A DNA stretch of 64,000 bases from an uncultured Clostridia bacterium. Its GTDB lineage: Bacteria; Bacillota_I; Bacilli_A; RF39; UBA660. This document shows positions 1-64,000 of this stretch, one piece after another (position 1 is the stretch's first letter; every line of letters starts with the position of its first letter). Both the position numbers and the translations under genes were made by a program. A model generated the notes under the pieces. That model saw only the letters and a program-made list of their open reading frames with translations. It ran no database searches and was not told the DNA's origin. The stretch is taken from assembly GCA_947165135.1 (NCBI GenBank), contig CAMUZE010000002.1, positions 1 to 64,000 on the forward strand. Reading direction: 5' to 3'.

Positions 1-1804
1 AAATAACATTATCATAATCAAGTAATGCTTTTCTTCTATCAAAGTTAAATCCTTCAACTTTCTTTTGAGCAGACTCTATACTATTAGAAATAAATTTATT
101 TGATATTGCTTGATCTTCTTTAATACCTAAATTCATCATTACTGATTTCATTCTGTCAGAACCAAACTTCATCATCAAGTCATCTTCCATAGATACAAAG
201 AATCTTGTAGTACCTGGATCACCTTGACGACCAGCTCTACCACGAAGTTGGTTATCTATACGTCTTGAATCATGTCTTTCTGTACCTATTACAAAAAGTC
301 CACCAAGTTCACGTACGCCTTCTCCTAATTTAATATCAGTTCCACGTCCTGCCATGTTTGTTGCAATTGTAACAGCACCTTTTTTACCAGCGCCTTCAAT
401 AATATGTGCTTCACGTTCATGGTTTTTAGCATTCAATAGTTCATGTTTTATACCAGCTTTGGTTAATAATTGACTTACAAGTTCACTAGTTTCTACTGAA
501 GCAACACCAACTAATACTGGTCTTCCTGTTGCATGTATTTCTTTTACAACTCTTACTACTGCTCTAAATTTACCATTTAAAGATGAATATATTAAATCTA
601 CTTGATCATCACGAATAACTGGTTTATTTGTTGGTATACACACAACATAAGTATTATATATATTTTGAAATTCTTCTTCTTCTGTTTTAGCTGTACCTGT
701 CATACCAGATAATTTATTATACATTCTAAATAAATTTTGGAATGTAATTGTTGCTAAAGTTTTTGTTTCTTCATTAATAGTAACATTTTCTTTTGCTTCT
801 AATGCTTGATGAAGTCCTTCACTAAATTGACGTCCATGCATTAGTCTTCCTGTAAATGTATCTACTATAATAACTTTATCATTTTCAACCACATAATCTA
901 CGTCTTTCTTAAATGCATAATTAGCAGCTAATGCTTTATCCAAATTATGTACCATTACACTATTTTTAATATCAAACAAGTTATCTAAATGAAGAAGTTT
1001 TTCTGCATTGTGTACTCCTTCTTCAGTAAGTGTAACTTTTTTAGTTTTTTCATCTAATACATAATCATCTATTTTTAATGCTTTTGCTACTCTATCTGCT
1101 TCTTTATATACATTAGCAGTTTTGGCAACCCCACCAGATATAATTAATGGTGTTCTAGCTTCATCAATTAAAATTGAGTCAACTTCATCGATAATAGCAA
1201 AGTTTAATCCTCTTTGTGTTCTATTTTCTTTGTGAACAACCATATTATCTCTTAGATAATCAAATCCAAGTTCATTATTTGTTGTATATGTAATATCTGC
1301 ATTATACGCTTCTTGTTTTTCACGTGGTGATTTATCTCTAATATTTATTCCAACTGTTACTCCAAGCAAGTCATAGATAGGACCCATCCATTCAGCATTA
1401 CGAGTTGATAAATATTCATTAGTTGTTATAACATGGACACCTTTTCCCTCAAGAGCATTTAAATAAGCAGGAAGTACCGTTGTTAATGTTTTACCTTCAC
1501 CAGTTTTCATTTCAGCTATGTTGCCTCTATGAATAGCCACTCCACCTATTAATTGAACTCTAAATGGTTTTTCTCCTAATGCTCTAAAACATGCTTCTCT
1601 TGCAAGAGCAAAAGCTTCTACTAATATATCATCTAATGTTTCACCATTTTGTATTCTTTTTTTAAATTCTTCAGTTTTTATTTTAAAATCAGAATCTTTT
1701 ATTTTTTGCATTTCTTCATCTAAAACTTCAATCTGATCTACAATTTTATTAATTCTTTTTAATTCTTTTGTTTCATAATCAAATAAATTTTTAAATAAGC
1801 CCAT
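1..1804 (-). CDS. secA: Preprotein translocase ATPase SecA (C-terminus off the window)
   Basis: Reverse-strand translation [22 protein letters not shown]...[25 protein letters not shown]...[18 protein letters not shown]...[23 protein letters not shown]; runs off position 1. Confidence 0.97.
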
Positions 1805-1865
1805 ATCATCATCTCCATACAAATTATTATAACAAAGAAAAAAAGAAAAGTGAATAATCACTTTT

Positions 1866-2396
1866 CTAATTGGCCTCTATAATTCCATAATCTCCATCAT
1901 TTCTTTTATAGACAACATTTATCTTGCCTGTATCGACATTTTTAAATACAAAGAATGTATGTCCTAAAAGTTCCATTTGAGTTATAGCCTCTTCTTCATC
2001 AATTGGTTTTAAGAAAACTTCTTTTCTTCTTACAATTGATTGTTCATCTTCTTCAAAATATTCTTCTATTTCTAAATCTGGAACACTAGCACCAGTTTTA
2101 TTCTTTTTTGTAGTTATTTTATCTTTATATCTTCTAAATTGTTTTTCGAGTTTATCAATAACTAAATCTATAGCGGCATATAAATCTTCATTAACTTCTT
2201 CAGCTCTTATATTATATTTTCCGCTCCAAATAGTTACTTCAACTTTTTGTTCTTTTCCTTTCGCAGATATTAAAGCTTTTGCCTCAACTTCATCATTATC
2301 ATCTAAGTATTTATTTACTTTAGATAATTTATTTTTGATGTAGTCATTAATAGCATCAGTAACTTCTAACTTGTTACCACGGATATTGTATTTCAT
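1866..2396 (-). CDS. hpf: Ribosome hibernation promoting factor, long form
   Basis: N-terminal [27 protein letters not shown] plus C-terminal dimerisation domain; next to secA as in other Firmicutes. Confidence 0.93.
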
Positions 2397-2463
2397 ATCA
2401 TTCCTCCTAATATAAGAGTATCATAATTATATATTTTATTCCACAATTTCACAAAAATTTTAC

Positions 2464-2490
2464 AAAAAAAATACACCAAAGTGTATTTTT
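2464..2490 (-). terminator. Rho-independent terminator of the csp gene
   Basis: AAAATACAC-CAAA-GTGTATTTT hairpin with flanking A/T tract. Confidence 0.7.
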
Positions 2491-2491
2491 A

Positions 2492-2713
2492 TTATATGGT
2501 TGTCATAGCAACTTCTTTTACATTAATTGCTTGATTACCTTTAGCTGTTTCTATTAATGTAAATTCTACTATTTCGCCTTCTTTTAAAGTCTTATAGCCT
2601 TCTTGTTCAATTGAAGAATAATGAACAAAGATGTCTTCATCTACTAGTCCTTCATATTCGATAAATCCGTATCCTTTTTCATTATTAAACCATTTCACAC
2701 GACCTCTACTCAT
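2492..2713 (-). CDS. Cold-shock protein
   Basis: [20 protein letters not shown]...[28 protein letters not shown] signature. Confidence 0.95.
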
Positions 2714-2799
2714 ATAACACCGTCCCTTCTTAGTTTAATAATAATACTTCTATTTTTTGTGCACAATTAAAAGCATACCCAAAAATTCGACAATATTCT

Positions 2800-2829
2800 T
2801 ACGTTTGTCATAAAATTAAATATTTTTGT
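2800..2829 (+). promoter_or_regulatory. Candidate AgrA-like (LytTR) direct repeats upstream of agrB
   Basis: TACGTTTGT (2800-2808) matches (T/A)(A/C)(C/A)GTTN(A/G)(T/G); imperfect copy TATTTTTGT at 2821-2829; 21-nt period. Confidence 0.45.
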
Positions 2830-2956
2830 CATTAAGTGTTTACTTATTGTTTATTTAATTAGAAATATGTATTTTATACAAATAAAAACTACATTTAAAC
2901 AATTAACAAAAAATTAGTTAATAAATATTCTATTCTATTATAGAGAGGTATCAAGA

Positions 2957-3562
2957 ATGAAAGAGGTAATTGTTAAGGGAATAATGCAAAATATATCAAA
3001 AAATTACAACTATGATGAAATAAAACTTAAGGAAATACGATATGGTATAGAGACAATTTATTTAACAATCACTAAGCTAATTATATTAATTATCATTTCA
3101 TTATTGATCGGAACATTTAAAGAACTATTATTTTTTATATTATTTTACTCAATTATTAGATCAGTGGGATTTGGATTGCACGCCAAAAAAGCTTGGCATT
3201 GTTGGGTATTATCGCTTACTTTATTTACTCTTATACCATTCTTAATCAAAGTGTTAATAATTAAGAGAATAGTTATCAACATTATTTTTCTTATTTGTAG
3301 TATTTTATTTATATTATATGCTCCAGCTGATACAGAAAAAAGACCATTAATTCATAAAAATAAAAGAACAGCATTTAAAATTGGAACATTAATAATAACA
3401 TTGATATATTTTATACTTACTTTTTATATTAATAATGAAATGTGCAATTCGATAATCTTTGCAATAATTATGCAAAGTATAATGATATTACCTATTAGTT
3501 ATAAACTATTAGGCCTAAAGTATGATAACTATAAGAGTTATAAGAAAGGAGGTATAAAATGA
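2957..3562 (+). CDS. agrB: AgrB-family autoinducer peptide processing endopeptidase
   Basis: Multi-TM protein with catalytic H-x6-C (GLHAKKAWHC); stop overlaps an agrD-like ORF. Confidence 0.9.
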   Translation: MKEVIVKGIMQNISKNYNYDEIKLKEIRYGIETIYLTITKLIILIIISLLIGTFKELLFFILFYSIIRSVGFGLHAKKAWHCWVLSLTLFTLIPFLIKVLIIKRIVINIIFLICSILFILYAPADTEKRPLIHKNKRTAFKIGTLIITLIYFILTFYINNEMCNSIIFAIIMQSIMILPISYKLLGLKYDNYKSYKKGGIK

Positions 3563-3675
3563 AACTATTTGCTAGCGTTACTGCTTTTTTAGGAGCATTA
3601 GTTGCTGCTACTGCTAGTGCTGGATGCTTAATATTCTTTATTGATGAACCTGAAATGCCAGAATCATTATTATAA
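3559..3675 (+). CDS. agrD: AgrD-like cyclic autoinducing peptide precursor (38 aa; absent from the ORF track)
   Basis: MKLFASVTAFLGALVAATASAGCLIFFIDEPEMPESLL: amphipathic leader, Cys plus 4 hydrophobics, then the DEPE-MP tail; ATGA overlap with agrB; SD AAAGGAGG. Confidence 0.9.
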   Translation: MKLFASVTAFLGALVAATASAGCLIFFIDEPEMPESLL

Positions 3676-3682
3676 TTAATTT

Positions 3683-3716
3683 AAAAATTTAGCTGAGTTT
3701 TTCAGCTAAATTTTTT
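3683..3716. terminator. Bidirectional terminator between convergent agrBD and agrAC
   Basis: AAATTTAGCTGA...TCAGCTAAATTT hairpin with flanking A and T runs. Confidence 0.8.
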
Positions 3717-4996
3717 ATACATAATTTTGTAATAAAAATATCTTTGTCTATCTTTTGTTCTAAAGATAATTTTTTATTGCTATTAATCATTTTCTTAACA
3801 ATATACAAACCCAAACCTCTATTTTTACCTTTTGTGGAATAATTCTTATTAGATATTTTTTCTATATACACAGTGTTATTAAAAGAGTTTTCTATATCAA
3901 TAATAATATCATTATTTTCTTCATAAACATCAAATAATAATTGCTTCTTTTTACTTGATAATGTTGCTTCTATGGCATTGTCAAATACTATTCCAACTAT
4001 TTTGCAAATCATTGTATATGTTTTATTATCTATCTTTTCTAAATTATTAGATAATTGCTTTGAAATATTTATATTTACTTTTACATTCTTTTTATTAATT
4101 TCATTTAATTTAAAATATATTATTCCTTTAAGACCAGATGGAAGTTTATATATATTTCTAATACCAACTTTTTTAGAATTATATAATTTTATTAATTCAT
4201 CTAATGTATTATTAAATTCTTCGCTGTTTTTATTCTTATAACTTTTTAAAATTAATAAATTATTTAACATTTCATGTCTATTAATCCTATCTTCATCTAT
4301 TCTTTTTTCATAATCATTCATAAAATCTAATAATATTTTTGTTTTCTCTATTTCCTTTAATATTTTTCTTTTATTATTTAAAACGAGTAAAAATAGGAAA
4401 ATAAATATTAGAAGTACAATTATACTGCCTATATAAGCAGTGTAGGATATATTTTTAACATTTCTAAACTCTATTATTACGGTTATTACAAATAAAGAAA
4501 AAATAGCTAGTATCATAACAAATGATTTTTTAAATATATTCAAAATGCTCTTCGCAAGTTTTTGAATATATTTACTACTCGTAATTATACATGTAGGAAG
4601 TGTCATCAACATAGATAACAGAATCTTATACTTAACATTGTGATCTATTACTTGTAGATTTATCAAATCAAAATTAATAACAATAATTGATAATAGTATT
4701 TCTGTTATACAAACCATAATATAGCAGAAACTACCATATATAAATGTATCTAATATATTTTTTCTAAATATAACATATTCTGCAGTAATAATAATTGCGA
4801 AACTAATAAAAGCTCTTAGTGTACTTTGAACATTGTATGTATTCAAAGTAACAATAATTCCACTAAAAATTAATACTAAAATATTTTTAAAGCTTATCTT
4901 GATTTTTTCATTTATAAGTTTTGAAAAGGAATAATTTTGAAATAACACTAACAATGAAGAAGCAAAACTTAATAATGTCCAATCAATCAACTTCAT
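3689..4996 (-). CDS. agrC: AgrC-like membrane sensor histidine kinase (GHKL)
   Basis: N-terminal TM helices, RHEMLNNL phosphoacceptor region, VFDNAIEA N-box, GLGLYIVKKM G-box. Confidence 0.85.
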   Translation of the reverse strand: MKLIDWTLLSFASSLLVLFQNYSFSKLINEKIKISFKNILVLIFSGIIVTLNTYNVQSTLRAFISFAIIITAEYVIFRKNILDTFIYGSFCYIMVCITEILLSIIVINFDLINLQVIDHNVKYKILLSMLMTLPTCIITSSKYIQKLAKSILNIFKKSFVMILAIFSLFVITVIIEFRNVKNISYTAYIGSIIVLLIFIFLFLLVLNNKRKILKEIEKTKILLDFMNDYEKRIDEDRINRHEMLNNLLILKSYKNKNSEEFNNTLDELIKLYNSKKVGIRNIYKLPSGLKGIIYFKLNEINKKNVKVNINISKQLSNNLEKIDNKTYTMICKIVGIVFDNAIEATLSSKKKQLLFDVYEENNDIIIDIENSFNNTVYIEKISNKNYSTKGKNRGLGLYIVKKMINSNKKLSLEQKIDKDIFITKLCIKNLAEKLS

Positions 4997-5708
4997 ATTT
5001 TTCTATCTCCTTTTTATGACTTCTAGTTACCAAATAGTCTTTAGTACTATCATTAAAATATACTAGCATTTCATTCCAGTCAATTTCTTTAACACTTTTC
5101 ATATTTAATATTGTTCCTTTAGCAGAGATAACAAAATAATCCGGTAATAAATTCTTAATCTCATTAATAGTTATATTTTGGTAATACATTTTATCTGTAG
5201 TAACTATTTTTGTACGTCTAGCATCTCTTTGAATATATTTAATACTATTCAAATTAATGTTATAGGCAATATTTTTATATGTATATCTATATACTTTCTC
5301 TTTATTTAACATTCTTAAACATATTTCTATATCTTCCGATAATGGTTTTTCTATTGAATTAATTTTAGGAATAAAATCTAATATCTGTAATCTTTGTTTA
5401 TATACTTCATAATACAATGATTCATGAGCAGTAATAATAATGATTGGACTATTCCAATCATTTGTCTTATTCCTAATTGTTCTTGCGATATCAATTCCAT
5501 CACCACTAGGAAGTTCTAAATCTAAAATATAGATTGATAAATGATCTTTACTATCAATATATTGTATTAACTTTTTATCAAAATCTGAGTATTCATTTAT
5601 TTTAAAGTTAATTTGATTAGACATCATATTACTCATGATTACATCACATATTTTCTTTCTATGTTGCTTATTGTCATCTACTACTACAAAATTTATCATT
5701 TTTTTCAC
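4983..5708 (-). CDS. agrA: AgrA-like LytTR response regulator
   Basis: Receiver MINFVVVDDN...YILDLELPSGDGID and C-terminal LytTR domain; overlaps the kinase by 14 nt. Confidence 0.87.
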   Translation of the reverse strand: MKKMINFVVVDDNKQHRKKICDVIMSNMMSNQINFKINEYSDFDKKLIQYIDSKDHLSIYILDLELPSGDGIDIARTIRNKTNDWNSPIIIITAHESLYYEVYKQRLQILDFIPKINSIEKPLSEDIEICLRMLNKEKVYRYTYKNIAYNINLNSIKYIQRDARRTKIVTTDKMYYQNITINEIKNLLPDYFVISAKGTILNMKSVKEIDWNEMLVYFNDSTKDYLVTRSHKKEIEKYEVD

Positions 5709-5785
5709 CTAGATAATTATAATATAAGAGTATTTCTTTTTCAACAACATAAATTTTATAAATAAAAATAAAACCATTAAAGGTT

Positions 5786-6424
5786 TTATTGAAACTCACT
5801 TACTGATAAAGTATATATGTTTTCAGGATCAATTGCATTGTCTTTATAGTACACTTCAAAATGTAACATTTGATTATCATTATTATCAATTGTTGATTTT
5901 TTACTTGAAGCTATTATTTCACCTTGAGATGCATAGTATCCAACAGTAACTAATACATCGGTAATATTACTATAAACAGTTTTCAAATTATCATTGTGTT
6001 TAATAGTTAATATTTTACCATATATTTCACTATCCTCAATTGAAATAACTTCACCAGCTAAGACTGAAACAACATCGAATTTATCTTTACATACATAATC
6101 AACACCATTATTTTGCATGTAAGTATCACCATATAATATTAAAGATTCTTCTTGTTTTTTTTCATCAGATTCAAAATCATAAAAATATCTACCAACTGTA
6201 ACATTGTCAGTCAAATAAGGTTTAATAATTGATTCATATGTTGGTTCCTGTTTGACAACTGGCATTACATTTCCTTCAAATACATTATCAAGTGTATATT
6301 GATGAATAGGTGATTCATTCAAGAATGTTTGTATTCCAGATAAAACTAATACTACGCTAATAATCATAACTGATATTATACCTAAATACATTGTAGGTAA
6401 TAACACTTTAGAAATTTTTCCCAT
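5786..6424 (-). CDS. M23/LytM-like protein, SpoIIQ-like, metal site degenerate
   Basis: Single TM then LytM fold (VLAGEVISIEDSEIYGKILTIKH...MLHFEVYYKDNAIDPENIY); next to spoIID. Confidence 0.75.
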   Translation of the reverse strand: MGKISKVLLPTMYLGIISVMIISVVLVLSGIQTFLNESPIHQYTLDNVFEGNVMPVVKQEPTYESIIKPYLTDNVTVGRYFYDFESDEKKQEESLILYGDTYMQNNGVDYVCKDKFDVVSVLAGEVISIEDSEIYGKILTIKHNDNLKTVYSNITDVLVTVGYYASQGEIIASSKKSTIDNNDNQMLHFEVYYKDNAIDPENIYTLSVSEFQ

Positions 6425-6461
6425 TTTTCACTCTCCTAAATATAGAGTGAACATTTTTTAT

Positions 6462-7358
6462 TTAATTATGCATTATTTTTACACCAGTATAATAATATTT
6501 CAAAATATCCTCATAGTTATATCCTGCATCTGCCATTGCATTGGCGCCATATTGACTCATACCCACACCATGTCCATATCCTTTTGTTGTTATATATACC
6601 TTTTGATTATCATATTTTATTTCAAAATCAGTTGACCTAAGTCCTAATTTAGTTCTGAAAGTAGTTCCCCTAAATGATTTTTTATTAACTTTTATAGTTT
6701 TAACTCTACCCGTATTATATCTTTCAATTGAAATATTATTTATTTTATCATCTTTAATATTTAATTTACTAAAAAAATCTTTTAATTTTATTTCTTTTGT
6801 ACTTTCTTTGTATGAATATTTACTATCGAAAGAAGAATCTACACTTACTAAATAATCTAACTTCTGTGAAAAAACATTCTCTACATTTTCAGTATATCCG
6901 TTAGAAATAGAGAAATAAAAAGCTATTATAACATCCCCATTGTATGTTAAATATTCCCCTTCAGTAGAATAAACATCTTTTTTTATCTTATTATAATATT
7001 TATTATAATTATTTTTCCATTTATTTTTCATTTCATCGATTGTGATATAACATTGATCCTTTGTTGTAGCAGTAAGATCATATTTATTATTTTTCTTCAT
7101 TTTATATAATGCATATGTTCTAGCGGCAACAGACATAGCTTTTAAGGCCTCATCTTTAAATGAAGCAGGCATTTCGCATGCCACTACTCCAATTACATAG
7201 TTTTCTAAATCAACATTAACTATTTCATCATTTTTTAAAACATTTACTGCTAAGGTATTTGACTTAACTACATTTTCCTCATTTGAGTTTTTTTCTTGTT
7301 TATAACTTGTTATTAGTAAAATTAATACAATAAAAAATACTATGATTCTTATTTTCAT
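6462..7358 (-). CDS. spoIID: Stage II sporulation protein D (SpoIID family)
   Basis: ENYVIGVVACEMPASFKDEALKAMSVAARTYAL and GYGHGVGMSQYGANAMADAGYNYEDILKYYYTG. Confidence 0.92.
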   Translation of the reverse strand: MKIRIIVFFIVLILLITSYKQEKNSNEENVVKSNTLAVNVLKNDEIVNVDLENYVIGVVACEMPASFKDEALKAMSVAARTYALYKMKKNNKYDLTATTKDQCYITIDEMKNKWKNNYNKYYNKIKKDVYSTEGEYLTYNGDVIIAFYFSISNGYTENVENVFSQKLDYLVSVDSSFDSKYSYKESTKEIKLKDFFSKLNIKDDKINNISIERYNTGRVKTIKVNKKSFRGTTFRTKLGLRSTDFEIKYDNQKVYITTKGYGHGVGMSQYGANAMADAGYNYEDILKYYYTGVKIMHN

Positions 7359-7375
7359 AGTATATTTTATTCATA

Positions 7376-7768
7376 TTAAGAATTCAATATTCTTTCTTTT
7401 TCTTTTTCGTATTCTTCTTTTGTTAATACTTTATCATCATATAATTTTTTAATTCGTTCAAGTTCCGTATATTTATTATTTTGTTTATATGATTTAACAT
7501 AACTAGTATTATTTGCTTCATATAATAAATATGCAATTAATGCAATTACACCACTAATTTGATTAATAAACAAGAATACAATTGTCCAAATTAGAATATT
7601 ATCTTTATTTTTTTCTATTTCTTCATCACTCATTTTAGAGTAGTCATTAAATTTAACTCCTCCGATTATAAGAGGTATACCTACTATTAATCCAATTATA
7701 GTTAAAGAGCAAATAACTCCTATAATAATTGAAATAATACCAGCAACTTTTAACAATGTTCTATTCAT
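7376..7768 (-). CDS. Small membrane protein with C-terminal SHOCT-like motif
   Basis: TM segments; LERIKKLYDDKVLTKEEYEKEKERIL. Confidence 0.65.
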   Translation of the reverse strand: MNRTLLKVAGIISIIIGVICSLTIIGLIVGIPLIIGGVKFNDYSKMSDEEIEKNKDNILIWTIVFLFINQISGVIALIAYLLYEANNTSYVKSYKQNNKYTELERIKKLYDDKVLTKEEYEKEKERILNS

Positions 7769-8201
7769 TTATTTCCTCCAATTTATTAATTTTATTGACT
7801 CTTCTTATATGTCTTTCCTCATTAGAATATTCTGTATTTAAAAATGCAGCAACAATTTCTTCAACATTTTCTGTATTTTCTGAAAGTGCAATTACATTTG
7901 CCATATTATGTTCTTTTGTTAAAGCGGCTTCTTTTGCATTTACTACCCTTCCACACCTAATTCCTTTTATTTTATTAGCCGCGATTGACATACCTATTCC
8001 TGTACCACAAATTAAAATTCCATAGTCTGCTTCATGATTATTAATTGCTTTGCATAACTTTTCGGCATAATCTACATAATCTACGCTATCTTCAGTATCG
8101 GTCCCATAATTTATACACGAATATCCGTTATTATGTAGATATTTTTGTATTTTTTCTTTTAATTTTACACCTCTATGGTCATTTGCAATTCCTATTATCA
8201 T
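7761..8201 (-). CDS. rpiB: Ribose-5-phosphate isomerase B
   Basis: IGIANDHRGVKLKEKI...ADYGILICGTGIGMSIAANKIKGIRCG. Confidence 0.93.
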   Translation of the reverse strand: MIIGIANDHRGVKLKEKIQKYLHNNGYSCINYGTDTEDSVDYVDYAEKLCKAINNHEADYGILICGTGIGMSIAANKIKGIRCGRVVNAKEAALTKEHNMANVIALSENTENVEEIVAAFLNTEYSNEERHIRRVNKINKLEEINE

Positions 8202-8203
8202 AC

Positions 8204-8785
8204 TTATTCTCCTATTACGTTTGTATGAGCTAAAATATTATGAATACCTTTTCCATCTTTTCTAATTATCATACAACCAAATGATCCAAACAATAATCCC
8301 ATGTCAATTATTTGTACAACTTCACTGATATTTAGATATGTGGCTTTAGATAAACATAATAGTGTTATTACAGATATTGTTGTTGTAAGTAAACTATTAA
8401 TTATTATTGAATGAATTAATACTTGATATAATTTTGGTCTTTCATTATTGTCATCAACCATTCTAATTTTTAACATTTTTTTACCAAGTGTTTGACCTTT
8501 ATTTAGATATTGAAAACCTACAAAGTATATAGCACCTACTACTAAATTAATTATAGTAATATTAACACCTAATTTTGTCATTGCATATGAATTATCAATT
8601 ATTTCATCTGATGCACTATCATTCAAACTAGTTTTAACTGATTCAATATACTTATTATATTCTTCCATATACTTATCATAATTTGGATTTAAAATTGGCA
8701 CTCTAGCAAATAATGAAGCAATTAATGCAACTATTACGTAATCAACTATATATGCACAAAATCTTTTTCCTGTAACTTTTTTCAT
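8204..8785 (-). CDS. RDD-family membrane protein
   Basis: KRFCAYIVDYVIVALIASL... N-terminal RDD motif; 3-4 TMs. Confidence 0.8.
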   Translation of the reverse strand: MKKVTGKRFCAYIVDYVIVALIASLFARVPILNPNYDKYMEEYNKYIESVKTSLNDSASDEIIDNSYAMTKLGVNITIINLVVGAIYFVGFQYLNKGQTLGKKMLKIRMVDDNNERPKLYQVLIHSIIINSLLTTTISVITLLCLSKATYLNISEVVQIIDMGLLFGSFGCMIIRKDGKGIHNILAHTNVIGE

Positions 8786-8794
8786 ATTTCACTC

Positions 8795-10216
8795 CTACTT
8801 CTTAAATATTGATAATATTCCCTTTTTTCTTTTTACTATACCCTCATGTCTATAATTGCCATTAATGTTTTTATAAACAGAGTTTGCAAGATTAAATACA
8901 GTTCCTTCTTCTAATGTATAATTATTCTTTGTAATACTAGGATCTGCCACAATAACTGGTGCTCTAACAGAAAAGTTAATCTTACAAAGTTCATGTTTAT
9001 TATTATATAATTCTTTTTCTAATCCGTAAAGAGAAGAAATAAATAATCCTATATTATTTTGACTTGTATAACCATATAGTATTCCAATAACATTATCTAT
9101 TTTAGAAAGTCTATCTTTAATCTCTTCTACTGTTTTACAATCATCTATTTCATAATTAACTATTACTAGTTCTTCTTTTAATGAAACTATTGTATTTAAT
9201 AAAATATTTCCATCATATATAAATCCATTATCAGTAGGCATATATTTAATGCTTTCTTCATATGTGTTTCTAAGTCCAGTTAAATATTTATTTATTTCTG
9301 GACAATATTCTTGTTTTGCCATAACCATACATTTAGCATTTATTGTCTTTATTGAATTTAACATATATGTAGATGAAACTGCATAATTATACATAGATGG
9401 AATATTAACATTATCACATTTAATAGGAAATAATGAATAAAATCTTATAGTTCCTAAGTTTAATTTTCTATATTTTTGTTCAATTAACTCCTTAGTGAAA
9501 GGAGTAACATCTATATTTGAATAATTAAAGAATAATATACTATCATTATCGTTTAAAGTTGTTCCATTATTCAAAGCAAATGTTCTTACATCTTCTGGTT
9601 TAGTTTTAGTATCATATAATACTTCTACCTTCTTTGAAACATCTTTCCATTTTTCTCCCGAATCAGCAATAAATAATTTCATAAAATCTTTATAGAATAA
9701 TTGATTATTTGCTCCAGATACAATTCCAACTTTAAGATTATTACCAAGTTCATAATTTAAAGTATTCATACTTTTTTCAATATATCTATAATCATTCAAT
9801 GATTTTTGATTCAAAACTAAGTGAACATTTATAGGAATTTTAGTTCTTTCTATAATTTCTTTTAAGAATACAACTAATTGTAAAATAGTATTCTCATTAT
9901 CCCAATAACATATTACATGGATTTTTGAACTTTTAGTATTTAATTGTCCAATAATATAATTGAGTAGCTCATTATTCTTATAGCTTTCATCGTTTATTGA
10001 ATTATTAACAATACTATATGTTAGTTCTTCACCAATGCCTATGCTAAATCTCCTATAACCTGTCTTATAATCTAGGTCACCACTGTTTATTGACCCAAAC
10101 AAGCAAGTTTTAGTAAGTTTATCCATATTGGGCATTAAATTTTCAGAATATACATTATATGAATCTCTTTGTTCTACGCCAAAACCATTTATTAACATCA
10201 AAATATTTTTTTTCAT
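8795..10216 (-). CDS. Alkaline-phosphatase/iPGM superfamily-like protein, possibly inactive
   Basis: MLINGFGVEQRDSYNVYSENLMPNMDKLTKTCLFGSIN resembles the superfamily N-terminus with a non-canonical metal ligand. Confidence 0.5.
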   Translation of the reverse strand: MKKNILMLINGFGVEQRDSYNVYSENLMPNMDKLTKTCLFGSINSGDLDYKTGYRRFSIGIGEELTYSIVNNSINDESYKNNELLNYIIGQLNTKSSKIHVICYWDNENTILQLVVFLKEIIERTKIPINVHLVLNQKSLNDYRYIEKSMNTLNYELGNNLKVGIVSGANNQLFYKDFMKLFIADSGEKWKDVSKKVEVLYDTKTKPEDVRTFALNNGTTLNDNDSILFFNYSNIDVTPFTKELIEQKYRKLNLGTIRFYSLFPIKCDNVNIPSMYNYAVSSTYMLNSIKTINAKCMVMAKQEYCPEINKYLTGLRNTYEESIKYMPTDNGFIYDGNILLNTIVSLKEELVIVNYEIDDCKTVEEIKDRLSKIDNVIGILYGYTSQNNIGLFISSLYGLEKELYNNKHELCKINFSVRAPVIVADPSITKNNYTLEEGTVFNLANSVYKNINGNYRHEGIVKRKKGILSIFKK

Positions 10217-10252
10217 ATAATTATTCCTCCTACTCCTATTATATATTATACT

Positions 10253-12892
10253 CTATTCTCTGCTATTTTTAAATTGTTTATATGATTCCATTACAAATAA
10301 TATTGGAATTGATACACAAAGTAATATAAACATATGTAATGCTGGGACACTATAAGTTTGTAAAAATTGGGAAAATTGTGGTACCTCCATCACTATTATT
10401 TGAAGTACTATACTCATCACAATTGTAAATAAAATAAATTTGTTTTGTTTAAAGTTTATTTTAAATATACTCTTCTTTTCGCTTCTACAGTTTAATACAT
10501 GTATATTCTGAATAAATACCATAAGTGCAAGTACATAAGCCCTTGCATGGCTAACATCCATTTTTACTTCTGTAATTAATATATTCCATATTACAAATAC
10601 AATAATTCCAATAAATAAACCAGATATTAATATTTGTGATATTAAATTCTTTTCAAATAAGTTTTCATTTGGATCTCTAGGTTTTTCTTTCATAATAGAA
10701 TCTGTTTCTCTTTCAAATGAAAGAGCCATATCTTGAAGACCATCAGTTACTAAATTTAACCATAATAATTGTATAGCCACTAACGGAATTGGCAAATTAA
10801 ATATAATTGATAACACAAAGAATAAAACTTCTGCAAAACCACAAGATAGCAATAATATACTTATCTTCCTAATGTTAGAATAAGCATTTCTTCCTTCTTC
10901 AATTCCAGCAACTATAGAAGTAAAATTATCATCAGTAATAATCATTTTTGCACTTTCTTTAGCGACATCTGTCCCGCTTCCCATCGCAACACCTATATCT
11001 GCTGATTTAATTGCCGGAGCATCATTTACTCCATCCCCGGTTACTGCCACAAATTCACCTTGTCTTTGGAGTGATTCAATTATTCTTAATTTTTGAAGTG
11101 GAGTTACTCTTGCAAATACTTTTTTATCAGAAATAAATCTATCAAACTTTTCTTGATCATCTATGTAGAAATCTAAGTCACTTCCTGTTATTACCTCATC
11201 TTGTGAAGAAACAATATCTAGTTCTTTTGCTATAGCATATGCAGTTAATGCATGATCTCCTGTAATCATTAGGACTTTTATTCCTGCTGTTTCACATTCT
11301 TTGATAGAAGCTTTTACCTCTTTTCTGACAGGATCAATAAACCCAACAAGACCTATAAACGTTAAATCTTTAATATCTCTCTCATCATAGTTTTCCTCAA
11401 GTGACACTTCACCATCGCACACTGCGATTACCCTATAACCACTTGAAGCTAATTTTTCGTTTTGTTTAAGTATTTTTTTAGTATCTATTTTTGTTTTGCC
11501 TTTTCCAGTATACATATATTTACAAAAATCTAAAATAACTTCTGTTGATCCTTTAGCAGTACAATAGTTTTTATTATTTTTTCTATAAAAATATGCACTA
11601 TATTGTTTTTCTGATTCATATGGAATTTCTTCTAATTTCTTATATTTAACATCATTCACTTTTAATTTTCTTGCAAGAGCTAAAAATGCAATATCAATAG
11701 AATCACCAAACTTCTTCCAACCACTTCTATCTTTTTCCAACATTGCTTCATTATTAATATTACCTAATGTTGCAATATATTTTGCATTATCTATATCTGC
11801 ATAATCATATTCAATTATTTTTCCATTATCATTGTATCCATTACCTTCTATTTCAAATGTTTCTCCATCTGCAAGCATTATTATTTTGGCAGTTTGTTCA
11901 TTAACAGTTAATGTACCTGTCTTATCACTCGCAATTACAGTGCAACTTCCCAAACTTTCTACTGAATTTAACTTTTTTACAATAACATTTCTTTTAGACA
12001 TTTTATCTGATGCAATAGTAAGTGCCATCGTAAGAGCTAGGGGTAGTCCTTCAGGCATTGCTGAAACTGACAAAGCAACTACTGACAGAAATATTTCTAA
12101 TAATGAATACTGTTTAAAATACAAAATAATTGCAATTATTAATGAAATAATTATTATAATCAGACTTATTTGTTTAGAAAATTTTTCCATCCTTCTTGTA
12201 AGCGGAGATTTACTTTCCTCTGTTTCAGTGACTTTTTGTGCTATCTTTCCTACCTCAGTATCTATTGAAGTGGCACAAACTACAGCTATTGCTCTACCAG
12301 TAAGTACTGATGTGCCAGCAAATAGCATACATTTCTTTTCACTATCACTAATATTTAACTTTTCATTATTTTTTAAAACAGCAATACTTTCACCAGTAAG
12401 TATACTTTCATCTACTGTTAAATTAGTACAATTAATTATTCTTGCATCTGCTGAAACTTTGCTACCAGGTTCAAGCACAATAATATCTCCAATAACTATT
12501 TTAGATGAATCAACTTCAACTACTTTATTGTCCCTAATTACTTTAACATTCATCTTTATTAATTTTTTTAAAGATTCGGAATTTTTCTCTGCTTTATATT
12601 CTTGTATTGTAGATACTATTGCATCAATAACAATAATTAAAAATATAGCAAAGGCATCTAAATATTCTTTAGCAACAAATGATATTACAGCGGCGAATAA
12701 TAAAACATAAATAATAGGGTCTTTAAATGCATTCAAAAAAATCTGGAAAAGATTCTTTTTCTCTTCTTTAGGAAGTTCATTTAAACCATATTTATTAAGT
12801 CTATGTGAAGACTCTTTTGAAGTAAGACCATTAAGTGAGGTTTTCAGTTCTCTTAATGCTGTCTTGCTATCAAAATATGCATAATTCTTCAT
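10253..12892 (-). CDS. P-type (P2, Ca2+-like) cation-transporting ATPase
   Basis: SDKTGTLT, TGES, GDGVNDAPA, PEGLPLALT motifs. Confidence 0.93.
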   Translation of the reverse strand: MKNYAYFDSKTALRELKTSLNGLTSKESSHRLNKYGLNELPKEEKKNLFQIFLNAFKDPIIYVLLFAAVISFVAKEYLDAFAIFLIIVIDAIVSTIQEYKAEKNSESLKKLIKMNVKVIRDNKVVEVDSSKIVIGDIIVLEPGSKVSADARIINCTNLTVDESILTGESIAVLKNNEKLNISDSEKKCMLFAGTSVLTGRAIAVVCATSIDTEVGKIAQKVTETEESKSPLTRRMEKFSKQISLIIIIISLIIAIILYFKQYSLLEIFLSVVALSVSAMPEGLPLALTMALTIASDKMSKRNVIVKKLNSVESLGSCTVIASDKTGTLTVNEQTAKIIMLADGETFEIEGNGYNDNGKIIEYDYADIDNAKYIATLGNINNEAMLEKDRSGWKKFGDSIDIAFLALARKLKVNDVKYKKLEEIPYESEKQYSAYFYRKNNKNYCTAKGSTEVILDFCKYMYTGKGKTKIDTKKILKQNEKLASSGYRVIAVCDGEVSLEENYDERDIKDLTFIGLVGFIDPVRKEVKASIKECETAGIKVLMITGDHALTAYAIAKELDIVSSQDEVITGSDLDFYIDDQEKFDRFISDKKVFARVTPLQKLRIIESLQRQGEFVAVTGDGVNDAPAIKSADIGVAMGSGTDVAKESAKMIITDDNFTSIVAGIEEGRNAYSNIRKISILLLSCGFAEVLFFVLSIIFNLPIPLVAIQLLWLNLVTDGLQDMALSFERETDSIMKEKPRDPNENLFEKNLISQILISGLFIGIIVFVIWNILITEVKMDVSHARAYVLALMVFIQNIHVLNCRSEKKSIFKINFKQNKFILFTIVMSIVLQIIVMEVPQFSQFLQTYSVPALHMFILLCVSIPILFVMESYKQFKNSRE

Positions 12893-12960
12893 CTTATCAA
12901 CCCCTATATTATATATATAATTATATGGTAAACAATCTTATTTTTCAAGAAAAGAACAAG

Positions 12961-14037
12961 TTAATTACTTGTTCCTAATGTAATATCAAATGTTTTACTT
13001 TCCTTTCCTCTTATTACTTTTACCTTTATTGTATCCCCAGGATTATATTTAAATAAATAATATCTTAACTGGGCAACATTACTTACATCATATTGTCCTA
13101 TTTTTACAATAACATCTCCCATTTCAAGACCAGCTTCATATGATGGCCCAGTATTCTCTACATCATATACAACAACCCCAGATGTAATACTAGAATCCAA
13201 ATATATTCCTCTTCTTAGTAAAGAATATGTTGATGAAATATCACCCATACTTATACCTAAGTAAGCTCTTTTAATTGTTTCGCCTTTTACTATTGTATTA
13301 GCATATTTAACTGCATCTTCAATTGGAATAGCAAATCCTATTCCTTCAATTTGAGATTGAACTAATTTCATCGAATTAATGCCAATAACATCTCCATTAA
13401 CGTTGCAAAGAGGTCCACCACTATTTCCAGGGTTTATCGCAGCATCAGTTTGCATAACATTCATAATCCAATCAGTCGAACTTGAATTAACTGATACTTC
13501 CACCATTCTATCTTTACCACTTAATATTCCTCTTGTAACTGTACCAGAATAATCGGCACTTATTGGAGAGCCAATAGTAAAAACAGTATCACCAACTTTT
13601 GTTTCTTCACTACTTCCTATTTTAGCAACATGTTTTACATATTTTGAATCTATTTGTATAACTGCAATATCTGCATATGGATCACTTCCTATTACAGTTG
13701 CATTTAATGTTTCCCCATCCATTAAAATAACTTTAATTTCTGAAGCTTTTTCAACAACATGATGATTTGTCATAATATATCCATTTTTATCATATATAAA
13801 TCCAGATCCGGTGCCTGCCAATTTATTTTTTTGATAATTTTCTACTACAACTACTGAATCATATACATTTTCAATCCCAGCAGATAACCCGCTATCAGTT
13901 ACAGTTACAGTTTTCTCCACTTTATTAATGGTTTTAATAACAGTGTTGGGATAATAATGAATTAACATATAAAATATTGCAAAACCTGCAGTCATCGACA
14001 AAATAATAGTTATTATATAAACAATTGTTTTTTTCAC
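12961..14037 (-). CDS. HtrA/DegP-like serine protease with PDZ domain
   Basis: TNHHVV, DPYADIAVIQI, INPGNSGGPL triad; PDZ YEAGLEMGDVIVKIG. Confidence 0.93.
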   Translation of the reverse strand: MKKTIVYIITIILSMTAGFAIFYMLIHYYPNTVIKTINKVEKTVTVTDSGLSAGIENVYDSVVVVENYQKNKLAGTGSGFIYDKNGYIMTNHHVVEKASEIKVILMDGETLNATVIGSDPYADIAVIQIDSKYVKHVAKIGSSEETKVGDTVFTIGSPISADYSGTVTRGILSGKDRMVEVSVNSSSTDWIMNVMQTDAAINPGNSGGPLCNVNGDVIGINSMKLVQSQIEGIGFAIPIEDAVKYANTIVKGETIKRAYLGISMGDISSTYSLLRRGIYLDSSITSGVVVYDVENTGPSYEAGLEMGDVIVKIGQYDVSNVAQLRYYLFKYNPGDTIKVKVIRGKESKTFDITLGTSN

Positions 14038-14045
14038 ATTTCCTC

Positions 14046-14975
14046 CTACTCAATATAAGATATTTGCTTATAATTATCTGGAAATCCCATCCTATATAAT
14101 ACTTTTTCTATTTTAATTGATTTTAATTTTGATTCTAACCAATCTATTTCATATATTATTTCATTCATCATCATTTTAAAATCATCAACAGTTAATAATT
14201 CTTTTAATATTATTATTAATGCAAATATATCGTGTTTACCATATATATATTCATCATCAACTTTAGGTATATTTAATAATTCATGATATTTATTATCATC
14301 AATGCCTTTTTGAGTTTCATGATTATATAATATATCCTCATGAGCACATAAATTCCTATAATTAGAAAGAATTGACAAATAATCTTCCAGTTCTTCAGCA
14401 CCTACTTTATAATAACTAGCAATTTCTGCTTTGTCTTCATCTTTTATGATTGTGAATAATTCACTCATCAAACCGAAACTTAATACTTTCACTCCTACCC
14501 ACATAGGAATATACCCATAATTGTTAATATAATGGCTTGTAGCTTGATGCTGATAACCATTTATTCTAATTTGTCTTTTTAGTTTTCTTATTAAATCATT
14601 TATTCTTTTAACATTTTCTTTGCTTCTATCAAAATTATTTATATTTAAATAATCTTTTTCCTTATAACCATACTTTTTACTTAATACATAACTAAAAATA
14701 GATTTATAGTTGTTCTCAACAATTAGTATGTTTTTAAATACAATATTTCTAAAAAATCTGTCAAAAGTAAACAAAGCATACATTTCTTCAAATGTACACC
14801 CTTCAACAAAGTGTTTAGAACCGGTAATCAGAAAAGGAGATCTATATCCATTTAAGAAAAAATAGTTCTCTCTTAAAAGTATTTCACTTGCTTTATCATA
14901 ATCATTTATTACTAGTCCTTTGCTTTTAAGTATCTCAATTTGTTCATCTATTGTTTTAAATACTTTTGCAGCCAC
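14046..14975 (-). CDS. Abi_2 (AbiD/AbiF-like) protein with HEPN RxxxxH motif
   Basis: IDEQIEILKSKGLVINDYDKASEILLRENYFFLNGY and NYRNLCAHEDILYN. Confidence 0.82.
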   Translation of the reverse strand: MAAKVFKTIDEQIEILKSKGLVINDYDKASEILLRENYFFLNGYRSPFLITGSKHFVEGCTFEEMYALFTFDRFFRNIVFKNILIVENNYKSIFSYVLSKKYGYKEKDYLNINNFDRSKENVKRINDLIRKLKRQIRINGYQHQATSHYINNYGYIPMWVGVKVLSFGLMSELFTIIKDEDKAEIASYYKVGAEELEDYLSILSNYRNLCAHEDILYNHETQKGIDDNKYHELLNIPKVDDEYIYGKHDIFALIIILKELLTVDDFKMMMNEIIYEIDWLESKLKSIKIEKVLYRMGFPDNYKQISYIE

Positions 14976-15249
14976 AATCTATTCCCTTCCTATTCTAAAA
15001 GTATTATATCATTATTTATTCTTTTTTTTAAATTATTTTTTATCATTTTACATTATTTTTTGCAATATAGTATTACATGTAAAATATTTACTTATCATAA
15101 TCATATTAAATACATTTAAAATATATCGGATGATTGTCTTTCAAAATAAAAAACATCCAATTTCAACTTAGTTGATTTCAGATGCAATATTAAGAAATTA
15201 CGTTTGACTTGAATAATCACACGTATCCTTTGATTGTATGAGATTTTTC

Positions 15250-16017
15250 TCATTTATGTACGTTATAATATCTTTTACCATTTTTATCAATATACAATGT
15301 TCTTTTCTTTTTAGCATTATATGGCCAATCTTTAACTATATTATCAATAAAACTATCCTCATTAAAAACTATTTCATCTCTATTTAATAGTTCAAGAGGT
15401 TTATTAAGAGCATAAGCCACTCCCAAATCAAATGCACTACCGGTGCTAGTTTGATCATAATAAATATCTATTTTTTCAGACATAGCAATAGCTTCCGAAT
15501 TATCAGTACATATGTTATATCCGCCTAATACATCTTTTTGATTTGTGTGGATATGTGGTGCATATATAGAATAGCCTTGTTCATCTTTTTCTACAACAAA
15601 ATCTTCAATCCATTTTCTTTGCTCCGGTGTAGCATTTCTAACAGGACAAATTAGAAAGATTCTATTATCAACTGGATTATTAGTTATTTTATGTAATCCG
15701 AATCCCATTTGCTTAAAGCCAGCAATTCTTTTATCCATTTCTGTCTTTACATTTGAGTAATCATATGATGGGAAATCATCATTTCCCATTCTACTCCACA
15801 CATATGCCATCATTGAGAATGATTTGTTAGTAGTTTCAAGATTTAAATCTTTTTCATTTAATATTTTAATTTTAGTTCCATTTGCGAATAACATTCCTAA
15901 AATAAATAAACATTTTTTATTATTTGGTTCTAATACTAATTCTACTTCTTTGCAATTATTAATTTTAATAAGTTCTTCATCTATATTTAGATTATCATAT
16001 TTTAAATATCTCAACAT
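15250..16017 (-). CDS. Nucleoside 2-deoxyribosyltransferase-like protein with N-terminal extension
   Basis: FLICPVRNA...YAPHIHTNQ...SEKIDIYYDQTSTGSAFDLGVAYALNKPLELL. Confidence 0.65.
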   Translation of the reverse strand: MLRYLKYDNLNIDEELIKINNCKEVELVLEPNNKKCLFILGMLFANGTKIKILNEKDLNLETTNKSFSMMAYVWSRMGNDDFPSYDYSNVKTEMDKRIAGFKQMGFGLHKITNNPVDNRIFLICPVRNATPEQRKWIEDFVVEKDEQGYSIYAPHIHTNQKDVLGGYNICTDNSEAIAMSEKIDIYYDQTSTGSAFDLGVAYALNKPLELLNRDEIVFNEDSFIDNIVKDWPYNAKKKRTLYIDKNGKRYYNVHK

Positions 16018-16069
16018 AAAAAACCCTCCTATGTAAAATATAATATCATAAAAATATATTTATGCAAAT

Positions 16070-16096
16070 AAAAAACCCAAATAATTGGGTTTTTTA
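16070..16096 (-). terminator. rplM-rpsI operon terminator
   Basis: AAAAAACCCAA-ATAA-TTGGGTTTTTT hairpin. Confidence 0.8.
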
Positions 16097-16098
16097 TA

Positions 16099-16491
16099 TT
16101 ATCTCTTACTGAATTGTGGAGCTCTACGAGCTTTCTTTAATCCGTATTTCTTTCTTTCTTTGATTCTAGCATCACGAGTAATCATACCATTTGTTTTTAA
16201 TGTTGGTCTACTATCAGCATTTGCAAGCATTAATGCTCTTGCAAGTCCTAATCTGATAGCTCCTGTTTGACCAGAAAATCCTCCACCTTTAACGGTGATA
16301 ATTACATCATATTTGTCTTTTGTTTCAGTTAATTCTAAAGGTTGAACTAAATCCATTACTAATGTTTCATAAGGCATATAGTCTTTTATATCTTTACCAT
16401 TAACTGTAATATTTCCTTTACCTTTAACTAAAGTAACTTTAGCAACACTTCTTTTTCTTCTACCTAAAGCAGTATATTTTGCCTCAGCCAT
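16099..16491 (-). CDS. rpsI: 30S ribosomal protein S9
   Basis: [16 protein letters not shown]...[17 protein letters not shown]. Confidence 0.98.
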
Positions 16492-16492
16492 A

Positions 16493-16924
16493 TTACTTTA
16501 CCTCCAATCTTTCTGGTTTTTGAGCTTCGTGCTTATGATCACTACCTGCATAAACAAATAATTGTCTAAAGATTTGTCTTCCTAATCTATTTTTTGGAAG
16601 CATACCTTTAATAGCTCTTTCTACCATTTCTACTGGATATTTTTCTACCATAGTTCTAGCAGTTCTTTCTCTAAGACCTCCTGGATATCCACTATGATTA
16701 TAATAAATTTTCTTATCAAGTTTATCTCCTGTTAGATTAACTTTTTCTGCGTTGATAATAATAACATTATCTCCACAAGCAATGTATGGAGTATAAGTTG
16801 GTTTATGTTTTCCTCTTAATACTGATGCGGCTAAAGCAGCAACTTTACCTAAGTTTTTACCTTCAGCATCAATAACATACCACTTATGCTCTACCTCTTC
16901 TTTTTTTAACATAAATGTTTTCAT
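16493..16924 (-). CDS. rplM: 50S ribosomal protein L13
   Basis: [47 protein letters not shown]. Confidence 0.98.
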
Positions 16925-17035
16925 ATTTTTTCCCTTCTTTAATTTTCATGGCTGTTATATTTGCAACTATAACCTCTTCTTTCCCACGGAAGAGTCCACG
17001 TCCATTAAATGTACCGGGAATATTATATAAAAAGT
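16925..17035 (-). ncRNA. Candidate L13 leader (autoregulatory 5' UTR of rplM-rpsI)
   Basis: GC-richer structured leader directly upstream of rplM; GTTATA-GTTGCAAA-TATAAC hairpin and CTCTT/AAGAG pairing. Confidence 0.5.
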
Positions 17036-17147
17036 ATATGAGAAAGTCAAACATTTTTTTACATTTTACGCTTTTTTATATTTCATTAACCTTGACAATA
17101 ACATAAATACTATTATAAAATTATTATGTATACAATATGGAGGGAAA

Positions 17148-18200
17148 ATGAAAAATAAAGGGTTTTTTGTATTTCTGCTTTTTCTGTTTTTAATAGCAGC
17201 AGGCGGAGCAGGATTGGGATATTATTATAATGGTAAAAGAGGCGAAACTTCCAAACCTCCTACGCCAGAAAAAGTTAAAGTTGCATATTTGTATTTTTTA
17301 GAGGATGAGCAGAGAGAAACAATGCCTAAAAATGAAACTACAACTGATGAAGAAGGAAATGTAACAACGGAGAAAAAATATATTTTCTTGAAGTTCTCTT
17401 GTACAAATGATTTAACAGGAGAATTTAATGAGGAAGAATGGAAATTTGTCCCAGCCGAAGAAAAAGATAGTACATGTAGCCTTTATTTCGTTAATTCTAG
17501 CTATAAAGTGGATTTTACTGTTGTTAGTGGTACTGCTAGTGAGAATAATCCAAAAACAATAAATAGAGAAGAAACTGGCGAGTTTGTCATAACTCCAAAT
17601 GAAGGATATGAATTCAAAGAAGCAGTTTGTTCAAACGGAAAAGAATCAACATGGAATGCTAAAACTAACACATTAACTATTAGTGCAATAACAGAAGATT
17701 TAATATGTAAAGTTAATTTTACAGTTAAAACTTTATCAGCAAAATTCACAGTTGTAAACGGAACAGGAAACACAACAGAAACAGCTGAGTATGGTGAAAG
17801 TGTTAATGCCATTGTAGAAGCAAAAGACGGCTATGAAAAGCCAAAAATTGAATGTTCAAATAAACAAACAGCAGTATTTGAAGATAACAAAATTACTATT
17901 GAAAAATTAACAAATAATACTGAATGTAAAATAACATTTACATCAGTACCAGTTGCCAAATATAAATTTACTTTAGAATTACCAGAACATATAAAAAGCG
18001 ATACAGTATCTCAAGAAATTGCAGCAGGTGCAGATGTATCATTCATATTAGAAAGACCAGAGCAATATTCATATAAACTTAATTGTGGTGATGCAATACC
18101 AAAAGATGATGAAATTGATTCATTTAAACGTAAATATACATTTTTGTCAATATCAAAAGATATTACTTGTAAGGTCACTGAAACATTCGAGGGAGAGTAA
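17148..18200 (+). CDS. Membrane-anchored extracellular protein with repeated InlB-like/Cys-pair modules
   Basis: N-terminal TM; repeats FTVVSGTASENNPKTI..., FTVVNGTGNTTETAEYG..., FTLELPEHIK..., each ending with a C...C(K)V pair. Confidence 0.75.
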   Translation: MKNKGFFVFLLFLFLIAAGGAGLGYYYNGKRGETSKPPTPEKVKVAYLYFLEDEQRETMPKNETTTDEEGNVTTEKKYIFLKFSCTNDLTGEFNEEEWKFVPAEEKDSTCSLYFVNSSYKVDFTVVSGTASENNPKTINREETGEFVITPNEGYEFKEAVCSNGKESTWNAKTNTLTISAITEDLICKVNFTVKTLSAKFTVVNGTGNTTETAEYGESVNAIVEAKDGYEKPKIECSNKQTAVFEDNKITIEKLTNNTECKITFTSVPVAKYKFTLELPEHIKSDTVSQEIAAGADVSFILERPEQYSYKLNCGDAIPKDDEIDSFKRKYTFLSISKDITCKVTETFEGE

Positions 18201-18214
18201 TTCTCCTTTTTTTT
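18191..18214 (+). terminator. Terminator
   Basis: GGAGA-GTAAT-TCTCC followed by T8. Confidence 0.75.
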
Positions 18215-18262
18215 ACATTTTTTTAATAATAATGTATAATCTTAAGCAATGAGGAGATTAAT

Positions 18263-19240
18263 ATGAAATGGTCAATAGGAGATATTAAATTTAATAATAA
18301 CATTGTGCTTGCACCTATGGCAGGTGTTTCTAATCCATCATATATTAAAATATGTGAAGAATTAGGACTAGAATATGCAGTAACTGAATTAATTAGTTCA
18401 GAAGCAATTATTAGAAATAATAAAAAAACTTTTGACATGCTAAATGGAATAGAAAAGCTTAATATTCCTATTGCTGTTCAAATATTTGGCTCTTCTCCAG
18501 AAACAATGGCTGAATCAGCTAGAATATTAGTTGAAAAATTTAATGTTAAAGTAATAGATATTAATATGGGATGTCCTGTACCTAAAATAGCTATAAAATC
18601 TCAAGCTGGATCAAGTTTACTTAAAAATATAGATAAAATATATGATTTAGTTAAAAATGTAGTTGATAGTGTAGATGTACCTGTTACAGTTAAAATAAGA
18701 TCAGGATGGGATAAGAATACTATTAATTGTATAGAAGTAGCTAAAACAATTGAAAAAGCTGGAGCTAAAGCCATAACTCTTCATCCACGAACTAGAGAAC
18801 AAGGATATAATGGCTTATCTGACTGGAGTTTAATTAAAAAAGTAAAAAATAATGTATCAATTCCTGTAATTGGAAATGGAGACGTTAAAACAATATATGA
18901 TGCCAAAAAGATGTTATATGAAACAAAATGTGATGCCGTTATGATAGGCAGAGCAACTGTTGGTAATCCATGGTTTATAAATGAGTGTATTGAATATTTA
19001 AAAAATGGTAAGATAGTAGATCATCCAAGCAATAAAGAAAGAGTTGATATGCTTGTTAAACACTACAATTTATTAAAAGAAAATAGTAATGAAAAAAAAG
19101 CAATTTTAGAAATTAAAACTCATGCTATTGCATATTTAAAAAACATACCAAATCTCAAAGATTTAAAAATATCTCTAATTAGTGCTAAAACTGAAAAAGA
19201 TTTCTTTAAAATAATTGATGAAATATACATACGAATTTAG
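18263..19240 (+). CDS. dus: tRNA-dihydrouridine synthase
   Basis: LAPMAGVSNPSY, DINMGCPVPKI, KIRSGWD, VIGNGDV, MIGRATVGNPW. Confidence 0.95.
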   Translation: MKWSIGDIKFNNNIVLAPMAGVSNPSYIKICEELGLEYAVTELISSEAIIRNNKKTFDMLNGIEKLNIPIAVQIFGSSPETMAESARILVEKFNVKVIDINMGCPVPKIAIKSQAGSSLLKNIDKIYDLVKNVVDSVDVPVTVKIRSGWDKNTINCIEVAKTIEKAGAKAITLHPRTREQGYNGLSDWSLIKKVKNNVSIPVIGNGDVKTIYDAKKMLYETKCDAVMIGRATVGNPWFINECIEYLKNGKIVDHPSNKERVDMLVKHYNLLKENSNEKKAILEIKTHAIAYLKNIPNLKDLKISLISAKTEKDFFKIIDEIYIRI

Positions 19241-19331
19241 AAAATCAAATGTGAAAATTGCAAAAAAAGATGTTAAAATATTGTATTAACATTCTTTTTT
19301 ATTATATAATTATCTTAGAGGAGGTTATATA

Positions 19332-20747
19332 ATGAAAAAGACAGGATTATTTAAAATACTAATGTTCATTTTAATGGCAATTGTAGTAATAACTTGGTTT
19401 GTTCCTGCTAGTTATTTTGAAGCAGGAGAATTAGTTGAATATGGCAGTGTATATAGACTTGGCTTTTTTGATTTCTTTCAATTAATTTTTGGATCATTTG
19501 AGTTTAAATATTTTCTTCAAATTGCATTCTTTATCCTATGTGTAGGAGCATTTTATGGTGTTCTTGCTAAAACAGGTAAATATAGAGCATGGATAGAAAA
19601 AATTGCTAATTCATTTAAGGGAATTGAATATGTTTTCTTAATTTGTGTTGCTGTTGTTCTTGCAGCATTGTCATCAGTATTTAGTTATGGACTTTTGTTA
19701 TTTATCTTTATTCCTTTGCTTATTGGTATTATATTATCAATGGGATATGATAAGTTAACTGCTTTCTTAACTACATTTGGTGCAGTATTAATTGGACAAT
19801 TAGGATCAACTGTTGGATACAATATTAATGGTTTACTTAATGATACAATTGGAACTACTTTAATAAGTGGTTTAGTATATAAGTTACTTTTATTATTTAT
19901 TCCACTTGGACTTTTAGTATTTTATATAGTTAAAGCAAAACACTCAAGTACCAAAAAAACAGCTAGTAAGGCAGAAGAAGTATCATGTGGGGAATTATTT
20001 ATTGGCGAAAAGATTGCTAATAAATATTCAGTTGTACCAATTATTATTACTTTTGTATTGCTATTAATTTTCTTAGTATTAGGATGTACAAGTTGGGTTG
20101 AATCATTTGGAGTAACAGCATTTGAAACATTCCATGAAAGTGTTATGGCAGTTAAAATTGGAGAATTTGAAATATTCAAAAATATATTTGGATCAATCAA
20201 TGAATTTGGAAGTTGGTATTATGCTGAAATGTGTGTTCTTCTATTACTTTTATCTCTAATAGTTGGAAAACTATATAGAATAAAATTAAGAGAAATAATT
20301 GAAAACATGTTTAAAGGAGCTGGCAAATTATTGCCAACCGCAGCATTAATCATTATGTGTTATGCTGTGTTATACTTTGCTGGTAACACATTCTTCTATC
20401 CAACATTAGCTAAATATATTTTAGGAGCTACAAGTAAATTTAACTTATTCTTCTCATCAGTTTCTATGATACTGGGTTCTGTAACTCATGTTGATATGGC
20501 ATACCTAGTAGCATATGTAATTCCACAAATTGCTGCTCAAGATGCTAATTCAACAGTAATAATGCTATTATGTCAAGGAATTTATGGTGTTACAATGTTA
20601 ATTGCACCTACGAGCGTATTATTAGTTTTAGGACTTAGTTATTTAGAAATTCCTTATAAAGAATGGATTAAAAAAACTTGGAAATACATATTAATTGTAT
20701 TAGCTGTAGTAGTAATAATTATATTTGCAGCAATGCTAATTAAATAG
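19332..20747 (+). CDS. YfcC-family/basic amino-acid antiporter-like permease
   Basis: Polytopic protein; MKKTGLFKILMFILMAIVVITWFVPASYFEAGE and C-terminal APTSVLLVLGLSYLEIPYKEWIKKTWKY. Confidence 0.75.
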   Translation: MKKTGLFKILMFILMAIVVITWFVPASYFEAGELVEYGSVYRLGFFDFFQLIFGSFEFKYFLQIAFFILCVGAFYGVLAKTGKYRAWIEKIANSFKGIEYVFLICVAVVLAALSSVFSYGLLLFIFIPLLIGIILSMGYDKLTAFLTTFGAVLIGQLGSTVGYNINGLLNDTIGTTLISGLVYKLLLLFIPLGLLVFYIVKAKHSSTKKTASKAEEVSCGELFIGEKIANKYSVVPIIITFVLLLIFLVLGCTSWVESFGVTAFETFHESVMAVKIGEFEIFKNIFGSINEFGSWYYAEMCVLLLLLSLIVGKLYRIKLREIIENMFKGAGKLLPTAALIIMCYAVLYFAGNTFFYPTLAKYILGATSKFNLFFSSVSMILGSVTHVDMAYLVAYVIPQIAAQDANSTVIMLLCQGIYGVTMLIAPTSVLLVLGLSYLEIPYKEWIKKTWKYILIVLAVVVIIIFAAMLIK

Positions 20748-20753
20748 TTAAAG

Positions 20754-20780
20754 AACATCATTAAATTGATGTTTTTTTTA
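20754..20780 (+). terminator. Terminator
   Basis: AACATCA-TTAAAT-TGATGTT plus T-run. Confidence 0.75.
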
Positions 20781-20810
20781 TAATTCTTTTATACTTATGA
20801 TATAATTAAT

Positions 20811-21494
20811 ATGGTGATATATATGGATATAAATATAATAATGGTATTAGTAATTATACTTTTACCAATACTCGCACAATTTAAAGTTAAATCGACTTAT
20901 AGAAAATATGCGGAAAAAATTAATTCTAGAGGATTTACTGGAAAAGATATAGCTCAAAAAATTTTAAGTAAAAATGGTCTTGATAATGTTAACATAATAC
21001 CTGTCAGTGGTGAATTAAGTGATCACTATAATCCTAAAAATAAAACAGTTGCTTTATCAAATGGTATTTATGATGAAAAGAGTATCTCATCTATAGCAGT
21101 AGCAGCTCATGAATGTGGTCATGCTATACAAGATAAAATAGGATATTCTTTTATGAGATTTAGAAGTTCTATGGTTCCTGTTGTTAATATTACATCTACT
21201 ATTTCAAGCATTTTTATACTTATAGGCTTTATAACTGAATTTATTGATTTTCTAAATATCGGAATTATTCTATTATCAGCAGGTTTATTATTCCAATTAG
21301 TTACTTTACCAGTTGAATTTGATGCATCAAGAAGAGCAAGAAATGAACTAATAGAATTAGGTGTATTAAGTGACAATGAGAAGACTGGAGTTAAAAAAGT
21401 TCTTAGTGCTGCAGCATTTACATATGTTGCTGGATTCCTAGCAAGCGCTTTACAAGTACTAAGGTTAGTATTAATGACTAGAAGAAGACGCTAG
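20811..21494 (+). CDS. YugP-type zinc metallopeptidase
   Basis: SSIAVAAHECGHAIQDK (HExxH-like) and multi-TM architecture. Confidence 0.88.
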   Translation: MVIYMDINIIMVLVIILLPILAQFKVKSTYRKYAEKINSRGFTGKDIAQKILSKNGLDNVNIIPVSGELSDHYNPKNKTVALSNGIYDEKSISSIAVAAHECGHAIQDKIGYSFMRFRSSMVPVVNITSTISSIFILIGFITEFIDFLNIGIILLSAGLLFQLVTLPVEFDASRRARNELIELGVLSDNEKTGVKKVLSAAAFTYVAGFLASALQVLRLVLMTRRRR

Positions 21495-21508
21495 TCTTTT
21501 TTATTACA

Positions 21509-21537
21509 ATAAAAAAAGTAGTATTTCTACTACTTTG
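21509..21537 (-). terminator. Terminator after rpsR
   Basis: AGTAGTA-gaaa-TACTACT hairpin with T-run on the minus strand. Confidence 0.7.
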
Positions 21538-21748
21538 TATATGGTAATATAGCCATATATCTTGCAATTTTAACTTGATTTGCAATATGTCTTTGATGCT
21601 TTGCACAAGCTCCAGTCATACGTCTTGGTAATATTTTACCTTTTTCGTTAACATATTTTGACATAACTACTGCGTCACTATATTTAATTGGTCTTCCTGC
21701 ACACATTTGACATATCTTTTTTCTTCTATTATTATAAAATTCTGCCAT
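21530..21748 (-). CDS. rpsR: 30S ribosomal protein S18 (Cys-containing form)
   Basis: KKICQMCAGRPIKYSDAVVMSKYVNEKGKILPRRMTGACAKHQ. Confidence 0.97.
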   Translation of the reverse strand: MAEFYNNRRKKICQMCAGRPIKYSDAVVMSKYVNEKGKILPRRMTGACAKHQRHIANQVKIARYMAILPYTK

Positions 21749-21760
21749 TATTTTCCTCCT

Positions 21761-22231
21761 TTAGAATGGTAAGTCATTATCACTTAATGATACTTCCTTA
21801 TCATAATTTTCATATGGATCTGAAGCAGGAATATCATATTCAGGAAGAGCATCAATTGGCTCTTCACTAGGTGCATCAACATAACTATTATCTGATGGTT
21901 GAGAAGAACTATCATTCTTTCCGCCAACAAATTCTATATTTTCAACCACAACTTCTGTTACATATCTCTTAGTTCCATCTTGTGCATCATAATTTCTTGT
22001 TTGAACTCTACCCTCAACACCGATTAAACTACCTTTTTTAAAATATTTAGATACAAAATCTGCTTGAGCTCTAAAAGCTACACAAGGCAAAAAATCTGCA
22101 TCATAATTGCCTTCTTTATTTTTAAAATTTCTACTAACAGCTACAGTAAAGTTTGCAGTTGCAGCACCTGTGCTGGTACTTCTAACTTCAGGATCACGAG
22201 TAAGTCTTCCGACTAATAAAATTTTATTCAT
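21761..22231 (-). CDS. ssb: Single-stranded DNA-binding protein
   Basis: MNKILLVGRLTRDPEVRSTSTGAATANFTVAVSR...DNDLPF tail. Confidence 0.97.
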   Translation of the reverse strand: MNKILLVGRLTRDPEVRSTSTGAATANFTVAVSRNFKNKEGNYDADFLPCVAFRAQADFVSKYFKKGSLIGVEGRVQTRNYDAQDGTKRYVTEVVVENIEFVGGKNDSSSQPSDNSYVDAPSEEPIDALPEYDIPASDPYENYDKEVSLSDNDLPF

Positions 22232-22235
22232 ATTA

Positions 22236-22524
22236 CTACTCCTCTTCTCTTATGACAATATGTCTTAAGATGTTTTCATCAATTTTAGCTTTTCTATCAA
22301 ATTCTTTTACAGCAGCAGCAGTAGCTTCTACATTAAGAACATAATAGTTGCCTCTAACTTGATTATTTATCGGATAAGCAAGTTTCTTTTGACCCATATC
22401 CTTTGAATTAGTAATCTTTGACTTCATATCAGTTAATACTCTTTCAAATGTCTTTACTGTATCTTTTTGAGTCTTTTCATCAATATCAGCTCTAACGATA
22501 AACATTATTTCATATTTATTCATT
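22236..22524 (-). CDS. rpsF: 30S ribosomal protein S6 (start revised downstream to MNKYEIMF)
   Basis: MNKYEIMFIVRADIDEKTQKDTVKTFERVL; SD AGGAGG directly upstream of 22524. Confidence 0.95.
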
Positions 22525-22578
22525 ATTACACCTCCTTTTGGTCTAACGGCTTCAAAATGAAGCAAGGAACTTTCGTTC
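22525..22578 (-). promoter_or_regulatory. 5' UTR of rpsF with GCTTCA-TTT-TGAAGC-CG hairpin; candidate S6:S18 leader
   Basis: Hairpin followed by CCG between the promoter and SD of the rpsF-ssb-rpsR operon. Confidence 0.35.
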
Positions 22579-22583
22579 GAATG

Positions 22584-22613
22584 TATTATATCATATGAAT
22601 AAGTATTATTCAA
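22584..22613 (-). promoter_or_regulatory. rpsF operon promoter
   Basis: TTGAAT-18-TATAAT on the minus strand. Confidence 0.6.
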
Positions 22614-22762
22614 TATGTTTTTTTGTTTTATTTTTAAGGTAGATTTTACACAATGGTGTGTAAAACAATATACGTCAACTTTACATAAAATTTGTATAAA
22701 TATATTGTAAAGTTATTTGATTAATTCTATAATAAATATGTAATAGAATAGGAGGAGAGTAT

Positions 22763-23338
22763 ATGAAAATAAAAAGAAAAATTATATTTTTTATATCTTT
22801 AATGTCCCTATTTTATTGTGTCTCTTTAATGCAAGAGACATATGCTAAATATGTTTCAAGTGCTGGTGCTAATGCATATTTAACAGTTGCGAGATGGAAT
22901 GTACTTGTAAATAATCAAGATATTGTCGATAACTCAAACTTTTCAGATACAATTGTACCAACATTTGCTGGCACTACAAACATAAGAAGTGGTGTTATTG
23001 CTCCAACTGCTGAAGGAACATTTGATGTAACAATAGACGGAACTAACACTGATGTTTCATTCTCTTATACTGTTACCTTAGATGATGCACCTAATAATAC
23101 TGTTGAAGACCTACAAATAACCAAATATGTAATTGATAATGTCGAATATCAATACACAACAGGAATCACTGATAATATACTTTTAAATGCAGTTAATAGA
23201 AGCGTTACAATTACATTCTATGTAAAATGGAATGATGATGTTGCTACACAAACAATGGATAATGCTGATGATACAGAAGCAACAGTTGATGGTGTTGCAG
23301 CAGTAAAAGTTAATGTTAATGTAATACAATTACAATAA
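22763..23338 (+). CDS. SipW-type (TasA/camelysin-like) exported protein
   Basis: Signal segment ending ETYAKYVSSAGANAYLTVARWNV; paralogous to the product of 30547..31188. Confidence 0.7.
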   Translation: MKIKRKIIFFISLMSLFYCVSLMQETYAKYVSSAGANAYLTVARWNVLVNNQDIVDNSNFSDTIVPTFAGTTNIRSGVIAPTAEGTFDVTIDGTNTDVSFSYTVTLDDAPNNTVEDLQITKYVIDNVEYQYTTGITDNILLNAVNRSVTITFYVKWNDDVATQTMDNADDTEATVDGVAAVKVNVNVIQLQ

Positions 23339-23369
23339 AATAGCTAATACTTTTTTGTATTAGCTATTT
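23338..23369. terminator. Bidirectional terminator with perfect 13-bp stem
   Basis: AAATAGCTAATAC-TTTTTT-GTATTAGCTATTT. Confidence 0.85.
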
Positions 23370-24012
23370 GCTTGTGTGATATAAATCTTAACTCTTATTT
23401 GTATACAAGGGCTATTAGAATGAGCAGCCATATAATCATATGCTCTACTTCCCCAGTATGTATCCGCTGCATCGTCACCAGATTCATAAGGCCATACAAT
23501 AGATGTAGTAAATGTTGCTAAACCGGTCTCTGGTGCAATAGTACTTGTTGACATTGAAAAAGATATTTTAAAAGGATAATCACTTAATAATTTAGCTTTA
23601 AATTGATCGCTGGTTAGATCTCCTGTAACAGCTGTTTCGTTGTCTTCTTGTCTACCCTCAATAGTCTTAAAAGCATCTCCCATAATATTAGCTTCTAAAA
23701 TGGTAAATCTAGCTGTTGCACGTACTTCACTATAATTAAATGCAGTTATAGTATTAGTAAAATTACTCATACCAGGATATACATTATCAGCTGCTATATT
23801 AACATAATCTATTATTGGAGTATCTCCATCAGTAAAATCAATTTTCCAGGATCTAACATGTACATCTACACTATTATTAACTGTATTAACATATATTAAC
23901 CATGCATAAGTATTTGCTGTTAAAAACAAACCTAATATTATAAAATGTCTAAGTCTAATTTTTTTTAGAATCTTTAGAAACTTATTTTTTTTCTTTTTAT
24001 TCTCTTCCATCA
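23360..24012 (-). CDS. SipW-type (TasA-like) exported protein
   Basis: RLRHFIILGLFLTANTYAWLIYVNTVNNSVDVHVRSWKIDF; likely start at MMEENKKK; overlaps the upstream peptidase gene. Confidence 0.7.
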
Positions 24013-24566
24013 TCTTCATCCCTTGTATCAAACACAGATGAGATAATTTCAATGGAAACTATCAATGCAATTACCATGAATGTGAAAAAATACACAAATC
24101 TATTATTCATTAATTTCCCAAAAATACTTAATATCGCTGTTTTATATACTACTTTTCCATATATTTGATCATATGATATTTCTGGATCGGATATTGCATT
24201 AGCTACGCCTTTTGTGACAAAATAATATTCTCCGTTTTGTACTTCTTTTTTTACTACTTTATGAGTTATTATTATATCTTTCAATGTAGAAGTTTTACCT
24301 AAATATGTAACATTATCTCCGATATTAATGTCTTCGGCAGATGTTTGTTTAGACAAAAGAATATCACCAATTTCATATTCAGGTACCATAGATCCAGATA
24401 CTACGGTAAATATTCTAAATCCACCTACAGATATACTATTATTACTAAATTTCTGCACTATAATTACTAGTAATAACAATGCTACAATTATGTAAACAAT
24501 CCATCTTAATATTCTTAAGAATATATTATTTTTTAATTTTTCTTTAATCTGTCTAATCTTCTTCAT
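23997..24566 (-). CDS. sipW: SipW-type signal peptidase I
   Basis: VVSGSMVPEYEIGDILL (Ser) and ITHKVVKKEV...YYFVTKGVAN (His), flanking TMs. Confidence 0.88.
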   Translation of the reverse strand: MKKIRQIKEKLKNNIFLRILRWIVYIIVALLLLVIIVQKFSNNSISVGGFRIFTVVSGSMVPEYEIGDILLSKQTSAEDINIGDNVTYLGKTSTLKDIIITHKVVKKEVQNGEYYFVTKGVANAISDPEISYDQIYGKVVYKTAILSIFGKLMNNRFVYFFTFMVIALIVSIEIISSVFDTRDEDDGRE

Positions 24567-24568
24567 AT

Positions 24569-25699
24569 TTATCCCCTAAAACTAAATTCTAGTATCTTAC
24601 CAATAAATGCATCAATTCTCTCATTAAACTTATGTTCAAGTTCAGCAAGAGTTGCTTCATGTTTATTTTTAATAATGGCAATTTTATCACCAAGTGTCTG
24701 TTGTAATTTCTCAACGGGCATATCAGCATTTAATTCAACTATTTTATCTATCATTTTGTTAGTTATTTCTTCCACCAATTCTGACTTAGCATTATCATCT
24801 AATATTCCATCTTCTTTGTCAATACTAGACATAGTTAAATAATTAAGTAAGAATGTGTCATCGAGCATTTGTTTAACACCTAGGTCATTATCAATTAATT
24901 TCTTATCTTTTGTAACACCATTACCATAATTAGTATTAGCTTGCAAGAAGTCCCATAATTTCATTGCATATTGAAAGTTAGTATTTTTTAGTATTAGGTT
25001 AGTCTTTTTAATAGGTGGTATAACTCTCGCAACGTGTTCTTTTGCAAGCGAAACATATACTTGAGTATTAGTCAAATCAGATATTCTTAATTTCAATTTA
25101 TCTAATCTCTCAAATGCTGTCATTCCATTTCTTTCGCCATCTTCTTTATCATAACTAGTTTTTGAACTAATATGCATATTAATATTTATTCTTTCTGCAC
25201 CTATTTTAGATGATCCCATATATTCGCATACTTTATTATCTCTCAATCTAGAACTAGCAACCATGCTTCGTTCTTTCATATCAATATACATCCTCATATT
25301 GTTGATTAAAGTATATATCAATCTATTCTCATAGGTATTATAACTTTCATCTTTGTTAATATTTAATATTTTAGAAGGTCTAACATCCCCATTATCTTCT
25401 ATTTCTTGAATATAGTTAGTATGCTTAGATAAGTGCTTAATACTTTCAACTGTTATCCTTCTTGCTTGCTCAACTTTAACAATTTCTTCCTCATTTACAA
25501 TAAATCTATTAGGGTTTCTAAGTATATTGTCAAGATACATTATTGTATCTTCCATTATTTCAAGCCACGTGAAATCAGCTTCTATCTTTTCATAGTTAGA
25601 AGCTAAAGAGTATTCTGACTGCAATGATGCTTTAAATTTTGTAATTTTTTTTGATCTTGTGTTGTTATATAAGTCAACAACTCTTAAATCACTGTGCAT
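24569..25699 (-). CDS. DUF2357 / McrC-N-like protein lacking a recognisable nuclease domain
   Basis: ILNINKDESYNTYENRLIYTLINNM motif; adjacent to an McrB-like ATPase; no PD-(D/E)xK stretch seen. Confidence 0.6.
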   Translation of the reverse strand: MHSDLRVVDLYNNTRSKKITKFKASLQSEYSLASNYEKIEADFTWLEIMEDTIMYLDNILRNPNRFIVNEEEIVKVEQARRITVESIKHLSKHTNYIQEIEDNGDVRPSKILNINKDESYNTYENRLIYTLINNMRMYIDMKERSMVASSRLRDNKVCEYMGSSKIGAERININMHISSKTSYDKEDGERNGMTAFERLDKLKLRISDLTNTQVYVSLAKEHVARVIPPIKKTNLILKNTNFQYAMKLWDFLQANTNYGNGVTKDKKLIDNDLGVKQMLDDTFLLNYLTMSSIDKEDGILDDNAKSELVEEITNKMIDKIVELNADMPVEKLQQTLGDKIAIIKNKHEATLAELEHKFNERIDAFIGKILEFSFRG

Positions 25700-25718
25700 T
25701 ATTAACCCTTTCTATTTA

Positions 25719-27257
25719 TTAAGACATCTTCTTAAGTCTTAACACATATTCTATACATTCTTTCATTTTATTTTCACCAAATGTTTTATTCAAGAATTCA
25801 ACAAATCCATCGATTTCATCACGAATCAATGAGATATTTAATTGTTCAAATTTACGAAGTATTTTTCTTGCTATGAAATAGTCTACTCCGTCTACTTCAT
25901 CCCCACCACAGGCAATATAAACTGGAACAAATTTTTTCATATGGGCAACAATTCTGTTACCGAAAGCAATTCTAAAATGTTTGATAACATAATCATCCAT
26001 TTCTTCGATTTTATTTAAAACTGTTTCACTCATTTCATTGCTAGCAATTGCATCTTTAAACAATTGATTTACATATGAGTAATTAATATCTTGAGCAGGT
26101 ACATCCTCAGGTTCAAAAACTTGACCTTTATCATTAATATCTATAGGCATAGCACGGTCGTACACTTTATCAGTAACCATAAATGTAGAGTCATCGTTAT
26201 TGATTGTACCAATATACCAACAGTTAGGTGGTATTTTAAGTTTACCATTCATTAAATGTATTGGATCGCTTGGCCAACCAGAAGATACAACTTCAACAAT
26301 CCATTCATCTTGATTAGGCATTTCTAGAATAGATAGCATCTCAGCGAAATAATATTCGACACGAGATATATTCATTTCATCTAGGATTACTGTATGAATA
26401 TCATCAGTATAGCCTGCTTCATATAATTCTTTTAATATATCTGTTTCATTAAATTTCTTAGTAAATTCGTTGAAATATCCGAATAGTTCTGATCTATCAC
26501 GCCAAGATGGTTGTACGGAAGCAACACATGAGTCATGTTTTAAAAATTTTCCCCAAGCATAAGCAAGTGATGTTTTACCGGTACCAGATATACCTTGTAA
26601 AATTACAAGCTTTGTACTTGCTAAAGCTGATATAAATAATCTTATCATTTCTGTTTTATAGTACAATTTTAACTTGCCAGCTGCGAAGTTTCTAAACAAT
26701 TCAACCAATTCTTGTAAATTAAAGTTATTACCATAATTAGGAATCTTATAATCAGCATATTTTAAGTCAACATCATGCAATTTAGCAAATCTGATAGATG
26801 TATTTGTATCCAATTCTTCCTCTGGCTTGTTCTCCTCACCCTCGATTTTTTCTAAGGTAGGACTTTCATTAGGTTTTAGACCAATTTGAGAAACTTTCAT
26901 AGCTAAAATATCTTCTTTTTCTTTAAGAAGTGTCGCTACTCTACCATTCAAATCAGATATTTCATCTAACATTGACTCTTGTTCAACAATTGTTTTTCTA
27001 AATCTTATATACTTTCTTATAATAAATACTACTAGTAGCACTACTAAACCAACAAATATTAATAATATTAATACTGATATACCAAATAATACCCACTCAC
27101 CAATATTAAAATCATTTTTATAATTTGATGCTATCTTAATATATGCCCCTATATCAAAAATCTTCTTTATTCCGTTTATTATCCCTTTAAATATTGATAT
27201 AAATCCCGAAAAGAATTGTGATAGTATTTCATAAAAATATTTTATAAAAGTTTTCAT
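25719..27257 (-). CDS. Membrane-anchored McrB-family AAA+ NTPase
   Basis: Walker A GISGTGKTS; Walker B VILDEMNISRVEYYFAEMLSILE; sensor GTINNDDSTFMVTDKVYDRA; N-terminal TM plus coiled coil. Confidence 0.88.
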   Translation of the reverse strand: MKTFIKYFYEILSQFFSGFISIFKGIINGIKKIFDIGAYIKIASNYKNDFNIGEWVLFGISVLILLIFVGLVVLLVVFIIRKYIRFRKTIVEQESMLDEISDLNGRVATLLKEKEDILAMKVSQIGLKPNESPTLEKIEGEENKPEEELDTNTSIRFAKLHDVDLKYADYKIPNYGNNFNLQELVELFRNFAAGKLKLYYKTEMIRLFISALASTKLVILQGISGTGKTSLAYAWGKFLKHDSCVASVQPSWRDRSELFGYFNEFTKKFNETDILKELYEAGYTDDIHTVILDEMNISRVEYYFAEMLSILEMPNQDEWIVEVVSSGWPSDPIHLMNGKLKIPPNCWYIGTINNDDSTFMVTDKVYDRAMPIDINDKGQVFEPEDVPAQDINYSYVNQLFKDAIASNEMSETVLNKIEEMDDYVIKHFRIAFGNRIVAHMKKFVPVYIACGGDEVDGVDYFIARKILRKFEQLNISLIRDEIDGFVEFLNKTFGENKMKECIEYVLRLKKMS

Positions 27258-27265
27258 CTTTCACC

Positions 27266-28243
27266 TCACAATACAACTATTTCTGTTCCTATATCCTCTC
27301 TACTATTTATAATAATATCATAATATTTAGCATTTTTGTTAACAAAAATATAACTAAATAATAATAAACAATCAAAATCCATATCGTAACTCTCATCTAG
27401 TTCAACACAAATGCTAAATCCTTCATTAATTAATTTATTAACAGTCTTCTTGTTTTCTTTATATTCTTTATATTTCAGTTTCAAATTAACCTTGGATTTT
27501 AAAAACTCATTGTCAAGTACTCTTAAATATTTAAGTATTTTCTTTTGCTTTCCGAACAATGATGTTGGAAAATCTACAACATATTCATTTTTAAAATTTA
27601 ATTTAGTTATATCATCTATTACCCTATAAGATATCAAAAGTAATGATAAATATAATTTATTCTCATTCACCATTTCAGAATTATAAGCCTTTTCTATGGC
27701 ATATTCACTATATAATTTAGATAAATTACAATTTTGATCTAGTGTTACCACGCTTATATATCCTTGATATTTTTTTTCATTTAAACTAAATTCATTTGAA
27801 GTAAATACCTTAGATAATTCTTGTTTCTTGCTTAAAAAATTTCTCAATAAAGCTGTTAATTCTTCTTTAGCTGTTATGTTATATACTAACGTAATTGTAT
27901 TATCACTAAATAATGTTTTGATTAAAGAATTTAGTTCATTTGGTGTTTCACATTTTTCTATGAACAAAACATAACTAAATAATGCAAAAATATTTTTAAT
28001 TTTTTCTGACTTATCCTCATTTTCTTTAATCATCTCTTTAGCAATGCTATTTAATTCTTTGTTTAATCTTTCAGTAAATTTATTTTCTTTTATTACAAAT
28101 TCATTATAATACCTAATACTAATGTATTTATCTATAAAAGGCCTTACTAAACTTCTTTCATATTTATTGGCTAGTAAAATTCTAAAATAGCTAGAAAGAA
28201 AATTATCAATAAATTTCATATAATCATCAAAAATACAATTCAT
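27266..28243 (-). CDS. Conserved-cluster protein of unknown function, predicted cytoplasmic
   Basis: 325-aa ORF without TM/signal, tightly packed between ATPase and TasA-like genes. Confidence 0.6.
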   Translation of the reverse strand: MNCIFDDYMKFIDNFLSSYFRILLANKYERSLVRPFIDKYISIRYYNEFVIKENKFTERLNKELNSIAKEMIKENEDKSEKIKNIFALFSYVLFIEKCETPNELNSLIKTLFSDNTITLVYNITAKEELTALLRNFLSKKQELSKVFTSNEFSLNEKKYQGYISVVTLDQNCNLSKLYSEYAIEKAYNSEMVNENKLYLSLLLISYRVIDDITKLNFKNEYVVDFPTSLFGKQKKILKYLRVLDNEFLKSKVNLKLKYKEYKENKKTVNKLINEGFSICVELDESYDMDFDCLLLFSYIFVNKNAKYYDIIINSREDIGTEIVVL

Positions 28244-28251
28244 TTTTCCTC

Positions 28252-29154
28252 CTAACTAGCAGTAAATGATATTACAGGTGTGTTATTAACAATCGGGTAT
28301 GTATAATCTATACTACTATTTCTTTTATAAAATCTTACTTCTTGGCTCATCATCATATCCATTGGGAATGTTATACTGCTTATATAGTTTACTCCCTGAT
28401 ATGCAGTCGTCTGTGTTGTGGACGAAGCAACTATATCACTTGTTGTATCAATGATAATCACACTAGGATCAAATGATAATGTTATTACAACTGACGCACA
28501 TTTAGCTTTATCAGCGCTTGACAACGCTAAATATTCATCTATCGTTAATAAATGTCCAGCAGTATAATCTCCAAATGGAGTTATTACTTTATATGTGTCT
28601 AATGCATTTGTAACAGTAAAAATTAAATATGGAGAACCAACACTATCAGTTATTTGATAATCAACTCCTCTTCGACCTACTGTAACAACAAAAGTTGCAC
28701 TTAATGTTTTCTCATAAGGGCTACTAGATGAGGCAGTTACAGTTGCCGTGATAGACTCATTATCAGCAAAAGCACGAACAGGAATGATTGTTAAAGTAAA
28801 ATTATCTGTTTTTTCTGCTACTTGAATAACACCACTATTAGAATTTAAGTTGCAAAGAATTAAAGTGTTATCACAAGTGGTAGTGAGTGTATATGAAATA
28901 TCAGCATCACTTGTTAATATATTATTCTTATGGTTATTAAGTTCAAACTGTATTTCAATGTTACTCGCACCACCCCAGTTATTAATTCCATAGGTAATAC
29001 CGCCAGGGACTAATTTATCGCTATTAAAAAAGAAATTATTTGCTTCCATTAAATAATTTTTTATATTTTCAGTTACATATCTACTAAATGTAATTCCTAA
29101 TGGAAGTAATAGTATAATCATTATTAATATTATCAATATTTTACGTCTCTTCAT
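28252..29154 (-). CDS. SipW-type exported protein with Ig-like/beta-rich domains
   Basis: MKRRKILIILIMIILLLPLGITFSRYVTENIKNYLMEANNFFFNSDKL. Confidence 0.65.
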   Translation of the reverse strand: MKRRKILIILIMIILLLPLGITFSRYVTENIKNYLMEANNFFFNSDKLVPGGITYGINNWGGASNIEIQFELNNHKNNILTSDADISYTLTTTCDNTLILCNLNSNSGVIQVAEKTDNFTLTIIPVRAFADNESITATVTASSSSPYEKTLSATFVVTVGRRGVDYQITDSVGSPYLIFTVTNALDTYKVITPFGDYTAGHLLTIDEYLALSSADKAKCASVVITLSFDPSVIIIDTTSDIVASSTTQTTAYQGVNYISSITFPMDMMMSQEVRFYKRNSSIDYTYPIVNNTPVISFTAS

Positions 29155-29195
29155 CGCTATTCTCCATATTAAAAATTATACCATATAAAAAGAGG

Positions 29196-29807
29196 TTATG
29201 CAACTTGGGATGCGTTTATAATAATGGAAAACATCTCAATAACCCCTTGGTAAGAATCTGGCTTATTTTTGTTTTCTAAAGGGAAAACAACTTTCAATGT
29301 ATATTCATCTGTTTCATCTCTCAAATGACTAAAAGTTCTAACGTCATCGCAATTATAAACTTTGTAATATACATCATTATCGTCTTGCCTCAAAAGTGTA
29401 TTTGAAATTATATTTGTGTGTGCACCTTCAAAGGACTGATTTCTTATTATTTCATACTGTAATGGGAGATTAGTAGTCGTTTCAAACTTAATAGTATATT
29501 CTAAATCAACATCTGCCCTTTTATTATTTTTCTTATTAGTAACATAAAATCTATAATACTTAGGTGCACTACTAGGTTCCAATCCATCAATATATATTTG
29601 ATTTTCATATAATCCTTGATCTATTACGAAGAATGCAACATTTGCATTGGCACTTACATCAACATCCGATTCATATCTTGTATATGTTCTTCCAGCAATA
29701 TTAACTATTAAAACTAGCGATACAAAAACAAATATTAGTTTAGTTACTAATAGGAACTTCTTTTTATCAAAAGTTTTAAAGAAATTACTAAGCATTCTTA
29801 TCTCCAT
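29196..29807 (-). CDS. SipW-type (TasA-like) exported protein
   Basis: LIFVFVSLVLIVNIAGRTYTRYESDVDVSANANVAFFVID. Confidence 0.65.
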   Translation of the reverse strand: MEIRMLSNFFKTFDKKKFLLVTKLIFVFVSLVLIVNIAGRTYTRYESDVDVSANANVAFFVIDQGLYENQIYIDGLEPSSAPKYYRFYVTNKKNNKRADVDLEYTIKFETTTNLPLQYEIIRNQSFEGAHTNIISNTLLRQDDNDVYYKVYNCDDVRTFSHLRDETDEYTLKVVFPLENKNKPDSYQGVIEMFSIIINASQVA

Positions 29808-30486
29808 TCATATTATTATCTATTCTTTTCATTAATTCATCTAAATCTAGTCTAACTGTATAATTTAAAAATTCTTGTTCTTTCTTATCAAAAGTCACCT
29901 TTTCCCCATTTATTACTTTATCTGTTTTCTTATATAATGCATTTATTTCATCACTAGTCATTTTAGGACTATTTTTTTCTTTATTAATCTCTTCTAAAGG
30001 AATATTCTGAATTTTATTAATTATTTTAATATTTTTCTTTTCTTTATATCCTTTATAAGAGAATGCAAAATCAAATAATATTAACGTAGTGAAAATCATT
30101 ATTAATATTGTTGGAGTTGTTAATACTTTATGCCAAACACCTGCTTTTGAAGAAATTTTAACAACTTTACCAATTATCTTATCTTTAGTAATTGCAACAT
30201 CTTTAGCATTATTAGCATCCCCTTTAGTAACATAATTATTAGTATTTACGGTTACAATTCTATGCGTGATATATGATTTTTCATTTTTAAATGTAACAAT
30301 ATCTCCAACGTTATAATTATTACTATCTTTTACAATTATTAAATCATTTTGACTAATAGTTGGTTCCATACTTCCGGTTGCCACGCTAAAAACAGAGTAT
30401 CCAAATAATTCGAAATAATCCTCTCCTTTTAGCATCATTCTAACTTTACCAATTATTATTAATACTAGTACTAAGAACACTAGCAA
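29788..30486 (-). CDS. SipW-type signal peptidase I, second copy (true start uncertain)
   Basis: VATGSMEPTISQNDLIIV, YITHRIVTVNTNNYVTKGDAN; in-frame N-terminus continues upstream as GVVKIIKKVVKTIVDIL without a canonical start. Confidence 0.82.
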   Translation of the reverse strand: MLVFLVLVLIIIGKVRMMLKGEDYFELFGYSVFSVATGSMEPTISQNDLIIVKDSNNYNVGDIVTFKNEKSYITHRIVTVNTNNYVTKGDANNAKDVAITKDKIIGKVVKISSKAGVWHKVLTTPTILIMIFTTLILFDFAFSYKGYKEKKNIKIINKIQNIPLEEINKEKNSPKMTSDEINALYKKTDKVINGEKVTFDKKEQEFLNYTVRLDLDELMKRIDNNMNGDKNA

Positions 30487-30546
30487 AGTTAAAATATCAA
30501 CAATAGTTTTAACAACTTTCTTTATTATTTTAACTACACCCCATTT

Positions 30547-31188
30547 TTAATTTCCTTCATTACCTTCATTTGGATCTTGGTATTCAACTAAAGTTTCCCC
30601 TAAATATTGAACAGCATGCACATTAATAGGAATAGCCAATTGGTTATTTTCAACCATTCCCAATTCAGTATCTGATTCATCATGATTTCCATCATCATCC
30701 CAATTTAATGTCACTCTTATGGTTATAACTTCATCATTTTGTATTGAAGCTAAACTAACTATTCCAGAATATGTGTTAACATCTGTCCTTATTGTGCTTC
30801 CTGAATTTAAAGCTTCAACGCTAACATTGATATTGTCTTCATAATCGATTTCATCTACTAAAAATTCAATATCATATTTTACTGCAACATCGCAGTCGGT
30901 AGCATCAAATATTAAATCAAAATACGCACTTGTTCCAGGCGCAATATATCCATCAGCAACTGTAGCAGAACTTTCATATACAAAGTTGCTTATAGTTATA
31001 TCTTCATCAAGTCCAGAAGTAATTAATTGATTACTTAATCTTATTATCCACTTTCCTATCTCATTATTTGCAATTCCATAAGCGTCTGTTTCAAATAAAG
31101 CATATGTATCTTTAAATATTAAAGCGGTTATTGCAACAAGCACAATAACGCCAGTCCATAATAATATTTTTATTTTATTCTTCTTCAT
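30547..31188 (-). CDS. SipW-type (TasA-like) exported protein
   Basis: TALIFKDTYALFETDAYGIANNEIGKWIIRLSNQLI; paralogue of 22763..23338. Confidence 0.7.
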   Translation of the reverse strand: MKKNKIKILLWTGVIVLVAITALIFKDTYALFETDAYGIANNEIGKWIIRLSNQLITSGLDEDITISNFVYESSATVADGYIAPGTSAYFDLIFDATDCDVAVKYDIEFLVDEIDYEDNINVSVEALNSGSTIRTDVNTYSGIVSLASIQNDEVITIRVTLNWDDDGNHDESDTELGMVENNQLAIPINVHAVQYLGETLVEYQDPNEGNEGN

Positions 31189-31708
31189 CTTTACTTGATT
31201 TAATTTCTTCTATTATTGAATAAACCTCATAAACTACGGCAAAAATTGTTGGGAATATAATAAAGAACATAAATCCCCATTTTGATTCTAAAATTGACAA
31301 AAGTAATCCCCATTTATGATATACTTTTGCTTCTTTAGCAGGACCCATTAATTTGTTAAATGACACAGAATCATCTCCAAAATAATATGCATCCTCTGCA
31401 TGATCAACTCTATCTATTCTATTTATTTTTCCATAATTAATAAACACAGCATCTTCTGGATTATCAATAATGAAGAATGCAAAATCTCCTACATTATATT
31501 TTTCTTCTATTACTTTTTTTGTAATAACTATATCATGTTTTAAATAATCCGGTTCTAATCTTTCATTATCAACAACAAATATTGAATAATCACCAATTTC
31601 ACTTACACTATATTTATTATAGGAAAGTAACAATATTGTAGTTACTATTGCTATAATAACCCAAATACTAATCAACACCCATTTTATTACGTTACCTATT
31701 ATCTTCAT
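31175..31708 (-). CDS. Degenerate signal peptidase I homologue (predicted pseudo-protease)
   Basis: Same architecture as SipW but SGSMxP is replaced by NERLEP and the THxVV His is absent. Confidence 0.7.
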   Translation of the reverse strand: MKIIGNVIKWVLISIWVIIAIVTTILLLSYNKYSVSEIGDYSIFVVDNERLEPDYLKHDIVITKKVIEEKYNVGDFAFFIIDNPEDAVFINYGKINRIDRVDHAEDAYYFGDDSVSFNKLMGPAKEAKVYHKWGLLLSILESKWGFMFFIIFPTIFAVVYEVYSIIEEIKSSKDEEE

Positions 31709-31743
31709 TTTACATCTCCCTACTATATTTTAATTATAATATT

Positions 31744-33255
31744 TTACTCATTTTTAGTCAATTCTTTGCCAGAATCAATAATGAATTTTATATCTTTTAA
31801 ATTGATACCTAAATTAATTATGTCATAATAGATTAATAGCTTATCGATATTTTCAATAATTTTATCTATTTGATCACTACTAATTTTTTCATCATCTACT
31901 ATAATTCCATTTAATCTGTATTTTTGACTTATCATTTCTAATACATTTTTTTCTTCTAATAGAACTATATTATCAATTACATCAACACTTCTATCATAAA
32001 TATATTTCTGTAATTCTAATAAATTATCATCTATAGATTTAATATTAATTTCCACATCTTGTTTTTGTAATAAATTAATAAAATAATTAAAATTATATGT
32101 AGTTAATTTTAAAACATCATAATAATTAGTCTCGGTTGTAAAATAATTTCTTATTACCTCTTTAATAGCAAGTTCATCTAAATCATTATATAGATTTGAA
32201 AGATTAGTAATAATTTTTTCTCTATCTAATTTGGCATTAGCGAGTTTTTCTCTATTTAATTTAAATAGTCCTTTTTTATTTATTTTCTTATTTATTGAAA
32301 ATAAATTTTTTTCTTCTTTAGATATTTCCTTTAATTTATTATTAAATAAATCTTTATATTCTTCTTTATGACTATATAATTCTTTAAAATCAGTGATAAT
32401 AAATTGATATTTTGAGTATCCTTTATATTCAATTAATGACTTTTTATAATTAACTAAATTGCCATAATTTCTAACATTCTCAGCATTTGTTATTAAACTA
32501 CTTATTAATATATTCATTTTACTATCATCATCATACTCATCAATATCTAATTTATCGTTAATAAATAAGTTATAAATATATTTTTTATTAGTGTGTTTTA
32601 TATTATCAACGTCATCTAGTTTTGCTCTATATAATGCTATATAATTATGGAAATCAAATTTAGAATATTTGGCTTTATAATAAGAATCTATCTTAGATTT
32701 GTTTTTATAATATAAATACCATATATTTAATGATATTTGCTTAATAATATTTGGCTCTTTAAAATATATTTCATTAAATATATTTTGTATTTCTTCTTTA
32801 GAATTTAATAGTGTACTTATATATAAGTTAACACTTTCAGTATGATTAAAATCTTTTTCAGTAAGAATAATTCCGACTGTTTTAAAACTATCAAATATTT
32901 CAAGTAATACTTCATTTATTTTACTTAGTCCTTCTCCACTTGAATTATTTAACTTATATAATAAGTAATTTAAATTCATTTTCTCATTAGAAGAACATCT
33001 AATATCAGATAATTTTAAAGTGTCGTAATCAATGCTAACATCTTCTAATTTTAATAATGTATTCTCATATACACTTGATATGTTAGTTCTTCTTTTGTTG
33101 ATTTCATCTTCACATTCTTTAAGTTTTACAATATATTCTTCTAAACATTTGGAAACATACTCTGTATATTTTTCTAGATTTTTCTTATTGTTTGTAGGAA
33201 GGATATCTATGTTAGAATTAATCTTTTCAATTTCTTCATTAATTTTATCAATCAT
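31744..33255 (-). CDS. Large helical/coiled-coil cytoplasmic protein of unknown function
   Basis: 503-aa K/E/N-rich ORF without TM; ATG overlaps the stop of a 33-aa ORF. Confidence 0.6.
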   Translation of the reverse strand: MIDKINEEIEKINSNIDILPTNNKKNLEKYTEYVSKCLEEYIVKLKECEDEINKRRTNISSVYENTLLKLEDVSIDYDTLKLSDIRCSSNEKMNLNYLLYKLNNSSGEGLSKINEVLLEIFDSFKTVGIILTEKDFNHTESVNLYISTLLNSKEEIQNIFNEIYFKEPNIIKQISLNIWYLYYKNKSKIDSYYKAKYSKFDFHNYIALYRAKLDDVDNIKHTNKKYIYNLFINDKLDIDEYDDDSKMNILISSLITNAENVRNYGNLVNYKKSLIEYKGYSKYQFIITDFKELYSHKEEYKDLFNNKLKEISKEEKNLFSINKKINKKGLFKLNREKLANAKLDREKIITNLSNLYNDLDELAIKEVIRNYFTTETNYYDVLKLTTYNFNYFINLLQKQDVEINIKSIDDNLLELQKYIYDRSVDVIDNIVLLEEKNVLEMISQKYRLNGIIVDDEKISSDQIDKIIENIDKLLIYYDIINLGINLKDIKFIIDSGKELTKNE

Positions 33256-33349
33256 TTTTAGTATCCTCCAATTTTTGATTTAAACTTTTAACAAAACTTT
33301 TTAATATTTTGTAAAGTTCCAATAATTCTTTATTATTTAATTCGTTCAT
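33248..33349 (-). CDS. 33-aa small ORF, translationally coupled to 31744..33255
   Basis: MNELNNKELLELYKILKSFVKSLNQKLEDTKND; SD GGGAGGAATTT; stop overlaps next ATG. Confidence 0.55.
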   Translation of the reverse strand: MNELNNKELLELYKILKSFVKSLNQKLEDTKND

Positions 33350-33359
33350 AAATTCCTCC

Positions 33360-36300
33360 CTATTTTATTATAATATACCTTTCTAATGTACCAATTATTG
33401 AAGTATCTCCATACAAGATAAATTCTATTTTATAAGTACCTGTTAATAAATCATCTTTGAGTGTAAATATTACTTGTGCATTATCAGTTGGATTATCTAA
33501 GAATATATATTCGTTAGTATTATATCCTTGGAACAATATATTATCTAAGTAATCAGCAGCATCCACTAATGTATAAGTTGTATCATATACTGTATTGTAG
33601 TTTCTTCTATACATTTTAAAATTAATCTTTGGGCTTGTCAAACCTGAATTATATCTTACGTTGTATACTATTGTATTATCACCATTAGCATTTGTTCCAG
33701 TTGCAGCATCTATCATCATTTCTTCAGCGCTAGTTTCAATATTTAAACCATATATTTCATTTACAATTTCAATATCAAGATCAACATAATCTGAAGAATT
33801 TAATCCATAGTAGATGCCATCTGGAGAACCGAACGTCTCGACTCGTAGTTTGTAATCTCCACTTGCAAGACTCGATGTTCCAGTATTAACAATTATCCAT
33901 TTTTCAGCACTATCAACCTTGTCTGCAATTTTAACTCTTGTAGTTCCATCAATATTTGGATAATATCTATCTTCACCAATTGTATAATATAGTCCAAGAA
34001 GAGTAATACCAGGAACAACATTACCATCTTCATTAATTAATGATATCTTAATACCCAATTTAGAATCAAAGTAATGTGTATCATATATAGTTGCAGAACC
34101 AATAGTAGATTGTGTGTATTCAATATCTAAGTCAGCTGTGAATGTTTCACCTGCATATATTTTTTCTTTATCAAGTTCACCATCTATATCTATTACAGCA
34201 TCCTTATTTGCATAAATATTATACACCAAATCTAAATGTTGTGGTGCTAAAACACTATAAATTGTATCGTTTGTTGCATTTCTTATTTCTAGTAATAATT
34301 CATTATTAAGAGCATCGGATGTAATATTAGTATCGCCAAAATCAATTATAAATATAAAATCTTCATTACAATAATTATTTGCTGTACAATACTCACTATT
34401 TTTAGTAGCATCATTATAATAAACACCACTATTTATAGCTCCCATAACCTCCAAAATTGAGAAATTATATGTTGCTTCATTATATAAACTTAATTGTGAT
34501 GTTGCAGACGTAACATCATTTTGAGTTATAACATGATAATAATATTCTGGTGTATTTTTACTTAAGTCTATCATAGTAATTTTAGTATTCAATGGTAATA
34601 CATAATTTGATACCAACGTTCTATAATATCCAGTTCTATATATTGTAGATCCAGAGTTAAATAATGAATAATATGTACTTATCGCAGATGATGAAGTTAT
34701 ATTAGCAGTAGTTGATGTAAATAAATCATATTTTCTACCTGGTGTTAAAGCACCTTCATAGTTTACAGTATCAAATAATGTACGGGTTAAATTAGCAGTA
34801 ATTATTAATCTTTTTGTTTCTTTAGTTAGTGCATCAATTTGTCTTACAGACATTAATTGAATTCTAACTCTACCCATATCTCCAGAAGTACCAATATTCT
34901 TTGAGTGATGTAAATAGAATAACACAGTTGGTGTAGATGTACTATTACCACCAACATATTCTCTGGTTCCAATTATATTATTATTTGCTCTTGATAAGAA
35001 CGAAGTATAACCATTAGTTAACCAACCAGAGTTACTTGTTTCCATTGAAAGACCCATGATTGTGTCTGCATCATTAGTAGTATTAGCTATCTTACTAATG
35101 TTTGTTTTTTCAACTAATTGAATGCCACTGGCTAATTCACTATAATCAAATCCAAGAATTTGGAAACTTGTATTTGGATCTGTAAAGTCTCTTAATGATA
35201 ACTCAGTAGTACCAAGAGTTGAATATTTAGATGCAGATAAGTCAACTTCATATTCAATAACGCCTTCACCAATAGTCCACATGTACATTTGTCCAACAGG
35301 TGGTATTGGTTCTATATAATTAATTTTATTTTTACTTGTTTCCTCATCAATATAGTTAGTATAAAAACCATCAACTTCTATATCATGATTTGTTTTATGA
35401 AGTCCTAAGACATAAGAACTTACATTATCAAATACGCCTCCCCAATCAAGAACTTCATCATAATTAAACTTATTATAAATACCTGTGTTAATTGTTCCAT
35501 TTCCATTATATTTATACATTCCAAAGAATGACATACCGCTTACTTCGCCATAGTCTGTTGCACTTTGGTTTTTAGCAATATTTAATTTCTTATCTGCAAA
35601 CATGTATACTCTATTGTCAACATTTTTAGTAACAGTTCCATGTTCAGTGTCTATTTGTACAGCAGCAAGGGAACCATTGCTAGTTAAACTCTTAAATTCT
35701 TTTAACAAGTTAGCACCAGTTTCCAAGAATAATGTTGAATTATTCTTAAGATCTAATTCATCTATTCTAGATAATGTAAATAGAACATCTGAATATTCAT
35801 TTTCTCTATCTGTTGCTCCTTCTAATACAATAGAAGAATTATCAATTACTAATAAATTTGTTCTTTGTATAGATACATTTCTCTTAGGATCATTAAATGT
35901 ACCATAATTTTTGATAGTAACAGTACTATCACCTGCTGCAGTTGAAGCATTACCACTTCCAAAGATTGAGCCTGATATAGTAAACTGATTTCTATTTGCT
36001 CCGTTAATATTAACATTAATACCTTGAGTAACACTAATGAATGTCCAGTCATATACATCAGAACCTGATGCATTGGCTTCGCCACCACCGAATACAGTTC
36101 CACTTATAACAATGTCACCACTACTAATTCCATTTACTAGTGTAACATCATTTCCTATGTTAACATCTGTTTCACCATATACTTTAGAAGTATTTGCGCC
36201 ACCATACACATTTCCATGTATTATAGCACCTGCAATTTTTACTGATGCAACGGAATTATCTGCTGATTGAGTACCAGTTTCGGCGGCATTTCCACCACCG

Positions 36301-39300
36301 AATACTGAGCATGAACTTAGAAGTGTACAACTCGATGTTCCAACCTCAGTAGTTCCACCAACTATAATACTTGTGTTTCCAAGTACTTTTGCAGTTGCTC
36401 CATTACCTCCAGCATAAGCACTTGTTCCTAAAGTAGAATCATTTATCATAACATCAGTGCTTCCTAGAACAATACCATTATTTCCTCCGCCATAGATGCT
36501 TCCACCTACAGTAATTCCATCCATTTTAAGTTCAGTTGAACCATTAACGGCAGCAGAAGTACCATTTCCAGCAGCATATACTGAACCATCTATAGTTGTT
36601 GTTCCATTAATTATTACAGATGTATTTGTTCCAACAGTACCATTATTTCCTCCACCATATACATCGTGGGCTAAAGTACCATCAGTTATTGTCAATTCAG
36701 TTGAACCAGTGACAGTTGCGGATAAACCATTTCCTCCGGCAAATACTGAGCCATATATGGCAGTTCCATCAATTGTTATTGATGTGTTTCCACCAACTGT
36801 ACCATTATTTCCTCCACCATATACATCATGTGATACAGATCCATCTATTATTTGTAATTCAGTTGTCCCACTTACTGTTGCGGATGAACCATTTCCTCCG
36901 GCAAATACTGATCCAGTAACCGGTACATTATCAATAATTATATTAGTGTTTCCACCGACAGTACCGTTGTTTCCTCCACCATATACATCTACCGCTACTG
37001 TACTATCAGTAATAGTTAGTCCAGTATTAACACCTACAGAAGCAGTTGTACCTTTACCACCAGCAAACACTGAACCACTTAATGCAGAAGAATCAATTGT
37101 CACTGAAGTACTTCCAGTTACAGCACCATTATTTCCTCCACCATAAACATCTCCGCCTATTGTACCATCAGTAATTGTTAGTCCTGTTGATCCACTTACT
37201 GTCGCTGTTGAACCATTTCCTCCGGCAAATACAGATGCACCAACAGATGCATTATCTATTTCAACCGAAGTATTTCCAGTTACAACGCCTTGGTTTCCTC
37301 CACCATATAGATTACCAGTTACGCTTCCTCCTAGTAAATCAACATCTACATTTCCATTTACATTAGCAGCATTACCACCACCATATAATGTGTTAATAGT
37401 TCCACCATTAACTACAGTAGTTGCACTTGTTACAGCTGCTTGGTTTCCTCCACCATATACATTTGTTATGGTTCCAGTTGTTATTTCTACATTTGTATCA
37501 CCTGAAGCGGCATTATTACCACCACCATATACATCAGTAATAACACCAGTGGTTACAGTTACATTAGTTGTTGTAGTTGAACCTCCTGCGTTGTTTCCAC
37601 CATATAAACTAGTTATAGTTCCATGATTAATTGTTATATTTGATGTGGTAACAGTTCCACTTTGATTAGAACCACCAAAAACACTAGTAACATGTAAATT
37701 GTTATTTGATGGAGTAATATTTACATTAGTTGTTGCAGCACCAGCTTGATTTCCCCCGCCATATACTGCGCCAATTGTATTTGTTGCATTATTTACTGTT
37801 ACATGTGTAGCCTCTGTTACAGCAGCTTTGTTTCCACCACCATATATTAAATTAGTTGTTCCGTTGTTTACTGTTACAAAAGTATTTGTTGCCGGTGCTT
37901 CATTACCACCACCAAATATAGTTGTTGCTGTTCCACCAGTTAATGTTACATTTGCAGCAGTTGTTGTGCCACCAGCATTATTTGCACCATATGCAGTTGT
38001 TGTTGTTCCACCATTAATAACTAAGTTAGATGTTCCAACATCACCTGTTGTATTAGATCCACCATATGCATTAGTGATTGTACCATTATTGATTGTTACA
38101 TGAGTAGTTGTAACACCTACTGAGTTACCTCCACCATATACATTTGTTACTGTACCTTTTCCAATAGTAACATTTGATGTAGTAACAAGTCCTGACTGGT
38201 TAGATCCACCATATACATTTGTCACATTTATATTATTACTTCCAGATTGAGATATTAAATTAACATTTGTAGTAGTTGCTCCTGCTTGATTTCCTCCACC
38301 ATATACATTTGGAATAGTGTTAGTGGCATTACGAACATTAACAGTTGTAGTTCCTGTACTAACTAAGTTACCACCACCATATACAGCGGAAGTTACCGCT
38401 CCTCCATTAATATTAACAGTTGTTGCGTTACATGTACCACCTTGGTTATTACCACCAAATATAGTACTTGTTGACCCTCCAGTTACATCTATTGTAGTCG
38501 TAAGGACTGTTCCACTCTGGTTAGAACCACCATACATAGTAGTTACTGAACCACCCCTCATGTATATGTGTGTATTATCAACAGAAGTTTTATTTCCACC
38601 ACCATATACATTTGTAATAGTTCCGCCATCTATATACACAAGGGGATCTTTTGCAGGCTTTCCAGCCTCATCAAATCCACCAAATACGCTTCCTATTGTC
38701 CCCCCATTTATATCAACTGTTATTTGACCAGGTACATAAGGAGTATAAGTACTACTACCTTTTGCACCCCCAAATACTGAGTCAGTAATTGTTCCTTTGT
38801 TTACTGTTACATTAACTGTTTTGTTATTAGCAGCAGGATTTGTTGCAACTGCATTAACTGTACCATAAGCACTACCACCATATACTGAACCATTAATAGT
38901 TGGGCCAGTTGATGATGTACCAATATTTACAGAGATATTATTATTTACAAAAGTACCATAATTGGTTGCATCTTGATAGCCACCTTCACCGCCACCATAT
39001 ACATCTGTTTTTACTGTACCCGCTTGTATATTTACAGTTGAAGAGCCATAAATTCTTCCTTTAGTACGAGAACCACCATATACTGAACCGTCTACTGTTC
39101 CGTCATCCATTGTAATTGTAATATTACACGTATTTCTATCAGTTCCAGCACCATTGTTATTTCCACCACCATATACTGAACCCTTTATTTCACCGCCGTG
39201 AATTATTATGTTAGTTGAATATGTTTGGTTAGTGCCTTTTTGTCCAGTTGCACCATGGTTTCCTCCACCATATACATTTTTATTTATAGTGGCTTCACCA

Positions 39301-42300
39301 TCTATAATAACATTTGAATTGTTAACAGTTCCAATTGAACTATATCCTTCTCGTCCATTTCCAATTCCAAATACACTTCCAGCTTCTACTTGTGAATTAG
39401 TTTCTAGTGTTCCAGATGCAATATTAGGATCTCCTATCACTGCTTTTCCGCCAATATATACATAAGAATCACCATCTACTGTACTTGTATACTGTGTATC
39501 ATCGCCTTCAATTCCGTTAGATCCACCAAATACCGCATAATTAACACGGCCACCAGTTACTTGAATAATTCTATTTCCATAAGTTTCACTTCGTCCGGCA
39601 CCTCCTATGATAACATCAACATATCCACCTTTCATATTGATATAACTATCATTATATGAACTAATATTAGATGTAGATAGAGGGCCACCTATTAAATTGT
39701 AAATCCAGCCGCCTTCAACTATTGCAAATCTTGGGCTAGTATGACTACCATTACCACGGCCGCCAACATATATACCAGCAGCATAATCTGCTTTATTACT
39801 TCCATATCTTCCACTTTTAACAAGAGTATGTAACATAGGAGTGGTAATATTAGTTCCTTTTATGTCTCCAAACCATGATCCTGATAAACAGTACATTACA
39901 TCTAATTTAGAAGACGTAGCAGGTGTTGTTTCAGTTACTTTATCATAATCATTTCCAAACGTTCCATATGCATCAACATATTGAGTAAACGAACTCAAAT
40001 AGTTTGCATTAGCGCCTGTAGTGGTTAATCCCAAGTTATTATATATACCTGATTCAACTATAAATGTGTATCTGGCCATATTAGAACTACTTACGGAACT
40101 CATATTTCCACCAATAACGTAATCAAAACTAACAGTAGTGTTATTATATGATGTAATATTTCTTCCTATCTTACAATTATGATAGTTACAATACATACTA
40201 TCATATGCTGGGGTGGTATAGTAATTATATCTACTTCCTCCACGTACCTGAGGCGATGTATCATCATCTATTCTATCCACACCTCTTATACGCATATTTT
40301 CAATTTTTGTATCATTATAAGCAAGTATTCTTAGTTCTCTTGCGTCCCAATAATATGAACTTATATTATTTGTATTACCTTGAACAGCAGTAAAAGTAAA
40401 TGGTTTATTTTGAGAACTTCCCCAAGTACCAGTTATATTTCCTCCCATCACTACAATGTTTGTATCTCTAGTTGTTTTGTAATATAGAATATCTCCATTA
40501 GTATAAACTTCAGGATTATTATTTATATCATAGAATTGTATTAATTCATAATAATTGCATCCACCATTAGTGTTACAAGTACCACTTGTCATTACATCGC
40601 CATCAGAATCAAAGTATCCAACTAATGACCCGTTTCTTGGAATATTTATAGTTCTATAATATCCTGCAGTAGATTCACCAACAGGTATTTCTGATGTATA
40701 ATTTAACGTTGCTGGAACAGTTGAAATAGTCATAGTGCCATTAACAAGTTTATAATAATCTGTATTGCTATTATATGTACCAGTAGCAGGTTCATAAAAA
40801 TAACATCTTCCAAATAAACCAGCGCTACATCTACCAGTTAATGGATTACCATTAGCATCAACTGCTCCCGCTGGATAATTGTTGTTATTACGAATATTGG
40901 AATATACATAAAAACCTGTTATGTCATACGTGTATGTTACAGCTGAAATAGCATGAAATCCATCATCTTCTAAATAACCAAATGTGTTAGACCAACTACT
41001 TGCATATGTTGTGATTGCTCCAACACCCCAAATTGCATAGAAATTGATATTGATGTTTTCAGGTGTTGTTCCATTATAAGTAATAGGTATTTTAACACTT
41101 CTAACATAAATATCTGTGTCTAGTGAAATTATAGCGTCACTATAATCAGTTAGCCAACCTTGGAATACACGATTATTAGGATTCTTACTATACGGATTAT
41201 CTATCAAATCAAACTCAACATAATCATCCGAAGTATTACTGCTTGTTCCATTATCATTAATTGGGTATACTTTGTAGTAAACAAATTGATTATGATTTTC
41301 GCTTGCAGATAAAACTCCTGTATATCTATTTTGATAATCCCTACCATAATAATGTGTTTCAATATACACTAAATTTGAATCGTTATATATATTTTTCTTT
41401 GTTGTAGTAGGTAGTGTCCCATCAGAAGAGTAAGTATAATTTAATCCATCATAATAATTAGCATCGCTTTCATATTCATTTATATATACTACTGTTCCTT
41501 CCGTACCACTATTATGAGCAGATGGAGCATTAGCTCTTAATGACTTAGTTCCTCTTTTAGGTGATGATTCATTTTTACCATTGTTTTGAAGTTTAAATAC
41601 ATTATCTTGTATTTTCCATTTTATATCGCTACCATCATTTAACAAATCTAACATTGCCTTTGTTGAGTAATTATTATTAAATTCTATTTTATTTTCATTG
41701 TTAACACGATATTTATACATAGTATCACTATCTTTAATATCATAATCTCCCATTAATGGTAATGTTGTAGTATTATAAATAATATTTTCAATAGTTGAAC
41801 CACCATAATTGCCAATTAATAAAGGACTTAATAATGTGCTTTCTGAACCAGATATACTAATATTTCGAACGACATTTTCTTGATTATCATAAAGAATAAA
41901 AACAGTTGAATAAATGTCTTTGCCTATGTCTTTTGTATTAATTCTAACGTTATTAATTGATATGTTTTTAATAGTTGAATGATCTGCACTTGATATTAAA
42001 GCAACATTGACTTTAGTTATTTCTATTTTCCCTTCTTTAATTTCACCAGGTATATCTTCAGGAGCATTATCATCTTTTACAGTTTCAATATCAGTATTAT
42101 CCTCGATACTATCAGTCTTTTCGCTAACGTCATTATCAGATTCAGAGTTTGTAATATTGTTAGGTATCTCATCATCTTTTTTATTAGTTTCTGCAGGTTC
42201 TTCATCTTTAATAGAGGCTACTTCTTCCCCACTACCACCATTATTTTCAGTTTTTCCTTCATCATTAGTATATGTAGTATCTTCATTTGCATTTTCTAGT

Positions 42301-43091
42301 TTTATATCATCAGCAAGAAGCATAGCAATAGGTTCACTATCCGTATTGTTTCCTTCTACATTATCAACATTAAGTTCTTCTTGTGTTTTCTCTTTTTCTT
42401 GTGCCTTTATTTCATCTTCTGCAGTTTTTTCACCAGTTTCATTATCATCATTTTTTTCTTCTTTTAAATTATCATCAATTGTTTCTTCTTGTGTTTTTAC
42501 ATCATCTGTTTCTGGATTTTCATTATTTCCATCATTGTTTTTTGTTTCTTCTTTAATAGGCTCGACTAGTTCTTTATTTTCCTCTTTAATATTATCAACA
42601 TTAATAATAATGTCACTAAAATTAATGTTTCTAACATTAGCGTTAGATAATGAATCAAACAATGAGAAAGTTACCTCGTCGCCAACATCATTTAGATAAT
42701 AATTATTAATTTCAAAATTAGAAATTGTAAATCCGTTACCATTTAATACTCCACTAAATGGTTTATTGAATTTTGCAAATGAAAAATCATGACCATCAAG
42801 ATTAATGTTGTTTTTTATTTCATAAGATTTATCATAATATTGGACTGATTCTTCACTATTAATTAAAGTAAAAAAATAAGCAAGCTCACTACCATTATTT
42901 ATAATATAAGGATTTTTAATACTACCATCACCAGAAGCAAATTTTTTGGCAACAGTTCCATCCCAAATAGTGGATGTTGTTTTTTCACTAAATGTGTTAT
43001 ATAAAATTACTGCATTTAAAAGGAAAAATAGGACAAAAACTGCTATTATAAGTCGTCTTTCTTTAAGTTGTTTTAATACCTTTTCCTTCAT
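33360..43091 (-). CDS. Giant (3243 aa) membrane-anchored surface protein with ~40 [YF]GGGN repeats
   Basis: N-terminal TM; GLUG-like SGVLNGNGFTISNF; acidic linker; InlB-like QGWLTDYSDA; tandem VYGGGNxxxV repeats; beta-rich C-terminus. Confidence 0.85.
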   Translation of the reverse strand: MKEKVLKQLKERRLIIAVFVLFFLLNAVILYNTFSEKTTSTIWDGTVAKKFASGDGSIKNPYIINNGSELAYFFTLINSEESVQYYDKSYEIKNNINLDGHDFSFAKFNKPFSGVLNGNGFTISNFEINNYYLNDVGDEVTFSLFDSLSNANVRNINFSDIIINVDNIKEENKELVEPIKEETKNNDGNNENPETDDVKTQEETIDDNLKEEKNDDNETGEKTAEDEIKAQEKEKTQEELNVDNVEGNNTDSEPIAMLLADDIKLENANEDTTYTNDEGKTENNGGSGEEVASIKDEEPAETNKKDDEIPNNITNSESDNDVSEKTDSIEDNTDIETVKDDNAPEDIPGEIKEGKIEITKVNVALISSADHSTIKNISINNVRINTKDIGKDIYSTVFILYDNQENVVRNISISGSESTLLSPLLIGNYGGSTIENIIYNTTTLPLMGDYDIKDSDTMYKYRVNNENKIEFNNNYSTKAMLDLLNDGSDIKWKIQDNVFKLQNNGKNESSPKRGTKSLRANAPSAHNSGTEGTVVYINEYESDANYYDGLNYTYSSDGTLPTTTKKNIYNDSNLVYIETHYYGRDYQNRYTGVLSASENHNQFVYYKVYPINDNGTSSNTSDDYVEFDLIDNPYSKNPNNRVFQGWLTDYSDAIISLDTDIYVRSVKIPITYNGTTPENININFYAIWGVGAITTYASSWSNTFGYLEDDGFHAISAVTYTYDITGFYVYSNIRNNNNYPAGAVDANGNPLTGRCSAGLFGRCYFYEPATGTYNSNTDYYKLVNGTMTISTVPATLNYTSEIPVGESTAGYYRTINIPRNGSLVGYFDSDGDVMTSGTCNTNGGCNYYELIQFYDINNNPEVYTNGDILYYKTTRDTNIVVMGGNITGTWGSSQNKPFTFTAVQGNTNNISSYYWDARELRILAYNDTKIENMRIRGVDRIDDDTSPQVRGGSRYNYYTTPAYDSMYCNYHNCKIGRNITSYNNTTVSFDYVIGGNMSSVSSSNMARYTFIVESGIYNNLGLTTTGANANYLSSFTQYVDAYGTFGNDYDKVTETTPATSSKLDVMYCLSGSWFGDIKGTNITTPMLHTLVKSGRYGSNKADYAAGIYVGGRGNGSHTSPRFAIVEGGWIYNLIGGPLSTSNISSYNDSYINMKGGYVDVIIGGAGRSETYGNRIIQVTGGRVNYAVFGGSNGIEGDDTQYTSTVDGDSYVYIGGKAVIGDPNIASGTLETNSQVEAGSVFGIGNGREGYSSIGTVNNSNVIIDGEATINKNVYGGGNHGATGQKGTNQTYSTNIIIHGGEIKGSVYGGGNNNGAGTDRNTCNITITMDDGTVDGSVYGGSRTKGRIYGSSTVNIQAGTVKTDVYGGGEGGYQDATNYGTFVNNNISVNIGTSSTGPTINGSVYGGSAYGTVNAVATNPAANNKTVNVTVNKGTITDSVFGGAKGSSTYTPYVPGQITVDINGGTIGSVFGGFDEAGKPAKDPLVYIDGGTITNVYGGGNKTSVDNTHIYMRGGSVTTMYGGSNQSGTVLTTTIDVTGGSTSTIFGGNNQGGTCNATTVNINGGAVTSAVYGGGNLVSTGTTTVNVRNATNTIPNVYGGGNQAGATTTNVNLISQSGSNNINVTNVYGGSNQSGLVTTSNVTIGKGTVTNVYGGGNSVGVTTTHVTINNGTITNAYGGSNTTGDVGTSNLVINGGTTTTAYGANNAGGTTTAANVTLTGGTATTIFGGGNEAPATNTFVTVNNGTTNLIYGGGNKAAVTEATHVTVNNATNTIGAVYGGGNQAGAATTNVNITPSNNNLHVTSVFGGSNQSGTVTTSNITINHGTITSLYGGNNAGGSTTTTNVTVTTGVITDVYGGGNNAASGDTNVEITTGTITNVYGGGNQAAVTSATTVVNGGTINTLYGGGNAANVNGNVDVDLLGGSVTGNLYGGGNQGVVTGNTSVEIDNASVGASVFAGGNGSTATVSGSTGLTITDGTIGGDVYGGGNNGAVTGSTSVTIDSSALSGSVFAGGKGTTASVGVNTGLTITDSTVAVDVYGGGNNGTVGGNTNIIIDNVPVTGSVFAGGNGSSATVSGTTELQIIDGSVSHDVYGGGNNGTVGGNTSITIDGTAIYGSVFAGGNGLSATVTGSTELTITDGTLAHDVYGGGNNGTVGTNTSVIINGTTTIDGSVYAAGNGTSAAVNGSTELKMDGITVGGSIYGGGNNGIVLGSTDVMINDSTLGTSAYAGGNGATAKVLGNTSIIVGGTTEVGTSSCTLLSSCSVFGGGNAAETGTQSADNSVASVKIAGAIIHGNVYGGANTSKVYGETDVNIGNDVTLVNGISSGDIVISGTVFGGGEANASGSDVYDWTFISVTQGINVNINGANRNQFTISGSIFGSGNASTAAGDSTVTIKNYGTFNDPKRNVSIQRTNLLVIDNSSIVLEGATDRENEYSDVLFTLSRIDELDLKNNSTLFLETGANLLKEFKSLTSNGSLAAVQIDTEHGTVTKNVDNRVYMFADKKLNIAKNQSATDYGEVSGMSFFGMYKYNGNGTINTGIYNKFNYDEVLDWGGVFDNVSSYVLGLHKTNHDIEVDGFYTNYIDEETSKNKINYIEPIPPVGQMYMWTIGEGVIEYEVDLSASKYSTLGTTELSLRDFTDPNTSFQILGFDYSELASGIQLVEKTNISKIANTTNDADTIMGLSMETSNSGWLTNGYTSFLSRANNNIIGTREYVGGNSTSTPTVLFYLHHSKNIGTSGDMGRVRIQLMSVRQIDALTKETKRLIITANLTRTLFDTVNYEGALTPGRKYDLFTSTTANITSSSAISTYYSLFNSGSTIYRTGYYRTLVSNYVLPLNTKITMIDLSKNTPEYYYHVITQNDVTSATSQLSLYNEATYNFSILEVMGAINSGVYYNDATKNSEYCTANNYCNEDFIFIIDFGDTNITSDALNNELLLEIRNATNDTIYSVLAPQHLDLVYNIYANKDAVIDIDGELDKEKIYAGETFTADLDIEYTQSTIGSATIYDTHYFDSKLGIKISLINEDGNVVPGITLLGLYYTIGEDRYYPNIDGTTRVKIADKVDSAEKWIIVNTGTSSLASGDYKLRVETFGSPDGIYYGLNSSDYVDLDIEIVNEIYGLNIETSAEEMMIDAATGTNANGDNTIVYNVRYNSGLTSPKINFKMYRRNYNTVYDTTYTLVDAADYLDNILFQGYNTNEYIFLDNPTDNAQVIFTLKDDLLTGTYKIEFILYGDTSIIGTLERYIIIK
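35930..39300 (-). repeat. Tandem coding repeats (YGGGN/FAGGNG modules) inside the giant gene
   Basis: Recurrent plus-strand ccrccatatac / cctccggcaaatac motif at ~60-75 nt intervals. Confidence 0.9.
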
Positions 43092-43120
43092 TTAACTCCT
43101 ACTCTTCCATTCTATTTAAA

Positions 43121-43149
43121 ATTATATCATATTAGTGTCGAATTAACAA
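43121..43149 (-). promoter_or_regulatory. Promoter of the giant gene
   Basis: TTGTTA-17-TATAAT on the minus strand. Confidence 0.6.
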
Positions 43150-43185
43150 TATTTTGTGCTTCTTTTTTATGCTAAAAAATGGCAC

Positions 43186-43214
43186 AAAAAAAGCAGGAAA
43201 ACCTGCATTTTTTT
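43186..43214 (-). terminator. Terminator between 43220 gene and giant gene
   Basis: GCAGG-TTTT-CCTGC-T7 on the minus strand. Confidence 0.8.
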
Positions 43215-43219
43215 AATTA

Positions 43220-44350
43220 TTAATGAGTTATTGTTGGGTCATCTAATGTGAATCCTAAATTATAAGTCAAATATGCTCCAGATGCTGAGTTTTCACAGTC
43301 TATATCTTGACCTTCTACCCACATATATACTCTAATCTTTGTAACACCAGCACTTAAACTGAATATTGGATAATAATCAGTTGCTCCTGAAGCAGCTTTA
43401 CCATAATATGAGAAAGTTGCATCATTAGTTTGAGAATATGCGGCATTAGTTCTTACAAGTGTTGCATGTGAATTACCAACAGCCTCAAAATATGTACTTG
43501 ATGGTGTTCCTGGTGGGTTAGTACTTGGTAATAAGATTGGACTTGAAATTTGAGCTTTAACTCCTACGTATGATACTGGGTCAGTTGCAAGACCAGTTGA
43601 TGAATTCCATGTTGAAACTGTAATACCATATGACTGATTAGCTGTAGTTATAGCAGCTTGAGTATGAGCATCATAATTTGGTTCAACTATAATTGATGAA
43701 GTACCATTTTTATAACCTTGTAAAGTACTTAGTGTTTCTGTTGCAGCACCATTTCCTTCAATTACAAATGCATATCTTGCAGCATTTTCAAGGTATTTTT
43801 GTGTATGACCAGAAGTATTTACAACGCCTGATCCTCTATCCAAATAAACAGTTGCAGCTTCATCAACTTTTAAGAAGATATCAAATGCAACAAAATCTGG
43901 GCTTGTACCAGTTGTAGTGCCTTGAATCCATCTAGATTCAGTTAATCTAGCACCAGTAGTTAGTGCTAATGCACCACCTTGGTTAGAGTCTCCTTCTACA
44001 GTACCTTTAAAGAATTCCATTAATCCTTTATTAGCACCATCAGTAGTTGTAACTGTACCACTAGTAGATACTGGATTTAGTTCACTAGGTAGCATATTAA
44101 TATTATTAGTATATGCAGTAGCATTATTAATATCTGAGTTGCTAATAATAGTTTTCCATTCATTAGCATCAGTAGATATTTGTAGACCAGTACTTGCAGC
44201 AATATGAACATTAATTGGATCAATTGTTACAGTTCTGTTTGCAGTAAACCATGCATATGTTGATGTAGATAACATTAATACTGTTAAAAACAACAATAAT
44301 ATCAATGATCTAAGTCTTTTTCTTCTTTCATCATTTTTCTTTTTTGCCAT
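43220..44350 (-). CDS. SipW-type (TasA-like) exported protein
   Basis: MAKKKNDERRKRLRSLILLLFLTVLMLSTSTYAWFTANRTVTIDPINVHIAASTGLQISTDA. Confidence 0.75.
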   Translation of the reverse strand: MAKKKNDERRKRLRSLILLLFLTVLMLSTSTYAWFTANRTVTIDPINVHIAASTGLQISTDANEWKTIISNSDINNATAYTNNINMLPSELNPVSTSGTVTTTDGANKGLMEFFKGTVEGDSNQGGALALTTGARLTESRWIQGTTTGTSPDFVAFDIFLKVDEAATVYLDRGSGVVNTSGHTQKYLENAARYAFVIEGNGAATETLSTLQGYKNGTSSIIVEPNYDAHTQAAITTANQSYGITVSTWNSSTGLATDPVSYVGVKAQISSPILLPSTNPPGTPSSTYFEAVGNSHATLVRTNAAYSQTNDATFSYYGKAASGATDYYPIFSLSAGVTKIRVYMWVEGQDIDCENSASGAYLTYNLGFTLDDPTITH

Positions 44351-44355
44351 AAGCC

Positions 44356-45078
44356 TCACTCCAATTCTTTTATTGTTTCACTATTATGCTCTTCTGTTAG
44401 TTTCATATGTAATCTTACATGTCCACCAATTAGAGCATTTGTACATTCTGGGTCGTCTCCCTCAATCCAAATAACAACTGTTATTTTATCAAGGTCTCCA
44501 GCCTTCATGTCTTTTCTTTGTTCTAATATAATAGTTCCGTCTTCATCATCCCTGAACTTTACCGTTCCTTTTTCTGGTGCACCATTTATACTACTACCCT
44601 TAGCATAAACAGTTTTTACATCATTTAGATAAATCATTATTCGAAGTGCTTCATCAGCATTCTTAATAACATCATCCATCATAATGTAATACCAGTAATT
44701 AAGAATAGCTTGTCCTTGATTCTCCATATAGAATGAATATGCTATATAATTTTTTCCATTGTGTGATCCTTCATGTTCCGTAATATCATTTGGAAGCCAC
44801 TTTATAGATATATTATCCATAAATTGCAAGTCATCCGCCTTTAGTCTCCTTTTTGGAGTTGGATCATTTAAAGTCTCATACATCGCAAGTCCACTATATA
44901 ACATCTCATTTCTATCGAGTGAGACAATGAAACTACCATCATCAAGAAGAATCTTTAAAACAATATAAACAACTATTAATAACAAAAGCAACAAAAATAC
45001 AGAAAGTTTAATAAATCTACCTAACTTATGCCACCCTCTAATTCTATTTGCTTTAACTACTACATCGTTTTTTGCCAT
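44356..45078 (-). CDS. Membrane-anchored extracellular protein of the TasA-like cluster (start revised to MAKND)
   Basis: One TM; C-terminus VVIWIEGDDPECTNALIGGHVRLHMKL parallels the 43220 product; SD AGGAGAG before ATG at 45078. Confidence 0.65.
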   Translation of the reverse strand: MAKNDVVVKANRIRGWHKLGRFIKLSVFLLLLLLIVVYIVLKILLDDGSFIVSLDRNEMLYSGLAMYETLNDPTPKRRLKADDLQFMDNISIKWLPNDITEHEGSHNGKNYIAYSFYMENQGQAILNYWYYIMMDDVIKNADEALRIMIYLNDVKTVYAKGSSINGAPEKGTVKFRDDEDGTIILEQRKDMKAGDLDKITVVIWIEGDDPECTNALIGGHVRLHMKLTEEHNSETIKELE

Positions 45079-45144
45079 AAATACTCTCCTATGAAAAGTA
45101 GTAATCAATACATGATAAAAATCTCTACTATCATATATACTTTA

Positions 45145-45173
45145 ATTATAGGGAAACAATTAAAAAATGTCAA
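45145..45173 (-). promoter_or_regulatory. Cluster promoter, consensus sigma-A
   Basis: TTGACA-17-TATAAT on the minus strand; -35 overlapped by an inverted repeat (45163-45190). Confidence 0.75.
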
Positions 45174-45209
45174 CAATATTCGACATTTTTCACATTATTT
45201 TTTTGTAAA

Positions 45210-45240
45210 ATAAAAAGATATATATTTATATCTTTTTACT
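45210..45240 (-). terminator. Terminator of the DUF975 gene
   Basis: AAAAAGATATA-AATA-TATATCTTTTT. Confidence 0.7.
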
Positions 45241-45249
45241 AAAAATAAA

Positions 45250-45864
45250 TTATTTTTCCAATTTCTTTAACTCATCGTAGTAATATACTTGAGTTACTGT
45301 CATATATGGTAATACCCATATAAATGCAATTCCAAGTGTTATCTCGCCTAATAAAATCCACCCAATGAAACTTAGTTGTAGAACAAAATATTCCCATTTA
45401 TGACCATTCATCATTGCTCTACTTTTCTTTAATGTTTCAATTCCATCCAATTCTTCATCAGCTTCAGCAGCAATATATTCTGCCATTGAATATGCTAGTG
45501 CCAAAATAATTCCTGGAACAATTAATAATGCTGATGCCAAACCTATTAATACGCTAGCGACAATTGAAAGGATTAATAGTGGGACAAATATTTTATACTT
45601 AGCTTTTAAGCATTCAAATATATCAGTTTCTTTACCATGAATAGCATCCATAATATATCTAATCTCACCATATAAAAGTGGAACAGTTGCTATTGAAAGT
45701 GCTAGAGTTACTATTTTTCCTAAAGTTCCATCTCCAAATAATGCACCCACAGATGAAGCAACCGCCATAATTGCAGCAACTATTAATACAGGTTTCCAAA
45801 TTAACCATTTATTATTAAATGCAAATTCTTTTGCTCTTGCTTTTAATTCTTTTCTATCAATCAC
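45250..45864 (-). CDS. DUF975-family membrane protein
   Basis: MIDRKELKARAKEFAFNNKWLIWKPVL...; polytopic. Confidence 0.75.
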   Translation of the reverse strand: MIDRKELKARAKEFAFNNKWLIWKPVLIVAAIMAVASSVGALFGDGTLGKIVTLALSIATVPLLYGEIRYIMDAIHGKETDIFECLKAKYKIFVPLLILSIVASVLIGLASALLIVPGIILALAYSMAEYIAAEADEELDGIETLKKSRAMMNGHKWEYFVLQLSFIGWILLGEITLGIAFIWVLPYMTVTQVYYYDELKKLEK

Positions 45865-45885
45865 TTTTAATACCTCCTTTCCATC

Positions 45886-47610
45886 CTACATTTTTTTAGG
45901 AATCTTAATTGCTAAAACATCAAGTAATTTTTCACAAGTATTATATAGTAATCTCAATAATGCAATATATGTTTGCTTTTTATCATTATCGCTTTCATTT
46001 AATATATTGCATTCTGAATAAAACTTATTAAATAAACTACATAACTCGAATAAATATTCACAAATATAACTTAGTGTCTTCTCACTATATGATTTATCTA
46101 ATGTACGTGACAATTCTAATATCTTAATATATATATCCTTTTCTGTATTTCCATATATTGATTTAATTTCACAATTATTGACATCCACTTTATTTAATAT
46201 AGATTTAATCCTAACCATTGTATAAAGAATATATGGCCCAGTTTTACCCTCAAATGAACAAAAATTTTCAATATCAAATATATAATCAGTTGTCCTAAAT
46301 GGTAAAAGATCAGCATATTTAACAGTTGCTACTGTTAATATATCAAGAATATTATTCTTTTCTTCTTCACTTTCATATTTGTTTAATTTCTTAGATAATT
46401 CATCTCTTACTTGACTAAGCAAAGAATTTAATTCTAATACTCCTCCATCTCTTGTTTTGAATGGTTTTCCATCTTTACCATTCATTGTACCATTCCAATA
46501 ATGAGCTAGTTTAACATCTGGCCTTACTAATCCTGATTTATAAGACGCTCTAAATACTTGTTCAAAATATAGTCCTTGTCTTACATCAACAATATACCAT
46601 ATTTCATCAGGATTATAAGTTTTAACTCTATTATAAATAGTGGCCAAGTCACGTGTTGCATATATACTTGCTCCATCATTTTTAATTACTATTAATGGTG
46701 GAATATCAACTTTATCATCATCCTTTTTAACATCTATTACTTGAGCGCCTTCCGATTCATACATATATGGTTCTAGGACTTTTAAAGTTGACTCTATATA
46801 TTCAAGAGAACTTAGTTCACCTTCCCATAAATCAAAATCACAATTTAAATAATCATATGTCTTTTTTATTACTTCGCAAGACACTCCAACAATATCTTTC
46901 CACATACTAATATATGGTTCTTTTCCTTCATCTACCCAAGCAGTTATTTGTCTTACTTCTTCCATTCTCTCAGGATTTTCTTTAGCATCTTTTGAAGCTG
47001 TTGGATAATACTCAGCTAGTTCTTCTTTAGTTATTTTAAGTTTAGGATATTCCCCTTTATAGTTTGGATCAAAATAACATAAATCTGGTTTTCTTTTCTT
47101 TATTTCAGATATTACCATTCCAGATTGGCGCCCCAAATCACCTAAATGAACATCTCCTATAGCTTTATTTCCAAGAACTTTTGCTAATCTTTTTAATGCT
47201 TCACCAATGTTAGCAGTTCTCATATGTCCAACATGTAGCGCCTTAGCAGCATTAGCTCCACCATAATCAACTATAATAGTTTTTTCCTCTTGCTTATCAA
47301 TTAAACTATCAAAATCACTAATTGATTTATTTAAATAAGGTAATAAATATTTCTCATTAAAACTAACATTAATAAATCCAGGTCCAGCTATATTAACATT
47401 TGTGAACCTATCATCAAATTTACTGACAATTAAATCAGCAAGTTCACGAGGATTCTTACCATATTTTTTAGCGAGTGCCATACACACATTAATTTGTGCT
47501 TCACCCAAATCACGTCTAGAAGATGGTTCTAATACTACATTATCTATTTCAAATCCGCATTCTTTAATTACATCTGTTACATATTTTTCTGTTTCTTTAA
47601 TTAAACTCAT
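45886..47610 (-). CDS. argS: Arginyl-tRNA synthetase
   Basis: GGANAAKALHVGHMRTANIGEALKRL, FKTRDGGVLELNSLL, GKTGPYILYTMVRIKSIL. Confidence 0.97.
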   Translation of the reverse strand: MSLIKETEKYVTDVIKECGFEIDNVVLEPSSRRDLGEAQINVCMALAKKYGKNPRELADLIVSKFDDRFTNVNIAGPGFINVSFNEKYLLPYLNKSISDFDSLIDKQEEKTIIVDYGGANAAKALHVGHMRTANIGEALKRLAKVLGNKAIGDVHLGDLGRQSGMVISEIKKRKPDLCYFDPNYKGEYPKLKITKEELAEYYPTASKDAKENPERMEEVRQITAWVDEGKEPYISMWKDIVGVSCEVIKKTYDYLNCDFDLWEGELSSLEYIESTLKVLEPYMYESEGAQVIDVKKDDDKVDIPPLIVIKNDGASIYATRDLATIYNRVKTYNPDEIWYIVDVRQGLYFEQVFRASYKSGLVRPDVKLAHYWNGTMNGKDGKPFKTRDGGVLELNSLLSQVRDELSKKLNKYESEEEKNNILDILTVATVKYADLLPFRTTDYIFDIENFCSFEGKTGPYILYTMVRIKSILNKVDVNNCEIKSIYGNTEKDIYIKILELSRTLDKSYSEKTLSYICEYLFELCSLFNKFYSECNILNESDNDKKQTYIALLRLLYNTCEKLLDVLAIKIPKKM

Positions 47611-47717
47611 AATGCCATCTCCTCAATAAAATGATTATATCACAAGATAATGTATTTTGAAATAATATTCCATTTTTTAAATATTAATATTATAATTATT
47701 CTAGGAGTAAAAAGAGT

Positions 47718-48239
47718 ATGGAAATATTACTAGCACAAATTATAGGTATATTAGCTATTATTGCAATAACTATATCAGTTCATTTTAAAAAGAAAAACCA
47801 TATGATGTTAGTTCAATCACTAGCACATTTATTTTATTGTACTCAATACATATTATTAGGTGCTTTCTCTGCTGCTTATATGGATGGAGTCGCTATTGCA
47901 AGAAATTTAATATATTATAAATTTGACGAAACTAAAACAAAAATACCAATCATCTTTCCAATTATACTTTGTACTATAATAATTGTTATAGGATATTTTA
48001 ATTATGATGGATTATTATCGTTAATACCAATCATTATCACATTAGCATATACCATTTCGGCAACATTTAAAAACCCAAAAATATTTAAAAGTACTTTTGG
48101 TTTTTGCGCTCTTATATGGCTATACTACAATTATAAATGTAAAGCTTATGTATGTATGATAGGAAACATTATGGAATTTTCTTCTACAGCAATAGCTTTA
48201 ATTAAAGAAAGAAAAAGAAAGAAAAAATATTTCTTTTAA
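47718..48239 (+). CDS. YgjV-family inner membrane protein
   Basis: ISVHFKKKNHMMLVQSLAHLFYCTQYILLGAFSAAYMDGVAIARNLIYYKF. Confidence 0.75.
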   Translation: MEILLAQIIGILAIIAITISVHFKKKNHMMLVQSLAHLFYCTQYILLGAFSAAYMDGVAIARNLIYYKFDETKTKIPIIFPIILCTIIIVIGYFNYDGLLSLIPIIITLAYTISATFKNPKIFKSTFGFCALIWLYYNYKCKAYVCMIGNIMEFSSTAIALIKERKRKKKYFF

Positions 48240-48283
48240 AATGAATATTAGTCAATATAGTAGCATATAATTTTACATCAAAT

Positions 48284-48312
48284 TTGACAAAAAAACGTAA
48301 ATTTGATATAAT
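48284..48312 (+). promoter_or_regulatory. Perfect consensus sigma-A promoter upstream of the structured RNA
   Basis: TTGACA-17 nt-TATAAT. Confidence 0.8.
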
Positions 48313-48318
48313 TTTATG

Positions 48319-48765
48319 TGTATGGAGCATTATGCTAGTCAAACATACCACTAGAAGATGGGGCTAAAAATCCATCAATTGTGTAAAAAGATACTTTATA
48401 TGTTATGCTTCTTTCGCCCAGATTGGGGCAGATATATAATTTTAGGTTTAAGGAAAAGATATAATGGCATATATCCGAATCCTTTTATCAGATCGTTTTA
48501 TATGAAAACACATGTCGTGCGTGATTTGTTGGGATATAAAAATTGAAAAATAAATTGCAAAAGCGAATAAAAGTGATTTATGTTTGTTTGGGAAAACCTC
48601 TAGTGTGTCTATATTATAAAGATTGAAGTGCGGACTAAGTGGTGATCGAGTGATCATAAAAGGCAACTGATGATTAGTATTTTTAAAGAGAAATCGCCTA
48701 CAGGTAACTAAGGGTAAATACTAGAGAAATTCAACTCGACCAAAGCCGTAAAATTAATTTATAGT
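48319..48765 (+). ncRNA. Large structured non-coding RNA candidate (possible OLE RNA)
   Basis: ~450 nt, GC-richer than surroundings, many hairpins (GATGG/CCATC, GCCC/GGGC, TGATC/GATCA, TAGTATTT/AAATACTA); precedes a DUF21-like protein gene. Confidence 0.6.
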
Positions 48766-48803
48766 ATTCCATGCTATTTTCTAATAATAAGGAGTTATCA
48801 AAA

Positions 48804-49325
48804 ATGAAAAAGGACAATTGGATTCCAAAAGCATTTTTAATGACTTTTTTTATAGCCTTAATTTTTAGTAGTGCATCTAATGCAATAGTTCAAAAATATA
48901 ATAATTTTATTCTTCTAAGTATTATATGTATATTATTTATTCTTATTGGAATAATATTTGATATTATTGGTACTGCCGTTCTAACCGGAGATGAAGCAAC
49001 TTTTCATGCAAAAAGTGCTAAAAAAATTAGAGGTTCTAAAGAAGGTGTCTATTTAATAAAAAATGCTAATAGAGTATCTAGCATATGTAATGATGTGATT
49101 GGAGATATTTGCGGAATAGTAAGTGGCTCAATGGGAGCAATACTTGCAATTAATATATCTGTAAAATTAAATATATCTATAGTAATAACTACATTGCTTA
49201 TAAGTTCAATTATTTCCTCATTAACAGTTGGAGGAAAAGCAATAGGAAAAAAATATGCAATTAAAAATAGTGATGAAATAATATTTATTACTGCAAAAGT
49301 GTTAAATAAATTTAAAAAAATGTAA
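48804..49325 (+). CDS. DUF21-like small membrane protein, candidate OapA (start revised to MKKDNW)
   Basis: GDEATFHAKSAKKIRGSKEGVYLIKNANRVSSICNDVIGDICGIVSGSMGA resembles the CorB/MpfA DUF21 domain; SD AAGGAG. Confidence 0.6.
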   Translation: MKKDNWIPKAFLMTFFIALIFSSASNAIVQKYNNFILLSIICILFILIGIIFDIIGTAVLTGDEATFHAKSAKKIRGSKEGVYLIKNANRVSSICNDVIGDICGIVSGSMGAILAINISVKLNISIVITTLLISSIISSLTVGGKAIGKKYAIKNSDEIIFITAKVLNKFKKM

Positions 49326-49345
49326 GAAAACTCTTACATTTTTAT
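49319..49345. terminator. Bidirectional terminator
   Basis: ATGTAAG-AAAACT-CTTACAT plus T/A runs. Confidence 0.75.
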
Positions 49346-49346
49346 T

Positions 49347-51149
49347 TTATCTATTACTTCTAAATCTTTCTTTTTCATCAAGTATTTTCTTTCTAAGTCT
49401 AATAGCATCAGGTGTTACTTCTACAAGTTCATCGCTTTCAATAAATTCTAATGCTTCTTCTAGTGAGAATGTTTTTGGTCTAGGAAGAATAATTGCCTCA
49501 TCACTAGCTGAAGATCTAGTATTTGAAAATTCTTTATTTTTACATGGATTAACATTCAAATCATTTTCCCTATTATGAATTCCAACTATCATTCCGGCAT
49601 ATACATCAGTAGCAGGCTCAATAAACATAGTTCCTCTATCTAGCAAGTTATAAAGAGCATATCCAAATGATTTTCCAGTTTCCATTGAAACAAGAACTCC
49701 GTTCTTTCTTCCACTTACTTCACCAGCATATGGTTTGTATGAATCAAAACTACGTACCATTATACCTTCACCTTTTGTATTAGTAATAAATGAACTTCTA
49801 TATCCAATTAATCCTCTAGTTGGGCAACTAAATTCAAGACGTACATAATTCTCTTCAGCTGGTTCCATAATTTCCATAGTACCTTTTCTTTCACTGATAT
49901 CTTGAATAACTGTACCACTATACTCATTTGGAACATTAATTATTACTTTTTCGTATGGTTCACACTTTACTCCATCAATTTCTTTGAAAATTACTTCTGG
50001 TTTAGAAACACTAAGTTCATAGCCTTCTCTTCTCATATTTTCAATTAATATAGATAAGTGTAATTCTCCACGCCCAGATACTTTAAATCCATCGCCTGAT
50101 GGTAATTCTTCAACTTCTAATCCAACATTACGTTCAAGTTCTGCCATCAATCTATCTCTTAAATGTCTACTAGTTACAAATTTACCTACTTTTCCAGCAA
50201 ATGGACTAGTGTTGACTAAGAAATTCATAGATAGAGTTGGTTTTTCTATTTCAATCTTTGGTAGTGGATCTATTTTATTAACATCACAGATTGTATCGCC
50301 AATGGAAATTTCTGGGCATCCTGCGATTATTACTATATCTCCATAATATGCTTCATTAACTTCTTTCTTCTTAATGCCTTCATTAATAAATATTTTACTA
50401 ATTCTTTCTTTAGTTAAAGTGCCATCATTTTTTGATATTGCAACTGTTTGTCCAACTTTGATTTTACCTTTATTGATTCTACCTATTCCAAGTCTTCCAA
50501 TATAATCATCATAATCAAGTGAAGATATTTGTAATTGTAATGGATCATTTTCATTTCCTTCAAAAGGTTTAGTAGTTTCAATAATAGTATCTAATAATGG
50601 AGTAATATCATTATTATCATCATTTTCATCATATTTTGCTATCCCTTGTTTTGCAACACCATAAATTATTTTGAAATCTAATTGTTCATTATCAGCACCA
50701 AGCTCACAGAATAAATCAAAAGTCATATTAACTACTTCTTCGGCACGAGCATCTTTTTTATCTATTTTATTTATAAATAAAATTGGTTTAAGTCCATTCT
50801 TTAATGCTTCTTTCAAAACAAATCTGGTTTGAGGCATAGGTCCTTCCGCTGAATCTACTAATAATACAACAGTATCAACTGTTTTAATAATTCTTTCTAT
50901 TTCACTAGAAAAATCAGCATGTCCTGGGGTATCCACTATATTCATTTTATAATCTTTATACCTAATAGCACAGTTCTTAGCAGTTATAGTAATACCACGT
51001 TCACGTTCTAAATCCCCACTATCCATAACGCAATCTACTACTTGCTCATTTTCTCTAAATACACCATTTTGTTTTAATAATGCATCTACTAATGTACTTT
51101 TTCCAGCATCTACATGAGCTACTACTGCAAAATTTATTATTTTTTCCAT
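49347..51149 (-). CDS. typA: GTP-binding protein TypA/BipA
   Basis: AHVDAGKSTLVDALL, RERGITITAKN, DTPGHADFSSEIERI. Confidence 0.97.
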   Translation of the reverse strand: MEKIINFAVVAHVDAGKSTLVDALLKQNGVFRENEQVVDCVMDSGDLERERGITITAKNCAIRYKDYKMNIVDTPGHADFSSEIERIIKTVDTVVLLVDSAEGPMPQTRFVLKEALKNGLKPILFINKIDKKDARAEEVVNMTFDLFCELGADNEQLDFKIIYGVAKQGIAKYDENDDNNDITPLLDTIIETTKPFEGNENDPLQLQISSLDYDDYIGRLGIGRINKGKIKVGQTVAISKNDGTLTKERISKIFINEGIKKKEVNEAYYGDIVIIAGCPEISIGDTICDVNKIDPLPKIEIEKPTLSMNFLVNTSPFAGKVGKFVTSRHLRDRLMAELERNVGLEVEELPSGDGFKVSGRGELHLSILIENMRREGYELSVSKPEVIFKEIDGVKCEPYEKVIINVPNEYSGTVIQDISERKGTMEIMEPAEENYVRLEFSCPTRGLIGYRSSFITNTKGEGIMVRSFDSYKPYAGEVSGRKNGVLVSMETGKSFGYALYNLLDRGTMFIEPATDVYAGMIVGIHNRENDLNVNPCKNKEFSNTRSSASDEAIILPRPKTFSLEEALEFIESDELVEVTPDAIRLRKKILDEKERFRSNR

Positions 51150-51262
51150 AAATTACCACCCCTTAAGTGCGTGCTTAATAATGATACACTATTTTATCCT
51201 TTTTTTCAAGAAAAAAGTATCCTATTATTTAAAAATATCACTAAGAGTGTTTTTTTATCATT

Positions 51263-51577
51263 TTGAGTAAATTGTTAAAAAATTTAAATTTTGGCAAAAT
51301 ATTAATAGGAGTTATTATGGAAGAAGTATATAAATTTGAAAGTGAAAAAAAATTATATTCTATAATCGGAAATAATATAAAGTATTATAGGAAATTACAT
51401 AGTATAACTAAATCAGATATGACTCAAAAAGATTTAGCTAAACTAATCAATGTTTCTACTTCACTGATTGGTAACCTAGAAAGTAAAAACACTTATCAAG
51501 GAATAAGTGTTTATAATTTGTATAAAATAAGTAAAGTATTAGAAGTTCCTATAGATAGTTTTTTTATTAATCATTAA
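51263..51577 (+). CDS. XRE-family HTH regulator
   Basis: MTQKDLAKLINVSTSLIGNLESKNTYQGISVYNLYKISKVLEV. Confidence 0.85.
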   Translation: MSKLLKNLNFGKILIGVIMEEVYKFESEKKLYSIIGNNIKYYRKLHSITKSDMTQKDLAKLINVSTSLIGNLESKNTYQGISVYNLYKISKVLEVPIDSFFINH

Positions 51578-51836
51578 TTTCTATACTTTCAAAAAACTTT
51601 TCAATAGAAGTATCTAAAACAATTGATATCTTATATAAAGATAGTAATGATAATCCTTCGCTACCTTTAGTACTTTCAAATTTTCTAATAAACTCTGGGG
51701 ATACACCAATATCAATTGCTAGTTGCTCTTGTGTGATTCCATTTATTTTTCTGTATTTTATGACATTATATGCTATTGTTTCAATAATATTTTCATCAAA
51801 ATTAAATTCTCTTTTAAATTTAGTCATATATATCAC
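51567..51836 (-). CDS. XRE-family HTH regulator
   Basis: GITQEQLAIDIGVSPEFIRKFESTKGSEGLSLLSLYKISIVLD. Confidence 0.85.
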   Translation of the reverse strand: MIYMTKFKREFNFDENIIETIAYNVIKYRKINGITQEQLAIDIGVSPEFIRKFESTKGSEGLSLLSLYKISIVLDTSIEKFFESIEIND

Positions 51837-51858
51837 CTATAGATAATTTTACATTGTT

Positions 51859-52185
51859 TTGAATATTATTAATGTAATGCTGTACTATACAAAATATAAA
51901 TATTATTCTATAATATATTTGATAGCGGGTGAAAACATGAATCAAGAAAAATTAAATTGTATAATAGGTAAAAATATTAAAAAGTATAGAAAACTTTATA
52001 ATAATAATGGTCATAAGATGACTCAAGAAAAATTAGCTGAATTAATTAATGTTTCTGTTTCACATATAAGTAGTTTAGAGAGTAATAAGACAAGAAAAGG
52101 TATTAGCATATCAAATTTATATAAAATATCAATAGTTTTAAATATTCCAATTACTAAATTATTAGAGGATAATTATGAGAATTAA
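51859..52185 (+). CDS. XRE-family HTH regulator
   Basis: KMTQEKLAELINVSVSHISSLESNKTRKGISISNLYKISIVLN; likely start MNQEKLNC. Confidence 0.85.
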   Translation: MNIINVMLYYTKYKYYSIIYLIAGENMNQEKLNCIIGKNIKKYRKLYNNNGHKMTQEKLAELINVSVSHISSLESNKTRKGISISNLYKISIVLNIPITKLLEDNYEN

Positions 52186-52717
52186 TTCTATATTATTAAA
52201 AGATTGCATAAATAATTCTTCAGATATTAAAGCATTATTAAAAAATAAAAGTATAAGTAAATTAATAAATCGTATTGACAATAATAAAATAGTTAAAGTA
52301 AACTCACACTTAATTCATAAAAATAATATTTTTCAAATTGAGCAATTTATATTTAATCTAGACAACTATATTAGTTTTATAAAAAGTTTATTAAACATTA
52401 ATTCACTAGAAATTAGATATATTATTGATTTAACTTTAGATAATAAATATAATAAAATACTATTGTCTAATATATATTTCTATGACAATAAAGATTTCTA
52501 TATAAATAATTTTAAAAAGTTATTTATGTATAAATATATTAAAAATATAAATATTTTAAAAAAATACATTAGTATTAATAAGCTTAGTTTCGACAACCTT
52601 ATAATAAAATTAAATCAAAGTAAAAATAAGGCTCATTTTTACTTTGAAGATATATGTAAAAATTTACCTTATTATGTTGATATTGTTAATTATTTAGAAA
52701 ACACATCTAACATATGA
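52175..52717 (+). CDS. Hypothetical protein, translationally coupled to the upstream XRE regulator
   Basis: ORF overlaps 52185 by 11 nt and overlaps the 3' end of the Fic gene. Confidence 0.5.
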   Translation: MRINSILLKDCINNSSDIKALLKNKSISKLINRIDNNKIVKVNSHLIHKNNIFQIEQFIFNLDNYISFIKSLLNINSLEIRYIIDLTLDNKYNKILLSNIYFYDNKDFYINNFKKLFMYKYIKNINILKKYISINKLSFDNLIIKLNQSKNKAHFYFEDICKNLPYYVDIVNYLENTSNI

Positions 52718-53763
52718 TTGTATGAGAAAGTAACTCTATTAGTTCCTTTCTTTTTTTCTTTAGTTAAATATCCATGTTCTACTAATTTATTTAATACTTT
52801 ATTTACTGAATTTATATGTAATTTACATTCTGTTACAACATCATTTGTTGTAAAACATAATTTTTTTAAAATGTAAGGGTATACCTTATATATAGTTGTT
52901 CCTCCGATTACTTTTTTAAATTCTTCTAAATCTTCTTGATATATTTTATTAAGTTTTTTAATTCTTTTAATATTAATACTGCATTGATCAATTATACATT
53001 CTAACATTAATTTTATAAATGCCTCAATATTATCAGATTCATTACTCAGAAGTGTAAAATATGTATTTTTTAAGTTTTCTATGCTTTCACTAATAAACAA
53101 TATAGGTGTTTCTTTTTTATAGTGTGATATTTGTATTGGAATAAACATTCTTCCAAGCTTTCCATTTTCACTAACATAAGGATGAATTCTCATTATTTGA
53201 TAATGAGTAATACATGTATCTAAGAATATTTCACTTGAATAGTTATTCATATAATCACATAAATTCTTCATATATCCATTTAATTCCGTATGTACTGGGG
53301 GTATAAATGATACGCTTGAGCCAGCTAATCCTGGTTTTAAAATATAGGTTTGTATTTTTCTTAAATGTCCACTTCCCTTAGTTTTATTATTCTTAGAACA
53401 ATTATTGAACATTATTTTGTTTATCTTATTAAAATGATCTATCTCATAATTATTTCCATTAGTTAATGTTACAGCTCCAAGTAATGCTAATCGCATATTA
53501 TTAAATATAATTGTGTCATTAGATTTGTTTTTATATGGTATTAAAAACATTTCTTCTTTTTCTAATTTGCTATTGTCAATTTTGAAAGAATAATATGTGT
53601 CATTGATAAATGCAGTTTCTAAAAAACTTTTATAATCATATGACATATCTTTTAAATATCCTTTATATTCCCCATATGCTTCTCTTGCATTGCATAAAAG
53701 TCTTAATAATTCATCAGAGAAATTGTACTTAATCGGTAATTTTTGTGCCTTATATGGTTCCAT
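52690..53763 (-). CDS. Fic-domain protein with C-terminal winged helix and variant Fic motif
   Basis: MRIHPYVSENGKLGRMFIPI; C-terminal TNDVVTECKLHINSVNKVLNKLVEHGYLTKE. Confidence 0.85.
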   Translation of the reverse strand: MEPYKAQKLPIKYNFSDELLRLLCNAREAYGEYKGYLKDMSYDYKSFLETAFINDTYYSFKIDNSKLEKEEMFLIPYKNKSNDTIIFNNMRLALLGAVTLTNGNNYEIDHFNKINKIMFNNCSKNNKTKGSGHLRKIQTYILKPGLAGSSVSFIPPVHTELNGYMKNLCDYMNNYSSEIFLDTCITHYQIMRIHPYVSENGKLGRMFIPIQISHYKKETPILFISESIENLKNTYFTLLSNESDNIEAFIKLMLECIIDQCSINIKRIKKLNKIYQEDLEEFKKVIGGTTIYKVYPYILKKLCFTTNDVVTECKLHINSVNKVLNKLVEHGYLTKEKKKGTNRVTFSYNHMLDVFSK

Positions 53764-53839
53764 TTTAAACTCTCCTTACACTATAATAATAACATATAAT
53801 TATTAAAAAATATACATATTTTTATATAATTATGTATAT

Positions 53840-54304
53840 TTAATAAGGATTAGGATAATCTAACAATCCTATTGCATTTCCTTCAATCCAATATATTTTA
53901 TTTTTCTTTATCTCAAACTTATAATAAATCTTATATTTTTGAGATTCATCATTCTTATCATAATAAAATGTTAATTTTGTAATACCCTCTTTATTAATTT
54001 TAAAAGTCCATTTTTTATCATTTTGATTATCTAATTTTAAATTATCATTGTCAATTTCATATACCCACAATTCATTATTTGTATCTACAATAGTGCTATA
54101 ATCAATTGTTACTTTATTATTAAATCTATTTAGATACTTCTGTGGATATAATAATATTATTAGTGCTATTACTAAAGTAATACCAAATATAATATAGTAT
54201 CTCATGTTATCACCATAATAATAATACATTTTTTTGCACCAAAAAACAACCAGTTCTGATAAAACATGATTGTTTCGAGTTTCTGAAAACGAACTATGAA
54301 TCAT
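53840..54304 (-). CDS. Hypothetical membrane-anchored protein
   Basis: One TM (YYIIFGITLVIALIILLYP), no recognised domain; real start probably MRYYIIFG. Confidence 0.5.
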   Translation of the reverse strand: MIHSSFSETRNNHVLSELVVFWCKKMYYYYGDNMRYYIIFGITLVIALIILLYPQKYLNRFNNKVTIDYSTIVDTNNELWVYEIDNDNLKLDNQNDKKWTFKINKEGITKLTFYYDKNDESQKYKIYYKFEIKKNKIYWIEGNAIGLLDYPNPY

Positions 54305-54829
54305 TTATATTAGAAGAGGTTAATCATAACTTAAAAATTAATTTAAATTATAAAAAACCTAATTAATATAAACATCTCTAAATATTATCAGTATTTAGCA
54401 TAATTTCTTATCATTTTGAGTTTTACTTTCTCAACGTTATAACATTTGTCCTTAGTAGATAAGTATTCTATTTCTTAAATTGATTAAGAAAAATTAAATA
54501 TTTATATATGGTAATTTATATTATTAAGTAAAATATATATAAACAATCAATAAATTAATATTAACTATAAATATATATTGAAAAATAAATAATAATATAA
54601 TTTTATATAAATAAGAAATTTATATAGAATTTTTTCACTAAAATAATTAGTTAAGAATAAATATAATAAATAATTAAGTATAAATATAAAATATATAGAT
54701 AAAAATTTAATATAAATAAAACTAATTATCTATTGGACACTTATATATTATCAAATATTAAAAAACATGTCAACTCTTTTTTTAAATTTTTTTAAAAAAA
54801 TGTCATTTTTTGTAAAATGACATCTTAAT

Positions 54830-56335
54830 TTACTTATCTTCGAGTAAATAATGCTTATCACTATACGTCGTATGTAATAGTTTAAAACTCTCTTCGCTTA
54901 AAGGTTGATGTAAATAATTTTTATATAATTTCTTTAATTCATCATTATCATGTGCACATCTTTTTGCTCTTTGTTTATCTATATTGAATAATCCTTTTGA
55001 TCTTTCTTCTCTATATTTATCTAAATCTTTTATTGGACATAAAGGTTGTCCACCACCACCAACACAGCCTCCTTGGCAATTCATTACTTCGATAAAGTGA
55101 TATTTCTTATATTCTTTATTCTTTAATAATTCCTCAAGATTTGATAATTGATGTACAACCGCTACTCTTAGTTTATATTCACCTATATTGATTGTTGCAG
55201 TTTTAATACCATCATAATTTCTTAACGAAGTGAAAACCAATTCATCTTTTTTAAGATTCGTTTTCATCATAATTCTATATAATGTTCTTATAACTGATTC
55301 GCATACGCCACCAGTTGTTCCAAACATTACTCCTCCGCCACTGCTTTCACCCATTATACTATCAAATTTTTCGTCTATTAATGATTCTAATTTAATATTT
55401 TCTTCTTTTAATAAAATTGAAAGTTCACTGCATGTCATAACATAATCTATATTTATGGTATATTCTCGCGCTTCCATTTTTTTTGCTGTACAAGGCGTAA
55501 TAGCAACAGTTACTATCTTATTTGGATCAAACCCTTTTTGCTCACAAAAATAACTTTTTATTATTGCACATTGCATACCAATCGGACTTTTACAACTTGA
55601 TAAATTATCTAAAAGTTCAGGATGATATATCTCAGCATATTTAACCCAAGCAGGGCAACAACTTGTAAACTGTGGAAATGACTTTTTATTTGTTAATCTA
55701 GATGCAAATTCTGCAACTTCTTCTAAAATTGTTAAATCTGCCCCAAATGCAGTATCAAATACATAATCAAATCCAACTTTTTTTAAAGCAGCTACTAGTT
55801 TTCCTTCTGCATTTTCTCCATTTTCTAGTCCAAAGTTTTCTCCTATAGCTACTCTAACTGCTGGAGAAATTAATGCTACAACTATTTTTTCATTAGCATC
55901 TATAATTTGCTTAACATCTTTATAACAATATTTTGGTATCAAAGCTCCAGTAGGACAATTTAATATACACTGACCACATCCTATACATATAGGCTCTTTG
56001 CACTTATTTAAATCATAAGAAATATTTACTTTATTTTCACAAGTGTTTTTACATTGACCACAATTGATGCATTTTTCAACTATTCTTGAAATACAATAAT
56101 TATTGTCACTTATTCTTACTTTTTTATCTTCTAAAGTATCATTTATAATTTTACTTTTTTTATCACTTAATGCATCCTCTAATACTGAATCAATAATAGA
56201 ATCTAAATTATCATATATAGGTTCTGATTCATTAAATTTATCTTTAGTTGCATTACACATAGGGCAAATAAAATCTTCTTTTATTTCTTCACTTTCGAAA
56301 ATATAACCACAAATTGTACATATATATTTCTTCAT
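54830..56335 (-). CDS. [FeFe] hydrogenase with N-terminal rubredoxin and 2[4Fe-4S] ferredoxin domains
   Basis: CTICGYIF...CPMC; CINCGQCKNTC, CIGCGQCILNCP; L1 TSCCPAW, L2 TPCTAKKMEA, L3 EVMNCQGGCVGGGGQP. Confidence 0.93.
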   Translation of the reverse strand: MKKYICTICGYIFESEEIKEDFICPMCNATKDKFNESEPIYDNLDSIIDSVLEDALSDKKSKIINDTLEDKKVRISDNNYCISRIVEKCINCGQCKNTCENKVNISYDLNKCKEPICIGCGQCILNCPTGALIPKYCYKDVKQIIDANEKIVVALISPAVRVAIGENFGLENGENAEGKLVAALKKVGFDYVFDTAFGADLTILEEVAEFASRLTNKKSFPQFTSCCPAWVKYAEIYHPELLDNLSSCKSPIGMQCAIIKSYFCEQKGFDPNKIVTVAITPCTAKKMEAREYTINIDYVMTCSELSILLKEENIKLESLIDEKFDSIMGESSGGGVMFGTTGGVCESVIRTLYRIMMKTNLKKDELVFTSLRNYDGIKTATINIGEYKLRVAVVHQLSNLEELLKNKEYKKYHFIEVMNCQGGCVGGGGQPLCPIKDLDKYREERSKGLFNIDKQRAKRCAHDNDELKKLYKNYLHQPLSEESFKLLHTTYSDKHYLLEDK

Positions 56336-56378
56336 ATATTTTTCCTCTCGACTAAATAATTATATCATATTTTGATTA

Positions 56379-57170
56379 TCATTTATTATAATATTGAGTA
56401 CACCTAAATCCATCACATATTATTTTATAATTATCTACTATTTTATTATTACTTACGACATATATTGAAGGGTATATGTAATCATATGTTTTTTTATTTA
56501 CATCAAATTTGTTATCTAGAGTATTTAATTTAGATAATAATTCAATACTCATATTACTCGAATCAAAATAATAAATATTTTTTGAATAGCTAATCCATTT
56601 TTCTATAACATCGTAGATAAGAGCACATTCTAAATTTTTACAATTATCTCCTAAAAATATAATTTTTGAATATTCTTTATCATTTATAACTTCTAACAAT
56701 TTATTCTCATTTATTTTAATGATATCTAATGTTTGCTTCTTACTATTTTTATATTCGTCTGTAGTCATATGAAAATATTTACTAAATTCATATTCTTTTG
56801 AATATGCTGCACTTTTAAAAAAAATATTTTCTTCATTATCTATTTTCACATCTAATTTATAAGAATTTATATCATTTATTACAATATTTTTTCCACAATC
56901 AAATTGTATTGTTCTTGTAGCTTTATTATATTTATAATCACTACAAAAACTATAATCATCTGTTTGATTATCACTATTTGGTTTATAATATATCATTTCT
57001 TCATCATTAATATATAATATTTCAGTATATCCACTTTTTTTATTATAATGATACCATTTATGGTTTAACAAATTTTTATCAAAATTCTTTAAACTAAGTA
57101 CATAAAATATGGATATTATTACAAATATTATTGTACTAATAATTATAACTATCATTCCTCTATTTTTCAT
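56379..57170 (-). CDS. Hypothetical membrane-anchored protein
   Basis: N-terminal TM; extracytoplasmic part with GDNCKNLECALIYDVI; no clear family. Confidence 0.5.
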   Translation of the reverse strand: MKNRGMIVIIISTIIFVIISIFYVLSLKNFDKNLLNHKWYHYNKKSGYTEILYINDEEMIYYKPNSDNQTDDYSFCSDYKYNKATRTIQFDCGKNIVINDINSYKLDVKIDNEENIFFKSAAYSKEYEFSKYFHMTTDEYKNSKKQTLDIIKINENKLLEVINDKEYSKIIFLGDNCKNLECALIYDVIEKWISYSKNIYYFDSSNMSIELLSKLNTLDNKFDVNKKTYDYIYPSIYVVSNNKIVDNYKIICDGFRCTQYYNK

Positions 57171-57205
57171 AATAATATGATATCAAAAAACAAGTAATAA
57201 TTCAA

Positions 57206-57472
57206 TTACTTGTTTGTGTTTGCATAATAGTTAAATTCAGCTATTTCCCTTGAGATGCTTTCTAATTCATCTGCATCCGAATCATCTTCTAAGACTTCAT
57301 CTATTTGAAATAATATTTCTTCTATAGAACCACATTTATATGGATCTATGTTATAACTTAACAATACTTCGCATTGATAATCAGATAAAAATATATTATT
57401 ATTTATTTCTTTATGCATATATTTTTGATCTACTAAATCATCTATATTTATCTCTTCATTATTTATCTTCAT
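57206..57472 (-). CDS. Hypothetical small acidic protein
   Basis: 88-aa ORF downstream of rpmE, same strand. Confidence 0.5.
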   Translation of the reverse strand: MKINNEEINIDDLVDQKYMHKEINNNIFLSDYQCEVLLSYNIDPYKCGSIEEILFQIDEVLEDDSDADELESISREIAEFNYYANTNK

Positions 57473-57497
57473 AAATTATCCTAAAAGAAAATCACTA

Positions 57498-57698
57498 TTA
57501 ATCAGTGATTCCATATTTGTCTTTGAATTTTTGTACATTACCAGTCTTAACAGTTTTAAATTTACCTGTATAGAATGAGTGGCATTTGTTACATGATTCT
57601 AATTGAATTTCATCTTTAGTTGATTTTACTTCAAATTCATTTCCGCATGCACATTTAACTTTGCATACTTTTTGTACAGGATGTATTCCCTTTTTCAT
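57498..57698 (-). CDS. rpmE: 50S ribosomal protein L31 (zinc-binding C+ form)
   Basis: MKKGIHPVQKVCKVKCACGNEFEV...LESCNKCHSFYTGK. Confidence 0.96.
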   Translation of the reverse strand: MKKGIHPVQKVCKVKCACGNEFEVKSTKDEIQLESCNKCHSFYTGKFKTVKTGNVQKFKDKYGITD

Positions 57699-57716
57699 AA
57701 TATTTTCCTCCTCGCC

Positions 57717-57746
57717 ATAACTTATACCAAGTTATAGAAATAACTT
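57717..57746 (-). promoter_or_regulatory. rpmE leader with two mutually exclusive 7-bp hairpins
   Basis: Minus strand AAGTTAT-TTCT-ATAACTT-GGTAT-AAGTTAT just before SD GAGGAGG. Confidence 0.5.
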
Positions 57747-57793
57747 CATTGTGTATTATACATGCATTTTATAATAAAATCAAGAATTAATTG

Positions 57794-58399
57794 TTATTTT
57801 ACATAATTATTTATTTTATTGTATATATTATATTCAAAATTATTATTTTTATATAAATTGTATATATCATACATATTAATATAATTTTCTGAATATAAAC
57901 CATTTAATTTACCTGAAATAATAGGATTAAATTTAGAACAGTAATTTCCAACTATTACTACTTTAGCATCAGTTAACCTATTTATTATTTTTATTAAATT
58001 ATTTACTTCATAATATTTTTTTAAAATATATTCTTTAATTAATCTTTCATTTTTATTACATTTTGACATGTATTCTTTATTGCCTGCATTTATTATAATA
58101 ATATCTGCTTTTTGTATTTCTACATTTAAATACATTTTTTCTCCCTTGTTATATAAATAATAATTATTTTTAATATCATTTTCTATATCACTATATTTTT
58201 TGAATTCAAATATAAATTTATCATTAATATTTTTATATTTTTCTTTTAAATAAAATAAATAATTCTTATTATCTAATTCTACTAAATAATTATCACCAAG
58301 TATTAATATATTTTTCTCATTATTAGAGTATTTACTATATATAACTATTGCAAAAAAACAAGCAAATAAAAAAATAATTAAAATATTTATTTTTTTCAT
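57794..58399 (-). CDS. Membrane-anchored protein, weak SGNH-hydrolase resemblance
   Basis: NILILGDNYLVEL; ADIIIINAGNKEY; AKVVIVGNYC. Confidence 0.45.
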   Translation of the reverse strand: MKKINILIIFLFACFFAIVIYSKYSNNEKNILILGDNYLVELDNKNYLFYLKEKYKNINDKFIFEFKKYSDIENDIKNNYYLYNKGEKMYLNVEIQKADIIIINAGNKEYMSKCNKNERLIKEYILKKYYEVNNLIKIINRLTDAKVVIVGNYCSKFNPIISGKLNGLYSENYINMYDIYNLYKNNNFEYNIYNKINNYVK

Positions 58400-58437
58400 A
58401 TAATCACCTAATAAATATTACTAATTATTTTTACTCA

Positions 58438-59703
58438 TTATTCCTCAGAAATCTCTATATGGGCACCTACATTTTTTAACTTATTAATTACATCCCCATA
58501 TCCTCTTAATATATATTCACTATTATCTATTGTAGTTGTTCCTTCGGCTATTAACCCAGCTATTAATAATGATGCCCCACCTCTTAAATCTGTTGCAATA
58601 ACATTAGTTCCTTTTAATTTTCTTGGACCAATTATTTCTAATTTATTTAAAGATAAAATATTTGTAATTGCACCCATTCTATTTAAATCATATGTATTTT
58701 TAAATCTATTTTCATACAAAGTTTCTTCGACTATTGATTTTCCTTTTGCTTGAGTAAGTAATGTTGTTATAGGCTGTTGCAAATCAGTTGGAAAACCAGG
58801 AAAAACTAATGTTTTAACATATGTAGATTTTATATCAATGCATTTTGAAATGGTTAATGTATCATTATCAATTTTATAATCAATTCCAATTTCTTTAATT
58901 TTCATTAAAAGAGCTTCTATATGTTCTTTGATTATTCCTTTTATTTTTAAATTATTCCCAAGCAGTGCTCCAATTATTATATATGTACCGCTTTCTATTC
59001 TATCTGGAAACACTTCAACTACACCATTATCTAAATTTTTATTGCCATCAATTTCTATTGTTTTGGTTCCTGCTCCTCTAATTTTAGCTCCCATATTTAT
59101 TAGTAATGATGCTACATTTACTATTTCTGGTTCCATTGCAGCATTCTCAATTATTGTTGTTCCTTCTGCACCAATTGCAGCAAGCATCACATTAATAGTA
59201 GCTCCAACGCTAGGAAAATCAAAATATATCTTTTTACCTATTAGTTTTTCTGCAGTAATAGTATATCTGTTTTTTACTATATCTACTTTAGCACCTAATT
59301 CTTCAAATGCCTTTATATGTATATCTATCGGTCTTGCCCCAATATTACATCCACCAGGAAAAGATATTTCAACTTTGCCAAATTTTGCAAGAAGAACACC
59401 CATAAAATAATAAGATGCTCTCATTTGCACACTTAGTTCTTCTGGTATAGGTTTATTTTCTATTTTTGAAGAATCTATATAAAGTGCATCATTTTTATGC
59501 TCGACTTTACAATTTAATAATTCCATTATTTTTATTAAATAATCTATATCTCTTATTTCTGGAACATTATAAATAATACTTTTATTCTTTGATAGTATAG
59601 CTGCAGGTATTAGAGCAACCGCACTGTTTTTAGCACCACTTATTTTAATTTCTCCAGATAATTCATAGTTACCATCAATAATTATTTTTGACATATACAC
59701 CAA
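58438..59703 (-). CDS. murA: UDP-N-acetylglucosamine 1-carboxyvinyltransferase
   Basis: GEIKISGAKNSAVALIPAAIL, PGGCNIGARPIDIHIKAFEELGA, FPGFPTDLQQP, DLRGGASLLIAGL. Confidence 0.97.
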   Translation of the reverse strand: MVYMSKIIIDGNYELSGEIKISGAKNSAVALIPAAILSKNKSIIYNVPEIRDIDYLIKIMELLNCKVEHKNDALYIDSSKIENKPIPEELSVQMRASYYFMGVLLAKFGKVEISFPGGCNIGARPIDIHIKAFEELGAKVDIVKNRYTITAEKLIGKKIYFDFPSVGATINVMLAAIGAEGTTIIENAAMEPEIVNVASLLINMGAKIRGAGTKTIEIDGNKNLDNGVVEVFPDRIESGTYIIIGALLGNNLKIKGIIKEHIEALLMKIKEIGIDYKIDNDTLTISKCIDIKSTYVKTLVFPGFPTDLQQPITTLLTQAKGKSIVEETLYENRFKNTYDLNRMGAITNILSLNKLEIIGPRKLKGTNVIATDLRGGASLLIAGLIAEGTTTIDNSEYILRGYGDVINKLKNVGAHIEISEE

Positions 59704-59768
59704 TGCCTTTCTAATTTAATAATACTATTAAAATTAGATTTTATCAATGAAATCGGTCTTTTTTTACA

Positions 59769-60287
59769 TTAAAATAAACTTTTTATTACTTTTAATAATT
59801 TAAAATCATATTTGACTTCTTCATAATCAAAATTATCATCTATCATACAGAGAGGCGGATATAAAATACACCAATAATTATTACCTTTTCCTTCTCCAAT
59901 TTCAATAACTAAACTTTCATATTCTCCTTCTTTAAAAACTTGATTTTTATATTTTTTTTCAGGAAAATAATTCATACCATAACTTATATTATAATTCATA
60001 TTATAATTGTTCTCATTAAATACTTGATCTATATTATTTTGAATATTTTCAATATTGCTAATAATATTCTCTCTTGTCATCTCTATATTTTTTTCTTCTT
60101 TAAATAATATTTTAGACAGTGTATTTACTACTTTCATTTTCATGATAATATCAGTCGAAGAATTACTGTTAGCAATTACTCTAAATCTAATAGCATCCTC
60201 AGTTAAATTATTTGTATTATCTGATAAATATATTATTACAAAAATTATAAACACTCCTAAAAATACTTTTTTCATTAAAAAAACCAA
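59769..60287 (-). CDS. spoIIR: Stage II sporulation protein R
   Basis: AIRFRVIANSNSSTD...KVVNTL...EYESLVIEIGEGKGNNYWCILYPPLCMID. Confidence 0.92.
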   Translation of the reverse strand: MVFLMKKVFLGVFIIFVIIYLSDNTNNLTEDAIRFRVIANSNSSTDIIMKMKVVNTLSKILFKEEKNIEMTRENIISNIENIQNNIDQVFNENNYNMNYNISYGMNYFPEKKYKNQVFKEGEYESLVIEIGEGKGNNYWCILYPPLCMIDDNFDYEEVKYDFKLLKVIKSLF

Positions 60288-60322
60288 CCTTTCAAATTAA
60301 TATTGGTTGGTTTATTTAATTT

Positions 60323-61099
60323 TTATTCATTAATTATAAAAATATATCTATCTTTTTGTGATAAGTCTTTTTCTACTGTTATTTTTGAATCATTATAATA
60401 TTTCTTTGCTATATTACATATAGCCTCTGCTTGCCACCATCCTATTTCAAATGCAATAATGAATTTTTTATTTAAATATCTTTTTGATTCTTCCAATATT
60501 TTTTCATAGAAGTATAATCCATTATTCTTTGCATATAATGCAAGATGTGGTTCATATTTCTTTACACTATCCATTATCTTTTCATTTTCACTAATATATG
60601 GAGGATTACTTATAATAACATCAAATTTACCATAAACATTTGAAAAAATATCACTTTCGATAAAATTTATTATTGTTCCATTAATTTCTGCATTTTCTTT
60701 AGCAACAGTTAGTGCTTCTTTACTAATATCAACTGCTGTAACATTAGAATCTAAATTCTTTTTTAATGCAATTGATATTGCTCCAGATCCAGTTCCTATA
60801 TCTAAAATATCTACTTTGCTATTAAATATTTTTTCAATATAATTAATTGTTTTCTCAACTAAATACTCTGTTTCATATCTGGGTATTAAAACATTTTCAT
60901 TAACATTTATTCTATATCCATAAAAATCAACATATCCAACTAAATACTGAATAGGATAATTATTTAATAATTTATTATAATCTTCATCAATATCTTTACT
61001 AACCCTTAATAATTCTTCTGCTTCTCTTTTTGAAATTCCTAAATCTATTATTCTATCAAGCATTACTTTCTTCCATTCTAATTTTTTCATCCTCGGCAA
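60323..61099 (-). CDS. prmC: Peptide chain release factor N5-glutamine methyltransferase
   Basis: VLIPRYETEYLVE, DIGTGSGAISIAL, IISNPPYI. Confidence 0.95.
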   Translation of the reverse strand: MPRMKKLEWKKVMLDRIIDLGISKREAEELLRVSKDIDEDYNKLLNNYPIQYLVGYVDFYGYRINVNENVLIPRYETEYLVEKTINYIEKIFNSKVDILDIGTGSGAISIALKKNLDSNVTAVDISKEALTVAKENAEINGTIINFIESDIFSNVYGKFDVIISNPPYISENEKIMDSVKKYEPHLALYAKNNGLYFYEKILEESKRYLNKKFIIAFEIGWWQAEAICNIAKKYYNDSKITVEKDLSQKDRYIFIINE

Positions 61100-62117
61100 T
61101 AAGCGCTTGAATTAAATCTTCTAAATCGCCTTCCATTATCTTATCAAGATGCATTACTGTATAATTGATTCTATGATCAGTTAATCTATTTTGTGGATAA
61201 TTATAAGTCCTTATTTTTTCTGATCTATCACCAGTACCAATTTTACTTCTTCTTTCATTACCAAGTTTTTCATCTTGTTCTCTTTGTTTTAAATCATATA
61301 ATCTTGTTTTAAGAATTTGCATAGCTTTTTCTTTATTTTTTATTTGACTTCTTTCAACTTGACAATAAACAACTATACCAGTTGGAATATGTGTAATTCT
61401 AACAGCAGAATCTGTAGTATTTACACATTGTCCTCCAGCCCCACTACTTCTTGTTATATCTACTCTTATATCACTATCTTTAATTTCTATTTCTACTTCT
61501 TCTGCTTCTGGCATAACAAGAACTGTTGCTGTTGAAGTGTGTACTCTACCAGCAGATTCAGTTTCTGGTACCCTTTGAACTCTATGTGCTCCGCTTTCAT
61601 ATTTCATCTTTGAATACACAGCTTCACCACTTAACATAAATTCAATTTGAGAATACCCTCCACTTTCTCCTTCAACTTCATGAGTGACTTCTAACTTCCA
61701 TCCTTGTTTTTCTGCATATTTATAATACATTCTAAACAGATCACCAGCAAAAATATTACCTTCATCACCACCTGCTGCTCCACGAATTTCAACAATAACA
61801 TTTTTTTCATCATTTGGGTCTTTAGGTAATAACATTACTTTTAATTTTTTTTCTAAGTTTTCTTTTTCTAAATGTAGTTTATCTAATTCTTCATTAGCAA
61901 ATTCTTTCATTTCTGGATCTTTTGCCATTTCTTTTGCTGCATCTATATCATCAAGTACTGTATTATAATTATTATATGCTAGTACAATATTTTCTAAAGA
62001 GTTTTTTTCTTTTTGTATTACTTGCATTTTTTTATAATCTTCATATATTTCTGGTTTTAATAATTCTTGACATAAAATGTCATATCTTTCTTTTATATTA
62101 TCTAATCTTTCTTTCAT
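61056..62117 (-). CDS. prfA: Peptide chain release factor 1
   Basis: RGAAGGDEGNIFAGDLFRMY, RSSGAGGQCVNTTDSAVRITH, RTYNYPQNRLTDHRI. Confidence 0.97.
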   Translation of the reverse strand: MKERLDNIKERYDILCQELLKPEIYEDYKKMQVIQKEKNSLENIVLAYNNYNTVLDDIDAAKEMAKDPEMKEFANEELDKLHLEKENLEKKLKVMLLPKDPNDEKNVIVEIRGAAGGDEGNIFAGDLFRMYYKYAEKQGWKLEVTHEVEGESGGYSQIEFMLSGEAVYSKMKYESGAHRVQRVPETESAGRVHTSTATVLVMPEAEEVEIEIKDSDIRVDITRSSGAGGQCVNTTDSAVRITHIPTGIVVYCQVERSQIKNKEKAMQILKTRLYDLKQREQDEKLGNERRSKIGTGDRSEKIRTYNYPQNRLTDHRINYTVMHLDKIMEGDLEDLIQALIAEDEKIRMEESNA

Positions 62118-62156
62118 ATTTTTTTCCTTTCTATTACAATATTTCAGAAAAATCAG

Positions 62157-62648
62157 CTATAAATCTACTTCGTCTTCATACCCTTCATCAACAATTACTA
62201 AATCTTTATAATCATCATCGGGATTATCATCATCCATATCATCTATATCATCATAATAATTATTTTCTTTATCTTCTTCATCTTCGTCTTCTTGTACTTC
62301 TTCTGTTGGAATATCATCCTCAAGTTCATTTTCAATTTCATTAATATTAATTTCAGAAGTATGGTTTTCTCTTAAATCAATATATCCTTTTTCTAACTGA
62401 ATAAATCTTTTTTCAGTAGATATTAATGAAAAGAAGTCACCTATTTGTGCTTCAAAAGCAGCATCTCCTAAGTTTAAAACATTGCATATTATTTTAAAAA
62501 TCTCACTAACTTTCATTTTTTTACCTTTTTCTTTTAAAATAACATATGCAATATCATCAAAAGACATTGTCTCTAAATCTTCTTTATTTATAGTTTTAAA
62601 TTTCATATTTTTTGTAGCCTCCTCAAAGCAATTATTTTCTCTTTCCAT
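62157..62648 (-). CDS. rpoE: RNA polymerase delta subunit
   Basis: SFDDIAYVILKEKGKKMKVSEIFKII... and long acidic C-terminal tail. Confidence 0.9.
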   Translation of the reverse strand: MERENNCFEEATKNMKFKTINKEDLETMSFDDIAYVILKEKGKKMKVSEIFKIICNVLNLGDAAFEAQIGDFFSLISTEKRFIQLEKGYIDLRENHTSEININEIENELEDDIPTEEVQEDEDEEDKENNYYDDIDDMDDDNPDDDYKDLVIVDEGYEDEVDL

Positions 62649-62728
62649 TAAAATTATACTTATTTTTTTTAATAAATCAAGTATTTTTTATATATTTATT
62701 TAGCATAATAAATAATGGGCAAAAATAT

Positions 62729-64000
62729 ATGAAAAAAATCATTATTCTTATTAAAATTTTTTTATTTTTATTTTTTACATTTATAGTAATTAATTTAAGT
62801 TTTTATGTATATGCATTTATAACTCCAAAGTTTAATATTAATACTTCAAATAGTATTATAATGTATGATTCTTCTTTAAATAATATATTAGATGATGAAG
62901 AAAAAAGTGAATTTGTTAAATTAGAAGATATAAGTGATAATGTTAAAAATGCTATTATATCTATAGAAGATAAAAATTTTTATAGTCATAAAGGCTTTGA
63001 TTATTTAAGAATACTTAAAGCACTAATTGTTAATTTATCCAGCAGAAAAATAAAACAAGGGGCATCTACTATATCACAGCAATATGTTAAAAATTTATAT
63101 TTAACTTTTGATCAAACATTAAAAAGAAAAATGCAGGAAGCAATATTAACAATTGAACTTGAAACTCATTATTCAAAAGATGAAATACTAGAAGGATATT
63201 TAAATACGATTAATTTTGGATCAGGTCAATATGGAATAAAGGCAGCTAGTGAATATTATTTTAATAAAGAACCTAAAGATTTATCATTAGAAGAAGCAAG
63301 TATACTAGTAGGTATTCCTAAAAATCCAACGTATTATAACCCTATAACAAATTATGATAATGCAAAAAAAAGACAAAAAGATGTATTAAACTCAATGGTT
63401 AAAAATAAATATATATCTAAAAAAGAAATGAATAATATTTATAATAAACAATTAACTTTTTATGGTATTAATAATAAAACAGAATTATCTAGTTTGAATT
63501 ATTATAAAGATGCAGTATTAAATGAGCTCAAAAATATTAAAAATATGCCAGACTCAATTACAGAAATTCAAGGATTAAAAATATATACTAATCTTGATAG
63601 AGAAACTCAAAAATTACTTGAAAATAATATTAATAATGAAATGAATAATACCAGTATGGAAGTAGCATCTATAGTTGTTAAACCTCAAACAGGAAAGATA
63701 GTAGCTTTAATTGGAGGAAAAGATTATTCAAAATCACAATATAATAGAGCTGTGAACTCTAAAAGACAAGTGGGTTCAACAATTAAACCTTTTCTTTATT
63801 ATAGCGCTTTAGAACAAGGTTTTACTCCTTCAACAAATTTTTTAAGTGAAAAAACAACATTTAATCTTGGAAATATATCTTATTCACCTAAAAATGCTGG
63901 TAATATATATGCAAACAAAAATATATCTATGCTTGCTGCGATAGCATATTCAGATAATGTATATGCTTTAAAAACACATCTTTTTTTAGGAGAAGACTCT
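62729..64000 (+). CDS. Class A penicillin-binding protein (truncated by window end)
   Basis: AIISIEDKNFYSHKGFDYLRILKAL...KQGASTISQQYVKNLYLTFD; transpeptidase start KRQVGSTIKPFLYYSAL. Confidence 0.93.
   Translation, partial: MKKIIILIKIFLFLFFTFIVINLSFYVYAFITPKFNINTSNSIIMYDSSLNNILDDEEKSEFVKLEDISDNVKNAIISIEDKNFYSHKGFDYLRILKALIVNLSSRKIKQGASTISQQYVKNLYLTFDQTLKRKMQEAILTIELETHYSKDEILEGYLNTINFGSGQYGIKAASEYYFNKEPKDLSLEEASILVGIPKNPTYYNPITNYDNAKKRQKDVLNSMVKNKYISKKEMNNIYNKQLTFYGINNKTELSSLNYYKDAVLNELKNIKNMPDSITEIQGLKIYTNLDRETQKLLENNINNEMNNTSMEVASIVVKPQTGKIVALIGGKDYSKSQYNRAVNSKRQVGSTIKPFLYYSALEQGFTPSTNFLSEKTTFNLGNISYSPKNAGNIYANKNISMLAAIAYSDNVYALKTHLFLGEDS

Follow-up and report, generated by a model that had tools for sequence, protein, structure and literature searches.

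A probable CoCoPALM-type locus in which a membrane-anchored McrB-family NTPase accompanies TasA-like exported proteins and SipW-type peptidases

No cellular energy is believed to go into the assembly of TasA-type fibres. Why, then, should genes for TasA-like proteins lie in one block with a membrane-anchored relative of a restriction-enzyme motor? This question is raised by a block of 15 genes (A to O, Table 1) at positions 22763-45108 of the window, the whole 64,000-nucleotide stretch of DNA analyzed from an uncultured, gut-type Clostridia bacterium. Besides two intact SipW-type peptidases and a catalytically dead SipW paralogue, the block encodes a repeat surface protein, the NTPase (E), its nuclease-free DUF2357 partner (D) and a cytosolic protein (F). 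A sequence-only reading of the same DNA had named several of these genes, all of which were found in the sequence. It counted at least six short exported proteins sharing a boundary motif; approximately seven TasA-like exported proteins are counted here. The minus-strand array that it described holds for B to O, which are separated by -56 to 128 nt (short gaps or overlaps), but not for A, convergent with B on the plus strand. It had closed the block at 45078, an internal ATG of O; with a TTG start this gene, also a block member, extends to 45108. Promoter-like matches such as the one upstream of O are no commoner than in shuffled sequence, and the hairpin between A and B is the sole one between 23300 and 33600 (1 found vs. 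1.6 expected in shuffles).

Table 1. Genes and other features of the block (window positions).
Feature	Assignment	Positions	Strand	Basis
A	Exported TasA-like subunit of 191 aa with TYAKY boundary; convergent with operon	22763-23338	+	AF2, Foldseek
B	Exported subunit, TYAW boundary, A homologue; start probably near 24019	23360-24052	-	hhalign
C	Predicted signal peptidase of SipW type (ER/archaeal type) with intact catalytic residues	23997-24566	-	TIGR02228
D	Protein with DUF2357 (McrC N-terminal domain), no nuclease domain	24569-25699	-	PF09823
E	Predicted McrB-family AAA+ NTPase, N-terminal membrane segment and putative coil	25719-27257	-	PDB profile, alignment A1
F	Cytosolic, helical plus EAL-like pseudo-enzyme (predicted)	27266-28243	-	AF2, Foldseek
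G	Exported protein, TFSRY boundary, 300 aa	28252-29154	-	Sequence
H	Exported protein, TYTRY boundary; in-frame SipW fusion in some relatives	29196-29807	-	Sequence
I	Second predicted SipW-type peptidase, intact catalytic residues, cytosolic tail	29788-30486	-	TIGR02228
J	TasA-like exported subunit, TYALF, A paralogue	30547-31188	-	hhalign
K	Pseudo-SipW, Ser/His/Asp lost	31175-31708	-	Alignment
L	503-aa accessory protein, no membrane segment seen	31744-33255	-	Sequence
M	3243-aa surface protein	33360-43091	-	Sequence
N	Exported protein, TYAWF, 379 aa	43220-44359	-	Sequence
O	N-terminal membrane segment, 250 aa	44356-45108	-	Sequence
Promoter-like site	Perfect TTGACA-17-TATAAT, upstream of O	45145-45173	-	12/12, consensus match only
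Terminator-like hairpin	13 pairs, between convergent ends of A and B	23338-23369	-	

The exported proteins point toward a fibre. The predicted structure of A (AF2 pLDDT 90.9), the sole subunit folded, has a TasA-type fold: Foldseek against the PDB returned the TasA fibre 8aur first (E 1.2e-3, prob 1.00, TM 0.43/0.37) and the archaeal bundling pilus 7ueg second (E 3.4e-3, prob 1.00). By hhalign, A is related to B (prob 96.7, E 4.5e-10) and to J (E 7.9e-39); the best PDB sequence match of J is TasA, but at E 0.51, and J reaches prob 84 against an M73/TasA-family set. Pfam M73 (TasA/camelysin) has no match across the genome, and the subunits of the window lie outside M73; searches of the short exported proteins against Pfam/NCBIfam gave nothing significant. 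M has a membrane/signal segment at its N-terminus, and its repeats, of GG(G/S)N type, are spaced by approximately 24-28 aa, with no LPxTG found; no Pfam family matches L above cut-off.

On the processing side, C and I score 78.8 and 79.4 bits with TIGR02228 (cut-off 51.85). The catalytic residues are nearly invariant in the family of C (Ser 89/90, His 90/90, Asp 90/90), and the alignment shows Ser/His/Asp retained in I. Judged by this cut-off and these residues together, C and I are classed as SipW-type signal peptidases and K is not. The B. subtilis SipW equivalog NF046067 (>190 bits) was not reached, with scores of 45.5 and 59.1 bits. Among the K-family rows only 4 have the Ser and none a His at the His site; of the three SipW-type homologues proposed before, C and I are thus intact whereas K has lost its catalytic Ser/His/Asp, leaving two active-looking peptidases rather than three. 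The cytosolic tail of I bears the motif NYTVRLDLDEL. Peptidase and substrate are fused in several relatives (L047, L054, L057, L067, L065, L109), and in others (L110, L114, L115, L117, G033) SipW and F form a single frame, possibly through one event; this fusion locates F at the peptidase's cytosolic tail.

The profile of E matches only E. coli McrB in the PDB (6.6e-5), indicating at the sequence level that the McrB AAA+ core is present. Its membrane segment (residues ~55-80) is followed by a basic stretch in all rows of alignment A1, and a model of FtsL gave a weak match (E 0.18). The NxD-type motif GTINNDDST recurs in 93/93 core homologues, farther McrB homologues having NxDD/NxDE. Although the AAA domain of E matches PADLOC PDC-M26A at 7e-35, membership was rejected because the alignment spans the AAA core alone. 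Protein D matches Pfam PF09823 (DUF2357) at 4.1e-10, as do its homologues (26/26), in which neither another Pfam family nor a nuclease domain was detected; alignment A6 has no conserved D..ExK of a PD-(D/E)xK nuclease. Membrane-anchored McrBs linked to surface proteins form one clade (support 99/98) comprising four architectures.

Protein F is predicted to have an EAL-like fold (AF2 pLDDT 93.5, pTM 0.89), its top 44 Foldseek matches in the PDB all being structures of EAL domains (best match E 4.5e-4, prob 1.00; TM to the target at most ~0.5), FimX and LapD included. Comparison with EAL by hhalign was not significant, only 2/44 family members match PF00563 (best E 0.011), and alignment A2 has no invariant acidic residues. 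Stand-alone GGDEF proteins were not found in most McrB-positive relatives. Since the GGDEF matches of the family are mostly frames of 670-700 aa, interpreted as GdpP, and the family searched yielded no EAL protein, an obligate role of F in c-di-GMP signaling is unlikely. Derivation of F from long DUF2357 proteins as a split-off piece was also rejected, these proteins having no F match. Separately, a truncated McrB in one genome (G056) has a canonical EAL gene immediately upstream; this is a lead only, since its 6-kb contig could be a broken or chimeric one.

Is the association more than a chance neighborhood? All 15 genes recur, in unchanged order, at other chromosomal sites of same-genus genomes. 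Across 80 loci drawn from the GTDB genome collection, the core genes keep an almost invariant order, (G)-F-McrB-DUF2357-SipW-B-(A), with McrB in 80, DUF2357 beside it in 79, SipW-C in 75, B in 72, G in 71 and F in 67; A (63/80, its convergent position conserved) and K (62/80) follow, and the outer genes are more variable (M homologue 51, N 42, O 38, L 20). In 77/80 loci a SipW is no more than three genes away from McrB, as it is in two other architectures (17/18 and 7/7 loci); in types 3 and 5, McrB-DUF2357 adjoins large secreted proteins, with no SipW within three genes. Of 60 related genomes, those carrying McrB together with DUF2357, F, A or B number 17, 15, 14 and 14, respectively, and no McrB-negative genome has any of the four (Fisher p 5e-14 to 2e-10, relatedness not corrected). 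Given the near-fixed order, the proximity of SipW and the restriction of these four families to McrB carriers, the block is more than a chance neighborhood, and the proposed co-inheritance of a TasA-like cluster with a nuclease-less, membrane-anchored McrB and DUF2357 is borne out. The same reading had named two findings that would refute it. One, an ATPase pair that lacks export genes or adjoins a nuclease/methylase, does not apply to this lineage and was seen only in deeper relatives outside the clade. The other, scattered TasA-like genes, is partly true: other SipW/TasA units without McrB do occur elsewhere in these genomes and in relatives such as G036, but the specific A, B, F and D families keep to McrB carriers. 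In the phylum, 85/392 sampled genomes have an McrB relative.

The locus had been presented as undescribed, which does not stand: NxD-type McrBs with an FtsB-like segment beside signal peptidases were named "CoCoPALM" in 2024 (Bell et al. eLife 2024; PMC11090510). The main text gives them one paragraph and no mechanism, presuming that the signal-peptidase-family proteins act in pilus assembly (PMC11090510). CoCoPALMs have NxD in place of NxxD, often with D/E after it, and coiled coils fused to the homologues of both McrB and McrC. The NxD motif and the signal-peptidase association are both present here, together with a DUF2357 partner; the N-terminal membrane segment and putative coil of E may correspond to the FtsB-like segment. 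New beyond that main text are the TasA-fold substrates, the dead SipW, the giant protein and the four-architecture clade, as well as F, with its EAL-like fold, and the joining of F to SipW. A literature search on SipW/TasA with McrB, Mollicutes or Acholeplasma found no description. The tapA-sipW-tasA operon of B. subtilis also sets a SipW-type peptidase beside TasA-fold subunits, which polymerize by donor-strand exchange; unlike the present locus, that operon has three genes and no NTPase, DUF2357, EAL-like or giant protein. McrBC type IV restriction shares the McrB AAA+ core and the McrC N-terminal domain, but here there is no nuclease, a membrane segment replaces the DNA-binding domain and NxD replaces NxxD. 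CoCoNuTs share the NxD McrB branch, but have nucleases, long coiled coils and predicted RNA targeting, whereas no nuclease was found here. In type IV pilus control, the ATPase PilB is bound and stimulated by FimX, an EAL protein of degenerate type (PMC12564702); this is a works-like comparison only. The NTPase family differs, and most carriers here have no stand-alone GGDEF.

Gene context and the SipW-F fusion suggest, as the most likely function, assembly of a fibre, with McrB-DUF2357-F acting from the cytosolic face. We consider it probable that the locus is of CoCoPALM type and builds a multi-subunit TasA/bundling-pilus-like surface fibre, with McrB-DUF2357-F handling the peptidase and/or its substrates. 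A, B, G, H, J and N would be Sec-exported TasA-like precursors, freed from the membrane by C and I, and the mature subunits would probably polymerize via donor-strand exchange, organized by the giant M. On the cytosolic face, the McrB ring of E would be stimulated by D, with F, and probably also K, serving as scaffold or gate; by coupling NTP hydrolysis to peptidase/substrate handling, the ring might decide which precursor is released when, or pull out stalled complexes. A bolder version, an NTP-driven membrane machine making a Gram-positive-type donor-strand fibre, with an McrB-DUF2357 ring, a FimX-like regulator tied to the peptidase and the dead SipW as structural subunit, is conceivable and put forward tentatively.

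Other explanations have to be weighed against this assembly role. The ring might instead be a quality-control dislocase (MoxR/FtsH/Bcs1-like), clearing stalled SipW-precursor complexes or orphan subunits out of the membrane and not driving assembly. MoxR-like chaperoning is known among related AAA+ proteins, and both the SipW-F fusion and the long tails of I with their conserved motif suggest that the ring handles the peptidase itself. Moreover, B. subtilis SipW-TasA functions without any McrB (PMC9674648) and G036 has such a unit, so the ring is not needed for simple fibres. Yet the block contains no protease partner, and a dislocase should also serve the other SipW loci of the genome, whereas the ring occurs only with this subunit set; we regard this role as rather unlikely.

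Still less probable is a defence module, type IV restriction-like or abortive, with the surface proteins as membrane- or receptor-side effectors. McrB and DUF2357 are indeed type IV restriction parts, an Abi_2/AbiD gene lies 8 kb from the block, and outside the clade plasmid-borne NxD McrB-DUF2357 pairs adjoin PP2C phosphatase, kinase and AAA genes; the PADLOC match could be added, were it not limited to the AAA core. D, however, has no nuclease domain, no methylase-like gene was found among the 8 unlabelled neighbors across the 80 loci, where an SNase-like gene occurs in L118 only, and the constant neighbors are signal peptidases and their substrates. As for coincidental linkage of an unrelated NTPase and fibre genes, the host genus has about 6 SipW-like genes per genome, so occasional proximity is to be expected; the 77/80 loci, the strict co-occurrence in different genera and at different integration sites and the SipW-F fusion make it barely credible.

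If the assembly role is true, a conserved NTPase complex encoded with TasA-type fibres would mean that some of these fibres are actively built or controlled, and that a restriction-enzyme motor has been reused in surface assembly; the NTP-driven machine, if true, would establish a new class of NTPase in pilus assembly, one drawn from restriction enzymes. Loci of this family are spread widely among Bacilli that are little known and for the most part uncultured; so far the family has only been named, and the parts list defined here thus renders it testable.

ORF calling of the window recovered every gene listed by the sequence-only reading, which had proposed a TasA/SipW-like surface-fibre cluster with an McrBC-type ATPase. 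Fourteen genes (B to O) lie on the minus strand, overlapping or at most 128 nt apart; A closes the block, is encoded on the plus strand and converges with B. The block is flanked by ssb-rpsF on the left and by a DUF975 protein gene and argS on the right, in a draft genome of 1.24 Mb (43 contigs). Among relatives with names, those nearest to this genome are MAGs from gut and rumen that carry the labels Tenericutes, Mollicutes, Erysipelotrichaceae or Bacilli. Other features of the window are collected in the table; among them, the M23 peptidase, SpoIID and SpoIIR homologues may be either sporulation remnants or repurposed.

Positions of the block and of neighbouring features in the window
Feature	Position	Remark
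Block, genes A-O	22763-45108	15 genes
Minus-strand genes	23360-45108	14 genes
AgrB	2957-3562	agr-like set, 2957-5708
Histidine-kinase-like	3689-4996	agr-like set
LytTR response regulator	4983-5708	agr-like set
M23 peptidase, SpoIID, SpoIIR homologues	5786-7358 and 59769-60287	genome of 1.24 Mb
Abi_2/AbiD-type gene	14046-14975	~8 kb off block; PADLOC AbiD 1e-60, Pfam Abi_2 5e-41
Fic-domain protein	52690-53763	close to two small HTH regulator-like ORFs

The exported protein A was predicted confidently (pLDDT 90.9, pTM 0.75), its best PDB match being the Bacillus subtilis TasA fibre (E 1.2e-3) and the next a Pyrobaculum bundling pilus (E 3.4e-3), both donor-strand fibres and both at probability 1.00. 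By profile comparison, J (E 7.9e-39) and B (E 4.5e-10) are homologous to A; against a small M73/TasA-type set, J showed resemblance at prob 84 and A and B weak resemblance, and no Pfam M73 match was obtained. Repeats of the GG(G/S)N type recur every 24-28 residues in the giant protein M, which has an N-terminal membrane segment and lacks LPxTG. The SipW-type peptidases C and I score above the TIGR02228 cut-off, with Ser, His and Asp kept essentially without exception in their families. All three are lost in the K family (Ser remains in 4 rows, His is mostly replaced by Gly or Ala); since K is nevertheless kept in 62 of 80 loci, it is probably a structural pseudo-peptidase. In some I-type peptidases a conserved NYTxRLDL motif lies in a cytosolic tail, and SipW is fused to H-type or B-type subunits in six loci. 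A SipW-type peptidase and a TasA-like substrate share a single frame at L047, L054, L057, L067, L065, L109 and L198.

The NTPase E comprises an N-terminal membrane segment (~55-80), a basic coil-like stretch and an AAA+ core; its profile matched only Escherichia coli McrB in the PDB (6.6e-5). Across a 12-row alignment, the Walker A (GISGTGKT) and Walker B (ILDEMN) sequences do not vary, and GTINNDDST, the NxD form, occurs in 93/93 core homologues. D and its 25 homologues all match Pfam DUF2357 and no other Pfam family, and the D-family alignment contains no nuclease motif. F, encoded between G and McrB, gave a high-confidence model (pLDDT 93.5, pTM 0.89) whose top PDB matches were all EAL-domain structures (44/44, including FimX, LapD and RocR). 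The best E was 4.5e-4, with probability 1.00, and TM to target reached ~0.5. Sequence comparison with EAL fell below significance and no invariant acidic residues were found in the F alignment, so that EAL-like pseudo-enzyme is the best name. The degenerate EAL protein FimX binds and stimulates the pilus ATPase PilB (PMC12564702), which makes a comparable regulatory role plausible for F by analogy. GGDEF matches in the host's family are mostly 670-700-aa frames that we take to be GdpP, and the family yielded no EAL enzyme; F therefore need not sense c-di-GMP. F is also fused to the cytosolic end of an I-type SipW (L110, L114, L115, L117 and genome G033), probably through one event in one subclade. 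At L222 (G056:C24), a canonical complete EAL-domain gene directly precedes a truncated McrB, then DUF2357, SipW and TasA-like genes; a contig end or assembly error is possible.

Genes A to O recur in identical order in same-genus genomes, some contigs stopping within the block; they adjoin ssb/rpsF in three further genomes and occupy different chromosomal positions in others. The cluster itself is confirmed. An McrB profile search of the GTDB genome collection returned >480 relatives, the best 80 loci of which were used for gene counts: McrB 80/80, DUF2357 79, SipW-C 75, B 72, G 71, F 67, A 63, K 62, J 55, H 54, M 51, N 42, I 39, O 38 and L 20. In these loci the core order (G)-F-McrB-DUF2357-SipW-B-(A convergent) is nearly invariant, K-J-I-H and O-N-L-M are movable cassettes, and in 77 a SipW gene sits no more than three genes from McrB, against a chance expectation of a few percent given six SipW genes per 1.2-Mb genome. 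Among 60 relatives' genomes, McrB occurs in 18, and DUF2357 (17), F (15) and strong matches to A and B (14 each) fall entirely within these (Fisher p 5e-14 to 2e-10, kinship uncorrected). SipW is present in 50 of the 60, and SipW-TasA-like units also exist without McrB, e.g., in G036; the NTPase has thus been added to a more widespread export unit and is co-inherited with its own specific subunits. At the G036 locus (L223, G036:C24), SipW and TasA-like genes are accompanied by one for an exported protein of 1026 aa.

Across the phylum, an McrB relative was found in 85 of 392 sampled genomes. The surface-linked TM-McrBs form one clade (support 99/98) with four architectures: the window type; O-N-SipW-McrB-DUF2357-SipW-TasA-like loci, a few with a 2650-aa protein replacing SipW; tandem McrB-DUF2357-McrB adjoining very large secreted proteins; and a 605-aa McrB form adjoining SipW, TasA-like and ABC genes. 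At L156, L163 and L176, McrB-DUF2357 adjoins genes for a membrane-segment protein of 430-470 aa and for another protein of ~2650 aa, with no SipW nearby; the tandem loci L168-L175, a sister architecture, encode 800-2200-aa secreted proteins, with no SipW within three genes. A 900-aa McrB form falls outside the clade, and NxD McrB-DUF2357 pairs of more distant kinship, on plasmids of Polaromonas, Deinococcus and Nostoc, accompany PP2C, kinase and AAA genes. L188-L190 share a six-gene cluster (PP2C/VWA-kinase-AAA-unknown-McrB-DUF2357) common to the three genera. These plasmid neighbourhoods are consistent with recruitment from a conflict-type ancestor; in the tree, the outgroups sit on long branches and the root is insecure.

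The proposal that the system was undescribed does not hold, as NxD McrBs fused to an FtsB-like domain and located beside signal peptidases had been named CoCoPALM, in a one-paragraph account with details deferred (Bell et al., 2024; PMC11090510). The E-D-C core shares the NxD form and the signal peptidases with CoCoPALM as outlined there, and may also share FtsB homology and tree grouping with it. Our literature search found no other description of the combination. Gene context and structure together support the fibre/export reading well: the block is very probably a surface-fibre locus, and the NTPase likely acts in the surface-fibre process. We propose that an NTPase complex at the cytosolic face would control how TasA-like subunits processed by SipW are released or handled.

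Follow-up and report, generated by a model that had tools for sequence, protein, structure and literature searches.

A membrane-anchored McrB-type AAA+ NTPase and a nuclease-less DUF2357 protein are encoded side by side in the window, the 64,000-nucleotide stretch of DNA analysed here, within an operon of SipW-type signal peptidases and exported proteins, and the pair is probably part of fibre biogenesis rather than of restriction. On balance, we think it likely that the two proteins form the energy-consuming component of a surface-fibre system that depends on SipW. The two ORFs lie where the first-pass annotation had placed them, separated by 19 bases, and together with the surrounding genes they form the following set:

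22763-23338 (+): exported SipW-type-signal protein of family c1 (TYAKY), transcribed divergently
23360-24052 (-): exported single-TM protein of family c4 (NTYAWLIY), called ORF overlapping 23997-24566
23997-24566 (-): SipW-type signal peptidase directly after the DUF2357 gene, with Ser and His present and the box-E Asp replaced by Val (alignment)
24569-25699 (-): DUF2357 (McrC N-domain) partner, 376 aa, nuclease-less, with a helical C-terminus (Pfam, AF2 model)
25719-27257 (-): membrane-anchored McrB-type AAA+ NTPase, 512 aa, with an N-terminal segment, a TM helix, a charged linker and the NTPase domain (sequence, profiles)
27266-28243 (-): upstream partner, 325 aa, with a predicted degenerate EAL-like fold, fused to SipW in ten relatives (model, loci)
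28252-29154 (-): exported SipW-type-signal protein of family c6 (TFSRY)
29196-29807 (-): exported protein, TYTRY signal, 203 aa
29788-30486 (-): SipW-type signal peptidase with Ser-His-Asp intact (alignment)
30547-31188 (-): exported SipW-type-signal protein of family c1 (TYALF)
31175-31708 (-): SipW-like protein without the catalytic Ser and His (NERLEP; YGKI), a predicted pseudo-enzyme (alignment)
31744-33255 (-): c9, a conserved soluble protein of 503 aa whose gene separates the SipW-like gene from that of the giant protein
33360-43091 (-): giant exported protein, 3243 aa, with an N-terminal TM/signal and Gly-Gly-rich repeats
43220-44359 (-): exported protein of family c8 (STYAWF; conserved WxEGxD)
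44356-45108 (-): exported protein of family c10, the usual neighbour of c8

In the window's lineage, the operon runs from the giant protein and c9 through the SipW-like gene, c1, SipW and the small exported protein to c6, followed by the EAL-like gene, McrB, DUF2357, SipW and c4, with the second c1 gene divergent and c8/c10 often close to the operon. Because the called c4 ORF overlaps the preceding SipW gene, the true c4 start is probably downstream. A family match was sought for c9 and none was found, and the giant protein, which contains dozens of Gly-Gly-rich repeats (YGGGN...) and has one DNA repeat block with a period of 162 bases, is probably a beta-helical surface protein. The flanks consist of housekeeping genes (rpsF-like, ssb-like and dus-like genes, by sequence, and argS and typA), and a Fic/DOC-family protein is encoded outside the operon, at 52690-53763(-).

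The main sequence elements of the pair are located as follows:

27018-27095 (-): McrB TM helix, roughly residues 55-80, with positive charges on its C-terminal side (hydropathy)
26568-26594 (-): Walker A GISGTGKTS, residues 222-230, invariant or nearly so in 61 homologues
26370-26384 (-): Walker B LDEMN, residues 292-296, invariant in 61 homologues
26190-26201 (-): NxD(D) signature N353-N-D355-D356, in the McrB NxxD/NxD region (alignment of 61 homologues)
25241-25612 (-): matched part of DUF2357 (PF09823) in the partner, residues 30-153, including YENR

The earlier description of an McrB-like AAA+ protein carrying Walker A, Walker B, GTINNDDST and KVYDRA is borne out, all four elements being present and invariant or nearly so in the 61 NTPase homologues compared (about 53-86% identity). 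GTINNDDST comprises residues 350-358, in which N353 and D355 are invariant and D356 nearly so, and KVYDRA, which contains the conserved arginine, residues 364-369. When the NTPase profile was searched against solved structures in the PDB, the sole convincing matches were E. coli McrB chains (E 3.4e-6), and hhalign of the same profile against E. coli McrB gave a probability of 96.9% (1.9e-10). Bell et al. describe a McrB branch in which NxD replaces NxxD and the next residue is usually D or E (PMC11090510). The N353-N-D355-D356 stretch fits this NxD pattern, and D356 stands opposite the E. coli McrB aspartate in an ungapped alignment, so the change from NxxD to NxD is not itself visible as a deletion here.

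A DNA-binding domain was sought in residues 1-195 of the McrB protein and none was found; a TM helix sits there instead, as the first-pass annotation had proposed. This helix is both real and conserved. In the window its best 19-mer covers residues 62-80 (Kyte-Doolittle 3.75), and an equivalent hydrophobic 19-mer is present within the first 130 residues of all 61 homologues (2.6-4.0). Lysine and arginine average 5.2 per 15 residues after the TM helix vs 1.4 before it, the excess falling on the C-terminal side in 61/61 proteins, and aspartate and glutamate average 0.8 after and 2.5 before. By the positive-inside rule, this excess indicates an N-out orientation with a cytoplasmic NTPase domain; thus, the NTPase domain is predicted to lie on the cytoplasmic side, and the first ~55 residues outside the cell or in the membrane face. 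Judged by eye, both the coiled coil and the amphipathic helix at the N-terminus seem correct, and the charge pattern would place the predicted coiled coil inside the cell, on the opposite side to that of the usual FtsB topology. Matches of the N-terminal segment to FtsB relatives are weak (PF04977 DivIC, E 0.061, in 1 of 11 members; ftsL_broad, 0.18), so that the FtsB/DivIC homology of this segment is weakly supported by sequence.

The partner had been assigned to DUF2357 and described as lacking a nuclease, and both points hold. It passes the PF09823 gathering threshold (4.1e-10, 39.7 bits vs a cut-off of 23.3), and this family is matched by nine of 11 homologues (the window partner plus ten relatives). 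Nuclease families were sought in the same 11 proteins, with no match in any. The AF2 model of the partner (mean pLDDT 79, pTM 0.53) has only one strand after residue 187, which leaves no room for a PD-(D/E)xK core, and ends in long C-terminal helices (residues 302-323 and 329-375); in three distant relatives (L055, L056 and L058) the DUF2357 protein has long charged C-terminal extensions. Neither McrC nor a nuclease was among the best PDB matches of this model in Foldseek, a result that, with a pTM of only 0.53, argues against a nuclease core and does not prove an McrC fold. The hhalign comparison of the partner with E. coli McrC was not significant, and its predicted DUF2357 identity rests on Pfam. 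The partner diverges far faster than the NTPase, with a mean column identity of 20% vs 69%.

Relatives of the NTPase were retrieved from GTDB genomes, in which at least 569 candidate stretches encode one, and 80 loci, among the matches listed, were examined; these come mostly from Bacilli and Clostridia of the gut and rumen. In 78 of the 80 loci, the gene next after McrB is that for DUF2357, at a median distance of 14.5 bases, the two exceptions being due to a contig end and to a split McrB frame. SipW is the next gene after DUF2357 in 70 of the 80, and the gene before McrB encodes an EAL-like protein in 60 and a fusion of SipW with the EAL-like protein in 10. Taking the 58 loci with at least 4 kb of flank on both sides, SipW and SipW-type exported families are found within 9 kb in 56. 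In L123 and L126 the pair stands beside a giant protein, without SipW within 9 kb, an arrangement that is possibly another variant. Across 100 related genomes, SipW is present in all 28 that have the NTPase vs 50 of the 72 that do not (Fisher 2.4e-4, not corrected for kinship, a value that overstates the association since species that share ancestry are not independent observations; outside the window's family, the Fisher value is 0.047). In these genomes, SipW clusters exist without the NTPase, and the NTPase never without SipW. The pair and the scanned operon proteins gave no match to a nuclease, HEPN or other.

TIGR02228 matches the window at 24099-24512 and 30091-30507, and weakly at 31226-31672. 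Reading all SipW copies by alignment to the intact protein at 29788-30486, and with Ser-His-Asp as the catalytic residues, the paralogues fall into three forms: intact (Ser-His-Asp), Asp-less, and Ser/His-less. The triad is present in the 27 SipW copies located four genes before McrB and in all ten fused copies. Ser and His are kept in the copies that follow DUF2357, but the Asp position is occupied by another residue, hydrophobic or not, in 66 of the 68 tallied; this altered catalytic site persists across many genera. Most copies six genes before McrB are without Ser and His, as is the SipW-like protein in the window, which is kept in relatives and is a probable pseudo-enzyme.

The candidate substrates of these peptidases share a signal. 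The site at which SipW cuts TasA has an aromatic residue at P2' (PMC10269814). Of the 353 proteins in the five exported families, 344 have an A/G/S-x-aromatic motif after the N-terminal hydrophobic stretch, vs 113 of 242 controls, these being other proteins with an N-terminal hydrophobic stretch, including unassigned exported proteins of the same operons. The SipW-dependent-type signal TIGR04088 is matched by 5 of 23 c8 members. Known SipW systems export polymer-forming proteins (PMC7395162). PDB profile searches with families c1 and c4 gave no significant match to TasA or to any solved structure, so their designation as fibre subunits would follow from signal and context.

The third protein of the core, encoded directly upstream of McrB, was modelled with a pLDDT of 94. 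Its best 39 PDB matches in Foldseek are all EAL-domain proteins (probability 0.87-1.00; best E 2.1e-4), with modest TM-scores (up to 0.41 by query and 0.50 by target), and it resembles degenerate EAL domains such as FimX. A rough control search against viral structures gave nothing (best E 0.087). One distant relative (L128) matches Pfam EAL PF00563 at 2.6e-4, below the cut-off, and profile-profile comparison of the family with five E. coli EAL proteins was not significant. In a string search, the EAL and DDFGTG catalytic residues were largely missing ('EAL' in 3 of 51 members and D[DE]F[GS] in 2 of 51). The protein thus probably has an EAL-like fold that is catalytically degenerate. Ten loci encode it as a single polypeptide with an intact SipW, Ser-His-Asp being kept in all ten, and these fusions tie the peptidase to the protein that adjoins the NTPase. 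The host genome carries two GGDEF domains (G000:C37:3478-3900 and G000:C1:1165-1572), and no EAL domain is detectable in it by Pfam.

Homologues from mobile elements differ from the anchored form. In those on plasmids, the similarity is confined to the NTPase domain (about 39% identity at best, with less than 80% of the query covered in every case), and partial relatives number two in the phage collection and three in viral contigs; the full-length anchored form was sought in the phage, viral and plasmid collections and is absent from them. No N-terminal TM of this kind was found in the six plasmid homologues and one phage homologue examined. One of the McrB-like ORFs from viral contigs, L140, starts with a hydrophobic segment (Kyte-Doolittle 3.08 at residue 7). 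In a tree of the NTPases, the anchored forms lie on one side of the branch that separates them from the plasmid/phage homologues (92/88; 98% of bootstrap trees), and the root and the placement of E. coli McrB are unsure, because it and the outgroups sit on very long branches. Three other accounts of the locus were rejected: a degraded McrBC, because the motifs are conserved across many genera; a mobile element, because of the flanking genes and the conserved operon; and a chance juxtaposition, because the gene order is kept down to about 53% identity.

The SipW and exported-protein context, the housekeeping flanks and the absence of the anchored form from the mobile collections all support a task other than restriction, as had been proposed from the sequence of the window. 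The role in a fibre system is fairly well supported by context, and for the use of NTP we infer the following mechanism. By analogy with McrBC, the NTPase would form a hexameric ring at the membrane, with the DUF2357 protein as its stalk, seated in the pore and stimulating hydrolysis. The EAL-like adaptor would dock the ring on SipW beside the Sec exit, where NTP hydrolysis would remodel the membrane-held complex of SipW and pre-subunit. This remodelling would time or drive the release of subunits, once cleaved, into the fibre as it grows, and the catalytically dead SipW would act as a scaffold. That the pair remodels or drives assembly, rather than acting in signalling or gene control, is a tentative proposal that falls a little short of an even chance, and docking exactly as described, with the EAL-like adaptor, SipW and the Sec exit, is unlikely to be right in every detail. 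For the reading as a whole, an McrBC-derived membrane machine that powers or gates SipW-dependent fibre assembly, with the EAL-like adaptor joining motor and signal peptidase, the chances are likewise slightly below even.

Other explanations take up parts of the same evidence. The NTPase and DUF2357 protein might monitor fibre export or assembly and signal inwards. The EAL-like protein would then serve as the signalling arm, and the pair would have no part in powering assembly. The resemblance to degenerate EAL domains such as FimX and the two GGDEF domains of the host would fit such envelope sensing, as would the report, cited in PMC13082335, that B. subtilis SipW is bifunctional and also affects matrix genes. 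Nevertheless, we consider it improbable, given that the EAL catalytic signature is missing in nearly all members, that the operon proteins scanned contain no DNA-binding or output domain, and that NTPase motifs conserved so strongly are a better fit to work than to sensing. Since biofilm matrices often hold DNA, an McrB ring that still moves nucleic acid at the membrane, for instance in DNA release or uptake linked to the matrix, could also be imagined, and McrB relatives are believed to translocate DNA (PMC11090510). However, no DNA-binding domain was found in the NTPase or the DUF2357 protein, no genes for competence or conjugation were detected among those of the operon, and we regard this role as very improbable.

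The related CoCoNuTs are predicted defence systems according to Bell et al. (PMC11090510). The pair could be a CoCoNuT-like membrane antiviral system linked by chance to surface proteins, for example guarding a phage receptor; the PADLOC candidate PDC-M26A does match the NTPase domain (7e-35, residues 196-320 only), and the nearest unanchored homologues on plasmids and phages adjoin kinases, helicases and methylases. Against this, nuclease-less CoCoNuTs always have a nuclease or HEPN partner, according to the same authors (PMC11090510), whereas no such partner was found here among the operon proteins scanned; moreover, the locus lies between housekeeping genes and the full-length anchored form is absent from the phage, viral and plasmid collections. 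A defence role is therefore rather doubtful, and less likely than envelope sensing.

McrBC is a standard example of a motor for DNA restriction, and if the NTPase does drive fibre assembly, a defence motor has changed its job. Its linkage in the 80 loci is with signal peptidases and exported proteins and not with nucleases, and each of the 61 proteins tested has a membrane anchor; the system would then be a new energised export or assembly pathway, previously uncharacterised, in uncultured gut Bacilli and Clostridia, in which the SipW-EAL-like fusions make the link between protease and motor directly testable.

The closest described system is CoCoPALM, which Bell et al. (eLife 2024) named in one main-text paragraph and left uncharacterised there (PMC11090510). 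Judged by the features that can be tested in sequence, the pair belongs to CoCoPALM and its architecture is not new: an NxD-clade McrB-like NTPase, a TM/coiled-coil N-terminus, a DUF2357 partner and genes of the signal-peptidase family are common to both. That paragraph also describes the N-terminal segment as homologous to FtsB and a coiled coil fused to the McrC homologue (PMC11090510). The third, EAL-like protein with its fusions to SipW, the three-way split of SipW, the exported families and the giant protein go beyond what it contains. With CoCoNuT the locus shares the NxD motif and the coiled-coil architecture, and it differs in its membrane anchor and fibre-type operon, and in that no nuclease or HEPN gene was found.

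With E. coli McrBC the pair shares the McrB-type AAA+ domain and a DUF2357-type partner encoded next door, but it has neither the methylcytosine-binding domain nor the PD-(D/E)xK nuclease, and it has a membrane anchor and a different operon. An NTPase of this kind is not generally needed for fibre assembly, since the well-studied SipW/TasA and SipW/BsaA systems do without one. The matrix operons of Bacillus (SipW-TasA) and Clostridium perfringens (SipW-BsaA) have in common with this one a SipW-type peptidase and dedicated exported substrates with a SipW-type signal, although by sequence the exported families described here are not detectably related to TasA. In contrast to those operons, the present one contains several SipW paralogues, including a dead one, and combines them with a membrane NTPase, a DUF2357 protein and a putative EAL-like adaptor.
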